Assembly (NCBI GenBank): GCA_963920765.1
Contig: OY987251.1
Span: forward strand, 12,589,219-12,653,218
Reading direction: 5' to 3'
Source of the DNA: Ulota crispa
Taxonomy: Eukaryota; Streptophyta; Bryopsida; Orthotrichales; Orthotrichaceae
Length of the DNA: 64,000 bases
The translations under genes were made by a program, and so were the position numbers. The notes below the pieces were generated by a model. The model was not told the origin of the DNA. It searched no databases and saw only the letters and a program-made list of their open reading frames with translations. Shown here piece after piece: positions 1-64,000 of this stretch; the stretch's first letter is position 1; each line of letters begins with the position of its first letter.

Positions 1-214
1 ACACTCTCATACATTTTTGACTTCCACTCCATGTGAAACCTATAGACCCTCAATTACATCAGTGGTAGGAAATAAAGGTTTCTGGGTGGTTAAAATTTTA
101 GGCAACATAATGCATTTAACCAAGTTTGAGTCAAAGTCATGGCCCATAGGAGTTGTGAAGTGAAACTTTTGAGCTCGTTGAACCAACATTTGGAGAGGAT
201 TTTGACTTCACCGG
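1..214. other. Unassigned AT-rich flank
   Basis: I see no coding frame of note and no repeat ends here. It is the left flank of the TTAA-bounded element that begins at 219. Confidence 0.4.
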
Positions 215-218
215 TTAA

Positions 219-432
219 CCCTTGAAGGCCTGAACAACATTTTATTTTGGCAACATAGCAATTTTGAACATGTACTTGTGATTGGAGATTCTTCAAATAT
301 TAGGCTAGAATTTAATTGAAGGCGGGACAAGGAGTGTTTTTCATACACACTAACTTTCATGACATTTGAAGTTATGAGTACAAAAATATGGCTAAAAATG
401 TTTTTTTTTCCCAAGGCGGGCAGTTTGGGCAG

Positions 433-479
<47 letters not shown>

Positions 480-1164
480 CAAAATTTTGAAATTGGTTTA
501 GGAGATTTATGTATATCGGAAATCTTTGAATCATTCCATTTTGATTAATGAGATGAAATTTATGAGGACTTTTTGTTTGTTAGCAATTATGGATTCTTTA
601 TTCTAGAACAAATTTTGAAGTCTTTTATTTTACTCAATTTTTAATATTGTGAAAAAAATAAAAATAAAACCAAAGTATGTAGATTGTTTATTACAACACT
701 ACCACCATTGGGACAGGCATTTTTCATTTTTGGAATGAAATTTTCAACAGTTTTGTGTTTTAAATCATTCTCTACTTCTTTTTATTCACTATTTTTTCCC
801 ATATGTTTTGAAATTTCAAATGATTTCAAACGTTTTTGACATGTATCCTACTTAGGTGGAATAAGAAATCTAGAAAAGCACCACCCACATGGCCCTTTTC
901 TCTTTTGATTTTCACTTTCTAATGGGTAACTGCCGAGTTTTTCACAAGACCCAAAAAATTGTTTTTGAATATCTAAACTCTTCTATTTTCCAATCCATGC
1001 AGTAGAAAATTCTAATTTTTGTACTACATCTTCCAAAACTAGTCTATTGCAAGACCCTACCATTACATAAACATAAAAGTATTTTTATTTTCAGATTTGA
1101 TTGATGTTCTAAAAATGGCAATTTTAGAGAGTTTTTGGTGAAAATGCAGCTGGTCCTAAAGGGG
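219..1164 (+). mobile_element. TTAA-flanked non-autonomous element, family A, copy 1
   Basis: The element is bounded by TTAA at 215-218 and TTAA at 1165-1168. Its left end reads CCCTTGAAGGCC and its right end GGTCCTAAAGGGG, which is an imperfect terminal inverted repeat. The interior shares blocks with the other family A copies: a segment near 'gaaattggttt', one near 'tttgaatcattcc', and one near 'gaggactttttgttt'. It is about 946 bp, like its relatives, and includes a (TA)n expansion. No transposase frame is present. Assignment to a piggyBac-like group is inference from the TTAA target. Confidence 0.8.
433..478. repeat. (TA)n microsatellite
   Basis: About 23 uninterrupted TA units lie inside the family A element. 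Other copies lack this expansion, so it arose locally after insertion. Confidence 0.95.
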
Positions 1165-1262
1165 TTAAATAAACCCTGAATGTATCATTGATTTCCTGAA
1201 GGTTGACCTCAAGCAAATGGAAGCCAAGGTTGTTTATGACTTGTCTCTTTGCATGAACAGTA

Positions 1263-1471
1263 AGGTAGTGTGCTCTAATTTTGTTTGGTTCTAGGAACAA
1301 GAGATATTTTAGATGAAATATCTACAACTGTCAAGGATGTCTAGGTAGGCTTAGCATACTGCTAAGCCTACCTAACTCATCAATGACAGTCGTAGATATT
1401 TCATCTAAAATGCCTCTCGTTCCTAAAGCCAAACGCAATTAAAGCACGAACACAATTAGAGCACAGTACCT
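1263..1471. mobile_element. Near-palindromic hairpin MITE with TA duplication
   Basis: The ends are AGGTAGTGTGCTCTAATT and its reverse complement (one mismatch), flanked by TA at 1261-1262 and 1472-1473. Almost the whole 209 bp folds back on itself around a tiny loop near 1360 (arms share 'aggtaggcttagca'/'tgctaagcctacct'). It belongs to the AGGTA...TACCT group with a TA target. A transcript through it would form a long hairpin. Confidence 0.85.
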
Positions 1472-1603
1472 TAGGTTATAGTTTTGTGAAAACTGCGCAC
1501 CATAAATTACCCGCTAAAAGGGTTTTGGGGTGGGGGTAAAATTGAGCCACTGAATCAAGTGAATGTTTTTCAACTACAATCACAGTATCTGGATTGTAAT
1601 TAC

Positions 1604-1876
1604 CTACACTAAATACTGCATTTGGGTTGCTTTACCTTGGAAAGTTACCTCATAACCTATTGCTTATCCACTTAGAGGGCGTATGTAACTATCTAGATGC
1701 TAGGATTTTACATGCTTTACACTTGCTAGTTTTGCAGTAGCTTTGTTGTTGTTCTTCGGTTCAATTCAAAAATTTCTTGTTGTAATAATTATTGCTGAAA
1801 ATTATTAAAAGATCAAGTAAGTATTTATAAAAGCAACAGATGTCAAGAAATTAGTGTGGGGAATGCTAAATGCACT
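1604..1876 (-). mobile_element. MITE family Q, copy 1
   Basis: The end at 1604 (CACTAAATACTGCATTT followed by gggttgctttacc) and the end near 1870 (aaatgcactatttag) are inverted repeats. The interior block 'gttacctcataacctattg' matches, in reverse, the other copies at about 3.7, 7.4 and 22.4 kb. The TA target duplication is not clean at the right side. Confidence 0.6.
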
Positions 1877-1879
1877 ATT

Positions 1880-2652
1880 TAGAGCACCCTTAATCCAGAA
1901 CTTGCATAAAAGCTTGGCAACAACAATTACCAAGCTTTGTGGCTTGGACTCTAGCAAAGCAGGCAACGTTGGCTCCTTTGACCCAATGCACACTGATAGT
2001 GAGGAATGTAAACTTTGTTATTGTCAAACTTTTTTGATAGGATCTCTACTTTTGACTTGCAAAATAGTCATCATGTCTCTAACAGCAATATAAAGAGCAA
2101 TTTGAAGAACTCTTGAGGGTCATTGAAACTACTAGGTGTGGGCTAGGTTTTGTTGTCTCCTTTAAGATCACGTCCCACATGCAAGGTGCATTGGACCAAG
2201 TTTGCTATTCTTAAAGTAGGACCTATTGTGAAAGTGCAATGTCACACTCAATATACCTGGTGGATTGAAGATGCTATTAGAGCATCTCCTGCCACATGCC
2301 AAATGAAGCCCCTGGAAACTAGGTTTGGAGGGGACAAGTGTAGTAAGTAGCACAACAAGGCATGAAGTTCCTTTGCAGACCAATGTGAAGTTCTTGCAAC
2401 AACATGACAACATTGCCAAGGAGTCCTCCTGCCCTAATTTCCTTGCTTTTGTTTCTTGTGCATGACATGAGCACCTATAAAAAGCTGAAATCTAAAAGCC
2501 CCACTCCTACACATCGACAAGTACAATGCTGTTGGAGACTTGAAGCACATAAGCATTTATGGGTTGAACACAAAGGGTTCATTTGGCGGTTTAGGGTGAT
2601 GCTCTTCATGTTATGAATTTCACAAAAGCAAAGGGTATTTTGGGGGGAAAGG
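1880..2652. other. Unassigned intergenic sequence
   Basis: Several short open frames run on both strands here. None has recognisable domains or a convincing start. I see no repeat ends. Confidence 0.4.
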
Positions 2653-2654
2653 TA

Positions 2655-2980
2655 AGGTAGGAGGCTCATATTCGGCTCGGGCTCAAAAACAATCCACCTT
2701 CTCAAATGTATCTCATGTGTACATGCTGTTTTTCATAGGTTTCAAAAATGTGCAAACAGTGTACATTTGAAAAGGTGAACCGTTATAGAGCCTAATGACC
2801 TTTGCACTTCAAAATTTTATAACTAATCCCACGAAGCTCCAAAAAATATGAAACAACTTGGGTTAAATGTCAATTCTTCTTGTATTTCAAGAAAAATTTA
2901 CTGAAAAATAATTCAAGAAGTTTCACCTCCCCAAAATTCAGTTTCAGCCCTTAGATGCTCCATTTATGAGCCTCCTACCT
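2655..2980 (+). mobile_element. TA-flanked MITE family N, copy 1
   Basis: Left end AGGTAGGAGGCTCATA and right end TATGAGCCTCCTACCT are inverted repeats (one mismatch), with TA on both sides (2653-2654 and 2981-2982). The 326-bp body contains inner inverted segments around 'tgtacatttgaaaaggtg'. Three related copies occur in the window. Confidence 0.85.
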
Positions 2981-2984
2981 TATT

Positions 2985-3640
2985 GAGAAGTGGGAATAGA
3001 ACGCAACAAAGACGAGGAAACGTGGAATAACAGGACAGGAGGTAGTAAAAGAAGCAGACTACAGTAGTATGGAGGAAAAACACATAGGCGGCTGTTAGTG
3101 AAGATTAGAAGTAGGCGAAGCCGAAGATTAGGAGGAGCTAGAGAAGGAGGCGGGGCCAGCAGCAGTACGTGGCAGGAGAGCTTTTTGGAGCAGCAGGCCC
3201 CCGGGAATAGAAGGTTAGTTAAGAAAAGGAACGTGGGCCCACTGGCCCAGCGACGCGCCATTCGCCCAAGTGCCCAACAGAGCCAAAAGGTGCTCGGGGC
3301 GCCGTCACAGTCGTTAAATGTAACCGCTTCCATAATAGCAGAGCAGTCGCAAAAGGCTCTCTACTCCAGTCATCCACTGCTCGCCAGTCTCGCCACCACT
3401 GGGACGCTTTTGCTATTGGCGAGCCTGCATGCTGTCATCAAGGTCAGCACCTCCGCCTGACGTGTCCCCGGTTGCCATCGACGCGCTCCAGTATTAGGAC
3501 ACTTGGGACTTAATTTCAGGGTTAGTTAGTTATTACCCAGCCATAAATAACCCTCGCCTCTTCCCAGTTCCAACATTTGAGGCAAAACAATTTCCCTGGC
3601 TGGTTGTGTGTTCATTGCCCTAGTAAAGCCTAGTAAGTTA
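2985..3640. other. GC-rich unassigned island
   Basis: This patch is clearly more GC-rich than its surroundings, with strings such as 'gacgcgccattcgccc' and 'cgacgcgctccag'. The longest plus-strand frame (3098-3460) opens with GTG, has no ATG start and no recognisable domain. A CATAAATA string at about 3541 could be a TATA-like element, but no coding sequence follows because a family Q MITE begins at about 3660. It may be a gene remnant or a promoter/5' region; the function is unknown. Confidence 0.3.
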
Positions 3641-3659
3641 GTTCCGGTGTGCGAGCTAA

Positions 3660-3952
3660 ATACACTGAATATTGCGCTTAGGTTGCCCTACACTAATTTC
3701 TCAACATTGCACACTATTTAAATATTTACCGCTGTTACAGTATTTTTCATCAAAAATTGCTGTAGCAATCCATTTTTAGAGGGCCTATCAACAACATTGA
3801 AGCTCACAAAAGATAAACTAATGACTTCCAAGTCATAAACCATGTGAAATCTAAATATTTAGTGAGTTGCATAGGCTTCCAAGTGACCAAGTGATGAGTC
3901 ATGAGGTAACTCACCAGGGTAAGGCAACCTAAATGCAATATTCAGTATAGAA
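3660..3952 (+). mobile_element. MITE family Q, copy 2
   Basis: Left end CACTGAATATTGCGCTTAGG and right end cctaaatgcaatattcagta are inverted repeats, with TA dinucleotides flanking. The interior 'ttgctgtagcaatcc' and 'gagttgcataggcttccaag' align with the other Q copies. About 290 bp, non-coding. Confidence 0.75.
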
Positions 3953-4995
3953 AATACTCCCCTCACCTCGCAGTTACCACTGGCCAAGTGAGTTTATGGC
4001 GTCACTAGTACTTCGGATAAGCGACGCGTCAGAAAAAAACCAAACAAAAAAAAGGCCCATCATGGAAAGTGTGCACCACTACGGTCACGACAGTGTCACT
4101 GTCCTGCAATCTGATAAGCTCCACCTGCATGAGAAAAATGGACACCCTCTCCAGTCTCTACAGTTTCAGTGCGTTGCTAATGTGACCGTCACTGTCCATC
4201 CGGAATATTAGATTCAGAAACGAATATATTCACACGAGTTCGAAGTGTTATGTCTGGGAACAGTTACACATTCCACTTGCAAAAAGTAAACTAGACATCG
4301 TGATATTCCGGTTAAAGGTACCTTTTGGTTTCCGAAGTTTAGTTCCAATAAAGTGGCAACTTGAAACTACTCAAAAAGATGAAAAATGGGAGAAAGTAAA
4401 GGTGAAATATGGGTCTGAACTACCCCACTCCATGTACATGATATACCAAGTATAGTCATCCTAGAGACAAGCTGCGCTAGCGACACAGATTGCATTCAAG
4501 TGGAAAAAAAGAGGATGTGAACAGAAAAAACAGTACGACAATCAAGTGGCAATACTATTTCATAGTACGAGGAAGTGTGAACTCTATTAAAGTAAAAGCA
4601 TTGAACGAAATCGCTCACAAATGCCTGTTTACAGCCGTGTAAAAAAAGGTTCAGTACAAAATTGTAGAAAGCTCTCACAAAATAACTAACACTATTTCCT
4701 CGTATCACCAGGGTTTACCGTACGGTGATGACAAAACCGTGGTTGAGCAAAACTTTCTCGCCGAGATCGACAAGGGGAGGGGGGTAGTTAGCAACAACAA
4801 GATTTGTAGAGAAGCTCTGTTTTTTTTTCCCTTTTTTTTGTGATTCCTCCTTGCAAATCTTGTTGATGGTTGTGCTAGGAAAATTGACGAGTGGGTATGT
4901 GAGTAACCAACTCTCTCTAACCTTTGCAATCTGATCGAGACTACTGCAGAATGGAAGACACTCCGGTTCGTCTGTCCACATTCTCCTGCCTATCG
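3953..4995. other. Region downstream of the P450 gene
   Basis: This segment holds the 3' flank of the minus-strand P450 gene. No other gene is supported. Long T runs occur at 4809-4841. I could not place a clear polyadenylation signal. Confidence 0.4.
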
Positions 4996-6749
4996 CTAGC
5001 TGCTGCGACGAGTGGCGACGGCTTGCAAGGGGTGCACCATCTCCGACGACAACCTCAGAACTTCAGTGAGGTCTACAAAAGTGTCAGAACCTGCAGTCCA
5101 GTCAAACTTGTGCACCAAATGTGCCACCCAAAGTTGCACTGTTGCTAAACCCAGTGCTCGGCCGGGACACACACGCCGGCCTGCACCAAAAGGTGCGAGA
5201 CGAAGATCATTCCCGCGGACGTCCACGTCTTCACCGCCCTCCAATGGCAAAAACCGCTCAGGTTTGAAAACCTCCGGAGTAGCCCATATTTCTGGGTCCC
5301 GCGTGATCGCCCACATGTTCACCATGGCGGTGGTGCCGACTGGAATGGTGTGTCCTGCCACGCAGACGTCTTGCGTGGAGAGACGCGCCCACGAGAGAAG
5401 TGGACCCGGTGGGTGCAGACGCAGTGTCTCCTTGATCACAGCCTGCAGGTATGGTAACCGCGACAAAGACGATTCGAAGGAGGAAATGCTCGAACCAAAC
5501 ACAGAATCCAGCTCGTGTTGCAGCTTACGTTGAATAATAGGGTTTACCACCAGTTCCGCCATGATCCACTCCGTTAGAATTGCAGTCGTGTCAGTTCCTC
5601 TGAATATCATCTCCTGCAAGACGAAAAAATGCTCAAAAAAACTACACCCTAAGAGATAAACCATGCACCCACAAAAAAACCAAACTTTTGAGTGGTTTTG
5701 AGTACAATCGAAGCTGTGTGAAAGCTTGCATATGAGGTGGCAGTGACACTCACCCAGAGGACGGCGATCATGTCCTTATCAGAGAGCTTTTCGTCGCCAG
5801 TAAGACCCAGCAACACATCGACGAAATCCGTCGCGTACGACGCGCCGCCGCCGCCGTCACGCGCGCGGTGCTCGTCGATGATTGTCTGCACAAATGCTTC
5901 GACCTTTGGCACGAGCGTCGCGCAGCGCTGGTGGATCCGTTGCGCGTCGAAGCATTTGAGGGCGGGCAAGTGGTCAGCCCAATTGAACGCTCCCAGCAGC
6001 TCAAATCCTTCCCGCACCATAGCTTGCAACGCACTCGCCTCTTCAGAACACACGTCGAAATCGTACCGTTTTCCAAACACACTCGCCATGATGTTGTTCA
6101 AAGACGCTCGCTGCAAGTGTGGGCGCACTTCCACCGCCGCGGCGGCGGCGGCGGCGTCGATCGCGTTCACCATGGCGTCGACTTCGACAAGCCGCGCCTG
6201 CTCGTGCGCGGCAATGCGCTTCGGCGCGAACAGGTGGTTCGCCGCGATTCTGCGCAAGCTGCGCCAGTAGTCCCCGTGAGGAGCGAATCCAATCGCCCTC
6301 CCGAACAAGAGCTGCTGCGCGGATTGTTTGAGCGGTCGATCGGCGAATGCTGAGCTGTGCAGAATCTCGCGTGCTGTGTCGGGTTGAGATGCGATGACGA
6401 CGCGGGTCTCACCGAAGCTTAGTGCCATTAGAGAGGTTGCTTTGTGAACGACAGCGAGCTCTGCGAGACGGCGGTGCGCGTGCCCGCCCATCTCCATCAG
6501 TGAGCCGATGACAGGAAAACCACGTGGCCCTGGAATGGTTCGCGGTCCTCGTAACCGTCCCCATGAAGAGCCGCCGGGAGACGCCCAGCATATCAAGAGA
6601 GCACAAGCACTTATCACACCCAAGACTAGCAAAATCACCACCCCGCTTAGATTCCCGCACACGTCGTCCAGCGAGGATCGCCCCTGCTTTGCCAGCATCG
6701 GCACCGCGAACAGCCACCATCCCCCCACCTGACCCGCTGGCGACTCCAT
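4996..6749 (-). CDS. Cytochrome P450, CYP78A-like, two exons
   Basis: Exon 1 spans 6749-5754 and exon 2 spans 5613-4996 (minus strand), giving about 537 residues, normal for CYP78A. The start is the ATG at 6749-6747 with G at -3 and +4; the open frame extends upstream only to a TTG. A hydrophobic anchor lies at about residues 36-56, followed by the proline-rich hinge [13 protein letters not shown]. Helix C carries WRSLRR. The I-helix oxygen-activating motif is FRGTDTT (336-342), ExxR is ETLR (394-397), and the PERF motif is FKPERF (448-453). The haem loop is [11 protein letters not shown], with C481 as the probable thiolate ligand. All key residues are intact, so an active ER-anchored monooxygenase is expected. 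Strings such as [21 protein letters not shown] and the single intron at that W/E junction are typical of CYP78A. Known plant CYP78As promote organ growth; the substrate is uncertain. GC content is far above the flanking DNA. Confidence 0.93.
5614..5753 (-). other. Intron of the CYP78A-like gene
   Basis: The 140-bp intron starts GTGAGTGT and ends CTTGCAG on the minus strand, after a T-rich tract. It is phase 0 between the W and E codons. Removing it restores the continuous MIAVLW-EMIFRG sequence expected of the family. Confidence 0.92.
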
Positions 6750-7424
6750 AGCTGCACTACCAATTCGCTTATGTTCGCCAAACTTGCAACAATTCAGCTG
6801 CAAGCTTTGGAAGAGAACGGTATTAGCTCTAACCTAACTTTGTTGCTAGCTACTGTGAAGAGAGCACATTACATGTCTAGCAAGTAGTCGATGTTTTGAA
6901 CAAGCTCATGCTGAGAACACAACTGGGCTGAGCTGGAGAGAGAAAAGCTCGAAAGCTTAGGTGAAGGGAGCCAAGCTAAGCCGGCGGGATTAGATCTGCA
7001 AGAGACAAGGCGGCAGAATGAGAATGAGGGAATGTGGGAAGCGATCAGTTAACGCTCCTTTTAGGGAGGCATCCACCCCAGTGAACCGTATGTACGATTT
7101 TAGGTATTTGTACTATGACAATATTCTGGGGTGGATGGATGAATTGTGTTCATCTGGTTTGAGGGTGGGTGTGTGCTATGTGGTGGATAAAATGTTATGG
7201 TTTTTCTTTTACCCCTGTTGGATTAGTAAGTTATACTTGTTTGGAGGGTAGTGGGTGATTGAATAGGATCTGGGCTCAGGAGGCTGGATTTAGGTTTGCG
7301 GTGGTGTTAAGTGTTAACTGGACAGACGAGGGGCTTAAAAATAGAAAATACTGGTTGTTTTATTGGCTCTGGAGACTCTGGAGTCTGGAGTCGAGAGTCG
7401 AGACCCCTTGGCTCCCTCTCACAA
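6750..7424. promoter_or_regulatory. Probable 5' UTR and promoter region of the P450 gene
   Basis: This is the upstream flank of the minus-strand P450. On the minus strand it contains a CT-rich tract (about 6926-6955) common in plant leaders. I find no convincing TATA box. A short inverted repeat, catccaccccag/ctggggtggatg, sits at 7069-7139. Placement is inferred only from adjacency. Confidence 0.35.
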
Positions 7425-7745
7425 ATAGTGCATTTAGGTTTCCCATACTAATTTCTCGACATTCCACACTATTTAAATACTTATTGTTATTATAGTAGCT
7501 TTTATCAATAATTATTGTGGTAACTATTTTTTAACAAATTTGGCAGCTTCTACAAAGCTATAGAAACACAAAGTAACAACATCCGAGTAGTAAATCAAGT
7601 GAAATTTTACTATATAAAGAGTTACATGCACTTTCAAGTGGGTAATTGGTGGGTCCTGAGGTAACTTTCCAAGGTAAGGCAACCTAATTGTTAAGGCAAC
7701 CTAATTGTTAAGGCAACCTAATTGTTAAAGCAACCTAAATGCACA
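7425..7745 (+). mobile_element. MITE family Q, copy 3, with internal tandem repeat
   Basis: Left end CACAAATAGTGCATTTAGG and right end cctaaatgcacaatttggtg are inverted repeats. Near the right end the 17-bp unit 'aaggcaacctaattgtt' is repeated three times (about 7675-7727). The junction of these units contains TTAA; in the copy at 22.4 kb the same position is occupied by two TTAA elements. Confidence 0.75.
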
Positions 7746-8936
7746 ATTTGGTGTAATGAATTTCAAAATTTTCATTTCATAGTTTTTAAGGGGCGGCTAA
7801 CACTATGTTCCAAGTAATGAACGTAGAAGAAGGTGGGTACCATGTTAAAGTTGTTATTTGGAAATGTGAGTTTGAATGTGCTAAGTTGAGTCAAATGCAT
7901 TGCGGTTCAATGTAAGGACACCTTTTGTCACGGTGGTGAGTTACTTCTTTGGGATGGTTGTTTCTCCTATTCAAGAAAGTTATACTCTCTATGTGCACTT
8001 TAGAGTAGCTTCAATGGCCGCGCCATGTGGACCTTGTATTAATAAAATGGAGGAAGCAATATAAAAAAAGGACCCAATGGAAACAACAAGCAATGCATCT
8101 AGTTGAACGCATCTAGTTGAACGCATCTAGTTGGAGTACACATCAAATGAGAGCTTTGAAGCAATATTTTGGAACTCATTACTATGCCAAGTGAAGCACA
8201 AAGGTATAGTCAAAGTCATGATGACAACTAAGCTTGTTTGTAGAAGAAAAGGGAAGAGCAACTTCCTAGAGTGGCCTCATTCTCATGCAAATTCTTGAAG
8301 TGACCCCATTCCATGTCAAATGATAGCATGTCAATTCTTTGAATTATGAAGTGGGCCCACTCCGTGTGAGAGATTGTGTCAGAAAACGTGCACTTCTCTG
8401 GTCCCCGCCAAGCTTGTGTCAGGCATTAAATTACACTAGATGTCAGTTCCTCTATCAGCCCCCTTTCCATGTTATCAGATTATTCAAAGGCATTGGGTCT
8501 CTGCACTCATAATGCAACTCACTACTTACAAGAATCCATTAAACTAATCATTAAACTCTTTTATTACTTCCATTTACATGGTTACCATTAGGGCTGCTCT
8601 TAGATTCTTATGTTATCATCATGTGGTCCTAGCAAAACTTTCCAATGTATCATAGGTGGATCTAAAAAAATGAGCAATATTCCATCAGCAAGACTAAATT
8701 TGCATTATATGTGACCAAGAAATCAAATAGCATACCTACATTAAATGGGCATTCAGTTCTCCACTACCCACATGCATCACTTTCTAGGGACTGAGCCATA
8801 TTCAACATAGCAATGAGGATGCTCTATAGTCAAGCCAAAATCCACCTAATTCAATTCTCATTGAATTCTCAAATTTGATTGGTTAACAGGTTATGGCTTA
8901 TAACTTCACACAATGTCCTAACTTAAGACCTAAGCG
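7746..8936. other. Unassigned intergenic sequence
   Basis: No coding frame or terminal repeats are visible apart from the short tandem repeat at 8095-8133. Confidence 0.4.
8095..8133. repeat. 14-bp tandem repeat, about 2.8 units
   Basis: The unit gcatctagttgaac occurs twice in full and once in part. Confidence 0.85.
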
Positions 8937-8997
8937 CCCAAGCGGACTGTTTCGGTCCGCAATCCCATCTTATTTTAAAAAGCTGGGCGCTTAGGGG
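8937..8997. mobile_element. 61-bp miniature TTAA-type element
   Basis: It is flanked by TTAA (8933-8936) and TCAA (8998-9001). The ends GACCTAAGCGCCCA and TGGGCGCTTAGGGG are inverted repeats, and a second small palindrome GCGGAC/GTCCGC lies inside. It resembles the termini of the larger TTAA families with almost no interior. Confidence 0.6.
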
Positions 8998-9003
8998 TCA
9001 AAG

Positions 9004-10249
9004 GTGTTCACATATCTCCATCAAGGTTTGAATTTTCAGTAGTAATCAAATAATGATCTTCTTCCCTACGTTTTACATTGCAATTACCTTCCAAAACTTG
9101 TCTTCCAAAACTAACTCAATAAATTCCATTCAACCCTAGTCAGCCTACGATTTGCAGCTTTGAAAGACAATAACTTTTTTTTATTTTTGGTAAAATTTGA
9201 GAATACATCGTCTTACAAAACTTTATGGCAATTCCTAGTCAAATACTAGGATATTGTGTTTTTAATGACTCCCAAGTCGGAATTTTGTTTTTTAAGTCTG
9301 AATCCTGAAGCAAGGTCCTACTTTCTTAAGACCAAAACTTCTAAAAATGTGTTGTCATATATATACAAACATATGACTTAGTATATTATAAAGTAGTTTG
9401 CTATACATTTGAACTTTTAGACCAATTGTATTTTGAGATTTAACGGGGCTTGGGACATGGAGTGAATGTACCCCTAAAACCCCTGGAAGTGCAGAACATG
9501 ACACAATAATATGTAAAAAATTGTATGGGCATACCAAAAAAATGACATTAGTGAAATTATAGTTTCAACACATCTCATATACAGTACACGCTTGTACACA
9601 TACACAAATAATAACTTGCATGCATGTATATTTGGCAAGGATGTATCAACCTTGCCCATGGGGTACTTTATGTAAGATCATATTTGATTAGGTGATATAG
9701 ATTCTACAAGCCCAAACAAAATGACTCTCATAAGGACAAGCAAGGGTTAATAATACAAAATGAAGGTGGAACTCAATGGGTAAGGAAGTACCTTTGGATT
9801 AACACGCAATTCCCGAGATTTGCACACGACACAAGGTACTTTGTATTGAGATCATTTTGTACAAACAAGTGTGATAAAAATATGGTTTCTTTTGCAATAA
9901 AAACTAGTCTTGCAGATTGTCATTTTTGGTCTTTTAAATTGTCATTTTTTGGTCTTTTAAATTGTGAGGGGCTAAAGTACGTGATTATAAGCTTAAATAA
10001 GTTTCAAGACACCCAATTAATGTTATGGTGTCATGAGATAGCAATGCATCTTTGTGTGAACAACCTCACAAGCAATGAGTGAGGCAGAGGTGATGAAGCA
10101 GGCGCCCCCTAACTTAAAAGCAGATAAATCTTGCAAAACCCCAAAAGCATGGCCTTACCACAGTGAGTTGTTGAGAAGTTTGAGGGACCATGCATTCCCA
10201 TGTATAGTTTGTGAAGAATTTTGCATCCAACACAATATCTGTTAACCCT
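9004..10249. other. Unassigned intergenic sequence
   Basis: AT-rich DNA with short frames only. I recognise no gene or repeat ends. Confidence 0.4.
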
Positions 10250-10253
10250 TTAA

Positions 10254-11183
10254 CCCCTAAAAGACCATTGTCCCTTTGGGGGACAGGTTGGACTTTGGGC
10301 ATGTACCTATGGGTAAACTACTTTGTGTGATTTTCTGAAACTTTTATTGAAGGTGAGGAATTCAAAAATCTATGTAAGCATTTAATTTTTTCTTCATTCT
10401 GACATTTGATGAAGAAGTTATGCATGAATTTATGAAAATTTGAGGAGGGCTGCTCATCAGGGTAGCCCAAAAATCTTTTGTAAAAATTATTTTTTTTAAA
10501 ACAAAAATTTGAAATTGGTTCTTTAGATTTTTTTTATTCACAAGAAGCATTGAATTATTCAATTTCAATCAATGACATGAAAGTTATGAGGACTTTTTGT
10601 TTGCGGGCAGTTATGGAATCTCTACTCTAAAATAAACTTTGAAGGCATTTATTTTACTCAATTTTTAATATTTTGGAAAAAAAATTAAACCAAAGGAAGT
10701 ACATTGTTTATCACAACATTATCACCGTTAGGATTTGCATTTTTCATTTTAATAATTAAAATCTTAACAACTTTGTGATTTGACTCATTCTCTACTTCAT
10801 TTTACTTATTGATTTTTCCCATGTGTTGTATAGTTCCAATTGATTTGAACATTCTCCCACACATACCTAACTTGATCTCCTACATGGAAAAAAAAGCGCA
10901 ACTTTGGGTAGAGCAACTTTTTGTTATAAGAGTGGTCAAAAGCTTCTGAAATTTTTGGGCAGCATAGAAAAAAGCTTTTTTTTTTTACTTTAGATGTAAA
11001 TATCTCACTCCTCTCCATCTGGAATGAGCTATTTTTTTTCCCACAAGTACCTCTTCTAGTTTGGGCCAAGATCCTATGGTTAGATTTCTCAAAAACAAAA
11101 TATAAAATCCTTTTTTACTAAACCTCCTAAAAGTGGCAGTTTTTTGTGATTTTCAGAGAAAAAAGGACTTGGTCCTTTCAGGG
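10254..11183 (+). mobile_element. TTAA-flanked element, family A, copy 2
   Basis: It is bounded by TTAA at 10250-10253 and 11184-11187. Ends are CCCCTAAAAGACCATTGTCC and GGACTTGGTCCTTTCAGGG. The interior matches the other copies (gaagaagttatgca, ggttctttagatt, ctcctacatggaaaa). Length 930 bp, no coding capacity. Confidence 0.85.
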
Positions 11184-11187
11184 TTAA

Positions 11188-12070
11188 AGACCACACACAT
11201 TTTTTCAAAATCAACTAGAAATTGGGGCAACAAGATTAGATGTGCATTTGAAACAAACATGAACCCAATTTGAATAATCCAACCGTACAAATGTGGAGGA
11301 CACCTTGTTTGCTGCAATGCATCAGATTTTCAGCTAGATCTACCGTTGGAGGTGAAATATTATAATGATTGAGTGAGCCGTATATGGAAAACCTCTAGTT
11401 TTCATGCTTGTGAGGTTTTGAATGTCAATGCGTCATGCAAGCTTTGATTTAGAAGAGCCTTACATTTCTAGAAAGCATGGTTTCCCACCTTTCCAACAAG
11501 ACTAGTTTCACACAAAATAGACAAAAATAACAATCACAAGGTGTAGCTAAGTGGACAAAAAGGGTCAAAAATCCCATTTTTTTGCTACCCTAAAATGGAT
11601 CTACAAGAAATTTAATAATTGTTATGGAAAATCTGATTGGTGAAAGCAATCAAGAATTGGCCTTAAATGTAGGATAATTTTTTTAGAATAAAATGATAGC
11701 ATCATTTCAATGGATTCTCAAATACTAAAATTGTACTACTATTGTATATAGAATCAATACAAGCATATTCCTTAAGCAATTTGATTTTTTTTAAGATTGC
11801 ACAATTGAAAAAGGCATTCTTCTTGAATGTTTGATGTATTGTGTTGTTGCTTTAATTCATCTTTGACCAAATGTAAATACATATTTTGAGGCCATGATGT
11901 ATAAACACCATTATTTATCAACTCACATATCCAATTCCATTGTCATTTTTTGGGTTGGATGCAAAATTCTTGTGATCACAAGCACTCTTCAAGATCATTT
12001 TCCAAATTGTTGAGCAATTTTATTTTATAGGCCAAAAACTACTCTCCCAAACCAAAATATGGTTTGGTGG
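11188..12070. other. Unassigned intergenic sequence
   Basis: No gene or repeat boundaries recognised. Confidence 0.35.
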
Positions 12071-12074
12071 TCTC

Positions 12075-12327
12075 TAAAGGGTTAATTTGGAAAACAATTT
12101 TTCCCAAAATTGATTTTGAGGATACTAAAGTTTACATTTGTGAGTATGTTTTGGTGATTTAAAGTTTTTTTAATATATAATTCTTTCAAGATATTTCATC
12201 ATTTTTCTAAGGTATTGAAAGTTTATCATAAAACTTATTGTTAATTACCAAAGTATCTTAAAAACATAAAATTCAAAAGTTTCAATATTGTTTTTTTTCC
12301 CAAATTAACAAATATGGTTATTCCTCA
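12075..12327. mobile_element. MITE family S, copy 1 (diverged)
   Basis: The right end 'cccaaattaacaaatatgg' matches the conserved S terminus, and the left part 'gggttaatttggaaaac' is an imperfect inverted counterpart. Interior inverted segments surround 'aagatatttcatcat'. Ends are approximate. Confidence 0.45.
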
Positions 12328-14143
12328 TTTACAATCTGTGACGAATTTTGCATCCCATGTATTTATAGTGCATGACACTTATAAGTAACACATAGTGTTG
12401 CTACAAGAAGTATCAAAGCACGACGCTCATACTGTACCCATTAGCTCAGTCAATAGCAATTCTACTGCCAAGAAATACAAAACCCAAGATTCATCCTCGT
12501 GGTCTTGTATTTTTAATTTGTATTTTTGATAAAGGAGTAGATTGGCCATTCAATTGGGAGTTGTTAGTTATAAGCGTCATGCACTCTGGTTTGTGAAGAA
12601 TTTGGGGTGAACAAAAATTCATGTTGCCAAGGACATAATATTTAGTTGGTAGTTGTAAATTGTCACAACATTTATAGTCCCACTATGCATTCATGACCTT
12701 GCTTTTTAAGGTCCCTGTTGTGAGATTGTGTTTTGTCACGTGACATGCATCAAGGACTACCCCAAATTGGATGTAGTTTCATCCCACGTGGATGATATGA
12801 GTTTTAGTTGATTTAATTTGGGAGTTTTTGAAGACAATATCACCTCACTTGGGTTGGCATCTCAATTTGGACCAATTAGGGTTTGATTAATAGTGGAATC
12901 ACTCCTTTTGGCTTATCTTTTACCAAGTCAAGTCTTGTGAGTGTTGAGATAGAGATGTTCTTTTGTGAGCATGACTTGGGTCCTAAAAACACTTTTTCTT
13001 CATTACTTACACTCTTGGATTATCTTGTGAGTTGGAATAATAGATAGCTTGACTAATTCAAAATGCTTACAATTTTGAATTTAGTCCTCAAAAATGTGTT
13101 TGTAATGCATTCTGAATTTCTTTTTCTTTTTTATATTTGATATTGATGCTCGATACTTAACCCTCAAACGTCCCAAGAGCATAGTAGATACGTTATTGTA
13201 TATTCGGCATTTGCTACCAATAAGAGATTTTAACTTAGGACCTCAAATAGCTCACTCAAACCGCATTTATCTATATTCCCTCTTTGTTGATACTAAATGT
13301 ATTGTAGAGGTGTGGATCCATTCCAAATACTAGAAAAATACCCCATATTGTACTGGTCGCAAAGGGCCTTTCTGATGTTTGTTGCATAGGGCAATTCATA
13401 TCTACACAAAAACTTGCATAACAAACCAGTAGCATCTCTACAAGAACCCCTTGGTTTATCCTTTATTCATGTCTTTGTTTTATCCTTACTCATGAGTTTA
13501 GTATGCTTTTTATCCTACAGGAATAACATGACCACTCAGACCATACAATTTCCTAAATTTGCATTTGATCTTTGCATTGCAAATACTTCGTACAAACGTA
13601 TGTGTATATTTTAAAACACCTAAAACAAATTAGCAATTTTTGTTATATCCACATGCGGCACTGTTTTTTGTCTTTGCAACCCATGGTTCTCTACCTAAAA
13701 AACTATAAATTTTGCTTTTGTCTTATCATCTATGTAGGGTCAAGTGCAAATTAAACCTCAAGTGCAAAAGGATCAAATTTAGTTTTTTGGAATGTATTAT
13801 TGAATGTTGGTTTTGCAAACTATGTATGAAATTTCATCCAAGCTGTTATTAAGGAGGTAACAAAATGCTTTTACGAGAATGTTTAGTGGTTAGATACAAA
13901 AAAAAAAACTATCATTTCAGCTATTAAGGATTTTGAAAATGAGTACAATAAGATAACATTTCTTGTGCACAAACAATGATTCTTTTTCTTTTTCAAGGAA
14001 AAATAATATACGTTGAAAAGCATTTAGCTAATGAAAAGTTGTTAGTTTTGGAAAGGAATGATAAAAAGGCAAGTCAAGAAAAAGCGCCAAAATCATCTTT
14101 TGAATAGGATGTTTCTAGGATCAAGTAAAATTCCCTCCATATA
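12328..14143. other. Unassigned intergenic sequence
   Basis: About 1.8 kb without gene or clear repeat. A fragment at 12441-12500 resembles a tRNA A box (TAGCTCAGT) but lacks a credible T arm. Confidence 0.35.
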
Positions 14144-14532
14144 AGGTAGCAGCATCCATAAGCGTTAGGTCCCCATGCGTGTCACCTGACAGCGACAGGG
14201 CTAATTAATAAAAAAATAAATGGTTGTGGGTGGTTTAGTGATGGTTATGGGTGATGAAGTGATGGTTGTGGGTGATTAACATGAGGTTTTGAGTACCCAT
14301 CTCACTACTTAAGAACCAACAAGCCTTGTGCTTAGCATCTCTTACACATGGTTCCTACAATTTCAGTGATTTTGGACTTTGAAAAATCTTTGTGAACAAA
14401 TGCTTGCACTTGGAACCTTGATGCCAATATTTTTGGTTTCCATTTCCTAACTTACAGTATTTTTTTTCAAAGTTAAGCAATTGTTTACCTACTCCAAAAC
14501 CCTTATTTCCACGCTTATGGGTGCGCCTACCT
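14144..14532 (+). mobile_element. TA-flanked MITE family M, copy 1
   Basis: Ends AGGTAGCAGCATCCATAAGC and GCTTATGGGTGCGCCTACCT, with TA on both sides (14142-14143, 14533-14534). The interior includes three imperfect repeats of 'gtgatggttgtgggtg' at 14220-14280. It is longer (389 bp) than the ~300-bp copies and its interior differs. Confidence 0.8.
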
Positions 14533-14804
14533 TAAATTGGACTTCAACTTTTACATCAACAACGTTTAGCACATAAATTCTACGTGCATTGAAAATGAGG
14601 TAGTTGGCAGGATGTTTAAGGAAATGCCATTGCTCTTTTCCTAGCCAAGTATTCATAAAATTTTGTAAATTTATTATGAAAGAAGAGAAGAAGTTGTAGA
14701 GTACCTTAAGTCATTATCCAACAAACAAATAGATAAGTTGTCCTTACAAAGAGCCATATGTGGAGTATTTTGTAGTTGTAAAACAGAATTTATTTGAACA
14801 TATA

Positions 14805-15117
14805 AGATAGGAACACCTAGCCTCGTGAGGGTCCCTATAACCATCACCTCTAAGATCTTGGAAAATCTATGGAAGTAAATAGATGTAATTATAAGGATGT
14901 ACAACATGTGAACATGAAATCTTAGTGTTGGTTATGGGCGCAATGGCAGTTTGCTCTTTAATAATTCACAACTTATTCTCACATTATCCAATAATACATT
15001 CAAATGTGCAAACTCATTCTTTTTTTGTTTCTAATAGGATCCTATAATTTGCTAGATGTTTATTAATAATCATCATGTTCAAAACCCTTAAACTCATGCT
15101 TATGGGTGTTCCTACCT
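14805..15117 (+). mobile_element. TA-flanked MITE family M, copy 2
   Basis: Ends AGATAGGAACACCTAGCC and CTTATGGGTGTTCCTACCT, flanked by TA at 14803-14804 and 15118-15119. The interior block 'aggatcctataatttgct' is shared with copies at 18.1, 26.0 and (reversed) 36.1 kb. An open frame across it is incidental. Confidence 0.85.
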
Positions 15118-15169
15118 TATGTAAATTAGAGAAGGTACATAAGAAATCCATGTTGATAGGCAAGTATTT

Positions 15170-15413
15170 AACACCATACTCAATAAATTGGGGAAAAATA
15201 TATGTTTGGAAACTTCTGAATATTGCATTTTTTAAAACATTTTGGTGAATTAGAGTGAATGTTACAATGATTTCTTCAAGATATTACATCAATGATGTAG
15301 GATCTTGAAGGAGTTATTATAAAATTCACTTTGATCACCCAAAATACTCTCACAAATGCAAAATTTAAAAGTCCCAAAGCGTATCTTTTTCCCAATTTAT
15401 CAAATATGATGTT
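15170..15413. mobile_element. MITE family S, copy 2
   Basis: Ends AACACCATACTCAATAAATT and its imperfect complement 'aatttatcaaatatgatgtt'. The body folds back around 'gatattacatcaatgatgta'. About 244 bp. Confidence 0.65.
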
Positions 15414-15539
15414 ATTCACAATAAAGTACAACTCAACTCTTGCTATGCAAGGTCTTCACCATTGGTCATTATCTCCAAGTTGGTGACTAAATTTTTTAAA
15501 AAAATCTTGCATAAACTCCATTCTCCTTCATTATTGAAA

Positions 15540-15793
15540 GGAGGCAAGCTATTTTGTGAGCGTAGAACAATGAGCCTATGAGCGGTGAGCCAAGATTTTG
15601 TGAGCGGGAATTAATTTTGAGCTTAAAATTAATGGAAAACTTAAGAACAACAATTTTTCAAGAGATGAATGTTTATAATGTGCAAATATAAGGTCCTATA
15701 TACACATTTGTAGGTGAAATTTAATATTTTTACAAAATAATTACGCTCACGACCCACTGCTCATGAATCTGTGCTCGCGATTTAGCATTCCCC
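15540..15793. mobile_element. MITE family R, copy 1
   Basis: Left end GGAGGCAAGCTATTTTGTGA and right end AGCATTCCCC belong to the R terminus. Flanks ttattgaaa and ttgctgaaa are a decayed target duplication. The interior tgagcggtgagccaag block is shared with copies at 34.9, 44.3 and 50.4 kb. Confidence 0.7.
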
Positions 15794-15802
15794 TTGCTGA
15801 AA

Positions 15803-17378
15803 GACTCTTATATTTTTGGAGGTACATGTGTCGAAATTAATGATTTGCAAACAAAAAAACTGCAAACAGCCCTGGAATTTGAGTGCCTACTACAAGATAC
15901 AAAACACTATAAAAAAATGTATTAATTTTTGAAGGTTCAAAAAAACTGCAGTGAATGCTCTATAGAGAACAAATTGCGAGTATAACATTGAAAAGATAAT
16001 ACAAAATATGCCTCAATGAACTTCAAAAGTCGCATATTTACTAAATTTGACTAATCTCATCATAAGTATTTAAGAATTACAATTTGGATTAATATAAGAT
16101 AATAGGAGCTTTTAAAGGATTTACACTTCTTTTCGAAGGGTTTTCCATGAAATTTTCATCTCTCAATGAGAATATTTAGGAATTATGAAGAAATTTGTGA
16201 ATTGTCTTTTTTTATGGTTAATTACTTACTCAATTGTAACATGTGAATGCATTTTAACTTAAATAAAACATAAAAAGGACTCATTGAGGATCCATTATCA
16301 ATCTTCTGCAATCCTTGTTTGGATGCTATCAATGAACTGAAAACTTTTTGATTGAGAATGATGATATTTTGAATAGAACTTGCCATACTGATAAGACTAA
16401 GAACTTCAAGAAAAATTTAGATGAAATAGATAGTATTGTTGAGTTTAATATTCCAATGATACTTTTGCTAAGGATTCAAGAAAAAACCTTAGGATGTTGT
16501 AGTTGGCTCCTATTACATAGTGGTTATTCATTCATTCCATTCCAAATGTTTATTGTCCATTAAAAGTGTCCTCACATGGTTAAGATGAAAGTGAGACTTA
16601 AAAAGGTAAAATCTAAAAGATTTTACTTGAAGTGTCTGACACTAATTATAAGGTCATCATTCAACCCCTAAACAACAAAATTGAAATTCAACTTCTTTTT
16701 ATTGTTGACAAGGTTCTAACAAGAGTAATATTTGTCAATTTTTTGTGAAATTTAGATAGGACATATGTGTTCACCACTAAATTAAAGCTCTAGAGTTCTT
16801 TAAGCAATTGGTACTCAATATTCACGCCCCTAAAGGATCTTTGTATTGCATAGAGGACTAGATGGGAAATAAGATGGCACCAATTCTTTTGAGTGCTACA
16901 CCAATAGTGGGTGCAAGAGGTGAAAAAGGGCAAGAAGGCCAATATCTAACAAAATGGGTGAACAATACACAACTAGTCAAAACTAGCCTACCATTTGAGT
17001 AACGTAATGCTCGAATTACCGTGAAGAAATAGTTTTTCTTACCATAATACATGTGCCCAATTGGTCTCATAATTTTCACACATATTCTCATCACATTTAC
17101 GCAACATATTCTAAAAGTCACAAAAAAAAAGTTATTCATTTAAATTTATGATCTCCTAAAATTAGTTTTCTCCCTATGGAAACACTCAATATTGAGAAAT
17201 TTCATCTTTGAATGTTATATTCTCACCAATGATAAGGATTTAGCGTCTAAATCTCATAAGAACGGTACAAAATCAAGTTAATTTTGAGATCGCATGATTG
17301 ATTGATAAAAGCCTTTTCCAAAAATTCACTACAAAGATGCAAGGGTGGGTCAGTGGGTGTATTTCAGAAGATCATACG
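15803..17378. other. Unassigned intergenic sequence
   Basis: Two short frames (16348-16563 plus, 16858-17139 minus) carry no recognisable domain. No repeat ends seen. Confidence 0.35.
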
Positions 17379-17527
17379 TTACAAGGGAAACTGTCCAAAA
17401 TGACAAAAATATGTCTAAATTAATATGGCTAAATCTATAAAAATTGTTTAATTTGACAATTTTTTTGTCATTTTGGACATATTTTGTCAATTTGGACATG
17501 TCAATTAGAACACAATTTCTTATAATA
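17379..17527 (+). mobile_element. Degraded CACTA-type MITE
   Basis: It aligns throughout with the intact copy at 24648-24797: 'ctgtccaaaatgacaaaaa' on the left and 'ggacatgtcaatta' plus 'acacaatttctt' on the right. The terminal CACTACAAG motif is degraded to gttacaag. Confidence 0.65.
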
Positions 17528-17600
17528 ATAATTAGGGGTAATTCACACACCATGTGGCAACTTCAATGTCCCATAGAAATCTGAGAATCTAATTGATGTA

Positions 17601-17732
17601 AGCGGTATACAAACCCATTTCTGACCCTTTTGCAAATCCAACCCTATGTACCGGGGGTGCTCATATTAGAACTAAAATGATTTTCCTCAATACATAGGGT
17701 CGGATTTGCTAAAGGGTTGGGTATGTATACCT
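17601..17732. mobile_element. 132-bp hairpin MITE with TA duplication
   Basis: TA at 17599-17600 and 17733-17734 flank AGCGGTATACAAACCC and GGGTATGTATACCT. The arms continue as inverted repeats (gacccttttgcaaatcc / ggatttgctaaagggtt). The terminus belongs to the AGGTA...TACCT group. Confidence 0.75.
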
Positions 17733-17734
17733 TA

Positions 17735-18068
17735 AAGCCAAAAGTTTGGACTTGGTGCTTCACATCATGTCCCAAGTCCCACATCTTGGTTGATGATATG
17801 GCAACATTTTTTGAAAACTTTGGTATCAAGGAAAGTAGAACATCACTCAAAGTTTGGGTGATCATTTTGTTAAACCCAACTTCTAGCTCAAGCCTCATCA
17901 ATATTTTTGCATAAAATACTCATGATTTTCTTTAGTACTCCTATTTGCACTTAATAATTTTACAAATTTGGGATCTCACATTGAGGTGGGACTTGCAGAG
18001 ATGAGACGTTGGACGTAGTGTGAACCGCTCCTTATTAGCAGTTCTAGAGGAAATTGTCCATTCAGGGC
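17735..18068. other. Unassigned intergenic sequence
   Basis: No recognisable gene. Frames on both strands overlap and carry no domain. Confidence 0.35.
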
Positions 18069-18070
18069 TA

Positions 18071-18370
18071 AAGTAAGAGCACCCATAAGCGTCAGTGTCC
18101 CCATAACCGTCACTTCTGAAATCTTGAAAAATCTGTGGAAGTGAATAGATGTAATGACAAGAAATACAACATGTGAACATGAATTCTTAAAAATGGTTAT
18201 GGGTGCAATTGCAGTTTGTTCTTTAAAAATCCATAGCTTATTCTCACAATATCCAAAAATACTAACTCATTTTTTTTCTGTTCCTAATAGGATCCTATAA
18301 TTTGCTATTTGTTTATACATGGTCATCATGTTCAAAACCCTTAGTTTGACGTTTATGGATGCTCCTACCT
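18071..18370 (+). mobile_element. TA-flanked MITE family M, copy 3
   Basis: Ends AAGTAAGAGCACCCATAAGC and TTTATGGATGCTCCTACCT, with TA at 18069-18070 and 18371-18372. 300 bp. Interior shared with the other M copies. Confidence 0.88.
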
Positions 18371-18688
18371 TAAAGGTTGGAAATTTTGCCATCTGCCCTG
18401 AAGCATGTGGTTTGATTTTATGAAATAGCAATATTTAGACAACACACCAGTTTGCTGTACTCTACATTGATGGGGGTGAAGGAGGCGAGCAATGGAAATT
18501 AAATTGGCACAGTTTCACATGGTCTCAACCGTCTCATACTCTAATGAGTCTAATCCTGGAAGGTGTTATTTTCACCAACCGAGACCATTTATGAGACACA
18601 GTCCAAAGTTATTTTCTGCAATAATTCCCTCCCGATTAAACTTCAAGCAGTAATAAAATATGTATACCACAATTGTTAGTGATATAAG

Positions 18689-18850
18689 CACTAGAAGAAA
18701 AATAGCAATAAACAACTAAGTAATTTAGTTGTTGTGCAGTTATTGTGACCACATGTAATCATTTTGTAGTTGTTATATGGCCACATATGGTCACAATAAT
18801 TACACTAAAACTAAATTACTTAATTGTTAATTGTCATTTTTCTTCTAGTG
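18689..18850. mobile_element. CACTA-type MITE, 162 bp
   Basis: Ends CACTAGAAGAAAAATAGCAA and the complementary ...TTTTTCTTCTAGTG, flanked by the 3-bp duplication AAG (18686-18688, 18851-18853). A terminal CACTA and 3-bp duplication are the hallmarks of CACTA (En/Spm) transposons. Almost the entire element is an imperfect palindrome. Confidence 0.88.
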
Positions 18851-18853
18851 AAG

Positions 18854-19365
18854 GTAGAAGCACCTAAATGTGACACTTTTGTTAAATCAATTCACTAGAA
18901 GTGTGCATTGAGATTCTGAGATTATAGAAGGGTTAGGAAACCAACAAAGAGTGCTGAAAATTTGATTTTTGGAATTTTCTAAGATTGTATGAATAAATTA
19001 CAAATTGTTGAAGGTAATCTCCTAGATACACCTATTGTAGACAATAGACCCTCATTGAATTGCTTGTATTGAAATGCAAATGCAACATCAAAAAAATCTT
19101 GTCACATGCTACCACCTATACTATTTGTGTTCCAATACTCAATTATGATGACAGCTTTAGCTGACATGCATGTCTGATTTAAGGATCTGATGGATCAGAA
19201 TACAGGCTCATTTATAGGTGTCCGTAAACAAATGTTGTCTAATTTAGGTATTTCTACCTTATTTGAATTGGAAGATCAACTTTCAAATGGCAAATCTTGG
19301 TTCCAACATGTCAAGGTGTCCTTGATTCCGCTAAGAGCCTAAGACTATAGTATAGGACCTATATA
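18854..19365. other. Unassigned intergenic sequence
   Basis: Nothing recognised. Confidence 0.35.
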
Positions 19366-19763
19366 AGGTAGAACCACCCATTCTTGATCATTTAAGCTCT
19401 TGCACGTTAGCACATTAGAGCAACAATGGAGCACAAAATTTTATTTGGTGGCTTCATACAAAATATTGCGACACAATTTTTTTTGGATTTTTCAGGCAAG
19501 ACTAAATTATATACAAATTTTGAAGTGCATAAAGTGTTCTAAACCCATATACAATCACTAGACTCTCCTAATCCTCATCATAACCAAAACTCTTCTTGCT
19601 CACTACTTCCTACTTTCTTTTGGGACACAAGTCTTGACCTCATTTGTCTTAATCTTGAAAAGAGAAAAAATATGCATTCCAAGGCTTGAAAATAGGCGTT
19701 GGAAATAGCACACCTTGGACTGGTTGAGTTTGGATCCCTGGTTGGGAATGGGTGGTTCTACCT
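19366..19763. mobile_element. TA-flanked MITE of the AGGTA group, 398 bp
   Basis: Ends AGGTAGAACCACCCATTC and its near-complement GAATGGGTGGTTCTACCT, flanked by TA (19364-19365, 19764-19765). The interior is unlike families M and N. Confidence 0.8.
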
Positions 19764-19873
19764 TAGTGAAGTTGGGTTCAAACATCACAAGAGAAAATCA
19801 CTACAAGTGTTCTATCTAAGCCAAACGGGAAGCTCATGGTTTTTACACAAGAGTGATCTTGATTGGCACTCAA

Positions 19874-20796
19874 CCCCTAAAGGACCAACTGTCCCCTTGG
19901 GGGACAAATGGATTTCGGGCATGTACCTACAGCTAATTTACTTTTTGTGATTTTTTGAAACTTTTATTGAAGGTGGGAAATTCAAAGATCTATGTGGGCA
20001 TCTAACTTTTTCTTCATTCTGACATTTATTGAAGAAGTTATGCATGGATCTTTGAAAAGGGGCGAGGGTGAGCAGCCAAAAAAAATTTCAAAATTGCAAT
20101 TTAAAAAAATTAAAATCTGAAATTGGTTCTTTAGATTTTTACAAATGTGGGAATCTTTAAATCACTCAATTTTGACTCATGAGATGAAAGTTATGAGAAG
20201 TTTTAGTTTGCAGGTAGGTATGGGACTCCCAAACCTCCATTCTTTTTGCATCTTGTAAAAAATTTTGCTTTTTTTTTTAAACTTTTTTTTCCAAGTTGTA
20301 ATAGACTAAGATTCCTTGGTTTTAGCCTTTTGGATTAAAGTAATTCAGATTTCTGAATTTTACATAAATTCTCCAATTTTGCCTAGCATATATGCAAATA
20401 ACATGGCCCTCCGGCATTGTAAATTTTACAAAGTATGATCCACATCTTCAATTCATTTGAAAATTCTCCCACACATACTTGACTTGGTCTTCTACATGGA
20501 AAAAATAAACCTCAACTTTGCATTGAGCAGTCTTTTTGATATGGGAGCCGTTAGAGGTTTCTGAAATTTTTGGGCAACAAGGAAAAAAACTTTTTTTCTT
20601 ACTTCAAATATCAATATCTCACTCCTCTACATCCAAAATGAGCTGAAAATTTTCCCTCAAATACCTCCCATAATCTAGGGCAAGATCTTATGATTGAATT
20701 TAAAGAAAAATTGTTTTTCCTACCTTTCTACTCAAAACCCCAAAAGTAACAATTTTCACTGATTTTTTATGAAAAAAGGGCTTGATCTTCTTGGGG
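19874..20796 (+). mobile_element. TTAA-flanked element, family A, copy 3
   Basis: Flanks TCAA (19870-19873, one change) and TTAA (20797-20800). Ends CCCCTAAAGGACCAACTGTC and CTTGATCTTCTTGGGG. Very close to the reverse copy at 30424-31373 over the block near 'ccctcattctttttgca'-type sequence. 923 bp. Confidence 0.87.
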
Positions 20797-21565
20797 TTAA
20801 ACGAAGCTCGCGGAGCCTAAAGAGTTGGTCGCTATTTGTGTTTGGTTAACCATGGCAACTGCAACTAACTCTTTATGCTCTACGAAATGGAGAAATTTCT
20901 CACCTAATGAAGAGCAACAATTGTGCTTGAGTGTATTGCGATTTCCAAAACCAATTGGAGATTAGGGCCACAAGTTCCTTGGCAGGTCGTTACGGGAATT
21001 GCACGCGTTACAGGACCCTCCTTTTACCTTTTTGGGGCTCTTACCCTTGCCCCCAATGAGGATGCCATTAGGTCCTTGTGCAAACATATGTTATGGAGAT
21101 TGAAAAATATTCACCTATTTGTAGCCCAAGTTTGGCCACCTTGTTAGAAGGGAGCACTGAGCACACAACCCTTGCTATTGGGATTAATGCCATGGTAGAG
21201 CCAGTACAGATCATTATGTTATAGACAAGTCCTACTCTGTGTGTAAACAGACATTAAAAAATCCTAATTTTTTTAGAAATTTAGTCATCTATAAATGGAA
21301 AGGTGAAAAAGAGTTACCTAGCAACTAAGGACAAGCAAACTTCCATGAGATTTGGAAGGAACTTTAAAATAGGTTGATGACCTGGACTTATGCACTTTCT
21401 ATTTTATGATTCATTCCAGAGGCATGTCAAGTTATGGGTTTAATTTTAAAATGAACAAAAATACAGACTTGGATGGTTTGACCCAGAGTTTATTATTTCC
21501 CAAAAGCTCTCTTCCAAGACAGCAACACACACTAAAAAGTGATTGGACAAGTAATCAGAAAGGGC

Positions 21566-21585
21566 GGGGGGGGGGGGGGGGGGGG
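21566..21585. repeat. Run of 20 G
   Basis: An uninterrupted homopolymer of 20 G, preceded by GGGC. It could form a G-quadruplex, or the length may be a sequencing or assembly estimate. Confidence 0.85.
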
Positions 21586-21980
21586 CGAAATTAGCAAGTT
21601 TCTTCACCATCTTTGCCAATGTGCCACGATTGTAAACTTTTTAATTCCTTATGCTAACTAAAATGCAAAAAGGTCACAGCTTAATTTGACACCCACGATG
21701 ACGGCCTTCAGTAGGGTAGTCACGGCTTCTCTGAGAATGAAAAGAGAATGGAGATTGAGAAGTTGTGGAGAGAAAAGAGGAATTAATAGGAGCTCATTTT
21801 TTGTGAAAATAGTATGACATCCCATTTATTTGTTTTGGAGAATGAGAATGAAGAGTGATTACCTACTTTCAGAAGATGCAATAATTATTACACTCTCCAC
21901 CAACGGGAGCAGTCAATCAACGACAAAAAGAAGCACAACAAGGTGAAACGTGGGTTGCAAGAGGTGAAACTTCTCCTGCT

Positions 21981-22040
21981 AAACTTCTCACCGCCCCATT
22001 CTTCACCTCCCGAGGAGAAAAATGGGGCGGTGAGAAATTT
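21981..22040. repeat. 20-bp-stem hairpin
   Basis: Arms 21981-22000 and 22021-22040 are complementary at 19 of 20 positions (core 'ctcaccgccccatt'), with a 20-nt loop that itself holds cctcc/ggagg. GC-rich relative to its surroundings. Confidence 0.8.
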
Positions 22041-22634
22041 CACACGCTAACAAAAACAGAAGCTCCAATAGCCAACAACAAAGCAACACATTTTCATTCT
22101 CCGCATGGAGCCAAGAAAGTGCTGTGATTACCCATAGTGGCTCTCCCCGCCAACCATAGCTCCCCATCCAAGAAATGGTTAGGGTCGTTGGACCATCAAA
22201 AGTAAGGTATTTTCATTTGCGTCAAGAGAACAAAAAGAAAAAAGAAAAAAGAAAACATAAAACATAAAACATAAAGATTATAAATGTGTATAGATACTTT
22301 TTGTTTTAGTTTTTGTCCATGATGTTTATTTGGGTCGGTATAAACTCTTACACCAAATGTTGCATTTAGGTTCCCTACGCTATTTTTTTGATATTTTACA
22401 CTACATAAATACTTATTGATACTACATTAATTTTCATCAGCATAAAATATTTAAAGGGCTCAGCAACAACTAAGTTGCAAAACATTATAATAGCAACATT
22501 TAGGTCACAATCCAGTGAATGTTTAGGTCATAATCCATGTGAAATCCTTATATCTAAAGAGTTGCACGAACCTCCAAGTGGCCAAGCAATGAGTTATGAG
22601 ATAAATTTCTACAATAAGGCAACTTGAACATTAA

Positions 22635-23544
22635 CCCCTAAAGGCCCAACTGTCCCCTAGGGGACAAATGGATTTCAGGCATGTACCTATAGCTAATCTA
22701 GTTTTTGTGATTTTTTTTAAATTTTATTGAATGTGGGGAAATCCAAGACCTACGCAAGCATCTATTTTTTTCTTCATTTTGACATTTGACAAAGAAGTTG
22801 TGCAAGAATTTCAGCAATTGGGGGAGGGCAATCCAGGCGGCCCAAAAACTTCATTAAAATTTGAATTTTTAAAAATAAAAATCTAAAATTGGTTCTTTAG
22901 ATTTTTTCGTAAGTGGGAAGCTTTGAATCATTCAATTTCAATAAATGAGATGAAAATTTTGAGATGTTTTTGTTTGTGAGTAGTTATGGATCCTCTATAC
23001 CAAAATAAACTTTGAAGTCCTTTATTTTCCACAATTTTTAATACTTTGGAAAAAAAACTAAACCTTAGGAGGTAGATTGTTTATAACAACATTATGACCG
23101 TTGGGATTTGCAATTTTCATTTCAATAATTAAATTCTTAACAATTTAATGATTTGACTTATTCTCTACTTCTTTTTACTTACTACTTTTTTCTAGTTGAT
23201 TTGAAAATTTTCCCACACATACCTAACTTGGTCTTCTACATGGAAAAAATAAACGCCAACTTTGCGTAGAGTAATTTTTTCATGTAAGAGTGGTCAAAGG
23301 CTTCTAATTTTTTTGGACAGCATTGAAAAAAACTTTTTTTTTTCACTTCAGATTTAAAATATCTCCCTCCTCTCCATCTAGAATCAGTTGATTTTTTCCC
23401 CACAAGTACCTCTTCTAGTCTAAGGCAAGATCCTACAAGTGGATTTGCAAAACAAATTTTATTTCCTACTTTTCTACTCATTCCCTCCAAAGTGGCAATT
23501 AATAGTGACTTTCATTGGAAAAAAAGGGCTTGGATGTTTAGGGG
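22635..23544 (+). mobile_element. TTAA-flanked element, family A, copy 4
   Basis: TTAA at 22631-22634 and 23545-23548. Ends CCCCTAAAGGCCCAACTGTC and CTTGGATGTTTAGGGG. The 910-bp body has the standard family A blocks. It shares its right TTAA with the next element. Confidence 0.88.
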
Positions 23545-23548
23545 TTAA

Positions 23549-24464
23549 CCCCTAAAGGACCATTGTCCCTTCTGGAGACAAATGGGATTTTGGGCATGTA
23601 CTTATGGCTAAACTATTTTGCGTGATTTTTTACAACTTTTATAGAAGGTGAGGAATTCAAAGATGTATGTGGGAATGTAATTTTTTCTTCGTTCCGACAT
23701 TTATTGAAGAAGTTATGCATGAAAATATGGAAAATGCTGCTCCCCGGGTAGCCACAAACTTCTTTAAAATTTTCATTTTTTTCAAATAAATCTGAAATAG
23801 GTTCTTTAGACTTATATAGACATGGAGAGCTTTGAATCATTCAATTTTGATAAATGAGATGAAAGTTATGAGAAGTTTTAGTTTGCGAGGTGTGGTTTCG
23901 CTCTAAAAAATAACTTATAAACTTCATTTTGAATGCAAATTTAACATTTTTGCAAAAAAAATTATTGGAAAGGGTGAAGATTGCTTGCTAGAACAATCTC
24001 ACCATTGGGATTATTGTGATTCAATTCCATTGCTAGGTAATTAACAATGTAAGATTTTGTTCAATCTGAAATAGTCTTCTATTTAATGTTTTTTTAATGA
24101 ATGAAAATTAAGTATTTTCTGTTTTGGTTTTTTTCAAAAGATTCTTAACTCAATTCCCCACCATAAAAAAATAAACCTCAAAACTCCATGGTTCAAAAAC
24201 TTTAAGTTAAAAAAGTTCAAAGTCAAATAATCTAGTCATGCAAGGTGCAAAAAAACTTATTTTTTACACTTTAAATGCAAATTTCTTGCAATTTGTGCGG
24301 TCAAAGTTTTTAAGTTTTGAAGGACATATTCTTATACAAATCTAGTACAAGATCCTATGGCCAAATATGCAAAAAGACTAATCTTCAAACTTTTTAACTC
24401 TTTGTCTTAGAAGTGGCAGTTTTGAGTATCTTTTGACAAAATAAAGGTCATGGTCCTTTAGGGG
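23549..24464 (+). mobile_element. TTAA-flanked element, subfamily A2, copy 1
   Basis: TTAA at 23545-23548 (shared) and 24465-24468. Ends CCCCTAAAGGACCATTGTCC and CATGGTCCTTTAGGGG. Its interior (tcatgcaaggtgcaaaaaa, aaaactccatggttc) resembles the reverse copy at 51116-52034 rather than its neighbour, so the pair is not a simple tandem duplication. Confidence 0.85.
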
Positions 24465-24491
24465 TTAAGGTAACCTAAATGCAGTATTTAA

Positions 24492-25524
24492 TCCCTAAAG
24501 GACCAAGGAGCTCACTTTGGGCTTTTGTAATATTTGGGCAAGCATTTCTTGAGTAAATACATAAGATAAGTTTGTGAAACTAAGAGTGTTTGTGCTCATA
24601 TTGAAAAGCTTGCATACCTTCCAAAAAAATGTGAAACTAAATCATTTCACTACAAGGAAAATGGTCCAAAATGACAAAAACTGTCTCAATCAACATGGCT
24701 AAATGTACACAAATTGTCCAATTTGACAGTCTATATGTCATTTTGGACACATTTAGTCAATTCGGACATGTCAATTAGGACACAATTTCTTGTAGTATTT
24801 TTGAGTAAGATATGGTACTAAACGTGATTTAGATGTCAACACGTATATCCTCAAAAAAATTCAGAAATGAAGGGAATGAGGAAGGGTCTTGCCCAAATAG
24901 TGTTCAAAAGCACTTTGCAATGGCTTGGTCAATGGGCAAATTTGCAATCAACTCTCCTTGACTATGTAATAACTTATGCTTTACTATTTATTTTTAGAAA
25001 AAAATCACTTTGGCAAGTACTCAACATGATGTTCTAGGTTTACACCGCACAAATTTTGGAATTGAGATTTATTTCCATAAGAATCTCTTTAGTGAAGTTT
25101 TCTTAGTGTAATGACAATTTGAACAAAGCAATTCCCGCTTCTGATTGTTTTCCATTATGTTTTAAGCATTGGGTGATCATGAAATTTGTGAGGCATATAG
25201 CCGACTTCATGCTCTATAAGAAATTTAAATTGTACAAGAAAATAAAAAAAGTGGAAGATATCATTTTGAATGATTGAACACAAAATTGACACCTTAGAGA
25301 AGCTTCAAAAAATGTTTTGCCCCTACCTGAGTGCTATTATAGTCTAATGAAGTATGCTCTTACAAAATTTGAATTTTTGAGAGGATGTACATAAACAAGT
25401 GAAAGAATAGATCTTAAGGTTAAATTATTGAAAAGAATTCAAATTGTTTGATTTACCTAATCATTCTATTGAGAGAGGTCAGTTTTGAGCCATTTGACCA
25501 TGTAAACAGGAAAGAATTTAGGGG
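24492..25524 (+). mobile_element. TTAA-flanked element, family B, copy 1
   Basis: TTAA at 24488-24491 and 25525-25528. Ends TCCCTAAAGGACCAAGGAGC and AAGAATTTAGGGG. The interior (ggcaagcatttcttgag, attcccgcttctgattg, gaccatgtaaacag) differs from family A but matches the split copy at 52268-56024. A CACTA MITE is inserted at 24648. Confidence 0.87.
24648..24797 (+). mobile_element. CACTA-type MITE inserted in family B element
   Basis: Starts CACTACAAGGAAAATGGTCC and ends TTTCTTGTAGTA, flanked by TTT duplications (24645-24647, 24798-24800). The paralogous family B copy at about 55.3 kb reads straight through this point, giving an empty site. Confidence 0.9.
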
Positions 25525-25544
25525 TTAAAGCAAGGAGTGCATTA

Positions 25545-25869
25545 TGGTAGGAGGCTCATAAACCATACATCTAAGGGCTGAAACTAGATTTTGGAGAGTT
25601 AAAAAATTTTGAAATGTTTTTTAATAAAATTTCCTTGAAAGACAAGAGGAATTGGCATCTAATCCAAATTGTTTCATAATTTTTGGAGCTTTGTGGACAT
25701 AGTTATGAAAATTTGAATTTGAAGTGCATAGGGCTCTAAAACTATCCACCTCCTCAAATGTACTCCAATAATACATTTCTGAAATCTACAAAAAACAACA
25801 TGTACAAAGGGCGTACATTTGAGAAAGTAGACGATTTTAATACTAGGATTGTTTTAGAGCCTCCTACCT
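25545..25869 (-). mobile_element. TA-flanked MITE family N, copy 2
   Basis: Ends TGGTAGGAGGCTCATA and TTAGAGCCTCCTACCT with TA at 25543-25544 and 25870-25871. It is reversed relative to copy 1 (the 'gctgaaact' block lies near the left). Confidence 0.85.
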
Positions 25870-26293
25870 TAGAAGAGAAAAGAAACAACGTGCACCTGAG
25901 GAAGAAAGAAGAGACATGCACAATACAACAAACGCCTCAAGATTATGGTACAAGGGTATTTGTGCAATACTAAAAAACCAAGGGTAATGTATGTACACCC
26001 ATGAGCACCATTGTCCCCATAACTGTCACCTTTGAAATCTTGGAAAAGTTGTGGAAGTGAATAGATGTAATGACAATGATGTACAACATGTAAACATGAA
26101 ATCTTAATAGTGGTTATAGGTGAAATGGTTGTTTGCTCTTTAAAAATTCACAACTTTTTCTCATAGTATCCAAATAATATATTTGAAAGTGCAAACTTAT
26201 TATTTTTTTGTTCCTAATAGGATCCTATAATTTGGTGGTTGTTTATTGATACTCATCATGTTCAAAACCCTCAGTTTGACTCTTATGGGTGTA

Positions 26294-27305
26294 CAATCAG
26301 GTACTGGCTCCTTGCGAATGGCTCATTTGGGCCGACTAGTTTTTTATATAAAACATGGAGTATAATTGGTCCATTTTGGTAGGAAATATCACCATTGCAT
26401 CCTTATGCAATACTAAGCAAGTATATCAAATTTTAGCTCCTAAAGACCAAATCTCCATTTTTGATAAATGGTTTTGTAAGGAATTGATGGTTTTACATGA
26501 TAATTTTTTAAGAAATATTGGTGATGAATTTTTGAAATTTGATTCCATGGATACGTAGGAAACATTCATACGCACATCTTCCATGCTAAAAAAAACCCCT
26601 TAACCTCTAAACGGCCCTCAGAAGCTGCTCTACGAGACTGTTTTTTCTAAAAATACCCTCGCAATTGAACTGCTGAACAACGCGTTTTGCGAGAGTATAC
26701 GGTGGACATACGGCCATAGAGGGCGTTTGGGACGTTTAAGGGTTAAGTAACAAAATTGAGCTACAAAAGATTCAATGAAACTTGTAATAGACCCAAATTT
26801 TGTAAAATATATATTTTTATTTTTTAACTAGCTTTTCATTGAGTAAACAAAATATGATGTTTAGAGATACAAACTTAGTTACAATATCTGAGTAAAACAA
26901 CAAAATTTGATTTTCATAGAAAATATGTATTTTACAAAATTTGGGCCTATCACAAGTTTTGTTGAATCTTTTGTAGCTCAAAGTTTTGTTACTTAAGGGA
27001 GTTCATTTTTAGCATGGAAGATGTGCGTATGAATGTTTCCTATATATCCATGGAATCAAATTTCAAAAATTCATCACCAATGTTTCTCAATAAATTATCA
27101 TGTAAAACCATCAATTTCTTACAAAACCATTTACAAAAAATGGAGATTTGGTCTTTAGGAGCTGAAATTTGATATACTTGCTTAATATTGCATAAGGATG
27201 CAATGATCAATTTTCCTACCAAAATGGACCAACTATATTCCATATTTTATATATAAAAACTAGCTGGCCCAAATGAGCCATTCGCAAGGAGCCGGTACCC
27301 GACTG
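26294..27305. mobile_element. Foldback element 1 of 3
   Basis: TA at 26292-26293 and 27306-27307. Ends CAATCAGGTACTGGCTCC and GGAGCCGGTACCCGACTG are inverted repeats that extend to arms of several hundred bp. Matching 67-codon frames in the two arms simply reflect this symmetry. A 139-bp TTAA element sits in the left arm. Confidence 0.88.
26604..26742. mobile_element. 139-bp TTAA-type MITE
   Basis: TTAA at 26600-26603 and 26743-26746. Ends CCTCTAAACGGCCC and GGGACGTTTAAGGG. The opposite arm of the foldback holds the intact single TTAA at 26993-26996, between matching flanks. That is a direct empty-site control for a TTAA duplication. Confidence 0.92.
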
Positions 27306-27307
27306 TA

Positions 27308-28199
27308 CAGTACCCCTCAATATGTTTCTATTCGGCAATGTTTTGCCATTCATTGAACTTGCATAAATTAGAGCATAATTTGCATTTTTTGGCCTTGCAT
27401 TACGGTTATGTAATTCTTATGCAATTCCTATTGAGCATACCAAATTTTAGGTCCAAAAAATCAAAACCCTATTTTTGGTAAATTGTTTTGTATTAAAATC
27501 ATGGTTTTACATAAAAATTGATTGAAAAAAATTGGTGATGAATTCTAGAGATTTGATTGCATGGCTATGTAGGAAACATCCATATGCACCTTTTTGTGTT
27601 GAAACAAATACCATTAAGTGACAATAATATGGTCTAAAAAGAAATTTACATGCAATCAATTTGGAGGTGTGCTTGGACCAAAATTTGTAACTTAAACATG
27701 TTTTCAACATAATCATATTTTGCTATTTGACTCATACAATATGACTAAATTTGTACCTTTGAGCATGACAATATGTTCACTTGGCCAAAAGCTAGTTAAA
27801 AATTAGAAATATCTAATTTGCAAATTTTGGTCCTAGCACACCTCCAAATTGATTGCATGTAAACTTCTCTTTAGACCATATTATTGTCACTTAATGGTAT
27901 TTGTTTCAACACAAAAAGGTGCATATGGATGTTTCCTACATAGCCATGCAATCAAATCTCTAGAATTCATCACCAATTTTTTTCAATCAATTTTTATGTA
28001 AAACCATGATTTTAATACAAAACAATTTACCAAAAATAGGGTTTTGATTTTTTGGACCTAAAATTTGGTATGCTCAATAGGAATTGCATAAGAATTACAT
28101 AACCGTAATGCAAGGCCAGAAATTGCAAATTATGCTCTAGTTTATGCAAGTTCATTGAATGGCAAAACATTGCCAATGTAAACATATTGAGGGGTATTG
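27308..28199. mobile_element. Foldback element 2 of 3
   Basis: Starts CAGTACCCCTCAATATGTTT after the TA at 27306-27307 and ends AACATATTGAGGGGTATTG before the TA at 28200-28201. Arms of about 400 bp are complementary. Interior sequence such as 'aggaaacatccatatgcac' is a diverged relative of the neighbouring foldbacks. Confidence 0.9.
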
Positions 28200-28201
28200 T
28201 A

Positions 28202-29078
28202 CTGCAGCCTACAATTTATCTTTGTTCACCCTTTTCTACATTCTACAAACTAGGTATTTTATAAAATAAAATTAACGTTTTGGAATCTTGTATCACTAGC
28301 CTTTAATTCTTACTCAATCCCAATTAGTCATACCAGATTTTGAGTTTCAAAAAATCAAAACCTTATTTTTGGTGCATTATATTACATAATATCCATAGTT
28401 TTACATGATAAATGATTAAAAATATTTGATGATGAATTTTTGAGATTTGATTCCATGGACGTGTAAGAAACATCCATATGCACATCTTTCCTTCTAACAA
28501 GCATCTCCAAAAAAAATTCAAATTTCTTCTATGTAGATTTTAATGTTGTAGTGATCATGATCAAATCTTATAAAATAGATATTCCTTTATGGTAATCAAA
28601 TCTTGCTATTTGAATTATACAATATGATTAGATTTTGAATCTTTGAGCATAATGATATGGATATTTTGCCAAAATCTAGTTAAAAATACATGAATATATA
28701 ATTTACAAGATTTGATCATGATCACTACAACATTAAAATCTACATAGAAGAAATTTGAATTTTTTTTGGAGATGCTTGTTAGAAGGAAAGATGTGCATAT
28801 GGATGTTTCTTACACATCCATGGAATCAAATCTCAAAAATTCATCATCAAATATTTTTAATCATTTATCATGTGAAACTATGGATATTATGTAAAATAAT
28901 TTACCAAAAATAAGGTTTTGATTTTTGAAACTCAAAACCTAGTATGATTGATTGGGATTTAGTAAGAATTAAAGGTTAGTGATACAAGATTCCAAAATGC
29001 TAATTTTATTTTATTCTATAAAATACATGATTTGTGAAATGTAAATAAGGGTGAACGAAAACAAGTTGTAGGCTGCGG
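28202..29078. mobile_element. Foldback element 3 of 3
   Basis: Starts CTGCAGCCTACAA after the TA at 28200-28201 and ends TTGTAGGCTGCGG before the TA at 29079-29080. Arms of about 400 bp. The shared block near 'gaaacatccatatgcacatc' shows common ancestry with elements 1 and 2. Confidence 0.9.
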
Positions 29079-29089
29079 TACATACCTTA

Positions 29090-30154
29090 CCTGCACAAAT
29101 ATGGCAAACTTCGGAGGTCTCCATCAAAATTTCCCTTGAATTTAACCGGCTGTGTTTCAACTTAATCCTCAACCATGGATTTGCACAAGATTACCCAATC
29201 CAACACAGTGTAGGCATCTTCCAACATTCATGCAGCCATAGAGTGTAATAATTCTTGAACATTCTGGCCAACCAGATGGCTCCAAATCAGCGAGAGACAC
29301 ACTGAGGACAGCCCGTTGGAAAGAAAGTTGAAGGGAAGACAGCATGTTTCTTTACAAGGCGGGGTAAGTTAGACCGGTGGAGATAGCATCTATCAACACT
29401 GTGGCCACATGCTGCTAAAGATCAAGGCAGTGTTTTTTTTTGGGCAATTTAATGCCTAATTGCCTTTAAAAAGAAAGAAAAGGTGAGCTTCAAGCCTATA
29501 GAAAAAGAAGGGGGATTTTTTTTCAAAAAATGTCAAATTGCAATAATGAAAATTGCATTGCAGTCTAGGTTTCCATAAAATTCTTGTCAAATTGAAAATT
29601 GATACCATCACTTTAAAATTATTTGAGATATTGTCTAATTCAATTTAACAATTCCATGCAATAATTAAGTAATACCAATGGTTATTTAGATGTTTAAAAA
29701 AAGAAATTCAATGAATATTTTTTGCCTACAAAAAAAATCCCATGACGCTGCAAAATTCCATGCATAGGGGTCATCTTCAATTCCAACCAAAAATAGGATG
29801 GAGCCTGCAAGCTACAAACAATTTTCAAAGAATGCCACACAAGCATTGGTTGAAAACCAAAACCCTTGATCAAGGGGATAACATACGGAGACAAGTCCCA
29901 AACATCCCAAGCAGCCCAGCTCCCTCAAAATTTGAGTTGTCCCCCCGAGACCCAACCGTTTGCCCTTCTTCTGGGGGCAAGCCCAAAACTCTCACCTTCC
30001 TCCTAACTTCCCCACGTAAGTTATTTTGACTTCATTCCTTGCTTTGACGAAATCAGAATTATATATTTGTATCCCACCCAAATGCTTTTGAAGTGGAAAT
30101 TCTTGTTTTCTGATGTTTTTATGATTGAAAATCTATACAGTGGGAATTATAATT
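29090..30154. other. Unassigned intergenic sequence
   Basis: Includes overlapping frames on both strands at 29694-30029, with a C-rich stretch at 29900-30015. No domain recognised. Confidence 0.35.
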
Positions 30155-31893
30155 GGGGAAATTAAAAAATGAGTAACAAAAATAAAAGAAATTACAATTT
30201 GGGTAACGATTTGAAAGTAATTACAATTTGGGTAACAAAATTCAATAACTTTAATGGATTTTGCAACTATTAAGGGTGCAAGCTGTTGAAGCTGGCATTG
30301 ATGTCATTACTCAGCTCTTGTCATTGGTCAAGATCCTTGTTTTCTTAGTTGCAATCAATCATGACCGTTACTTGCACCTAGCAGCCAATGTTCGCCAAAC
30401 AATTGTAACTCACACACTATTAACCCCTAAAGGACCAAGTCCTTTTTTCTGTGAAAATCACTGAAAATTGTCACATTTGGGGGAATGAGTAAAAAGGTAG
30501 GAAAAAAAGTACTTTTTGAAAATTCAATCGTAAGATCTTGCCCTAGACTATGGGAGGTACTTGTGGGAAATTTTTTAGCTCAATCTAGAAGTAGAGGAGT
30601 GAGATATAGACATTTGAAGTGCAAAAATAAGTTTTTTTCTGTGCTGCCCATAAATTTAAGAAGCCTTTGACGGCTCCTATATCAAAAAAAATTCTCTACG
30701 CAAAGTTGAGGTTTATTTTTTCCATGTAGAAGACCAAGTCAAGTATGTGTGGGAGAATTTTCAAATGAATTGGAGGTGTGGATCAATATTTGTAAAATGT
30801 TACAATGGCATAAGGCCATGAAATTTGCATATACGCTAGGCAAAATTGGAGAATTTATGTAAAATTCAGAAATCTGAATTACTTTGACCCAAATGGCAAA
30901 AACCAAGGAATCTTAGTCTACTACAACTTGGAAAAAAAAGTTTAAAAAAAAAAAACATAAAGAACTCAAAAAAAGAAAGCAAAATTTTTTACAAGATGCA
31001 AAAAGAATGGAGGTTTGGGAGTCCCATACCTACCTGCAAACTAAAACTTCTCATAACTTTCATCTCATGAGTCAAAATTGAGTGATTTAAAGATTCCCAC
31101 ATTTGTAAAAATCTAAAGAACCAATTTCAGATTTTAATTTTTTTAAATTGCAATTTTGAATTTTTTTTTGGCTGCTCACCCTCGCCCTTTTTCAGAAATT
31201 CATGCATAACTTCTTCAATAAATGTCGGAATGAAGAAAAAGTTAGATGCCCATGTAGATCTTTGAATTCCCCACCTTCAATAAAAGTTTCAAAAAATCAC
31301 AAAATGTAGATTAGCTGTAGGTACATGCCCGAAATCCATTTGTCCCCCAAGGGGACAATTGGTCCTTTAGGGGTTAAAGAACTATCACCTACCTTTTGCT
31401 CACAAGCACCACTTCAAAACTTCAATCTCACACACTCACCAGTTGTTTCTTATTCATGGGCATGCATCACGCATTGTCTCCCAACACAAGTTGATTCATA
31501 AATAGCAATTGAATATCAATTAGATGATGTGCAATGCACGTCCATGAGTGAAACTGGACCGGTGGCGGTGAGCGTGTGAGGTTGAAGTTTTGAAGTGGTA
31601 CTTGTGAGCAAAAGGTAGATTGTTCTTTGATAGTGTGTGACTTACAATTGTTTGGCGAACATTGGCTGCTAGGTGCAAGTAACCATTGCAATTGATTGCA
31701 ACTGAGAAAACAAGGATCTTGACCAATGACGAGTTGAGCAATGGCATCAATGCCGGCTTCAACTGCTTGCGCCCTCAATAGTTGCAAAATCCAATCATGT
31801 TATCAGATTTTGTTACCCAAATTGTAATTACTTTCAAATTGTTACCCAAATTGTAATTTCTTTTGTTTTTGTTACCCATTTTGTAATTTCCCC
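30155..31893. mobile_element. Foldback element with nested family A insertion
   Basis: Ends GGGGAAATTAAAAAATGAG and the complementary ...CATTTTGTAATTTCCCC. The arms (30155-30419 and about 31555-31893) are complementary and both contain 'ttgcaactatt'-type and 'cagccaatgttcgcc' sequence. Frames in the two arms that translate to similar peptides come from the inverted repeat and are not evidence of a gene by themselves. The left arm is interrupted at 30420 by a TTAA element. Confidence 0.82.
30424..31373 (-). mobile_element. TTAA-flanked element, family A, copy 5 (reverse)
   Basis: TTAA at 30420-30423 and 31374-31377. Ends CCCCTAAAGGACCAAGTCC and AATTGGTCCTTTAGGGG. The corresponding uninterrupted sequence in the other foldback arm reads cacactaTCAAagaac in reverse complement (about 31633), so the insertion duplicated a TTAA-like site. 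Confidence 0.9.
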
Positions 31894-33180
31894 ACTTTTT
31901 CTTCTATGACTTACAAAGGTCCATTCAAGGATCACTTCATATCCATTCTTGAGGTACCTATGGGATGCTTTACATGAGAGGATCGCAATTAGAGCACACT
32001 ACCTTACCCCATGTTGTTAACGCAACACCTTGAGGTGGGCACAATGTTTGCCGCTCATATGTTGTACAACTAACATAAAGATCAAGGGCAAGGACATTTT
32101 ACCAAGGAAGATGCTCCAAATTGTGATAAAAGTATGCACGCTTCTAAAAGTTGGTGCCAAAAAAGTTCCATTGATTTTTTGCCAAATTTTAATTTGGCAT
32201 AATTCATCCAAATGATATATTTCTAGTCATTTGCTATCCATTTGATTTTTATGCTATTTTTGCTAAAAGGGTGAACATTAATGCGCATGCTATGGTGACA
32301 ATGTTCACCAAAGTCATGTGTCCCCCTGAATATAAGTCGTGTTAACAACTTGGAAGTGTTGCTTTAGTAATTCCTTGTATTTATTTTTGAGTACTGTAGT
32401 AGACTGTGGTAGGAGGGATACCTGTTAAATCTTCTACATATATATTTTTTTGTTTCTTTTTGGTTTATTTTAATAATTGCCATCTAATTCTCTAGTCACT
32501 TCTTTGTTACACTAGGGCAATGAGACTTGGCATTTTGCCTATCAATGCTCTTCACTAATTTTAGCAATTAAACTGCTTATGACAAGTTCGGAAATGTGAC
32601 CCCAAGTCCGAAGGGGCTTCCCATCTCTAATCAACTATTTAGAGCATCTTGTTGAGTTGGCACAACGTGGTTTGTACATATGCAGTAACTCTTAGAAAGT
32701 ACTGCTAGTTACTTGTGTTCTTGGGATCATATTGGTATGTGTAGATCCATGTTTGGAGATGAAGTTGCTGCACTTGATTATTTCTAGTATTTCAACTCAC
32801 TAAAATTTAGTTTGATTAACTATATTGCATAGGTTTTGCAAATATATCAAATTCAAATCTATCCCAAGTCAAACTCAAGATTAGGATATTTTTATACGTT
32901 CAAAAATAACAGAATTGGCATAATAATACCTCTTAAAATAAGAAACCTTGCATCTTTTGAAAAATGCTCCATTCGTGCTAAACCAGTAAATGTCATCTGT
33001 TGTAATTTCATAAATTTTTGAGAAATTTAAATCCCAATAACGCGGAAGTTCAAAATGTAAATGTCCTCGAAGATTGGCTTTGAACATTTGATTATCAAAT
33101 AATTTTCCACCTAAATTTTAAATTCAGTAATTATAAGCTTGGCTGGAAGTTCAGCAAGTCCTACTATACAAATTGTAGCC
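31894..33180. other. Unassigned intergenic sequence
   Basis: No gene recognised. A lone terminus, gagcacactacct followed by TA (near 32000), matches the end of the 1263 hairpin MITE, but I could not find its partner. Confidence 0.35.
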
Positions 33181-34022
33181 TTACCCGTAAAGGCTCAAAG
33201 GCTCAAGTGGCCCCTCGGGGGCCAAGTGGGGTTTCAGGCATGTACTTACAATTAAATTACTTTGTGTGATTTTTTGAAATTTTTATGGAAGATGGGAAAT
33301 TCAAAGATTTGTATAGGTATTTTTTTTTTTCTTCATTTTGACATTTATTGAAGAAGTTATGCATGAATTTATGAAGAACATGGGAAAATCAAGCAGCCCA
33401 CAAAAATAAAAATTACATTTAAAAAAAATAAAAAGCTGGAGTTGGTTCTATAGTTTTACGTATACGTGGGAAGCTTTGAATCATTCAATTTTGATTGATG
33501 AGGTGAAAGTTATGAGAAGTTTTGGTTTGCAAGTAAATATGGACTCCCAAACCTCCATCCCTTTTGCCCCTTGTAGAATTTGGTACATTACTTTTTTGAG
33601 CTCTTTATGTGTGTATTTTTTTTTTCCAAGCTATAATAGACTAAGATTCCTTGATTTTTACCATTTGGATCAAAGCAATTCAGGTTTATGAATTTTCATA
33701 AATCCTCCAATTTTGCCTAGAGTATATGTAAATTTCATGGGCTTATAGCATTGCAAGATTTTACAAAGTATGATTCACACCTCCAATTCATTTGAAAATT
33801 CTCCCACACTTACCCAATTTGGTCTTCTACATGGAAAAAAAAAAACTCAGCTTTGAGTAGAGCAATTTTATTTATTTAGGAGCAATCAAAGGCTTTTGAA
33901 ATATTTGGGAAGTAGGATTTTTTTTTTGTCACTTCAAATTTTAATGTCTTACTCTTCTACATCTAGAATGAGCTGATTTTTTTCCCACAAGTACCTCCCA
34001 TAGTCTAGGGCAAGATCCTACC
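33181..34022 (+). mobile_element. Family A element, truncated at the right
   Basis: The left end is 'cccgtaaaggctc' with a following 'gtggcccctcgggggcc', and the interior is standard family A down to 'agtctagggcaagatccta'. The right terminal ~100 bp and TTAA are absent. Confidence 0.75.
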
Positions 34023-34600
34023 TTGATTTAGTCTAGAACCACAAAAGATCATAGTATTGAACATCACCAAAATAGAAGGCACAATATTACTTTTACCCTT
34101 GCGTGTAGAAAAAGTATATATTTTTTTGTCCTTGCCTAAAAACATGGATGCGTAGTAAGCAAAGCCTCTCGGCTCCATTCATCTAGGCAAGAGGCAATGA
34201 GGACCAAGGTGAATTGACCCCCTCATTGCCCTTGGCTCAAATAAGTAGGGCCGGGAGCTCCGTCAATTGCTTTATGAAGTTGTGGAGTCAAAGTGAAACA
34301 ACTCCCCCTTTTCATATTTGAAACTATCTCATATCTTGAAAATTTATCATTAGGAGATCAAATTGTTTAAATTTTGACTTCACATTTGGATTTAGAGACT
34401 CTAATTTACTCTAAAAACCTAGGAAGAAATCATAATTAAACCACACCAAAATAAGGGACTCATACTTATTTACTTCTACCCTTGCGTGAAGAATTATGGA
34501 GCTTTTCCACCTTGACCAAAAAACATGGATGTAGAGTGGACATAGCCCCAAGGCTCCATTCATTCATCCGGGCAAGAGGCAAAATGAGGGGTTTGATAGA
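34023..34600. repeat. Local direct duplication, about 190 bp each
   Basis: Segments at about 34040-34215 and 34405-34590 share 'cttgcgtg..gaa', 'aaaacatggatg' and 'ggctccattcat..gggcaagaggca'. They are about 360 bp apart. The phrase 'gatttagtctagaacca' also occurs in the foldbacks at 58-61 kb, which suggests a decayed relative. Confidence 0.55.
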
Positions 34601-34876
34601 ACATCATGAATCCAAGACGGGAATGGGGCTGAAATTTCATTTCTCTTGGTGGAGGCCAGTTGTATGAGAGAATGAAGAATTGTTAGGGCTCCAACACAAC
34701 CACGGCAACGCATAACTAGTAGATGGCCCCGACAAACCAACTTCCTCACAAGGCAACTTTTCTTGTGTCCAAGTTCCCTAGGACTTCCATAATATTTGTT
34801 GTTGGAATAACACGTTGCTTGCAAAAGCTTGCAACTTCTTGGCAACAACTTTCCAGTACTCGCAAGGGTCTTCTGC
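34601..34876. other. Unassigned sequence
   Basis: Overlapping frames on both strands, none recognisable. Confidence 0.3.
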
Positions 34877-35134
34877 GGGGACGACGCTATTTTGTGACCT
34901 TAGAATGGTGAGCTTGTGAGCGGTGAGCCAAGATTTGGTGAGTAGTAATCAATTTTGATCTCAAAAGCAATGGAAAAACTAAAAAAAGGCAAGTTTGCCA
35001 AAAGATAAAGCTTTAAAATATATAATTATAGGGCCTTATGTACACAATTATAGGTGAAATTGAGTATTTTGAAAAAAAGAAATCTGCTCACAGCTCACGG
35101 CTCACAGATCCCCGCTCACAAAATAGCATTCCCC
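34877..35134. mobile_element. MITE family R, copy 2, with 8-bp duplication
   Basis: Ends GGGGACGACGCTATTTTGTG and CACAAAATAGCATTCCCC, flanked by a perfect TCTTCTGC duplication (34869-34876, 35135-35142). The 8-bp target size suggests hAT-like mobilisation. 258 bp. Confidence 0.88.
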
Positions 35135-35318
35135 TCTTCTGCGGTGCCTAAATCTGTGACAAGAGTTGCATCAGGGTTTGGAGGATCTCTCCAATGAAAG
35201 AAGCAACAAATTTATTTAGGTGGGAAGAGACACACAATTGACCATTCCCTGTTCCAATCCCAATGTATGTGTTGATGATGCCCTCAGTTCACCTTGGCCC
35301 CCGTTGAACCCCTATTAA

Positions 35319-36552
35319 CCCCCTAAAGGATCATTGTCCATTTGGGGGACATGTTAGACTTTGAACATGTACCTATGGCAAAACTGCTTTGTGTGATTTT
35401 TTGAAACTTTTATTCAAAGTGGGGAATTCAAAGATCTATGTGGGCATCTAATGTTTTCTTCATTCTGACATTTGATGAAGAAGTTATACATGAAAGTATG
35501 AAAATTTGGGGAGGATTGCATGTCTAAGCAGCCCAAAACTTTTTTAATAATTATAGTTAAAAAATAATAATCTGAAATTGGTTCTTTAGATTTTTTTACT
35601 AGTGAGAAGCTTTGAATCATTCCATTTCAATCAATGACATGAAAGTTATGAGGAGTTTTTGTTTGCGAGCACTTATGGATTCTTTACTCTAAAATAAACT
35701 TTGGAGTCCTTTATTTTACTCAATTTTCAATATTTTGGAAAAATAATTAAACCATAGGAAGTAGATTGTTTATCCCAACATTATCACCATTGGGATTTGC
35801 ATTTTCATTTCAATAATTAAATTCTTAAAAATTTAGTGTTTTGACTCATTCTCTACTTCTTTTTACTTACTATTTTTTTCCATGTGTTGTATAGTTCCAA
35901 TTGATTTGAAATTTCTCCCACACACACCTAACTCAATCTCCTACATGGAAAATATAAAGTGCAATTTTGGCTATCTTTTATAAGAGTGGTCAAAGGCTTA
36001 TGAAATTTTTGGGCGGCATGGAAAAAAAAAAGTCTTTTTCACTTTAGATGTAAATGTCTCACTACTCTCCATCTGGAATGAGCTAATTTATTTCCCCCAA
36101 GTAAGGTAGGAGCACCCATAAACTTCAAACTAAGGGTTTTGAACATGATGGCTATGTATAGAAAACTAGCAAACTATAGGACCCTATGAGGAACATAAAA
36201 AAATGAGTTTGCACTTTCAAATGTATTATTTGGATACTGTGAGAATAAGTTATGGATTTTTAAAGAGCAAACTGCAATTGCACCCATAACCACTTTTAAG
36301 AATTCTTGTTCACATGTTGTACATCCTTGTCATTACATCTATTCACTTCCACAGATTTTCCAAGATTTTAGAAGTGACGGTCATGGGGACACTGATGCTT
36401 ATGGATGCTCCTACCTTACCACTTCTAGTTTGGGGTAAGATCCTATGGTTGGATTTCCCAAAAACAAAACATACAATCCCTTTTTATTAAACCTCCTAGA
36501 AGTGGCAGTTTTCAGTGATTTTCACATAAAAAAGGGCTTGATCCTTTCAAGG
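35319..36552 (+). mobile_element. Family A element carrying a family M insertion
   Basis: TTAA at 35315-35318 and 36553-36556. Ends CCCCTAAAGGATCATTGTCC and GATCCTTTCAAGG. Without the 313-bp insert it is about 920 bp. The right TTAA is shared with the next copy. Confidence 0.87.
36104..36416 (-). mobile_element. TA-flanked MITE family M, copy 4 (nested)
   Basis: Ends AGGTAGGAGCACCCATAA and TTATGGATGCTCCTACCT with TA at 36102-36103 and 36417-36418. Other family A copies read 'caagtacctcttctag' uninterrupted here, which confirms a TA duplication. Confidence 0.92.
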
Positions 36553-36556
36553 TTAA

Positions 36557-37483
36557 CCCCTAAAGGACTATTGTCCCTTCGGGGGACAAGTGGGAGTTTG
36601 GGTATGTACCTTTGGATAAGCTACTTTGTGTGATTTTCTGAAACTTTTATTCAAAGTGGGGAATTCAAAGATCTATGTAGGCATCTAATTTTTTCCTCAT
36701 TCCGACAATTATTGAAGAAGTTATGCATGAAAATCTGAAAAACAAGGGAGGACTACCCGCCCAGGCAGCCCAAAAACTTCTTTAAAAATTAATTTTTTTT
36801 TAAAATTAAAATTTGAAATTGGTTCTTTGGATTTTTTAATAGGTGAGAAGCTTTGAATCATTCAATCTCAATCAATGACATGAAAGTTATGAGGAGTTTT
36901 GTTTGCAGGCAGTTATGGATTCTCTACTCTAAAATAAACTTTGAAGTTCTTTATTTTTCTCTATTTTTATTATTTTGGAAAGAAAACAAAACCAAAGGAT
37001 GTAGATTGTTTATCACAACTTTATGACCATTGGGATTTGCATTTTTCATTTTAATAATTAAATTCTTAACAGTTTAGTGATTTGACTCATTCTCTACTTC
37101 TTTTTACTTATTGATTTTTCCTATGTGTTGTGTAGTTCCAATTGATTTGAAAATTCTCCCACACATAACTAACTTGATCTCCTACATGGGAAAAATCAAG
37201 TGCAAAGTTGCATAAAGCAATTATTTTCATGTAAGAATGGTCAAAGGCTTTTGAAATTTTGCGGCTGCATGAAAAAAACTTTTCTTTTCACTTTAGATGT
37301 AAATATCTCACTCATGTCCATCTGGAATGACTTGATTTTTTTTCCACAAGTACCTAATCTAATCTAGGGCAAGATTCTACGGTTGAATTTCCTAAATTTA
37401 AAAAAGAAATTACCTTCTTCCTAACCCCAAAAGTGGCAGTTTTGAGTGATTTTCACTGAAAAAATGGCTCAGTCCTTTAGGAG
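36557..37483 (+). mobile_element. TTAA-flanked element, family A, head-to-tail partner
   Basis: TTAA at 36553-36556 (shared) and 37484-37487. Ends CCCCTAAAGGACTATTGTCC and CTCAGTCCTTTAGGAG. 927 bp. Confidence 0.88.
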
Positions 37484-37487
37484 TTAA

Positions 37488-38423
37488 TTCGTGCATTTCC
37501 TCCTCTTTCCAAGTTACTTGCATTACAAATCTTTCACCAAATCCTTTCTGATTTCTTCTTACCTGCCCCTCAACCGGCAGCTACATTTGTCTGTCAGCCA
37601 GTGTAACTTAGGTCGAGCCAAGCAGTGTGACTCTTTGCAACGAATCTCATTCCTTTGTCAGAAAAGCGCACAAAAAGAGGAAGAAGACGAAGACAGGGAG
37701 ACAGACAGAATACCAGAATGGGAAACACTGCAAACGGTGCGCGAGACTTGCTGCAGAGATGCGGTAAAATATTCACTGCAAGCAGCAACATTGCACCATT
37801 GCAGCAGGACCCTGCGGTTTTTGTGTTTGGTCTGATTTGCCTGGCAGAGGGGCAGAAGCGCACATCCTTTTGGATTGCGCTGCCACAGCATTCAATCGCT
37901 GTACACCAGTACAACAGTACAACAAAATAGTATGCATCTCATGCTGACACCACTTCCAGCAGTAGCTTATCTTCGCGTGCCTTCCGTTGCACCAAATCTT
38001 TGCAACTTTCAAGAGCGGCCAGCCCAGATTGTTTCATGACTGTAAGTTAATCTAATGCGATTTTCTGCACACTATGATTCTCTTATGATTCTGTGTGATT
38101 CTGTGTGATTCTTTGGAAGGTCAAGGTGGCGAAGGAGGAAGAGGTCGTTTTTAACTTTTTGCGCTTCTCGTAAGTTACGTCCCATGGCCAATTGGCCATA
38201 GCCCATTTGCAGCCGTTGAATCTGATGTTCCAGGTTTCGCAGGAATGAGTCTTCTAGAACGTTGCTTCGCTTTCTGACAAGCTGTTGCCAGTGCCTAGAA
38301 CTTTGGTGACATTTGGCAGCAGAGTGTCAGGCTTTAGGCTGCCTTAAGGTTTCGTGAATCGTGACCTCTCGTCTTGCCAGGGTCGGCAGATGGTGTGTCA
38401 AGTGTCCACACGAGAGCGTAGCC
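37488..38423. other. GC-rich unassigned island
   Basis: Base composition is clearly richer in GC than the surrounding repeats and I see no repeat ends. It may be low-copy DNA such as a 5' gene end. A GTAAGT string at about 38041 could be a splice donor. Confidence 0.35.
37718..37930 (+). CDS. Short hypothetical ORF in GC-rich island
   Basis: A 70-residue frame starts at an ATG preceded by a purine-rich leader (gaagacagggagacagacag) and begins MGNTANGARDLLQRCGKIF. It contains no domain I recognise, and other frames are also open here. It might be the first exon of a gene or chance. The only support is base composition, a plausible plant-like leader and the lack of repeat signatures. Function unknown. 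Confidence 0.2.
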   Translation: MGNTANGARDLLQRCGKIFTASSNIAPLQQDPAVFVFGLICLAEGQKRTSFWIALPQHSIAVHQYNSTTK

Positions 38424-38425
38424 TA

Positions 38426-38888
38426 AGGTACGAGGCTCATGAATGGACCATCTAAGGTGTACAGCTGACCTCCTAATGCCGCCCCCTGTGTACTTGGCAA
38501 GTTCATTTCAGAAATGAAATGAGCATGACAGGTGCATAGGGTCAGAATTTTTAAACAAGCGTGTATGGGTGCGCTTATCTTAAGAGTTGAAACTGAAATT
38601 TGAGGAGGTGAAATTTCTTGAAATATTTTTTCAATAAATTTTCCTTGAAAAATAAGATGAATTGGCATCTAACTCAACCTGTTTCATATTTTTTGGAGCT
38701 TTGTGGAATTAGTTATGAAAATTTGAAGTTGAAATGTCATAAAGCTCTAAACTGCTCCACCTTCTCAAATGTACATTGTTTGTACATTGTTGAAGCCTGT
38801 AAAAAACAACAAGTACAATTCTTGTACATTTGAGGAGGTGGATCATATTAGGATATGAACTCTTTTAGAACCTCCTAGAGTCCTACCT
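38426..38888 (-). mobile_element. TA-flanked MITE family N, copy 3, with nested insert
   Basis: Ends AGGTACGAGGCTCATGAATG and a diverged ...GAGTCCTACCT, with TA at 38424-38425 and 38889-38890. The interior 'gttgaaactgaaatttgagg' matches other N copies once the 126-bp insert is removed. Confidence 0.78.
38455..38580. mobile_element. 126-bp TA-flanked insert
   Basis: It starts AGGTGTACAGC and ends GTGCGCTTATCT with TA at 38453-38454 and 38581-38582. Its position is empty in the other N copies (catctaagggctgaaact). Confidence 0.65.
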
Positions 38889-38890
38889 TA

Positions 38891-39655
38891 CTAATATTAC
38901 TTGCTGGGGCCTGAGCATAAATTTGACACGGATTTCACTGTCAGTTGGATTATTTTGTGTCTTGACATCAATTTTTTTTTGAATGTGTCAGTTTGACACT
39001 TTCAACAACAAAAAGGTGCCCTCCCAAATGCTGTTGTGTCTACAGATTTGCTAAATTAGGCCAGAGCTGCGAAAACCCCTTAGTGGGTAATTGTGTGATA
39101 AAGAGTAAGTTACTGACTGCTGGAACTTGGAAGGATGGCGAAATCGCAAGTGTGCAAGAATAGGGCGTTTGACAGGTTGGCTTGACAAACTCGAGGAAAT
39201 TTTTGTGGTGGGGAGGGGGCTTTATGGTGATGGACCCACACCTTTTTGCCAGGAATTACGTGTTGTTGTTTTGTCTCGAATTTAGCTGCTACGGGACAAG
39301 GCAAGCCCACCAGACTCTGACACCACCGGAGGTGGGAAACTGGGAGGCTCTCCCTGGTGGCACAGAGCCGCTGCTGGACTGGAGTGCAAATCGTTGCCCT
39401 AATTAAGTTAGTGCCTTTCAGTTTACTAATTTGGTTTTCTTATATTGACCCGCTCAGCTCCCCCCGGCCCAAGATTTTTATTGCGTCTGTCCTTGTGGGG
39501 CAGAGGCCGCAGAGCCCAACGATTTCAATTTTGGGCGAGACCACCATGCCACTTGTGCAAATTTTGGTCAGCTTTTTCAGTCTGAACTGTTATTCTAAAT
39601 TTGATACTTTCATTCATATATTTGCCTCTGACTAGTAAGCATGTAGGAATGAGAC
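38891..39655. other. Unassigned intergenic sequence
   Basis: Overlapping frames at 39110-39406 and 39357-39635 have no recognised domain. Moderately GC-rich and without repeat ends, so possibly low-copy. Confidence 0.3.
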
Positions 39656-39658
39656 CTA

Positions 39659-39818
39659 GGGCCTCCTTCCCATGTGCACCTAGTGGCCGGTTGAACTAAA
39701 AATACTCCACCAATAATCGGTCGGATGGGATTCCGATTTTTTTGGAGCCCAATCCGACCAGTTATCGGTGAAGTATTTTTAGTTCAACCAGCCACCGGGT
39801 GCGCATGGAAGGAGGCCC
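39659..39818. mobile_element. Tourist/Harbinger-like hairpin MITE, 160 bp
   Basis: Ends GGGCCTCCTTCCCATG and its near-complement, flanked by CTA (39656-39658) and TTA (39819-39821), a slightly decayed 3-bp duplication. The arms stay complementary for most of the element (ggttgaactaaaaatact / agtatttttagttcaacc). The GGGCC terminus and TTA target fit PIF/Harbinger MITEs. Confidence 0.8.
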
Positions 39819-39821
39819 TTA

Positions 39822-40172
39822 GGGTCCCTTTTACACTACAAGTTGAGATTGGTTTCCAGCCTTTGACACTCTCAACCAGCCTTTAAATTTGGTTTTGTAA
39901 TTGGTAGAGCGACATGCACCCAACAATACCAACAAGTAATTTTTTTGGATAGAAATGGATAGTATCAATGACTTATGCACTTTCATCCACTACATAAACT
40001 AATTTTGGTAGCTTTCATCCAAATTATGGCAAACATCGTGTTTGCTTGGAGATGGTCCTAGCAAATTCATCCACTTTTTCACTAGATTTTTCTAGTGTTA
40101 TAGTAGCCACTCCAAAATTGAGGTAAGATTTAGGCAAAAATTTGCCAAGAATTTAAAGTCGTTGAGGGCATC
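39822..40172. other. Unassigned intergenic sequence
   Basis: Nothing recognised. Confidence 0.35.
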
Positions 40173-40175
40173 TAA

Positions 40176-40516
40176 GGGCGACTTCACACTATGGCCAAAG
40201 GTCAAGACGCCGTCCGTTTCCACTAATTAGATTGCAAGAAATCAAGAGTTCGGCCTCTTGACCTTTTGCACTAGAGGCCAAACTCCAAAGGCCGTCATCC
40301 TTCAAATGCTTACATGGCAGCACTTTATCATCCAAAATGACTGCCTCTCAAAGAGAAGTTTGGGTTTAGCAAAAATGGAGCCCAAACTATGGGCTAGAGG
40401 CCTTTGGTTTTAGAATTTATTGCCTATATTCAACAAATTCTCTTGGCCTCTCAATATAGTTTGGCCACTCAATTTGACGACCTCTCAACTTGGTCGGCCA
40501 CAGTGTGAAGCCGCCC
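40176..40516. mobile_element. Harbinger-like MITE, 341 bp
   Basis: Ends GGGCGACTTCACACTATGGC and GCCACAGTGTGAAGCCGCCC, flanked by TAA (40173-40175, 40517-40519). The GGGC terminus and TWA target fit PIF/Harbinger-type elements. Confidence 0.82.
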
Positions 40517-40519
40517 TAA

Positions 40520-40880
40520 TTGGTTCATATTTTGAAAACAACCTCAAAGCCTTTATACTAGCAGTTTGGATTAACTTTTCAAAATACATTCTTAAATTTT
40601 AAAAAACAAGATTTGGCACAGACCCAATTTCAAAAATTGGGTTCTCCAAAAATGTGAAGCTTGTTCTTGGTTTGGAGGCCGTAGTCACATTTTATTAAAA
40701 AATAATTTTTTGAATTAAAAAAAGTTTTTTTGAGATCATCAACACAATATGGAGTAAAAATACCAATTGCTCTCCTTGATTATTATTTTTACCCCTTTTC
40801 TTTTCAAAATTTCAAAGTTAGCTCTAGTGGCTTCAAATTTTTGGCCTTGAGGCCTTTTCACACAAGAGAAGTAGCCCATA
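40520..40880. other. Unassigned intergenic sequence
   Basis: AT-rich, no gene or clear repeat boundary. Confidence 0.35.
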
Positions 40881-41580
40881 CCCTAAAGTCCTAAGCTACA
40901 TTTTTCACCAAAACTGCTCCAGAATTGCTATTTCTAGTACAAGTACCAATTTTAGAAAAAAAACATTTTTTGACAAATGTAGTTGTGAGATCTTGTACTA
41001 CTCTAGTATCTAAAAATGAAAAAAAAAATAGAAATTTTCACTAAGAAGATTGTAAGATATTTGAATTTGAATTAACAAAAAACCATTTTTTGTCCCTGCA
41101 AAAATCCGGGTAGTTGCACTTCACAAGGTCATATTTGTATGAATTTATTTTGAAAATGGTTGTAAGTTTTTTGGACTTGTTCTTCAAAGCAAGTTGGATA
41201 CACACTTGAAGAATTTCAAATCATTTGGAATTGGAAAACACATGGGAAAAAAGTAGTAAGTAAAAAGAAGTAGAAAATGATTCAAACCATAAAATTGTTA
41301 AGAACTTAATTATGGAAACAAAAATTCCAATCCCAATGGCACTGATGTTGTAATAAACAATCTACATCTTCGGCATTAGTTTTTTGTCCAAAATTTTGAA
41401 ATTTGAGTCAAATAAAGGAATTCAGAGTTGATTTTAGAGTAGAGAATCCATGACTGCCCACAAACAAAATCTCTTCATAACTTTCATTTCATTGATAAAA
41501 ATGGAATGATTCAAAGCATCCCATTTATTTATAAATCTAAAGAACCAATTTCAAAAAATAATAATCAAAAAATGTAATAT
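40881..41580 (-). mobile_element. Truncated family A element (reverse)
   Basis: It begins 'ccctaaagtcctaagctac', matching the inverse of the right end of copy 1, and carries family A blocks down to 'taaagaaccaatttc'. It stops where the next element starts at 41585. Confidence 0.72.
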
Positions 41581-41584
41581 TTAA

Positions 41585-42515
41585 CTCCTAAAAGCCCAAG
41601 CCCTTTTCTCTAGTGAAAGTCATTGTTAACTGCCACTTTGGGGGGAATGAGTTGAAAAGTAGGAAATAAAATTTGTTTTGCAAAACCAACCGTAGGATCT
41701 TGCCTTAGACTAGAAGAGGTACTTGTGGGAAAAAATCAGGTCATTCTAATGAAAAGGAGGGAGATATTTACATCTAAAGTGAAAAAAAAAGGTTTCTTTT
41801 CCTTACTGCTACAAAACTTTAGAAGCCTTTAACCACTCTTACATGAAAAAAATTACTCTACGTAAAGTTGAGGTTTATTTTTTCCGTGTAGAAGACCAAA
41901 TTAGGTATGTGTGGGAGAATTTTCAAATCAATTGGAACTACACAACACATGGGGGAAAATAGCAAGTAAAAAGAAGTAGAGAATGAGTCAAATCACTAAA
42001 CTGTTAAGAATTTAATTATCAAAATGAAAAATACAAATCTCAATGGTTGTAATGTTATAAAAAATAGTCTACTTCCTTAGGTTTAGTTTTTTTTCTAAAA
42101 TATTGAAAATTGTGGAAAATAAAGGACTTCAAAGTTTATTTTAGTGTAGAGGATCCATAACTGCCCACAAACTCAAACATCTCATAACTTTCACCTCATC
42201 GATTGAAGTTGAATGATTCAAAGCTTCCCAAATATGAAAAAAATCTAAAGAACCAATTTCAGATTTCTATTTTTAGAAAATACAAAATTTTAAGAAAATT
42301 TGGGCTGCCCGGATTGCCCTCCCTCCCTTGGGCAGCATAAATTCTTGCATAACTTCTTTGTCAAATATCAAAATGACAAAAGAATTAGATACCCGCATAG
42401 GTTTTAGAATTCCCCACTTCTAATTAAAGTTCAAAAAAATCACAAAAACTAGATTAGCTATAGGTACATGCCCAAAATCCATTTGTCCTCCAAGGGGCAG
42501 CTGGGCCTTTAGGGG
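41585..42515 (-). mobile_element. TTAA-flanked element, family A (reverse)
   Basis: Flanks TTAA (41581-41584) and TCAA (42516-42519). Ends CTCCTAAAAGCCCAAGCCC and CTGGGCCTTTAGGGG. 931 bp, standard interior. Confidence 0.86.
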
Positions 42516-42519
42516 TCAA

Positions 42520-42860
42520 AGATGTTCTTTGAGCTACCTGATGTGCTCGTCGAGCAATGAGAACTACATATCATGCAATAACTTACAAACCATGAAGTCA
42601 AAAGTTATGGAAATTGTGGGACCTTATATTTACTCCTTGGGCACATCAAGTGTGATAATTTCAAAGAAAAAAAATGAAAAATCCATTGCTAGTGAGCTAC
42701 CCAAAATTGTCATGTTGCTAAAAAAGGGTGTTTAGGACTTTAGGGGTTATACTCATATTATAATGGGTTTTTATGGTGGTTCTTAAGGCCATTTGAGCTG
42801 AAATTTTGGTTAAAATGGCCCCAAATTTTCATGCCCTTGACTCTAATTGTATAGTGGCCA
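42520..42860. other. Unassigned spacer between two family A elements
   Basis: A 68-codon frame (42529-42735) is open, without a recognisable product. The string 'aggactttaggggtta' at about 42732-42747 looks like a lone TTAA-type terminus. Confidence 0.3.
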
Positions 42861-42864
42861 TTAG

Positions 42865-43820
42865 TTCCTAAAGGCCCAATTGTCCCCTTTGGAGATAATT
42901 GGGATTTTGGGCATGTAGTTATAGCTAAACTACTTTGTGTGGTTTTTTGAAACTCTTATGGAAGATGGGGAATTCAAAGATCTATGTGGGTATATATATA
43001 TATATTTCATTCCAACATTGATTGAAGAAGCAATGCTTGAATTTTTGACAAATGGGGGAGAGCAAGCAATCTGGGCAGCCCAATTTTTTTTTTATAAATT
43101 GCATTTAAAAAAAATAAAAACTTGGAATTGGTTCTTTAGATGTACATATATCTAGGAAGCTTTGAATCTTTCAATTTAATTGATGAGAAGAAAGCTATGA
43201 ATTTTTTTAGTTTGCAGGTAATATGGGACCCCCAAACCTCCATTCCTTTTGCCCCTTGTAAAATTTGGTGCTTTACTTTTTTGAGAGGTTTGTGTTTTTC
43301 TTTTTGACTTTTTTTTCAAGTAGTAGACTAAGATTTCTTGGTTTTTTACCATTTGGATTAAAGTGATTTAGATTTCTCAAATCTACATAAATCCTCCAAT
43401 TTTGACTAGTGTATATGCAAATTTCATGGCCAGTTATGGCATAATAAGATTTGACAAAGTATGATTCACACCTCCAATTCATTTGGAAGTTCTCCCACAC
43501 TTACCTAGCTTGGTCTTCTACATGGAAAAAATAAACCTCAACTTTGTGTAGAGCAATTTTTTTATATTTAAAAGCTATCAAAGGCTTATGAAGTTTTTGG
43601 GTAGCAGTGAATTTTTATTTTTGTTCATTTTAGATGTCAATATCTTACTCCTCTACATCTAAAATGAGCTAATTTTTTCCTCACAAGTACCTCCCATAGT
43701 CTAGGGCATGATCTTACGCTTGGGTTTTCAAAAAATACTTTATTTCCTACCTTCTGCTCATTCCCCAAAAGTGGCAGTTTTGAGCGACTTTCATAGAAAA
43801 AGGGCTTGAGCCTTTGAGGG
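42865..43820 (+). mobile_element. TTAA-flanked element, family A
   Basis: Flanks TTAG (42861-42864, decayed) and TTAA (43821-43824). Ends TTCCTAAAGGCCCAATTGTC and TTGAGCCTTTGAGGG. A short TA run lies at about 42990-43003. Confidence 0.83.
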
Positions 43821-43824
43821 TTAA

Positions 43825-44323
43825 AAGCATTGATAATGGATTGAAAGTAAGCAAATTTTGGAAATACATGTGCAAGGGCATCTTTAGTGCTACGTCGGTA
43901 ATCAAGCATTGCAAAGATACCATGCCATTTGTTTATTTGTTCCCTTTATAATTGTGTCATTTCTTGGAGTAAACGCCTGAACTCAACAACAACATTTTGA
44001 ACCCCAAACAATTGCACAAGAGGGCAAGAGCTATTGATGCATTGGTATGAGGTGAAGATCGATGTAGCTGTGGCAGAACGAGCTGCAACAACTGCTCATT
44101 GCAGCAATTCAGGATTTTGGCTTTCACGAAGAATTTTAACAATAACTCTTTCACAACATTATCAATTCATCACAAAACGGGTAGAGTTTGCAATTTCTTC
44201 GGACTTCTATTGGTGGCTTAAAGTTTAGATGCAAGTTTCTTTCCAAGAATAGTGAATCATGGTACAATTGTTGGTATTTGACTGCTTTTATATAGAATCT
44301 AACATACAATCATGTGAAATTTA
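43825..44323. other. Unassigned intergenic sequence
   Basis: The minus strand carries a broken open frame between about 43840 and 44155 with one in-frame stop. I could not recognise the protein. It could be a decayed coding fragment. Confidence 0.3.
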
Positions 44324-44581
44324 GGAGGGAAATGCTATTCCATGAGATTAGAGATCTGAACCGTGAGCCGTGAGCTTGGATTTTATGTCAAAACACTCAA
44401 TTTCACCTACAACCACGTACATAGGCCCATGTAATTAGGCATTTTAAACTTGTCTTTAAAAAAAAACTTGCTCTTTTATTTAGTGTTTTGATTGATTTTG
44501 AGATCAAAATTGATTTCTACTCCAAATATTGGCTCACCGCTCACAAGCTCACCATTTTATGCTCACAAAATAATGTTGTCC
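44324..44581. mobile_element. MITE family R, copy 3
   Basis: Left end GGAGGGAAATGCTATTCC and right end AATAATGTTGTCC, with interior 'ctcaccgctcacaagctcacc' matching (reversed) the 34.9-kb copy. The target duplication is no longer clear. Confidence 0.68.
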
Positions 44582-45421
44582 AAGTTGAACGGATGGTAGA
44601 AGACTAAAACACATCATTTCAAATTTTAAACAAATAGTGCCAAATCAAAATCTAGTAGAATCCAAACAAGCAACATAATGTGGCTTGATTGGCTCCAATT
44701 TTCAAAATTGAACAAACTTCCATCATGGTTTGGGGCACCTTCCTTCATGGTAAGATCTTGTCTTATGCCTGTTGAACTGCACATGGTTGCAGACTTGGGA
44801 TGTTGCATCAACAATATGAGGGTGTTGCATTAGCAATTCCTTTAGTCCACCTTGAACCTGAATGCCTGAGAGCTCTAAATTCGAGAATAGAAGATTTCCT
44901 ATCAATCTCAACCACCGTTGCATGACCAGAGGGGTGTGGGGGTCCTCGACCTTAGAATTGAGCAAAACAAAAGTCCAAATCTAAGAAACAAATTGTTTTT
45001 GTTTGTGTTTCACGTGTTGTTTGAATCAAGTCATGGGCTCCTGAGTGTTTTCTAATATTTTAGAAAACATATGTTTTCGAATCCTAGAAAGCCGATGGTT
45101 TCTATTGCACTGAAAATTACAACCACAGCTAGGCACCCGAACCCCAATGAAGAGCAATTTATGGTCCAAGGAGACGCGGTTGAAGACCAACTGAAAGAAG
45201 CAACCATCAACGTACGGGACCCAGACGAATAGGAAAAGAGAGCGAAATGCAACACCACGGACCCAGGTTGAGAAACCAAGCACAGAGCCAGAAATACTGT
45301 CACCCTAAGGAGAGAGAGTGAGTTGGTCCATATTAGTACAAGTTTTTGTATTGCACTCTAGCTGAATCACCCTTTACTCTAGGAGGATTTATGAGGGTTT
45401 GCAACATTTTCTAGCAACGTC
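44582..45421. other. Unassigned intergenic sequence
   Basis: Minus-strand frames at 44723-45303 are open for 80-85 codons, but the open stretches begin at TTG or GTG, not ATG, and no domain is recognised. A decayed gene fragment is possible. Confidence 0.3.
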
Positions 45422-45423
45422 TA

Positions 45424-45824
45424 AGGTAGGAGGGCCGTAAACCGACCATCTAAGGGCTCATCCCCTTTTTCAGGGTCTTCCGTGGATGGGAGGATTTTTA
45501 GATCATTTTTTAGACAAAGAGAAAGAGATGCAGAATGTAACACAATTTGTTTCATATTTTTTGAAGTATTTTTGAGTTACTTATGAATTTTCAAAGGGCA
45601 TGTGTCATAGGTCTCTATTTATATGAACCTAGACCTTTCAAAAACCGTTCACTTGCAAGTTGTGAAGAGATTTGGGGAATCAAGTAGGATGATTGGCTCT
45701 TACAACTTTTTTCCCATGCATTCAAGGATTCAAAGTGGATGGTTTTAGAACCACCTCATTTCCATTTTGATGGAGTCTACATGGGCGGTTCAAAATGACT
45801 GCACGCAATATGAGCCTCCTACCT
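45424..45824 (-). mobile_element. TA-flanked MITE family N, copy 4
   Basis: Ends AGGTAGGAGGGCCGTAA and ATGAGCCTCCTACCT, with TA at 45422-45423 and 45825-45826. 401 bp with a longer interior than copies 1 and 2. Confidence 0.82.
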
Positions 45825-45826
45825 TA

Positions 45827-46699
45827 TTTTGGAAAGAGTAAGGTTGTGCAACATCCAAGATTCAAGATGTTACTTCAAGGTTCTCAATAGGGGTAGTCAC
45901 ATCTTCTTCACCCTATCTCAACCTTTAAAGGATGGGAATGTAGCACTTTCTTCTTGATATGCAAAGGCCCCATTCTTTGAATGTGAGATTTTTTTTCTTC
46001 ACTTTTAAAGGAGAAAAATGAGTGTGAAGAACTTTAGCATATAACACTTGTATTAATGCATATCTCTTTTTCATTACTCTTGAGTTCTTGTTTTTACCTC
46101 CTTGTAGTTGGAAATCTTAATATAGTGTGTGAATGCAACTTGCTTTCTTACTACATTACCATTTTTGAGGTAAACTCATCTCCATTCTTCACCACCCACA
46201 AATGAGGGGAGTGTCACACTATTTTCATGGAGAAGTGCTCCCATTGGCTCCTATTTTCACTCCACAACTTCTCATTCTTTGCAGAAGTTTCATTCTTGAA
46301 GAAGGTGTAACTACCCTACTGTGGTCCATGAGTGAAGACGTTAATGTTAATTTTCTTAAATTGATGGTATTCATGTGCCAAAAGTTGTGAGATACATCTT
46401 TACAAGTGTTTGATCTTAATTCACAAATTATGACTAATATGGGTTTTGGGTTTAGGTCATGCAACTTGAGCTTTACCAAGTAGAAAATATTATCAATTTA
46501 ATGAAATTAAAGTTAGTTATAACATAACTGTTATCAAAGGCAAAGAAGATAAACAAGATAGAACAAAGTTCAAGTCTTTATTTTGCATTGTATCCAATAG
46601 TACACTATAATGCCGAGGATTGTATTGTATAACATCATAATATTGTGTTAGAACTTACTATAAAAAATCATTGTTAGACCACAAGTAGTAATAATTAAT
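45827..46699. other. Unassigned intergenic sequence
   Basis: Nothing recognised. Confidence 0.35.
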
Positions 46700-47252
46700 A
46701 AAATAAGATATTCATTAATTTGGGAAAAGCACACTAGTGTAGGTTGAGAGCAGATTTGGCATAAAATAATTTCTCAAAATTTAGCCAAATTATTCTATAA
46801 ATTATTTTAAAAAAATGTTCAATGTCAAATAAAACAAAAAATTGAGTTGTTTAATATTGTAGAAGTCATTAAATCTACCTAATTTTGGAAGGTCAAGGTT
46901 AATTTTAAGAGGGCTGAATCTACTACAAACTTTGTACCAAGGCCTAATTTTGGAAGTCAAAACTACTTTGAAGAGGGCTTGATTCTACTAAAAAAATAGT
47001 TGTTTGTTAAATAATTACATTTTTTTTGTTGAAAATGCCTAATCCTTGAACTAATTACTAAACTTGATGCAGAATCAAAATTTTCTCTAAAAATAAATAA
47101 TTTGGCAGTTAAATCTGCTCTCAACCTACAATATAGGGAATTTTGAGTTTATGTACCTGAAAAAGTATCTATTAATTACATTTTTGAGAATTTAAAAACT
47201 CCACACTCCCAAAATTGGGTATTTTTCCCCAATTAAATGAATATTGTGTTAT
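46700..47252. mobile_element. MITE family S, copy 3, interrupted
   Basis: Left part 'gatattcattaatttggg' and right part 'ccccaattaaatgaatatt' are inverted S termini. The right portion aligns with the copy at 56.3 kb (ccaaaattggg). A 393-bp element separates them. Confidence 0.55.
46738..47130. mobile_element. 393-bp TIR element inside family S
   Basis: Ends TGTAGGTTGAGAGCAGATTT and AAATCTGCTCTCAACCTACA are perfect 20-bp inverted repeats. The interior has a duplicated stretch (taattttggaa..aagagggct) at about 46880 and 46948. I cannot define the target duplication. Confidence 0.82.
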
Positions 47253-47657
47253 AAGTATTTTCAATATTGTTCGAGCAATTGGTGAAAAATGGTATCATGC
47301 TTTGCTGTAGTTAATGAAGCAGGGCTATGGGGGAATATTAACCAGGTTTATGCATACGAAAGTAACAAAACACACGTTCCCATGCAAGGGATGCAAAAGC
47401 AAACAAAACCGTTGAGGAGTTGCTTTATTGGTAGCAATGTCAACGTCAAGTTTAAACTTTGAAAAACCATGACAAAAGTAATATTAAAAAGCAATATGTA
47501 AAGAATTGCTATGTCCCCAAATATCATACTAATGACCCACTAAAATGTATTGATCAACCCCATCCCACATCAGCAAGGTCTTCTTAGAAGTGAACACCGC
47601 TTGTCAAGAAATTTCTGATGGCGAGGCCGGGTTCTAAGACCTACAAGTAAAGCTGGG
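47253..47657. other. Unassigned intergenic sequence
   Basis: Nothing recognised. Confidence 0.35.
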
Positions 47658-47930
47658 AACACGATAGTCATTAAACTGGGAACTTTGGCAGAATTTGGGA
47701 CTTCTGAAGGTTTAAGGTTTAAGGTTTAAGGTGATCATCTTAAACCGAGCTCCAATGTTTTTTTAGTACACGTGTTCTCATCTAAGAGGAGGAATTTGCA
47801 AAGAAAAAATCTTAGCGACTCAGACTGAATCTGATACCTTCAAATCTGGTTTAAGGTAACTTTTTGAATTGAATTTAAGGTGAAGTACAACTTAGGAATT
47901 GCGTTTTCCCAATTTAAAGAATATCGTGTT
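47658..47930. mobile_element. MITE family S, copy 4
   Basis: Ends AACACGATAGTCATTAAACT and 'aatttaaagaatatcgtgtt'. The interior contains a 7-bp tandem repeat (ttaaggt) at about 47708-47731, and a segment 'ctaagaggaggaatttgca' shared in reverse with the 50.1-kb copy. Confidence 0.65.
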
Positions 47931-48538
47931 TGGGAGATAATAGATCCGTAACCGATTTCATGATCCAGAACTGATGAAATAGGCTTTGAACTGGGTGATG
48001 TGGACATAGCATGTTTCCACTGCCCAGCAATGTCGACAATGTCGACCTACTAGATTTCACCTCCTTCAGCATCGCCAAAAACTTTGCTAACAATATCACC
48101 AGTTCATTCATATCAAAGTCATAGAATTAGCGATTTCTTTTTTGATTCAAATTATGTTTCTAATACCAACAGGACTGTCAGATTTCAATTTTTGTTAGTC
48201 ACTTATTGACCTGTGCTGTAGTTCAATTTTTATTTCATAGTTGGTTCAAAAATGATGAAATTCACGTTGCTGTTCCATTTAAAAAATCGTTGGTTCAAAC
48301 GTAGCAAAACCGTACAAAAGCTAGTAGTGGCTGGGAGCAAGGCTGGGTTAGGATTCAGCTATTCCAGATCAAGTTCTTAAGTTTACCTTAACACCAAAAG
48401 TCCACGAGCTGGTCTATATCACCGGTGCTGAACTCTCGTTGACATTATGTTTGAAGAGAATACACAATTGCAGAAAGCATATTAGGACGACACTATTGTC
48501 GTAAGAGCCGAGTCTCATATCACTAGCTAGAAGTGTCT
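47931..48538. other. Unassigned intergenic sequence
   Basis: No gene recognised; the minus-strand frame 47914-48111 has no known domain. Confidence 0.35.
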
Positions 48539-48542
48539 TTAA

Positions 48543-49190
48543 CCCCTAAATGCCCAAGCCCTAGCTGAGTTTCTTGGACTTTCCATGAAACTGAACAATC
48601 AATCAACCTCTTCACAGATTTCATCAAGTTTTTTTCAATTGTAACCGTACAGATTTAAGCTAGACATGTTAGAGATTACATGGAAAAAGATAACAGAACA
48701 ATATCACTTATAGGTTTGAAAAACTATAATGTTTGAACATGAGGGTGTTAAAATTGCAAAAGTGACTTAAAGCCTTCCAATCATCATTTCACATGTCAAT
48801 CCAAGAAGTTGGTCACCATAAAAATATGAGGTTTACGGTCATTACATGTCTAACTTGAATCAATTTACAAGTTTGAAAATCTACTCCTACATTATTTTTA
48901 AACGGATTTCTAATGTGGACTTTTCTCCAAGCTCTAGTGTATTTGAGGCTCATTTTCAAGATCTTCCAACACTAAAAATCTCAAGATTGCAGCAGACATT
49001 CTTGTACAAAATCTCAAGTAGAAAAATTATCAACTTTTATTTTCAAAATTAGATTTTTGATGTTGAATGTAGACTTCAAAACAAACTCATAATGAAAAAA
49101 AATATATACTGAAAATAATGATTTGATAAGGTTTTATTCAACTTCAAAGTTTCCTTGTGACCCAAATCTGGTCGCTTGGGCATTTAGGGG
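48543..49190. mobile_element. TTAA-flanked element, family C
   Basis: TTAA at 48539-48542 and 49191-49194. Ends CCCCTAAATGCCCAAGC and GCTTGGGCATTTAGGGG are perfect 17-bp inverted repeats. The 648-bp interior differs from families A and B. Confidence 0.9.
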
Positions 49191-49318
49191 TTAACAACTG
49201 CAAATGTCTTATACGATTACATAATGACTCAATCACAGTTGTTTAGAACATTTGCAATCTTTGTGAATTGGTCATTTAGGATATGATTTCTTTTAGTGTA
49301 CTGTTTGCATGATATATA

Positions 49319-49724
49319 ATAGGGAATCTCTATATGTATCACCCCTTTTTTATTATTCTACCACACCCACTGTATATGGTCAATATTTACAATATTAAAG
49401 TAGGTGTGGACCACAAGATAAACATCACTAATTTGAAAATACAACTTGACATAGTTGCTGCAACTTTAATTCTGGATTTTAGCTCTAGATCTTGATCAGG
49501 AATAGACTTGATTAAAAAACCTAAATTATGCTTATTTAAAAAAATATTATTGATACTATGAGCAAGCTTTAGAGATGAAACACAAAATTAAAGTCACAAC
49601 TTTTACATCAAATTGTATTTTCTAATTAATGGTCCACACTGACTTTAAAATTGTAAATATTGACCGTATATAGTAGGTGTGGTAGAATAATCAAAAAGGA
49701 GTGATACATATAACAATTCCCTAT
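49319..49724. mobile_element. 406-bp hairpin element with TATA flanks
   Basis: Ends ATAGGGAATC.. and ..ATTCCCTAT, flanked by TATA on both sides. Arms are complementary over about 90 bp (tattattctaccacaccc / aggtgtggtagaataat). The TA-rich target could be TA or TATA. Confidence 0.75.
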
Positions 49725-49728
49725 TATA

Positions 49729-50114
49729 AATTGGCAACTTATATGATACTCCGTAAGAGCCAGATTTAATGTTACTTATAATTAGGTATGCTTTGGCGTT
49801 CACAACTAACTCACATTGTGACACATTTAACAACTTTTGGACCATTCATGTAATTATGGAGTTTTTGTGTCCTTGAGCATTGGCAATGATTTTTTTCTCT
49901 TCTAAATTGCATGTATTATTTTGTAAGCACCTCCCAACCAAAGCAGTTTTGGGACTACTACTTATGGATTTTGGATAATTCATAATTGGTTTAATAATTT
50001 GCAATGGAAGATGTAGTGTCTAAGTTATAGGAAGTTTTATGAAACTTTAGTGTGAGAAGACGGTTTTGCTTGTGATCCTAGAAACTTAGGCTGTAAGTTA
50101 GAATTTGACACTAT
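49729..50114. other. Unassigned intergenic sequence
   Basis: Nothing recognised. Confidence 0.35.
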
Positions 50115-50371
50115 AACACCTTATTTGTTAAATTGGGAAAAATGGAGGTACTGTTTTCCACTCTACCTTAAACCCAAAAAGTTGCCTTAAATCATATTTG
50201 AAGGTATTAGACTTAGTTTAAGTCATTAAGATTTTTTCTCTTGCAAATTCCTCCTCTCAAGTGAGGGCACATGTCCTAAAAAAAACTTTGCAAGCTCGGT
50301 TCTAGGTGGCCATCTAAAATCTTTAGAAGTCCCAAAATGTACTGTTTTTCTCAATTTAACAAATGTGGTGT
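50115..50371. mobile_element. MITE family S, copy 5
   Basis: Ends AACACCTTATTTGTTAAATT and AATTTAACAAATGTGGTGTT are inverted repeats. The interior 'caaattcctcctctcaa' matches copy 4 in reverse. Confidence 0.75.
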
Positions 50372-50412
50372 TCTATCCATAAAATCAAGGGTATTAAAGT
50401 TTAAGAGCCAGA

Positions 50413-50664
50413 GGGAGGACGACGGTATTTGGTGAGCATAAAATGGTGAGCTGTGAGCGGGGATTCAAGATTCTATGAGCGGGAATGGAGTTTCACCTCA
50501 AAATCAATGGAATAATTAAAAACACAACAAATTTTTCAAGAGATAGTAGTTTAAAATGCACAATAATAGTGTCCTATATACACATTTATAAGTAAATTTT
50601 ATTATTTTGACAAAAAATCCCTGCTCACGGCTCATGGATCCCCGCTCATGGAATAGCATTCCCC
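50413..50664. mobile_element. MITE family R, copy 4
   Basis: Left end GGGAGGACGACGGTATTTGG and right end GAATAGCATTCCCC, with interior 'ggtgagctgtgagcgggga' and 'ggctcatggatccccgctc' inverted. The duplication is unclear. Confidence 0.72.
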
Positions 50665-51111
50665 GCGAGAGGGAACCTCCAAAATCCATTACAAGTGTCA
50701 CATCTATTATCTTGCTCATTGCACAAATTAAACATTTGAATGTACACCACGACGGGTTTAAATTGCTTCAGGTTGTGTTAGAGGAAATTAGCTATTGCTT
50801 TGTTAGACTTGGAGTTCTCACCTCAGATTTGTGGAAAATTGATTTTGTTTTTGTCAAATTTTTGGAAGTGGACAGCCTTAATCTTTTGTATCAAAAGCAT
50901 TGATTTTACTTGTCAGTGGTTCCAAATAACTCCCAATGTCTCCAAATCTTCAGTATAGCCTAGTCTTCAACAATTTTTATAATGGAGGTAAGACGTTTTT
51001 CAGAGGGACTCAATAGAATAGATTGAATATTGCATGTGACAAATGCAAACTAGTATTGCTACAGGGTTCTTACACAAGAGTTTAAAGCAAACGGAGTACT
51101 ATATAAGCATC
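50665..51111. other. Unassigned intergenic sequence
   Basis: Nothing recognised. Confidence 0.35.
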
Positions 51112-51115
51112 TTAA

Positions 51116-52034
51116 CCCCTAAATCCCTGGGGTCTTTGTTTTGTCAAAAGACACTCAAAATTGTCATTTTTATTGTAAAGAGTTTTTTTTTATTTTTATT
51201 TTTTAAATTGGTCTTTTTGCATGTCTAATTGTAGGATCTGGTACTAAACTAGTATAAAAATGTGGTAACAAAAATTCAAAAACTTTGACTGCACAAACTG
51301 CAAGATAATTGCGTTCAAAGTGTAAAAAACAGATTTTTTTGCACCTTGCATGATTAGGTTATTTGACTTTGAATTTTTTTTTAACTTAAATTTTTTGCAC
51401 CTCAGAGTTTTGAGGTTTATTTTTTTAAGGTGGGAAATTGAGTTGAGAATCTTTAAAAAAAATCAAAACAAAAAATACTTAATTTTCATTCTTAAAAAAA
51501 ACATTAGGTAGAAGAAGGTATGAGATTGAACAAAAACTTAAATTGTTAATAACCTTGCAATGAAATTGAAACTCACTAATCCCAATGGTGAGATTGTTCT
51601 AGCAAACAATCTTCACCCTTTCCAACAACTTTTTTTGAAAAATGTTAAAATTGCAATCAAAACTAAAATTTATAAGTTATTTTTTCAAGAAGATGCTTGA
51701 ACTACCTAAAAAACAAGATTGTTCATAATTTTCTCATAACTAGTTCAAATGGAATGGATCAAAGCTTCAAATGTAGACAAAGATATAATCTATGAGAAAA
51801 AAAAAATCAGGTTTTTGTAAAGTTTTTTTGCTGCCCAATTTGCATAAATTTTTGCTTATCTAGGCATAACCTTTTCTTTTGGGCATTGATTGGAATAAAA
51901 ATTATATTCCCCAAAAGCTAATGTGTTTTCCTATCTTCAAAAAAAGTTTCAAAAAATGAAAACAAAAATTGAAGCTGTAGGTACCTGCCCGAAATCCCAT
52001 TTGTCCCCCGAGGGGACACTTAGGGATTTAGGGG
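51116..52034 (-). mobile_element. TTAA-flanked element, subfamily A2, copy 2 (reverse)
   Basis: TTAA at 51112-51115 and 52035-52038. Ends CCCCTAAATCCCTGGGGTC and CACTTAGGGATTTAGGGG. The interior shares 'tttgcaccttgcatga' and other segments with the inverse of the copy at 23549. Confidence 0.86.
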
Positions 52035-52964
52035 TTAATGTATAATAAAGTCAATTGTAATCAGTAGTTCTCCTTTAAACGTCTTAAGGCCTTTGTAGCA
52101 TTTTTTTGATTATAAAGAATTTGCACTACGTTTGTTTTGGAGCAAATATTTGCCAATTTTGTCAAGTTTGGATAACTTTGATCTTGTTCTTTTCAAATAA
52201 TACTCATTGAAAGTTGAACAACAAAAATGTTGCTTCCAAAAACCACCTAATGAAATGCAAACATTAACTCCTAAAGGACCAATGAGTCCACTTTGGGCTT
52301 TTGGGATATTCAGGCAAGCATTTCTCAAGTAAATGCAATTGATAAGTGTGAGCGTTTTTTCTTCCACCTACAAAAAAAAGCAAACACAACCGGATTGCAA
52401 AGAAAAATAAAGGGAAACAAACTTAAAAATTGAGTGAAATTACGTTTGGTTCAATTTGTGTCTTCCAAGCAATGAACAAAACTTAGATTTTCTATGTCTA
52501 AAGTTTTTTTAATAAATTAAAGTGTTTTTAAACAATTAGCGACTCAAATTTCAAAAGTAAAGAACTCAAAATGTAAGAAAATATAAAACAAGGTCAAAGA
52601 TGGAGGATCATACCTCCATCTCTATCTCTTCTACGAATCATATTTCATCCTTGAGCTCCATGGATGTAATCCCAAATCAAATCAAAACTAAATGGAAAAA
52701 ATCACTCTTTTTTCTTTTGTTTTATTTTATTTATTTATTTATTTTTAAATTTTAAACCTTGATTAAGGGTTTGCTAAGTAGGATTAAGGTTGGGAGATTA
52801 GTAATAGCATTCAAACACAAATATAATACTAAATGTTGGAGCCCTGGATTCTGGCTTGCCCAAGCCGCTCGCCACGCTCCGCCGCCTGCTCGCCTCCGCG
52901 GTCCTGCTGCGGTTGGCCAGAGGGTAAAGACTGAATACTAGCGGTCAAATAAAAATCTGTCAAC

Positions 52965-53074
52965 GTCAGTGCAGGAGCTGCGACCGTGGGGGCCGTTGGC
53001 CATGCGGAGGTGCTGAAGCTGTCGGCTGCCTTCCGAAAGACTAGGGTTTGAACCCCTGGCTCGACCCTCTTTTT
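52965..53074 (+). repeat. tRNA-like (Pol III-type) module 1
   Basis: A B-box-like string GGGTTTGAACCCCTGG at 53044-53059 lies in a GC-rich stretch with an upstream 'gggggccgttggcc' resembling an A-box region, and is followed by a five-T terminator-like run. It suggests a tRNA-derived SINE fragment; it is not a functional tRNA. Confidence 0.4.
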
Positions 53075-53231
53075 ACTGTTGGGGTCGTTGACCGCTCGTC
53101 AATGGTGCTTGTTTTTTTGCTTCCTCTGTTGACAGCTGCTGGTCGTCACTGCCTCGTTGTTGCTGGCTCGTCGGTGAGAAAGAAGTATTTATAAATACTA
53201 TTGATAGCACCTCTGTCACAGCAGGTGCTAT

Positions 53232-53308
53232 GGTGCAGCCGCTCAGCCTGGTGGTGTGTAGGACATCCGGATGACTCTCTGGAGGTCGGGAGCTCGAATT
53301 CCCGCACC
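53232..53308 (+). repeat. tRNA-like module 2, SINE-type candidate
   Basis: The 77-nt segment starts GGTGCAG and ends CCGCACC (six of seven acceptor pairs). It has an A-box-like GCTCAGCCTGGTGG and a T arm CGGGA/TCCCG around GCTCGAAT. The D stem is poor and the anticodon arm cannot be assigned. It looks like a tRNA-derived SINE head and not an active tRNA gene. A 42-T run follows at once. Confidence 0.45.
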
Positions 53309-53310
53309 AA

Positions 53311-53313
<3 letters not shown>

Positions 53314-53355
<42 letters not shown>
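53314..53355. repeat. Run of 42 T
   Basis: A homopolymer directly downstream of the tRNA-like module. It may be a retroposon tail or an over-expanded Pol III terminator. Confidence 0.95.
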
Positions 53356-53358
<3 letters not shown>

Positions 53359-56028
53359 TTTTTCTTCAAATTTCGAGCTGTCGGGTGTTAGATCCAAAGA
53401 AGATCCAAATGCTTTAAACCAAAAAAAACCCAAATGCTTTAAGCACTAGTATGCTTTTAGTATGGTATTGATGTGAGTACTATTGAAGGAAAAAAAAGAT
53501 CTAGCACTCATGAATGGAATTTGGAAGTACCGGTATAATTCAATATCTCCAAGTATTAGTGTATGACTAAGGAAAATGACTTCTAATATTTCCTCTTAGC
53601 TTCAAAGCCTTCTATCAAATTTCTCATTCTCTCAATGCTTTTTGATATGCAGTCACTCACTTCCAACTCACTAACTTCTTTTGGTTAGTAACTAATGTTT
53701 CCACTAACACCTTTACAAAGATTTTGAAAAGTAAATTTGTTAATTCTAGCAAAAGTTCACCAAAGATTCCCCCTAAATTTTATAACTTTGAAACTACAAC
53801 TCTAACTCTGGCAAAAACTCGCCAGAGGTTCCTTTAGGTTAGTAATAATCCGAAAGAAAACACACTCAAAAGTACAAAGATTAGTGTTGATTTGCAAACA
53901 ATATTAGTATGAGGACTTCAATGTTAGTAATAGGTAAGTAAAGCATATACAAGGACTCTAGAAACTTGTGGCCTGTGGCATTGCCAGGTCTTGGCCAAAA
54001 GTTTCCTAAAATTAGTATGGACACCTCAAGACCTTAACTAACCTTTATGGGTCTTAATTGCACCTACAAAGCATAAACACAATAAAAAAACAAGCAATTG
54101 ACTTTAAAACACAAGGTTAGTAACCTAGAAAGGACCCCCAAGTCATAGGAGCAAGACTCATCAAAAGACCTCCAAAAATACTATATAGACACAAAAGTAC
54201 AAAAAAAACTCAAAACTTTGAAATTGCAAACTACACAAATGAAAACAAAGGAGGGGGTGAGAAAGAAAGAGAAGGGATGTATTATAAACCAACCCCTCCA
54301 AGGATTTTTTATCAATCCATGGAGTGATCTTTGACCTCCTACTTTTTTTTCTTCCAATTTTTTAATTTTCTAAAAATAGTAATTTGGAGTTACAAGCTAA
54401 CTTTTGAAGAAAAGCTCCAAATTACAAACAAATGGTCCCATTGGCTTTAGAATGCCAAAATTAGCTGGTTTAGACACCAAAAACAATTAATTCCTACAGA
54501 TAAAACTCAGAAAGTCTAAAATTGGTCAAAACATGGAAAGTAAAACTTTAAATTTTGGAATTTATTTATCTCTAAAGTTTTGACTTCATCAACTTCTTCA
54601 AAATGTTTGAGAAAATAGGAAAATACTTTTCTTTTGCCAAATTTGAACTTCAAAATCTCTCGGAATTGCGGTCATCGCATTTCTCATTCGCGGAGCTGCT
54701 GAAGTAGTTTGTTGTCGCTCGTTGAGGTAGTTCCCATGCTTGAAACGCCTCCAAATTTGTTGGGGAGTCCTATTAATACAAAACAACATATTGTTTTTTT
54801 TGTGCAATTTTACCGCTAATTGGGAATTTTCTAGGAATATTTTGTTATTAATTCTAGCGATTGACCGTCTGGTGAAAGAGATTTGACAATCAAAATTTTC
54901 CGGAAATTTTTGTGGAATCTCCCATGAGGTTCTACAACATTTAGTCAAACTTCTATTTTTAGTCCAACTTCTTTAAATTGTGGCTGATTTAAAGTTGGCT
55001 CTAGCCCTATCATACTATTTATAGATTTATCCTTCCAACTACTTTTAATTTACAAAAAGTAGGAAATAGGTAGTAAAAAATATAGGAGATATCTTTGTTT
55101 ATCTAACTATTTCTAAATTTAGCTTAAACTATTTTTTTGGTATTTTTTACGTTTTTTCTTACTAAAATGCAAAATAAAAATTAAAAAGTGAGCTTTTCAA
55201 TCAAGGTGCTAACCTTGGAGCTCACAATAAGATTGTGAAAATAAAGGAGTTTGTGCTCATATCAAAAATCTTGCATACCTCTCAAAAAATAGTGGAACTG
55301 AACCATTTTTGAGTGAAATATGGTACCATATGTGATTTAGATGTCAACATAGGCATCCTCAAAAGAATTAGAAAAACAAAGGGATTGAGGAAGGGTGTTG
55401 CCCAAATAGTGTTCAAAAGCACTTTGCAATGGCTTGGTCAATGGGCAAAATTTGCAATCAACTCTCCTTGATTATGCAATACCTTATGTTTTACTTTTTA
55501 TTTTTAGAAATTACCTACTTCAACAAGTACTCCACATGATGTTCTAGATTTACACTATACAAATTTTGTAATTGAGATTTATTTCTATAAGAATCTCATT
55601 AGTGAAGTTTTCTTAGTGACAATTTGAACAAAGCAATTCCCGCTTCCGATTGTTTTCTATTATGTTTTAAGCATTGGGTGATCATGAAATTTATGAGGCT
55701 TATAGCCAACTTCATGCTCTACAAGAAATTTAAATTGCACAAGAAAATCATAAAGTGGAAGATATCATTTTGAATGACTGAACTCAAAAATTAACACCTT
55801 AGAAGAGCTTCAAAAAAAGTTTTGCCCCTACTTGAGTGCTATAGTCTAATGAAGTATGCCCTCACAAAGTTTGGATTTTTGAGAAGATGTACATAAACAA
55901 GTGAAAAAATAGATCTTAAGGTTAAATTATTGGAAGGAACTCAAAATTTTGATTTACTAATCATTTTATTGAGAGAGGTCAATTTGAGCCATTTGACCAT
56001 GTAAACACAAAAGAATTTTAGGGTTTAA

Positions 56029-56285
56029 AGGATTACTGGTTGCTTGTTTCAAAAAATACAACACTAACTTGTGCGTCTAACCTTGTAATCTTGAATGGGG
56101 TGTGTATGAACTCCACTATGATTACATAAAGGATTCTTACAATTTGCCAAATTTAACTACTTGTGGTCTATTCAAAATACATAAATGATATCCAAAAGCA
56201 ATTTTGGTTTGCAAACATTAAAAAATGCTTACCAAACATTGGAAGATACTTGCAAAAGGTTTGAAAATCTATCTAAACAAGTAAA
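56029..56285. other. Unassigned sequence
   Basis: Nothing recognised. Confidence 0.3.
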
Positions 56286-56430
56286 TAATACCATATTCAG
56301 TAATTTAGAAAAAAAAAATTGGGACTTCCACACTTTATGCCCTTGAAGATTCAATAAATACTTTTTAGAAAATGTGAAAACTCAAAAGTTCCAAAATTGG
56401 GGTTTTTCCAAATCAATGAATATTGTATAT
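56286..56430. mobile_element. MITE family S, copy 6 (short)
   Basis: Left 'accatattcagtaattt' and right 'aaatcaatgaatattgtat' are inverted S-type ends, with interior 'ttccaaaattggggttt'. About 145 bp. Confidence 0.55.
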
Positions 56431-58051
56431 ATTCACAAGATTGATGCAAAACATGAAGAGATTTGTAGATATTCAAAAACATTAAAAAATCCACAATTCA
56501 TGAATAGTTCATAAGCCATCAATATGTATGATATATGGAGTAGATGTTTTAGTTTCTAGATTGCACAACAGATTGGAGAACATCCACAATCACTTCTAAT
56601 GTATTTTGCTTTTTTCTCAATGAAGGATGATGACCTTTTTTTAACCCATGTGTCCAAAGTTCATATTGTAGATGATGATATGCTTCCAAATTGAGAGTAT
56701 AATTTTGTCTAAATAACATTTCATTTATCCAGTGTGATACACAAACCTTCATGGAGGAATCTTCTTATGATCATTTTTCATATAACTGATATAGCCAACA
56801 CATTGTCCATTACAAACCTAAATATCACAAAATTTGGAAAACTAATTAATAGAGACCAAATCCAATGCAACAAATCAAGAAAAAATGACCAATTTAATTG
56901 CAAAGTGTGCACAAGCTAAAATATTCCATTAGTGTTTATTGTCATATTTATTGAAGAAAATCATGTTTCAAAGTATCAAAGTTGTGAAATTCAAATATGC
57001 AGGAACCTTTCAATTAATTGTTAGGGTACCTGTATAAATCTAGGGTGGGTGACTAAAAAAATGTAAATTTCTAAAAACTTAAGACTCCATATGCTCTGTA
57101 CTGTGAAACAGAAATTGTTAAATTAGCTTTTGAAATCAAGAGTAATCACATGATTGAGCTTTGCACCCTCTTAACTTTTGTCATACAGTACTGATTCTTC
57201 ATTTTCATCTCATGTCTACTTTGATGTTGGCGTATATTAAAATATGTATTCATTTAAAAACTTATAGACTCTTCTTGTATATATCTAAATGCCATGCTGC
57301 TTTTAAATTTAGTTTTATTTTTCACATAGCCTTTTAATGTTCTTCATGAATCACTTAAATAAATATATCCAATAGATGTGCATCGGGCTATAAATGAATA
57401 ATTCTTTTACTATATGCATATGTATAAGAAAGAGCATTTTGATCATAAGAACAGACTTTGATATTTCTTTCTCTAAGCACCATATCATTTTGGCAACATC
57501 TTTCAGCATTTGCTCCTTTTGATCAATATCCACAACTTTTGTATATATTTTGCAAAACAATCCATTTACACGCATCAAAATTTTACTGGTTGTAGGTTCA
57601 CCAATATTTTTTAAATACAATACCAAAATTTGTTCCATCAAAATGCATAAATCATAAAATTTGTACCTTTGAGTTTCCCATTTGTATCTTTTGGTTTAAA
57701 GTCTATATATATAATAGATCTGGGTGTTTGTTGGTCAAGCATGTTTTTCCTACATGGCTTGCTGCAATTGCCTAGGGTGTCTATATGTATGTATCAGTTA
57801 GGAGGGGGTTGCATAATAAAATTGCACATGGGCCATGGAGGGCATGCATGGGGCCATGGGGGTTGATAAAATTTAAGAGGGGGCTCCATGATAAAATGTC
57901 CGTATGTATGTAATGTATGGATTAGGGCATGCATGGAGCCATGGGGGGTGATAAAAATAATCATAAAAAGTTCTCGGATTGATATCTCACCTGTCGCACA
58001 TTAAAAAAACAATTAAAATAAGCCTCACCTATCACACATTAAAAAAAATGA
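56431..58051. other. Unassigned intergenic sequence with a local duplication
   Basis: No gene is recognised; the minus-strand frame 57351-57641 has no known domain. At 57828-57952 the phrase 'gggcatgcatgg.gccatgg' followed by 'ttgataaaa' or 'gtgataaaa' occurs twice. Confidence 0.35.
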
Positions 58052-58059
58052 TTAAAAAA

Positions 58060-58662
58060 AGGAATTGATATGTGCACACCAGGGGTTGATATGTGCACAC
58101 CGGGGGTTGATATGTGCACACCGGAGGTTGATATGTGCACACCGGGGGTTGATATGTGCACACCAGGGGTTGATATGTGCACACCGGGGGTTGATATGTG
58201 CACACCGGGGGTTGATATGTGCACACCAGGGGTTGATATGTGCACACCGGGGGTTGATATGTGCACACCGGGGGTTGATATTTGCGCACCCCCTTGGGAG
58301 GTAAATTGTAGATTTCTATCATCAAAAAGCTGAATTTGAGAATTTTGAATTCAAATTTGGACTTAGAGACCATGGTTTACTTTAGAACCATAAAAAAGTT
58401 TGCAACTGAACAACACCCAATGAAAAAGCTTATCTTTTTTTACACACAAAAGTAAAAGTAACACTTTTTCCCCTAGCTAAGCCTTTTTAGTGAGTGTTGT
58501 TTAATTGCAACTTTTTTTAATGGTTCTAGAGTAAACCATGGTCTCTAACTCCAAATTTGAATTCAAATTTCTCAAATTCAACTTTTTGATGGTAGAAATC
58601 TACAATTTACCTCCCAGGAGGATGTGCAAATATCAACCCGAGGTGTGCACATATCAATTCCC
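58060..58662. mobile_element. Foldback element P1 with 8-bp duplication
   Basis: Ends AGGAATTGATATGTGCACAC and GTGTGCACATATCAATTCCC, flanked by TTAAAAAA (58052-58059, 58663-58670). Inverted arms (about 58295-58480 versus 58480-58640) share 'atcaaaaagctgaattt' and 'agaccatggttta'. The left arm end is expanded into a 21-bp minisatellite. Confidence 0.88.
58064..58291. repeat. 21-bp minisatellite, about 11 units
   Basis: The unit ttgatatgtgcacaccgggg plus one base is repeated with few changes. Because 21 is a multiple of three, several frames stay open (for example CTPGVDM repeats), but these are artefacts of the array. The unit is the foldback's own terminal repeat. Confidence 0.95.
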
Positions 58663-58670
58663 TTAAAAAA

Positions 58671-59191
58671 ACAATTAACCTCACTTGTCACAAAAACCAT
58701 TAAATTAAGCAAAAAATGATTAAAATAAAAGACAACATGACGTGATTAAATAAGCAAGAAACAATTAAAATAAACAAAACGATAAGCGTGATTAGAATAA
58801 ACCATTAAAATAAACAACAAACAAATCATGATTAAAGCCTTCACCCTTAACTTATGTGTTTGAAGTGGGCCCAAAGGGTGCACAGGTCCACTAGTAATCA
58901 TATAATATAAAAGGAATTCCAATTTTTTGAAAGTTGTAAGAAACTCCCCTTACGATTGCTTTAGTAACACATTGTAATGCATATACCATAAAGTACATCT
59001 TTCTATCTATGATTGCTTCTAAATGAAGATGTTGTTAAATTTCAAATGCGCATATTTTCTTTAGATCTGACATCAGTTGTTTTTCTAAAAAGAATTCAAA
59101 TTATACTTTTACAAAAAAATCCACAATGCATTGCATTTAGTTATTACTGTGCTAGAAGTTTTTGTATGCACGTAACGTACATATTTCTATA
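58671..59191. other. Unassigned sequence
   Basis: Contains several 'aaacaattaaaataa'-like repeats of 'gattaaa' (58680-58850); otherwise nothing. Confidence 0.35.
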
Positions 59192-60334
59192 GAAAATTGA
59201 TATGTGTGCACTTGAGATTTGATATATGTACACTACTTAATGAGAGGTAAAGTAGAGGTCAATTTTAGATGTTTATCATCAACAAGTTGAATTTGGAAAG
59301 TTTGAATTCAGATTTGGATTTAGAGATTTTAATCTAGTTTAGAATCACAAAAGAGGTTACAATTGAACAATGTTTAGTGGTAAAACTTAGATAGGGGTGA
59401 ATGTTACTTTTATTCTTGTTTGTATAAAAAACTAGGCTTTTCTATTGGGCATTGTTCAATTGCTACCTTATAAACTAAATCAAGGTCTCTAAATCCAAAT
59501 TTGAATTCCAACTTTCCAAATTCAACTTGATGATGGTAAATATCTAAAATTCATCCCCCATTTTGCTTATGGGTGATTGCAAGAATGACCTGTACTACAT
59601 AATGTCCCCCTCACCTTGTGCTGCTTGTTTTTTGCTTGTAATTTTTGCTAAAGAAGTCATATTGACTTATTCTTTTAGATTAACATGAACATGCAAGTTA
59701 TTGACGTTCATTGATTTTTTGGTGTTTTTTAAAATTATTTTGTTATTTTTATGCAACCTCCAAACAGGTGTCTACCTTAGCCAATTTGGGGGTTTTTTGT
59801 ACTATTTTGGGTCCAAAAAAGCTTTTCTAGGGCTATAAACTAGGGATGTTGTTTATGGAGCATGCTTACACGCATCAGTAGAAGAATTTTGCAAAATTAT
59901 AAATTCCATGGCATCTACATTGTCTTAAAGTGGGCGTCCTATCTCCCTTCATTGGCAAAATACAAAGAAATTCCTCAGCAAAGCAATTGTACCATGTAAA
60001 TGTGTTTAATGGGTTCTCAAACAGTCATTTTTTTTTTTTTTTTTGAATTATTTTACTATTTTCTAAAAAGCAAGAAAGAAATTGGCTTTTTAAGGTGATT
60101 TTGTTTTGCGCATAACTTTTAGAATAAAAAATTTCTAGGTCTGAATTTTCACAAATATGCTATCTTAAGTGCTTAACAAATTTTCCGTATTTTATTTTAT
60201 TTTTAAAAAAATTATTCCAAAAGCTCAGAAGTACTATTAGTACTACCAATACTAAGGGTGTTTGAGGTAAAACAAAGAGGTCATTCTTGCAACTACCCTT
60301 ATATCAAACCCTAAGTGTGCACATATCAATTCTC
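59192..60334. mobile_element. Foldback element P2 with 8-bp duplication
   Basis: Ends GAAAATTGATATGTGTGCAC and GTGTGCACATATCAATTCTC, flanked by TTTCTATA (59184-59191, 60335-60342). Inverted arms 59265-59400 and 59455-59560 match those of P1. It is interrupted by a 728-bp element. Confidence 0.87.
59571..60298. mobile_element. 728-bp TIR element nested in P2
   Basis: Ends GGGTGATTGCAAGAATGACC and GGTCATTCTTGCAACTACCC are inverted repeats, flanked by TTAT (59567-59570, 60299-60302). Rejoining the flanks restores the P2 right end (gcttatatcaaacc). It contains a poly-T run at about 60029-60045. Superfamily unclear. Confidence 0.82.
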
Positions 60335-60410
60335 TTTCTATATATCACACATTAGCAAACATGGTCCTTCAAATTTTTCAAAATGTGTTGTGTAAAACAA
60401 ATTTAAATAA

Positions 60411-60817
60411 GGGAATTGATATGTGCACATTGGGAATTGATATATGCACACCCCCAAGGGTACTTTATAGATTCCTACCATGACAAAGCTAAATTTGAGA
60501 ATATTGAATTTAGATTTGGACTTAGAGACCATGATTTAGTCTAGAACCATAAAGAAGATTGCAATTGAACAACACCCATTGAAAAAGCTTAGCTAGGGGG
60601 AAAAGTGTTACTTTTACTTTTGTTTGTATAAAAAGATAATTTTTTCATTGGGTGTTGTTTAAGTGCAACCTTTTTATGGTTCTAGATTAAATTATGGTCT
60701 TTGAGTCCAAATTTGAATTCAAAATTCTCAAATTCAGCTTTTTGATGGTAGAAATCTATAATTTACCCACTAGGGGGGGTGCATATATCAACCCTAGGTG
60801 TGCACATATCAATTTCC
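60411..60817. mobile_element. Foldback element P3
   Basis: Ends GGGAATTGATATGTGCACA and GTGTGCACATATCAATTTCC, flanked by TTAAATAA and TAAAATAA (one mismatch in eight). Arms match those of P1 and P2. There is no minisatellite; only two terminal units occur at each end. Confidence 0.86.
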
Positions 60818-60852
60818 TAAAATAATTATACAAGATCATCTTTTGCTTTAAA

Positions 60853-61046
60853 CACTAGAAGAAAAACAAGGATAAACGACTCCACAAATCACAACGACTA
60901 GGTCACCAGAACTGCCTTCCAACTACACAAACAACTGCACAACAACTACACAATTAGATTGTAGTTGTGCAAATGTTGTGGAGTTGTTGTGCAATTGCAA
61001 GGCAGTTCTGGTGACCTAGTCGTTTATCCTTGTTTTTCTTCTAGTG
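60853..61046. mobile_element. CACTA-type MITE, 194-bp near-perfect hairpin
   Basis: Ends CACTAGAAGAAAAACAAGGA and its exact complement ending TTCTTCTAGTG, flanked by AAA (60850-60852, 61047-61049). The arms extend through 'acgactaggtcaccagaact' with near-perfect pairing. Confidence 0.9.
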
Positions 61047-61106
61047 AAACAGAATAGTGCATTTGGATGCATATACAAATGATGAAATTGTTTTCTACAA
61101 ATTTAA

Positions 61107-62244
61107 CCCTTGAAGGGCCTTTGGGCTCTAGAGCTACGGTATCAAATATAGTTGTCATCAATATTCAGAAGTTTGAATTAATTAGAAATTAAGTGTTACA
61201 ACCATACATATTAACCCCTTAGGGCCAGAGGAGGCAGAAATTGACTTCTTAGGTTTTGAAATTAAGTTTAGGGTGTGTCACCAATTTTGGATCATGGGTT
61301 GACCAGTTACAAACATGTAAGGAATGAAGTCTATTTTCACGAGCACTTGTTTAATCAAAGTTTGGAATTGCATCTTGTTGTAGAGAGAGTGATTGATTAG
61401 AAGGGGTATCAGAAAATTTGAATGTTTAGTACAAATCACTCACTAAAATACCAACAAGAGGATGATGTCACTTGGTGTCTTTAGGAACCAAGTAAATATT
61501 GCCTTGACAACAATCAATCCAATTATTCTTTGGCTTTGTACCCCCTACTTAAGCATTTAAATCCTTTTAGCATTGCACGGTTAAAATCACTTACATATTG
61601 TCACACTTCTTTTGAAAAAACACATGGTCGTAGATCAATACTATTCAAATAATTTCTTTGATTGGATTTTCTAACCATGCAAATCTTATTTTTCTTAAAA
61701 TGATCAAAATTTCATGATCTTTTCCACAATTTTTGCACGCTAACCACCCATGCCTTTCCTTCATTGAATACAACAAACGGTACAACTTTTTCCCAAAATC
61801 CCAAGTCCAAGCCCTTCAACATATCACATATAAGAAAAGTGCACAATTTCAAAATCTAATTCTAAAGTAGTTGCTTGTAGAAGCCATTCATTTAACTTGT
61901 ACAATCCAAACTTAATCTAATGCACCACCTTTCACTTAACCGATGCAGCACATATCACAAGCAGATAGGTCCAAAAAATTTACTTGCTTATCTTCCAAGA
62001 CCGCAACTTACATTGGTACGATTGGATTGTGCTTTTTAAACATTTGAATTAATTGCTAAAAAGTCTGAAGCAATTAGTTTTTCCAAAAGAACAACAAGCT
62101 TGGAAAGCAAGCGACTCTAAAGGGTTAAAAGGTTGTATGATGATGGGTGCATATATTTTTTTGAAAAACCCCTAGAGTAGCTCAAATATGTTTGTACGTA
62201 TGGTCATACATATGGCCGCAAATGGCATTTGGGCCCTTCAAGGG
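61107..62244. mobile_element. TTAA-flanked element, outer copy
   Basis: TTAA at 61103-61106 and 62245-62248. Ends CCCTTGAAGGGCCTTTGGG and TTTGGGCCCTTCAAGGG. It contains a second TTAA element. Confidence 0.75.
61215..62124. mobile_element. TTAA-flanked element, inner copy
   Basis: TTAA at 61211-61214 and 62125-62128. Ends CCCCTTAGGGCCAGAGG and GCGACTCTAAAGGG. The inverted repeat is imperfect. The 910-bp length matches family A, but the interior differs. Confidence 0.6.
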
Positions 62245-62248
62245 TTAA

Positions 62249-64000
62249 GACAAATTTTTATCATTTTAACCCCTAAACCACAAAAATTTGTTTAACAGTC
62301 AATGAAAGTTTGGGTAGGTTCCTTTGAAGTCAAATTTTGGCGGCTGTTTTTGAAATTTGGAAACAATGTGCACACAATCAATACCTTTGTGAGGAAAAAA
62401 AAAACTCCAATCAAATGCTCAATTAAAAATTACCCTGCCCAAAAGAATTTGAGGATCTTTGGAGAAACTTATGCTAAAACTCTCATTAACTTTTTGAAAT
62501 TTGACATGTATGTACATAAAAAAATCTTGTTTCCTATCGAATTTCAACCAATTAAAAAATAGCAAATTTATACAAACTCGCTCAATTGGTCAATGAATAT
62601 ATAAAAATATAAAAGCATTTTCACAAAAAATAAAGAAGTATGGAAGTCAATTTGTGCAAAAATAACCTAAATATTAGAAGAGTATACTACATTACGGCTT
62701 TTAATGGTGCTGCCTATCTCCAACTCCAAAGTATTGTCTTCAATTTTCAAACCCTAATCTTGAATTGTGTACAAAAGGTAGTGAAAAGGGGGGAAGAAGA
62801 GGAGTAAGTGAAGAGAGCTGAAAGGGTAAACTTGTCTTGATGTTGAAAATAAACCAAAAAGGTAAGACTAACATGCAGATGATGAATAACAACAGCATAA
62901 AATATTCAAACAACATGTTGTCTCGGCTCTCACAGGTTGAATACTTGCATAGTTTTGTCTCCTTTAGCGATACATTGTTCACATCGTGTACTAGCTGCGT
63001 GATCACCCTCGCTCGATATGATACGTTTCTTGCGCAAACATAGTAGGCAAGACCCTACACAACTTTGTCTCCTCCAATAACACATTGCTCACATTGTGTA
63101 CCACCAATGTATTTACCCGCACTTGATACGGCATGTTTTTTGCTCAAACAAACTAAAAATAAATGATGGAGAAAACACCGACTAATAATAAAGTTGTTAA
63201 ATCTAAATACTTTTAGAGCAAAGAAAGAGAAGGAAGTTACAAACAACAAGAGAGCTTTTACATGCAAACACACTCAAAGTAATGAGGGGACAAACAATGG
63301 ACTTGAATTAGCAACTATATCTAGAAATACACGCAAAAGAAAGACAAAACTACATAAGCATTTGAGAAAAAAAAAGTGACTTTGCAGAGCTCCGCAATGC
63401 ATGATTGTCTTCCCCAACATGGCAATAATTCAACAAATTTGATGTCACAAATGGACAAGAGATCCTCTGTCCGTCTAATAAAGTCAATTTTAAGGTTGAT
63501 TTTTGAATAAAGCACTTTCTATTTCTAATTTTGACATATCAACATTTCATTTTATTGAAGTATCTCAATTCAATATACTCATTAGATTCTACATTTTGGG
63601 TCATATTTAAAGTAGATTTTCAAATTATTTCAGTTATTAAATAGGGCCTTATTAGACAAGATTGTCACTCATACTTGACATTTGTCATGAGCAACATTAG
63701 ATTTCAGATAGATAACACAACAACTAGACTCCAAAATCTGTCCAACAAAACAACGCTGCCGCAAGGTGCTAAGATTTGTGATTTTTGACAGTTTTTATCA
63801 TCTGAATCTTTTCACCTTTTTTCTTTTCATTTTTAAAACTTTTTTTTAGTGATCCCAGCATTTGTACAACTGTACTCATCATTGATACACTTACCATTTC
63901 TCCTTGAAGGTCTTACTTTAACTCCAAAAAACCTATGAATTTAAGCCCTAAATGTTTAATGCCTTTTAGAGCTTCTTAAAATGTCCATAAATTTGAACAA
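62249..64000. other. Unassigned intergenic sequence to window end
   Basis: A lone TTAA-CCCCTAAA end at 62266 has no partner that I could find. A direct repeat, 'acattg.tcaca..gtgtac', occurs at 62973 and 63081. Short frames have no recognised domain. Confidence 0.35.

Follow-up and report, generated by a model that had tools for sequence, protein, structure and literature searches.

piggyBac-type MITEs and decayed transposase-bearing relatives in the genome of the moss Ulota crispa

Introduction

The piggyBac jumping genes are best known from animals. The 64-kb stretch of DNA from the moss Ulota crispa analysed here (the window) carries a series of elements that we regard, with a probability of about 0.95, as non-autonomous MITEs of the piggyBac superfamily accompanied by decayed, transposase-bearing relatives. 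The nearest named gene relative likewise points to a moss as the host. The original prediction, made from the letters of the window, had proposed at least 15 TTAA-flanked elements with a shared C-rich terminus, a TTAA target and a piggyBac-class origin, and these parts of it held; its proposal of one transposase for many families was not supported.

Termini and elements

The window has 72 occurrences of the terminus TTAACCYCTAAA at up to two mismatches, where 23.7 ± 5.1 are expected, a count that none of 100 shuffles reaches. Copies run to many thousands across the genome: TTAACCCCTAAA was counted 15,477 + 15,495 times (reversed control, 41 + 36), and a further genome-wide terminus count gave 15,909 + 15,876 against 8 + 11. 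The elements number at least about 15,500 copies. The termini follow a common plan, CCC(C/T)TNRNNGNCC; they are short (~15 bp), inverted and C-rich with CCC at the start, as in the piggyBac superfamily. A library of 33 elements accounts for 10.7% of 160 kb of sampled genome, and homology to a library of 50, which contains elements of the window itself, covers ~17.4 kb of the 64 kb. Rfam at gathering scores returned no match in the 64-kb window.

Fifteen elements were paired by hand from the listed termini and a 16th (61211-62128) was added later; some listed termini, for example those at 42750, 43824 and 63918, have no partner. An exact TTAA lies on both sides of 14 of the 16. MITE family A is represented on the forward strand by 10250-11187 (938 bp, TTAA on both sides), 19870-20800 (931 bp, TCAA at left and TTAA at right), 22631-23548 (918 bp), 23545-24468 (924 bp), 35315-36556 (1242 bp, left terminus with an extra C) and 36553-37487 (935 bp), and on the reverse strand by 30420-31377 (958 bp), 41581-42519 (939 bp, TTAA at left and TCAA at right) and a variant at 51112-52038 whose altered inner terminus (TCCCT) is common to both ends. 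A further forward-strand copy, 33194-34029, yielded no exact termini in the search. Two sets of family A elements, 22631-23548 with 23545-24468 and 35315-36556 with 36553-37487, are tail-to-head neighbours with a single common TTAA. Family B consists of 24488-25528 (forward, 1041 bp), which shares 88% identity with 55305-56028 across 736 columns, and of 52264-56028 (forward, 3765 bp), which has an extra interior of ~2.9 kb. The family C element 48539-49194 (656 bp) has the terminus CCCCTAAATGCCCAAG; the element at 215-1168 (954 bp) is non-autonomous, TTAA-flanked and grouped with L002 1501-2400; and a miniature at 26600-26746 has 139 bp between its TTAAs. A second miniature, predicted at 61 bp, was not identified, the nearest candidate (37421-37487) being the inner right end of the family A element 36553-37487.

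What had been described as a pair of elements at 61-62 kb is one element nested in another. A 232-bp element (61103-62248) is split at one of its TTAAs by the 918-bp element 61211-62128; removal of the inner element and one TTAA leaves 232 gapless columns that align with L005 1501-1732 at 79% identity.

Target site and duplication

Genome-wide, an exact TTAA precedes 7,555 of 8,876 copies (85%) of the terminus CCCCTAAAGGACCA. Single departures from TTAA fall on all four positions (305, 288, 177 and 257 at positions 1-4), and the flanks are not the variable NTAN sites that would point to a TA target. In 15 cases a left end classed as VTAA or TTAB has a right end of the same classes within 2 kb; independent mutation would give 1.9, and the 15 may include segmental-duplication copies. 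In 12 of these 15 odd-site elements (TTAG, CTAA, TTAT) the same 4-mer stands on both sides (chance, 0.21), and in three the two sides differ. Empty sites could be rebuilt for 61211-62128 of the window and for C7:11814404-11822436, an element described below, and both support a 4-bp duplication. The target is TTAA with a 4-bp duplication, rather than TA; insertion of this kind is that of the piggyBac superfamily, and the 2-bp TA duplication of Tc1/mariner (Stowaway) elements was not found.

Transposase genes

A search of the genome for the piggyBac transposase family PF13843 (DDE_Tnp_1_7) gave at least 120 matches (best E 1.3e-73), against none in 14 control genomes; by hand count, stops are present in 110 of the 120 matches listed. 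All ten transposase loci scanned have ORFs that match PF13843. Transposase ORFs also match the solved structures of piggyBac (6x67, 4.1e-20) and piggyBat (9c0f, 5.8e-17), and a six-ORF profile matches the same two proteins at 2.4e-43 and 1.5e-46, respectively. In a scan of ORF pieces, all three aspartate motifs, including the aspartates that we take to be catalytic, were present in 8 of 11 loci. In L029 the third motif has N, in L035 the second lies outside the scan pattern, yet DNF is present there, and in L039 the scan gave no first motif. A Cys/His-rich C-terminus was seen, by eye only, in the L033 ORF, P0140, P0142 and P0147. In the window plus 224 kb of other genome DNA, none of 9,614 ORF pieces was a piece of a piggyBac protein.

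The predicted search target, a DDE_Tnp_1_7 transposase enclosed by these termini, exists, and the coding copy does not belong to another class. The decayed 8.03-kb element C7:11814404-11822436 (L041 + L033) combines the MITE termini with a broken PF13843 transposase and a TTAA empty site, and 177 bp at the start and 535 bp at the end of 36553-37487, an element of the main MITE family (A), match its ends. The L037 locus matches both end regions of the L021_5169-type MITE family, and the left terminus of that element is eroded. One fully bounded element, and another whose left end is eroded, contain both a transposase and MITE termini; both ends are matched for only 2 of 11 loci. A third MITE-to-transposase pair joins 61211-62128 to L034, the 3' side of which aligns with the right part of that element at 65% over 530 columns (E 1.6e-55). 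The 3' end of L034 showed no clean TTAA terminus, and no left end was found for L029. The 5' regions of the transposases are long: ~2 kb of upstream DNA did not link them to MITEs, and DNA further upstream resolved two cases. Every locus but L034 (10 of 11) has a terminus scoring at least 11/13 within ~1.1-2.1 kb downstream, but because the MITEs are so dense this motif alone proves little.

Several of the end matches are at 61-67%, which indicates relatedness and not direct parentage. The MITEs were probably derived by internal deletion from full-size transposase-bearing elements, and related transposases would have mobilised them by cut-and-paste at TTAA.

Alternative explanations

Tc1/mariner (Stowaway-like) MITEs would duplicate TA, and the outer T and A would then be element ends or a target preference. 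TA does lie within TTAA, the termini can be read as ACCCC...GGGGT and three odd-site elements have differing 4-mers, but a TA duplication would keep the inner base A, and the matching 4-mers of the other 12 led us to reject it; departures of the same order at the four TTAA positions and a linked transposase of PF13843 also make it highly improbable. Another superfamily with this target, such as Kolobok, which also inserts at TTAA, is scarcely more probable: superfamilies cannot be separated by target alone, but PF13843 is the family matched by the transposase that bears these termini, and related ORFs show sequence similarity to the piggyBac and piggyBat proteins of solved structure.

Within a piggyBac-superfamily assignment, a single transposase could have mobilised all of the families, as the original prediction suggested from the shared termini. 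The common terminus plan agrees with this, as does the placement of two of the three MITE-transposase links in one lineage (L033 and L037, 42% identical). However, three MITE families are tied to three loci (L033, L034 and L037) with mutual identities of 35-42%, the 11 loci are 27-67% identical to one another, and terminal positions 9-16 agree better within elements than between them (5.41 versus 4.61 of 8; p 0.001, 29 pairs), which leaves a sole transposase unlikely. Cross-mobilisation may still occur, because the termini follow one plan.

A conserved domain upstream of the transposases

A conserved domain lies upstream of the transposase in 28 of 46 copies and in 6 of the 11 loci examined, on the transposase strand and 1.4-4.4 kb away (median near 1.75 kb). 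It is probably coding. Amino-acid identity is 33% versus 26-28%; the codon-position pattern 2<1<3 appears in 12/15 comparisons for the coding frame, in 10/15 for the reverse strand and in 6/15 for each of the other two frames, and for this reason was not used as coding evidence. No match was found in Pfam or the PDB, nor among 136 public proteins (best E 0.51).

The domain could be a 5' exon of the transposase instead of a second gene, a reading to which we give somewhat less than even odds. Its strand and distance suit an exon, splicing is common in plant genes, and introns may be unjoined in the 136 public proteins; against this, the domain is absent from those proteins, among them P0004, which starts with Met before the usual acidic stretch. 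We tentatively suggest that mosses host an old, diverse, two-gene piggyBac branch, with a transposase and a new-domain helper in several deep lineages and with deletion derivatives that make up at least a tenth of the Ulota crispa genome. By analogy with the Harbinger accessory protein, which is required for transposition, the helper protein may be needed for transposition.

Comparison with known elements

Should the upstream domain prove to be a separate protein, the moss elements would resemble Harbinger in having a transposase and an accessory gene; they differ from it in transposase class and target size, since Harbinger transposons have a 3-bp target and another class of transposase. With the piggyBac superfamily (Trichoplusia ni piggyBac, 6x67; piggyBat, 9c0f) they share the TTAA target and its duplication, short C-rich inverted termini and a DDE_Tnp_1_7 transposase with aspartate motifs; they differ from it in their moss host, in the upstream domain carried by six of the 11 loci and in their number of at least ~15,500 copies. 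Passages of a beetle study describe CCCT and CCCTTT ends and intact elements of 2.1-3.5 kb (PMC12732532), whereas the sole bounded transposase element here is 8 kb. Teratorn, according to passages of PMC6431247, is a fusion of a piggyBac element and a fish herpesvirus that spans 41-182 kb and contains viral genes; the moss elements probably likewise carry additional coding sequence, but as a single short conserved domain rather than a viral gene set of that size.

As in Ulota crispa, piggyBac has been named among plant repeats: passages of a review list it as an angiosperm MITE superfamily (PMC10004981), and a C-fern repeat table gives 1,230 copies, 122,417 bp and 0.00% of the genome (PMC6890710). 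Those passages contain no transposase or target evidence, whereas Ulota crispa has coding relatives, termini and empty sites together and a load of about a tenth of the sample. Passages from the open-licence PMC literature (subscription papers and Repbase reports lie outside it) yielded no moss piggyBac elements and no conserved second gene; "piggybac" in a moss paper (PMC10619864) is merely the word piggybacking.

In this moss, a land plant, piggyBac elements form a large share of the genome, and coding relatives, MITEs and evidence on the target site are found together. They offer a natural plant piggyBac for comparison with the animal enzyme, which is already applied to excise markers in plants. 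If it is a separate protein, the upstream domain would be a partner gene for these elements, and this is directly testable.

Elements with a common terminus

Termini resembling TTAACCYCTAAA occur 72 times in the window, a threefold excess over the 23.7 +/- 5.1 expected, and none of 100 shuffles reached this count. The original prediction of at least 15 elements sharing such a terminus was borne out: 15 were paired by hand, a 16th, nested, was found later, and 14 of the 16 have an exact TTAA on both flanks. Most belong to family A (~930 bp); also present are the family B elements at 24488-25528 and 52264-56028, the family C element at 48539-49194, a further element at 215-1168, and a miniature of 139 bp. 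The proposed pair at 61-62 kb does comprise two elements, but one is nested inside the other. Clustering of 50 elements from the window and 28 other regions of the genome (L001-L028) gives 11 groups (sizes 26, 6, 5, 2, 2, 2, 2, 2, 1, 1, and 1), with a mean identity of 69% among 17 family A copies. Across 29 exact-terminus pairs from the same sequences, inner terminal positions 9-16 are more alike within than between elements.

The terminus is abundant genome-wide. The exact 12-mer TTAACCCCTAAA is present 15,477 + 15,495 times in 274.8 Mb, versus 41 + 36 for the reversed pattern, and the general form TTAACCCYTNRNNGNCC 15,909 + 15,876 times, versus 8 + 11 in the control. In a small sample (L013-L028, sixteen 10-kb regions positioned at round coordinates), a far from complete library of 33 elements taken from elsewhere covers 17,126 of 160,000 bases (10.7%); 3 of the 16 regions have no library match, and the reversed library matches no base of the sample.

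The window has other features as well. A minus-strand P450 ORF (5652-6833) has its nearest named relatives, among the best 120 of 1,457, in the moss Ceratodon purpureus (80% identity over 84%), followed by Calypogeia, Diphasiastrum, and Riccia. A tandem array of a 21-bp unit like GTTGATATGTGCACACCGGGG occupies 58018-58332, with a related 59-bp stretch at 60394-60452. Long, near-perfect inverted repeats (e.g., 27334-27699 with 27809-28174, 97%) cluster at 26340-29019, a possible foldback structure. Elsewhere (L012 1911-9722), a 223-aa ORF is present in two mirror-image copies, at 3122-3790 and at 7843-8511, with a family A MITE flanking each, an arrangement that suggests an inverted duplication.

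Target site and empty sites

At 58 termini collected without requiring TTAA (264 kb: the window and L009-L028), TTAA is found at 50, and no conservation is seen further out. Genome-wide, TTAA precedes 7,555 of 8,876 CCCCTAAAGGACCA termini; single departures number 305 VTAA, 288 TVAA, 177 TTBA, and 257 TTAB, with the remaining 294 outside these counts. Whether four or two bases are duplicated can be judged from elements at odd sites (VTAA, TTAB) on contigs C1, C2, and C3 to ~8.2 Mb. Of 85 odd-site left ends there, 15 have a right end of either class within 2 kb (16 pairs), versus a rough estimate of 1.9 expected if the ends had mutated independently. The 4-mers on the two sides are identical in 12 of the 15 elements, which may include segmental-duplication copies, and different in 3; for pairs under 1.3 kb they are identical in 10 of 12, and the chance of a match at such sites is 0.21. 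Since duplication of only the 2-bp TA would keep A as the inner base, identical odd 4-mers favor four duplicated bases. Thus, the observations support a 4-bp duplication and, as had been proposed, a TTAA rather than a TA target.

Empty sites can also be reconstructed. When the nested element (61211-62128) is taken out of 61103-62248 together with one TTAA, the remaining 232 bp align ungapped over 232 columns to L005 1501-1732 (79%), where the insertion site reads TTGA. Adjacent elements sometimes have a single TTAA (or TCAA) in common (window 22631/23545 and 35315/36553; L035 4946-4949), a pattern compatible with a later element having entered the target-site duplication of an earlier one.

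Transposases and their links to MITEs

At least 120 matches to the piggyBac transposase family (PF13843, DDE_Tnp_1_7) are present in the genome, with E values as low as 1.3e-73 and 116 of the 528 candidates scored; the 14 control genomes yield no match. By our own count, 110 of the 120 listed matches contain stops. Three pairs of opposite-strand matches with identical or near-identical scores (C2:36765124 / 36779670, C7:18203169 / 18223004, and C10:676128 / 785346) are possibly inverted segmental duplications. Eleven loci (L029-L039) were fetched, and the ORFs of the ten scanned against Pfam (all except L039) match PF13843 and no other family. By sequence, one moss ORF matches T. ni piggyBac (6x67) at 4.1e-20 and piggyBat (9c0f) at 5.8e-17; with a six-ORF profile, the respective E values are 2.4e-43 and 1.5e-46. 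All three aspartate motifs are present in 8 of the 11 loci; in L029, the third has N instead. On aligned pieces, the loci share 27-67% identity and fall into about four groups: L029/L032/L035, L030/L036/L039, L033/L037, and L031/L034/L038, the last held together solely via an unrooted split (0.91).

A piggyBac-type transposase with the same termini, as had been anticipated, is represented by an 8.03-kb element (C7:11814404-11822436, spanning L041 and L033) that starts TTAACCCCTAAAAGCCC and whose other end, read inward, is TTAACCCCTAAAGGCCC. Its first 177 bp correspond to positions 1-177 of MITE A (65% to window 36553-37487) and its last 533 bp to positions 401-935 (61%, E 6.7e-24). The interior holds a nested MITE and a broken PF13843 domain. 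The joined flanks match two MITEs across the junction (218 columns; L010_5485 at 74%, TTAA, and L021_5169 at 78%, TCAA), with gaps elsewhere and none at the site. Because the flanks form one empty site, both ends come from a single insertion. In L037, the sequence on either side of the transposase is similar to the L021_5169 MITE (left 67% over 236 columns, with an eroded terminus; right 83% over 592). On its 3' side, where no clean TTAA terminus is seen, L034 resembles the right part of the window element 61211-62128 (65% over 530 columns, E 1.6e-55). These three MITE links lead to three transposase loci, two in one lineage. L032 and L035 represent two insertions of a single lineage, and their homology stops precisely at the TTAA or TTGA on the right.

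A conserved domain upstream of the transposase

In 6 of the 11 loci, from three of the four groups, a protein-level search (E 7e-19 to 0.005) finds a stretch with a WRYLFYRQIAKLLGW-like motif 5' of the transposase on the same strand: L030 589-960, L029 524-871, L039 5-286, L034 5028-4807, L038 4927-4700, and L035 about 154-488. The same search does not find it in L031, L032, L036, or the longer L033 and L037 loci. The L030 copy has 46 matches in the genome, of which 28 have one of the 120 listed transposase matches within 8 kb downstream on the same strand, versus an average of 0.095 in 200 random placements (lengths of C10 and C11 estimated). One copy lies near a transposase match in a different arrangement; the other 17 or 18 argue neither for nor against an association, because only the best transposase candidates are among the matches listed.

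Four copies or stretches match no Pfam family at E 0.1, two single-member matches (E 0.2-0.26) are probably noise, the best PDB match has E 0.72, and the domain was not found in 136 listed public transposase relatives or in three of our own ORFs. Codon-position counts looked coding, but a control with other frames and the reverse strand showed that this test does not discriminate. The coding reading therefore rests on the protein-level similarity of diverged loci, which indicates that the domain is probably coding, either as a second gene or as a 5' exon of the transposase; a helper role would be a guess.

piggyBac in plants

Insect piggyBac elements are described as duplicating TTAA and having short termini (PMC12732532, PMC10140906), and piggyBac is called occasional in plants, with red algae as an example (PMC12732532). 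Other papers list PiggyBac as an angiosperm MITE superfamily (PMC10004981) and among the DNA transposon superfamilies of plants (PMC10794571), and a C-fern repeat table gives 1,230 copies (122,417 bp; PMC6890710). These prior annotations in angiosperms, plants generally, and C-fern speak against strong novelty. In public data, 184 relatives of the moss transposases have an E value of at most 1e-10 (120 of them listed), and there are 16 for L029. The proteins related to L029 intermingle with the moss groups; thus, the moss copies are not a single private clade.
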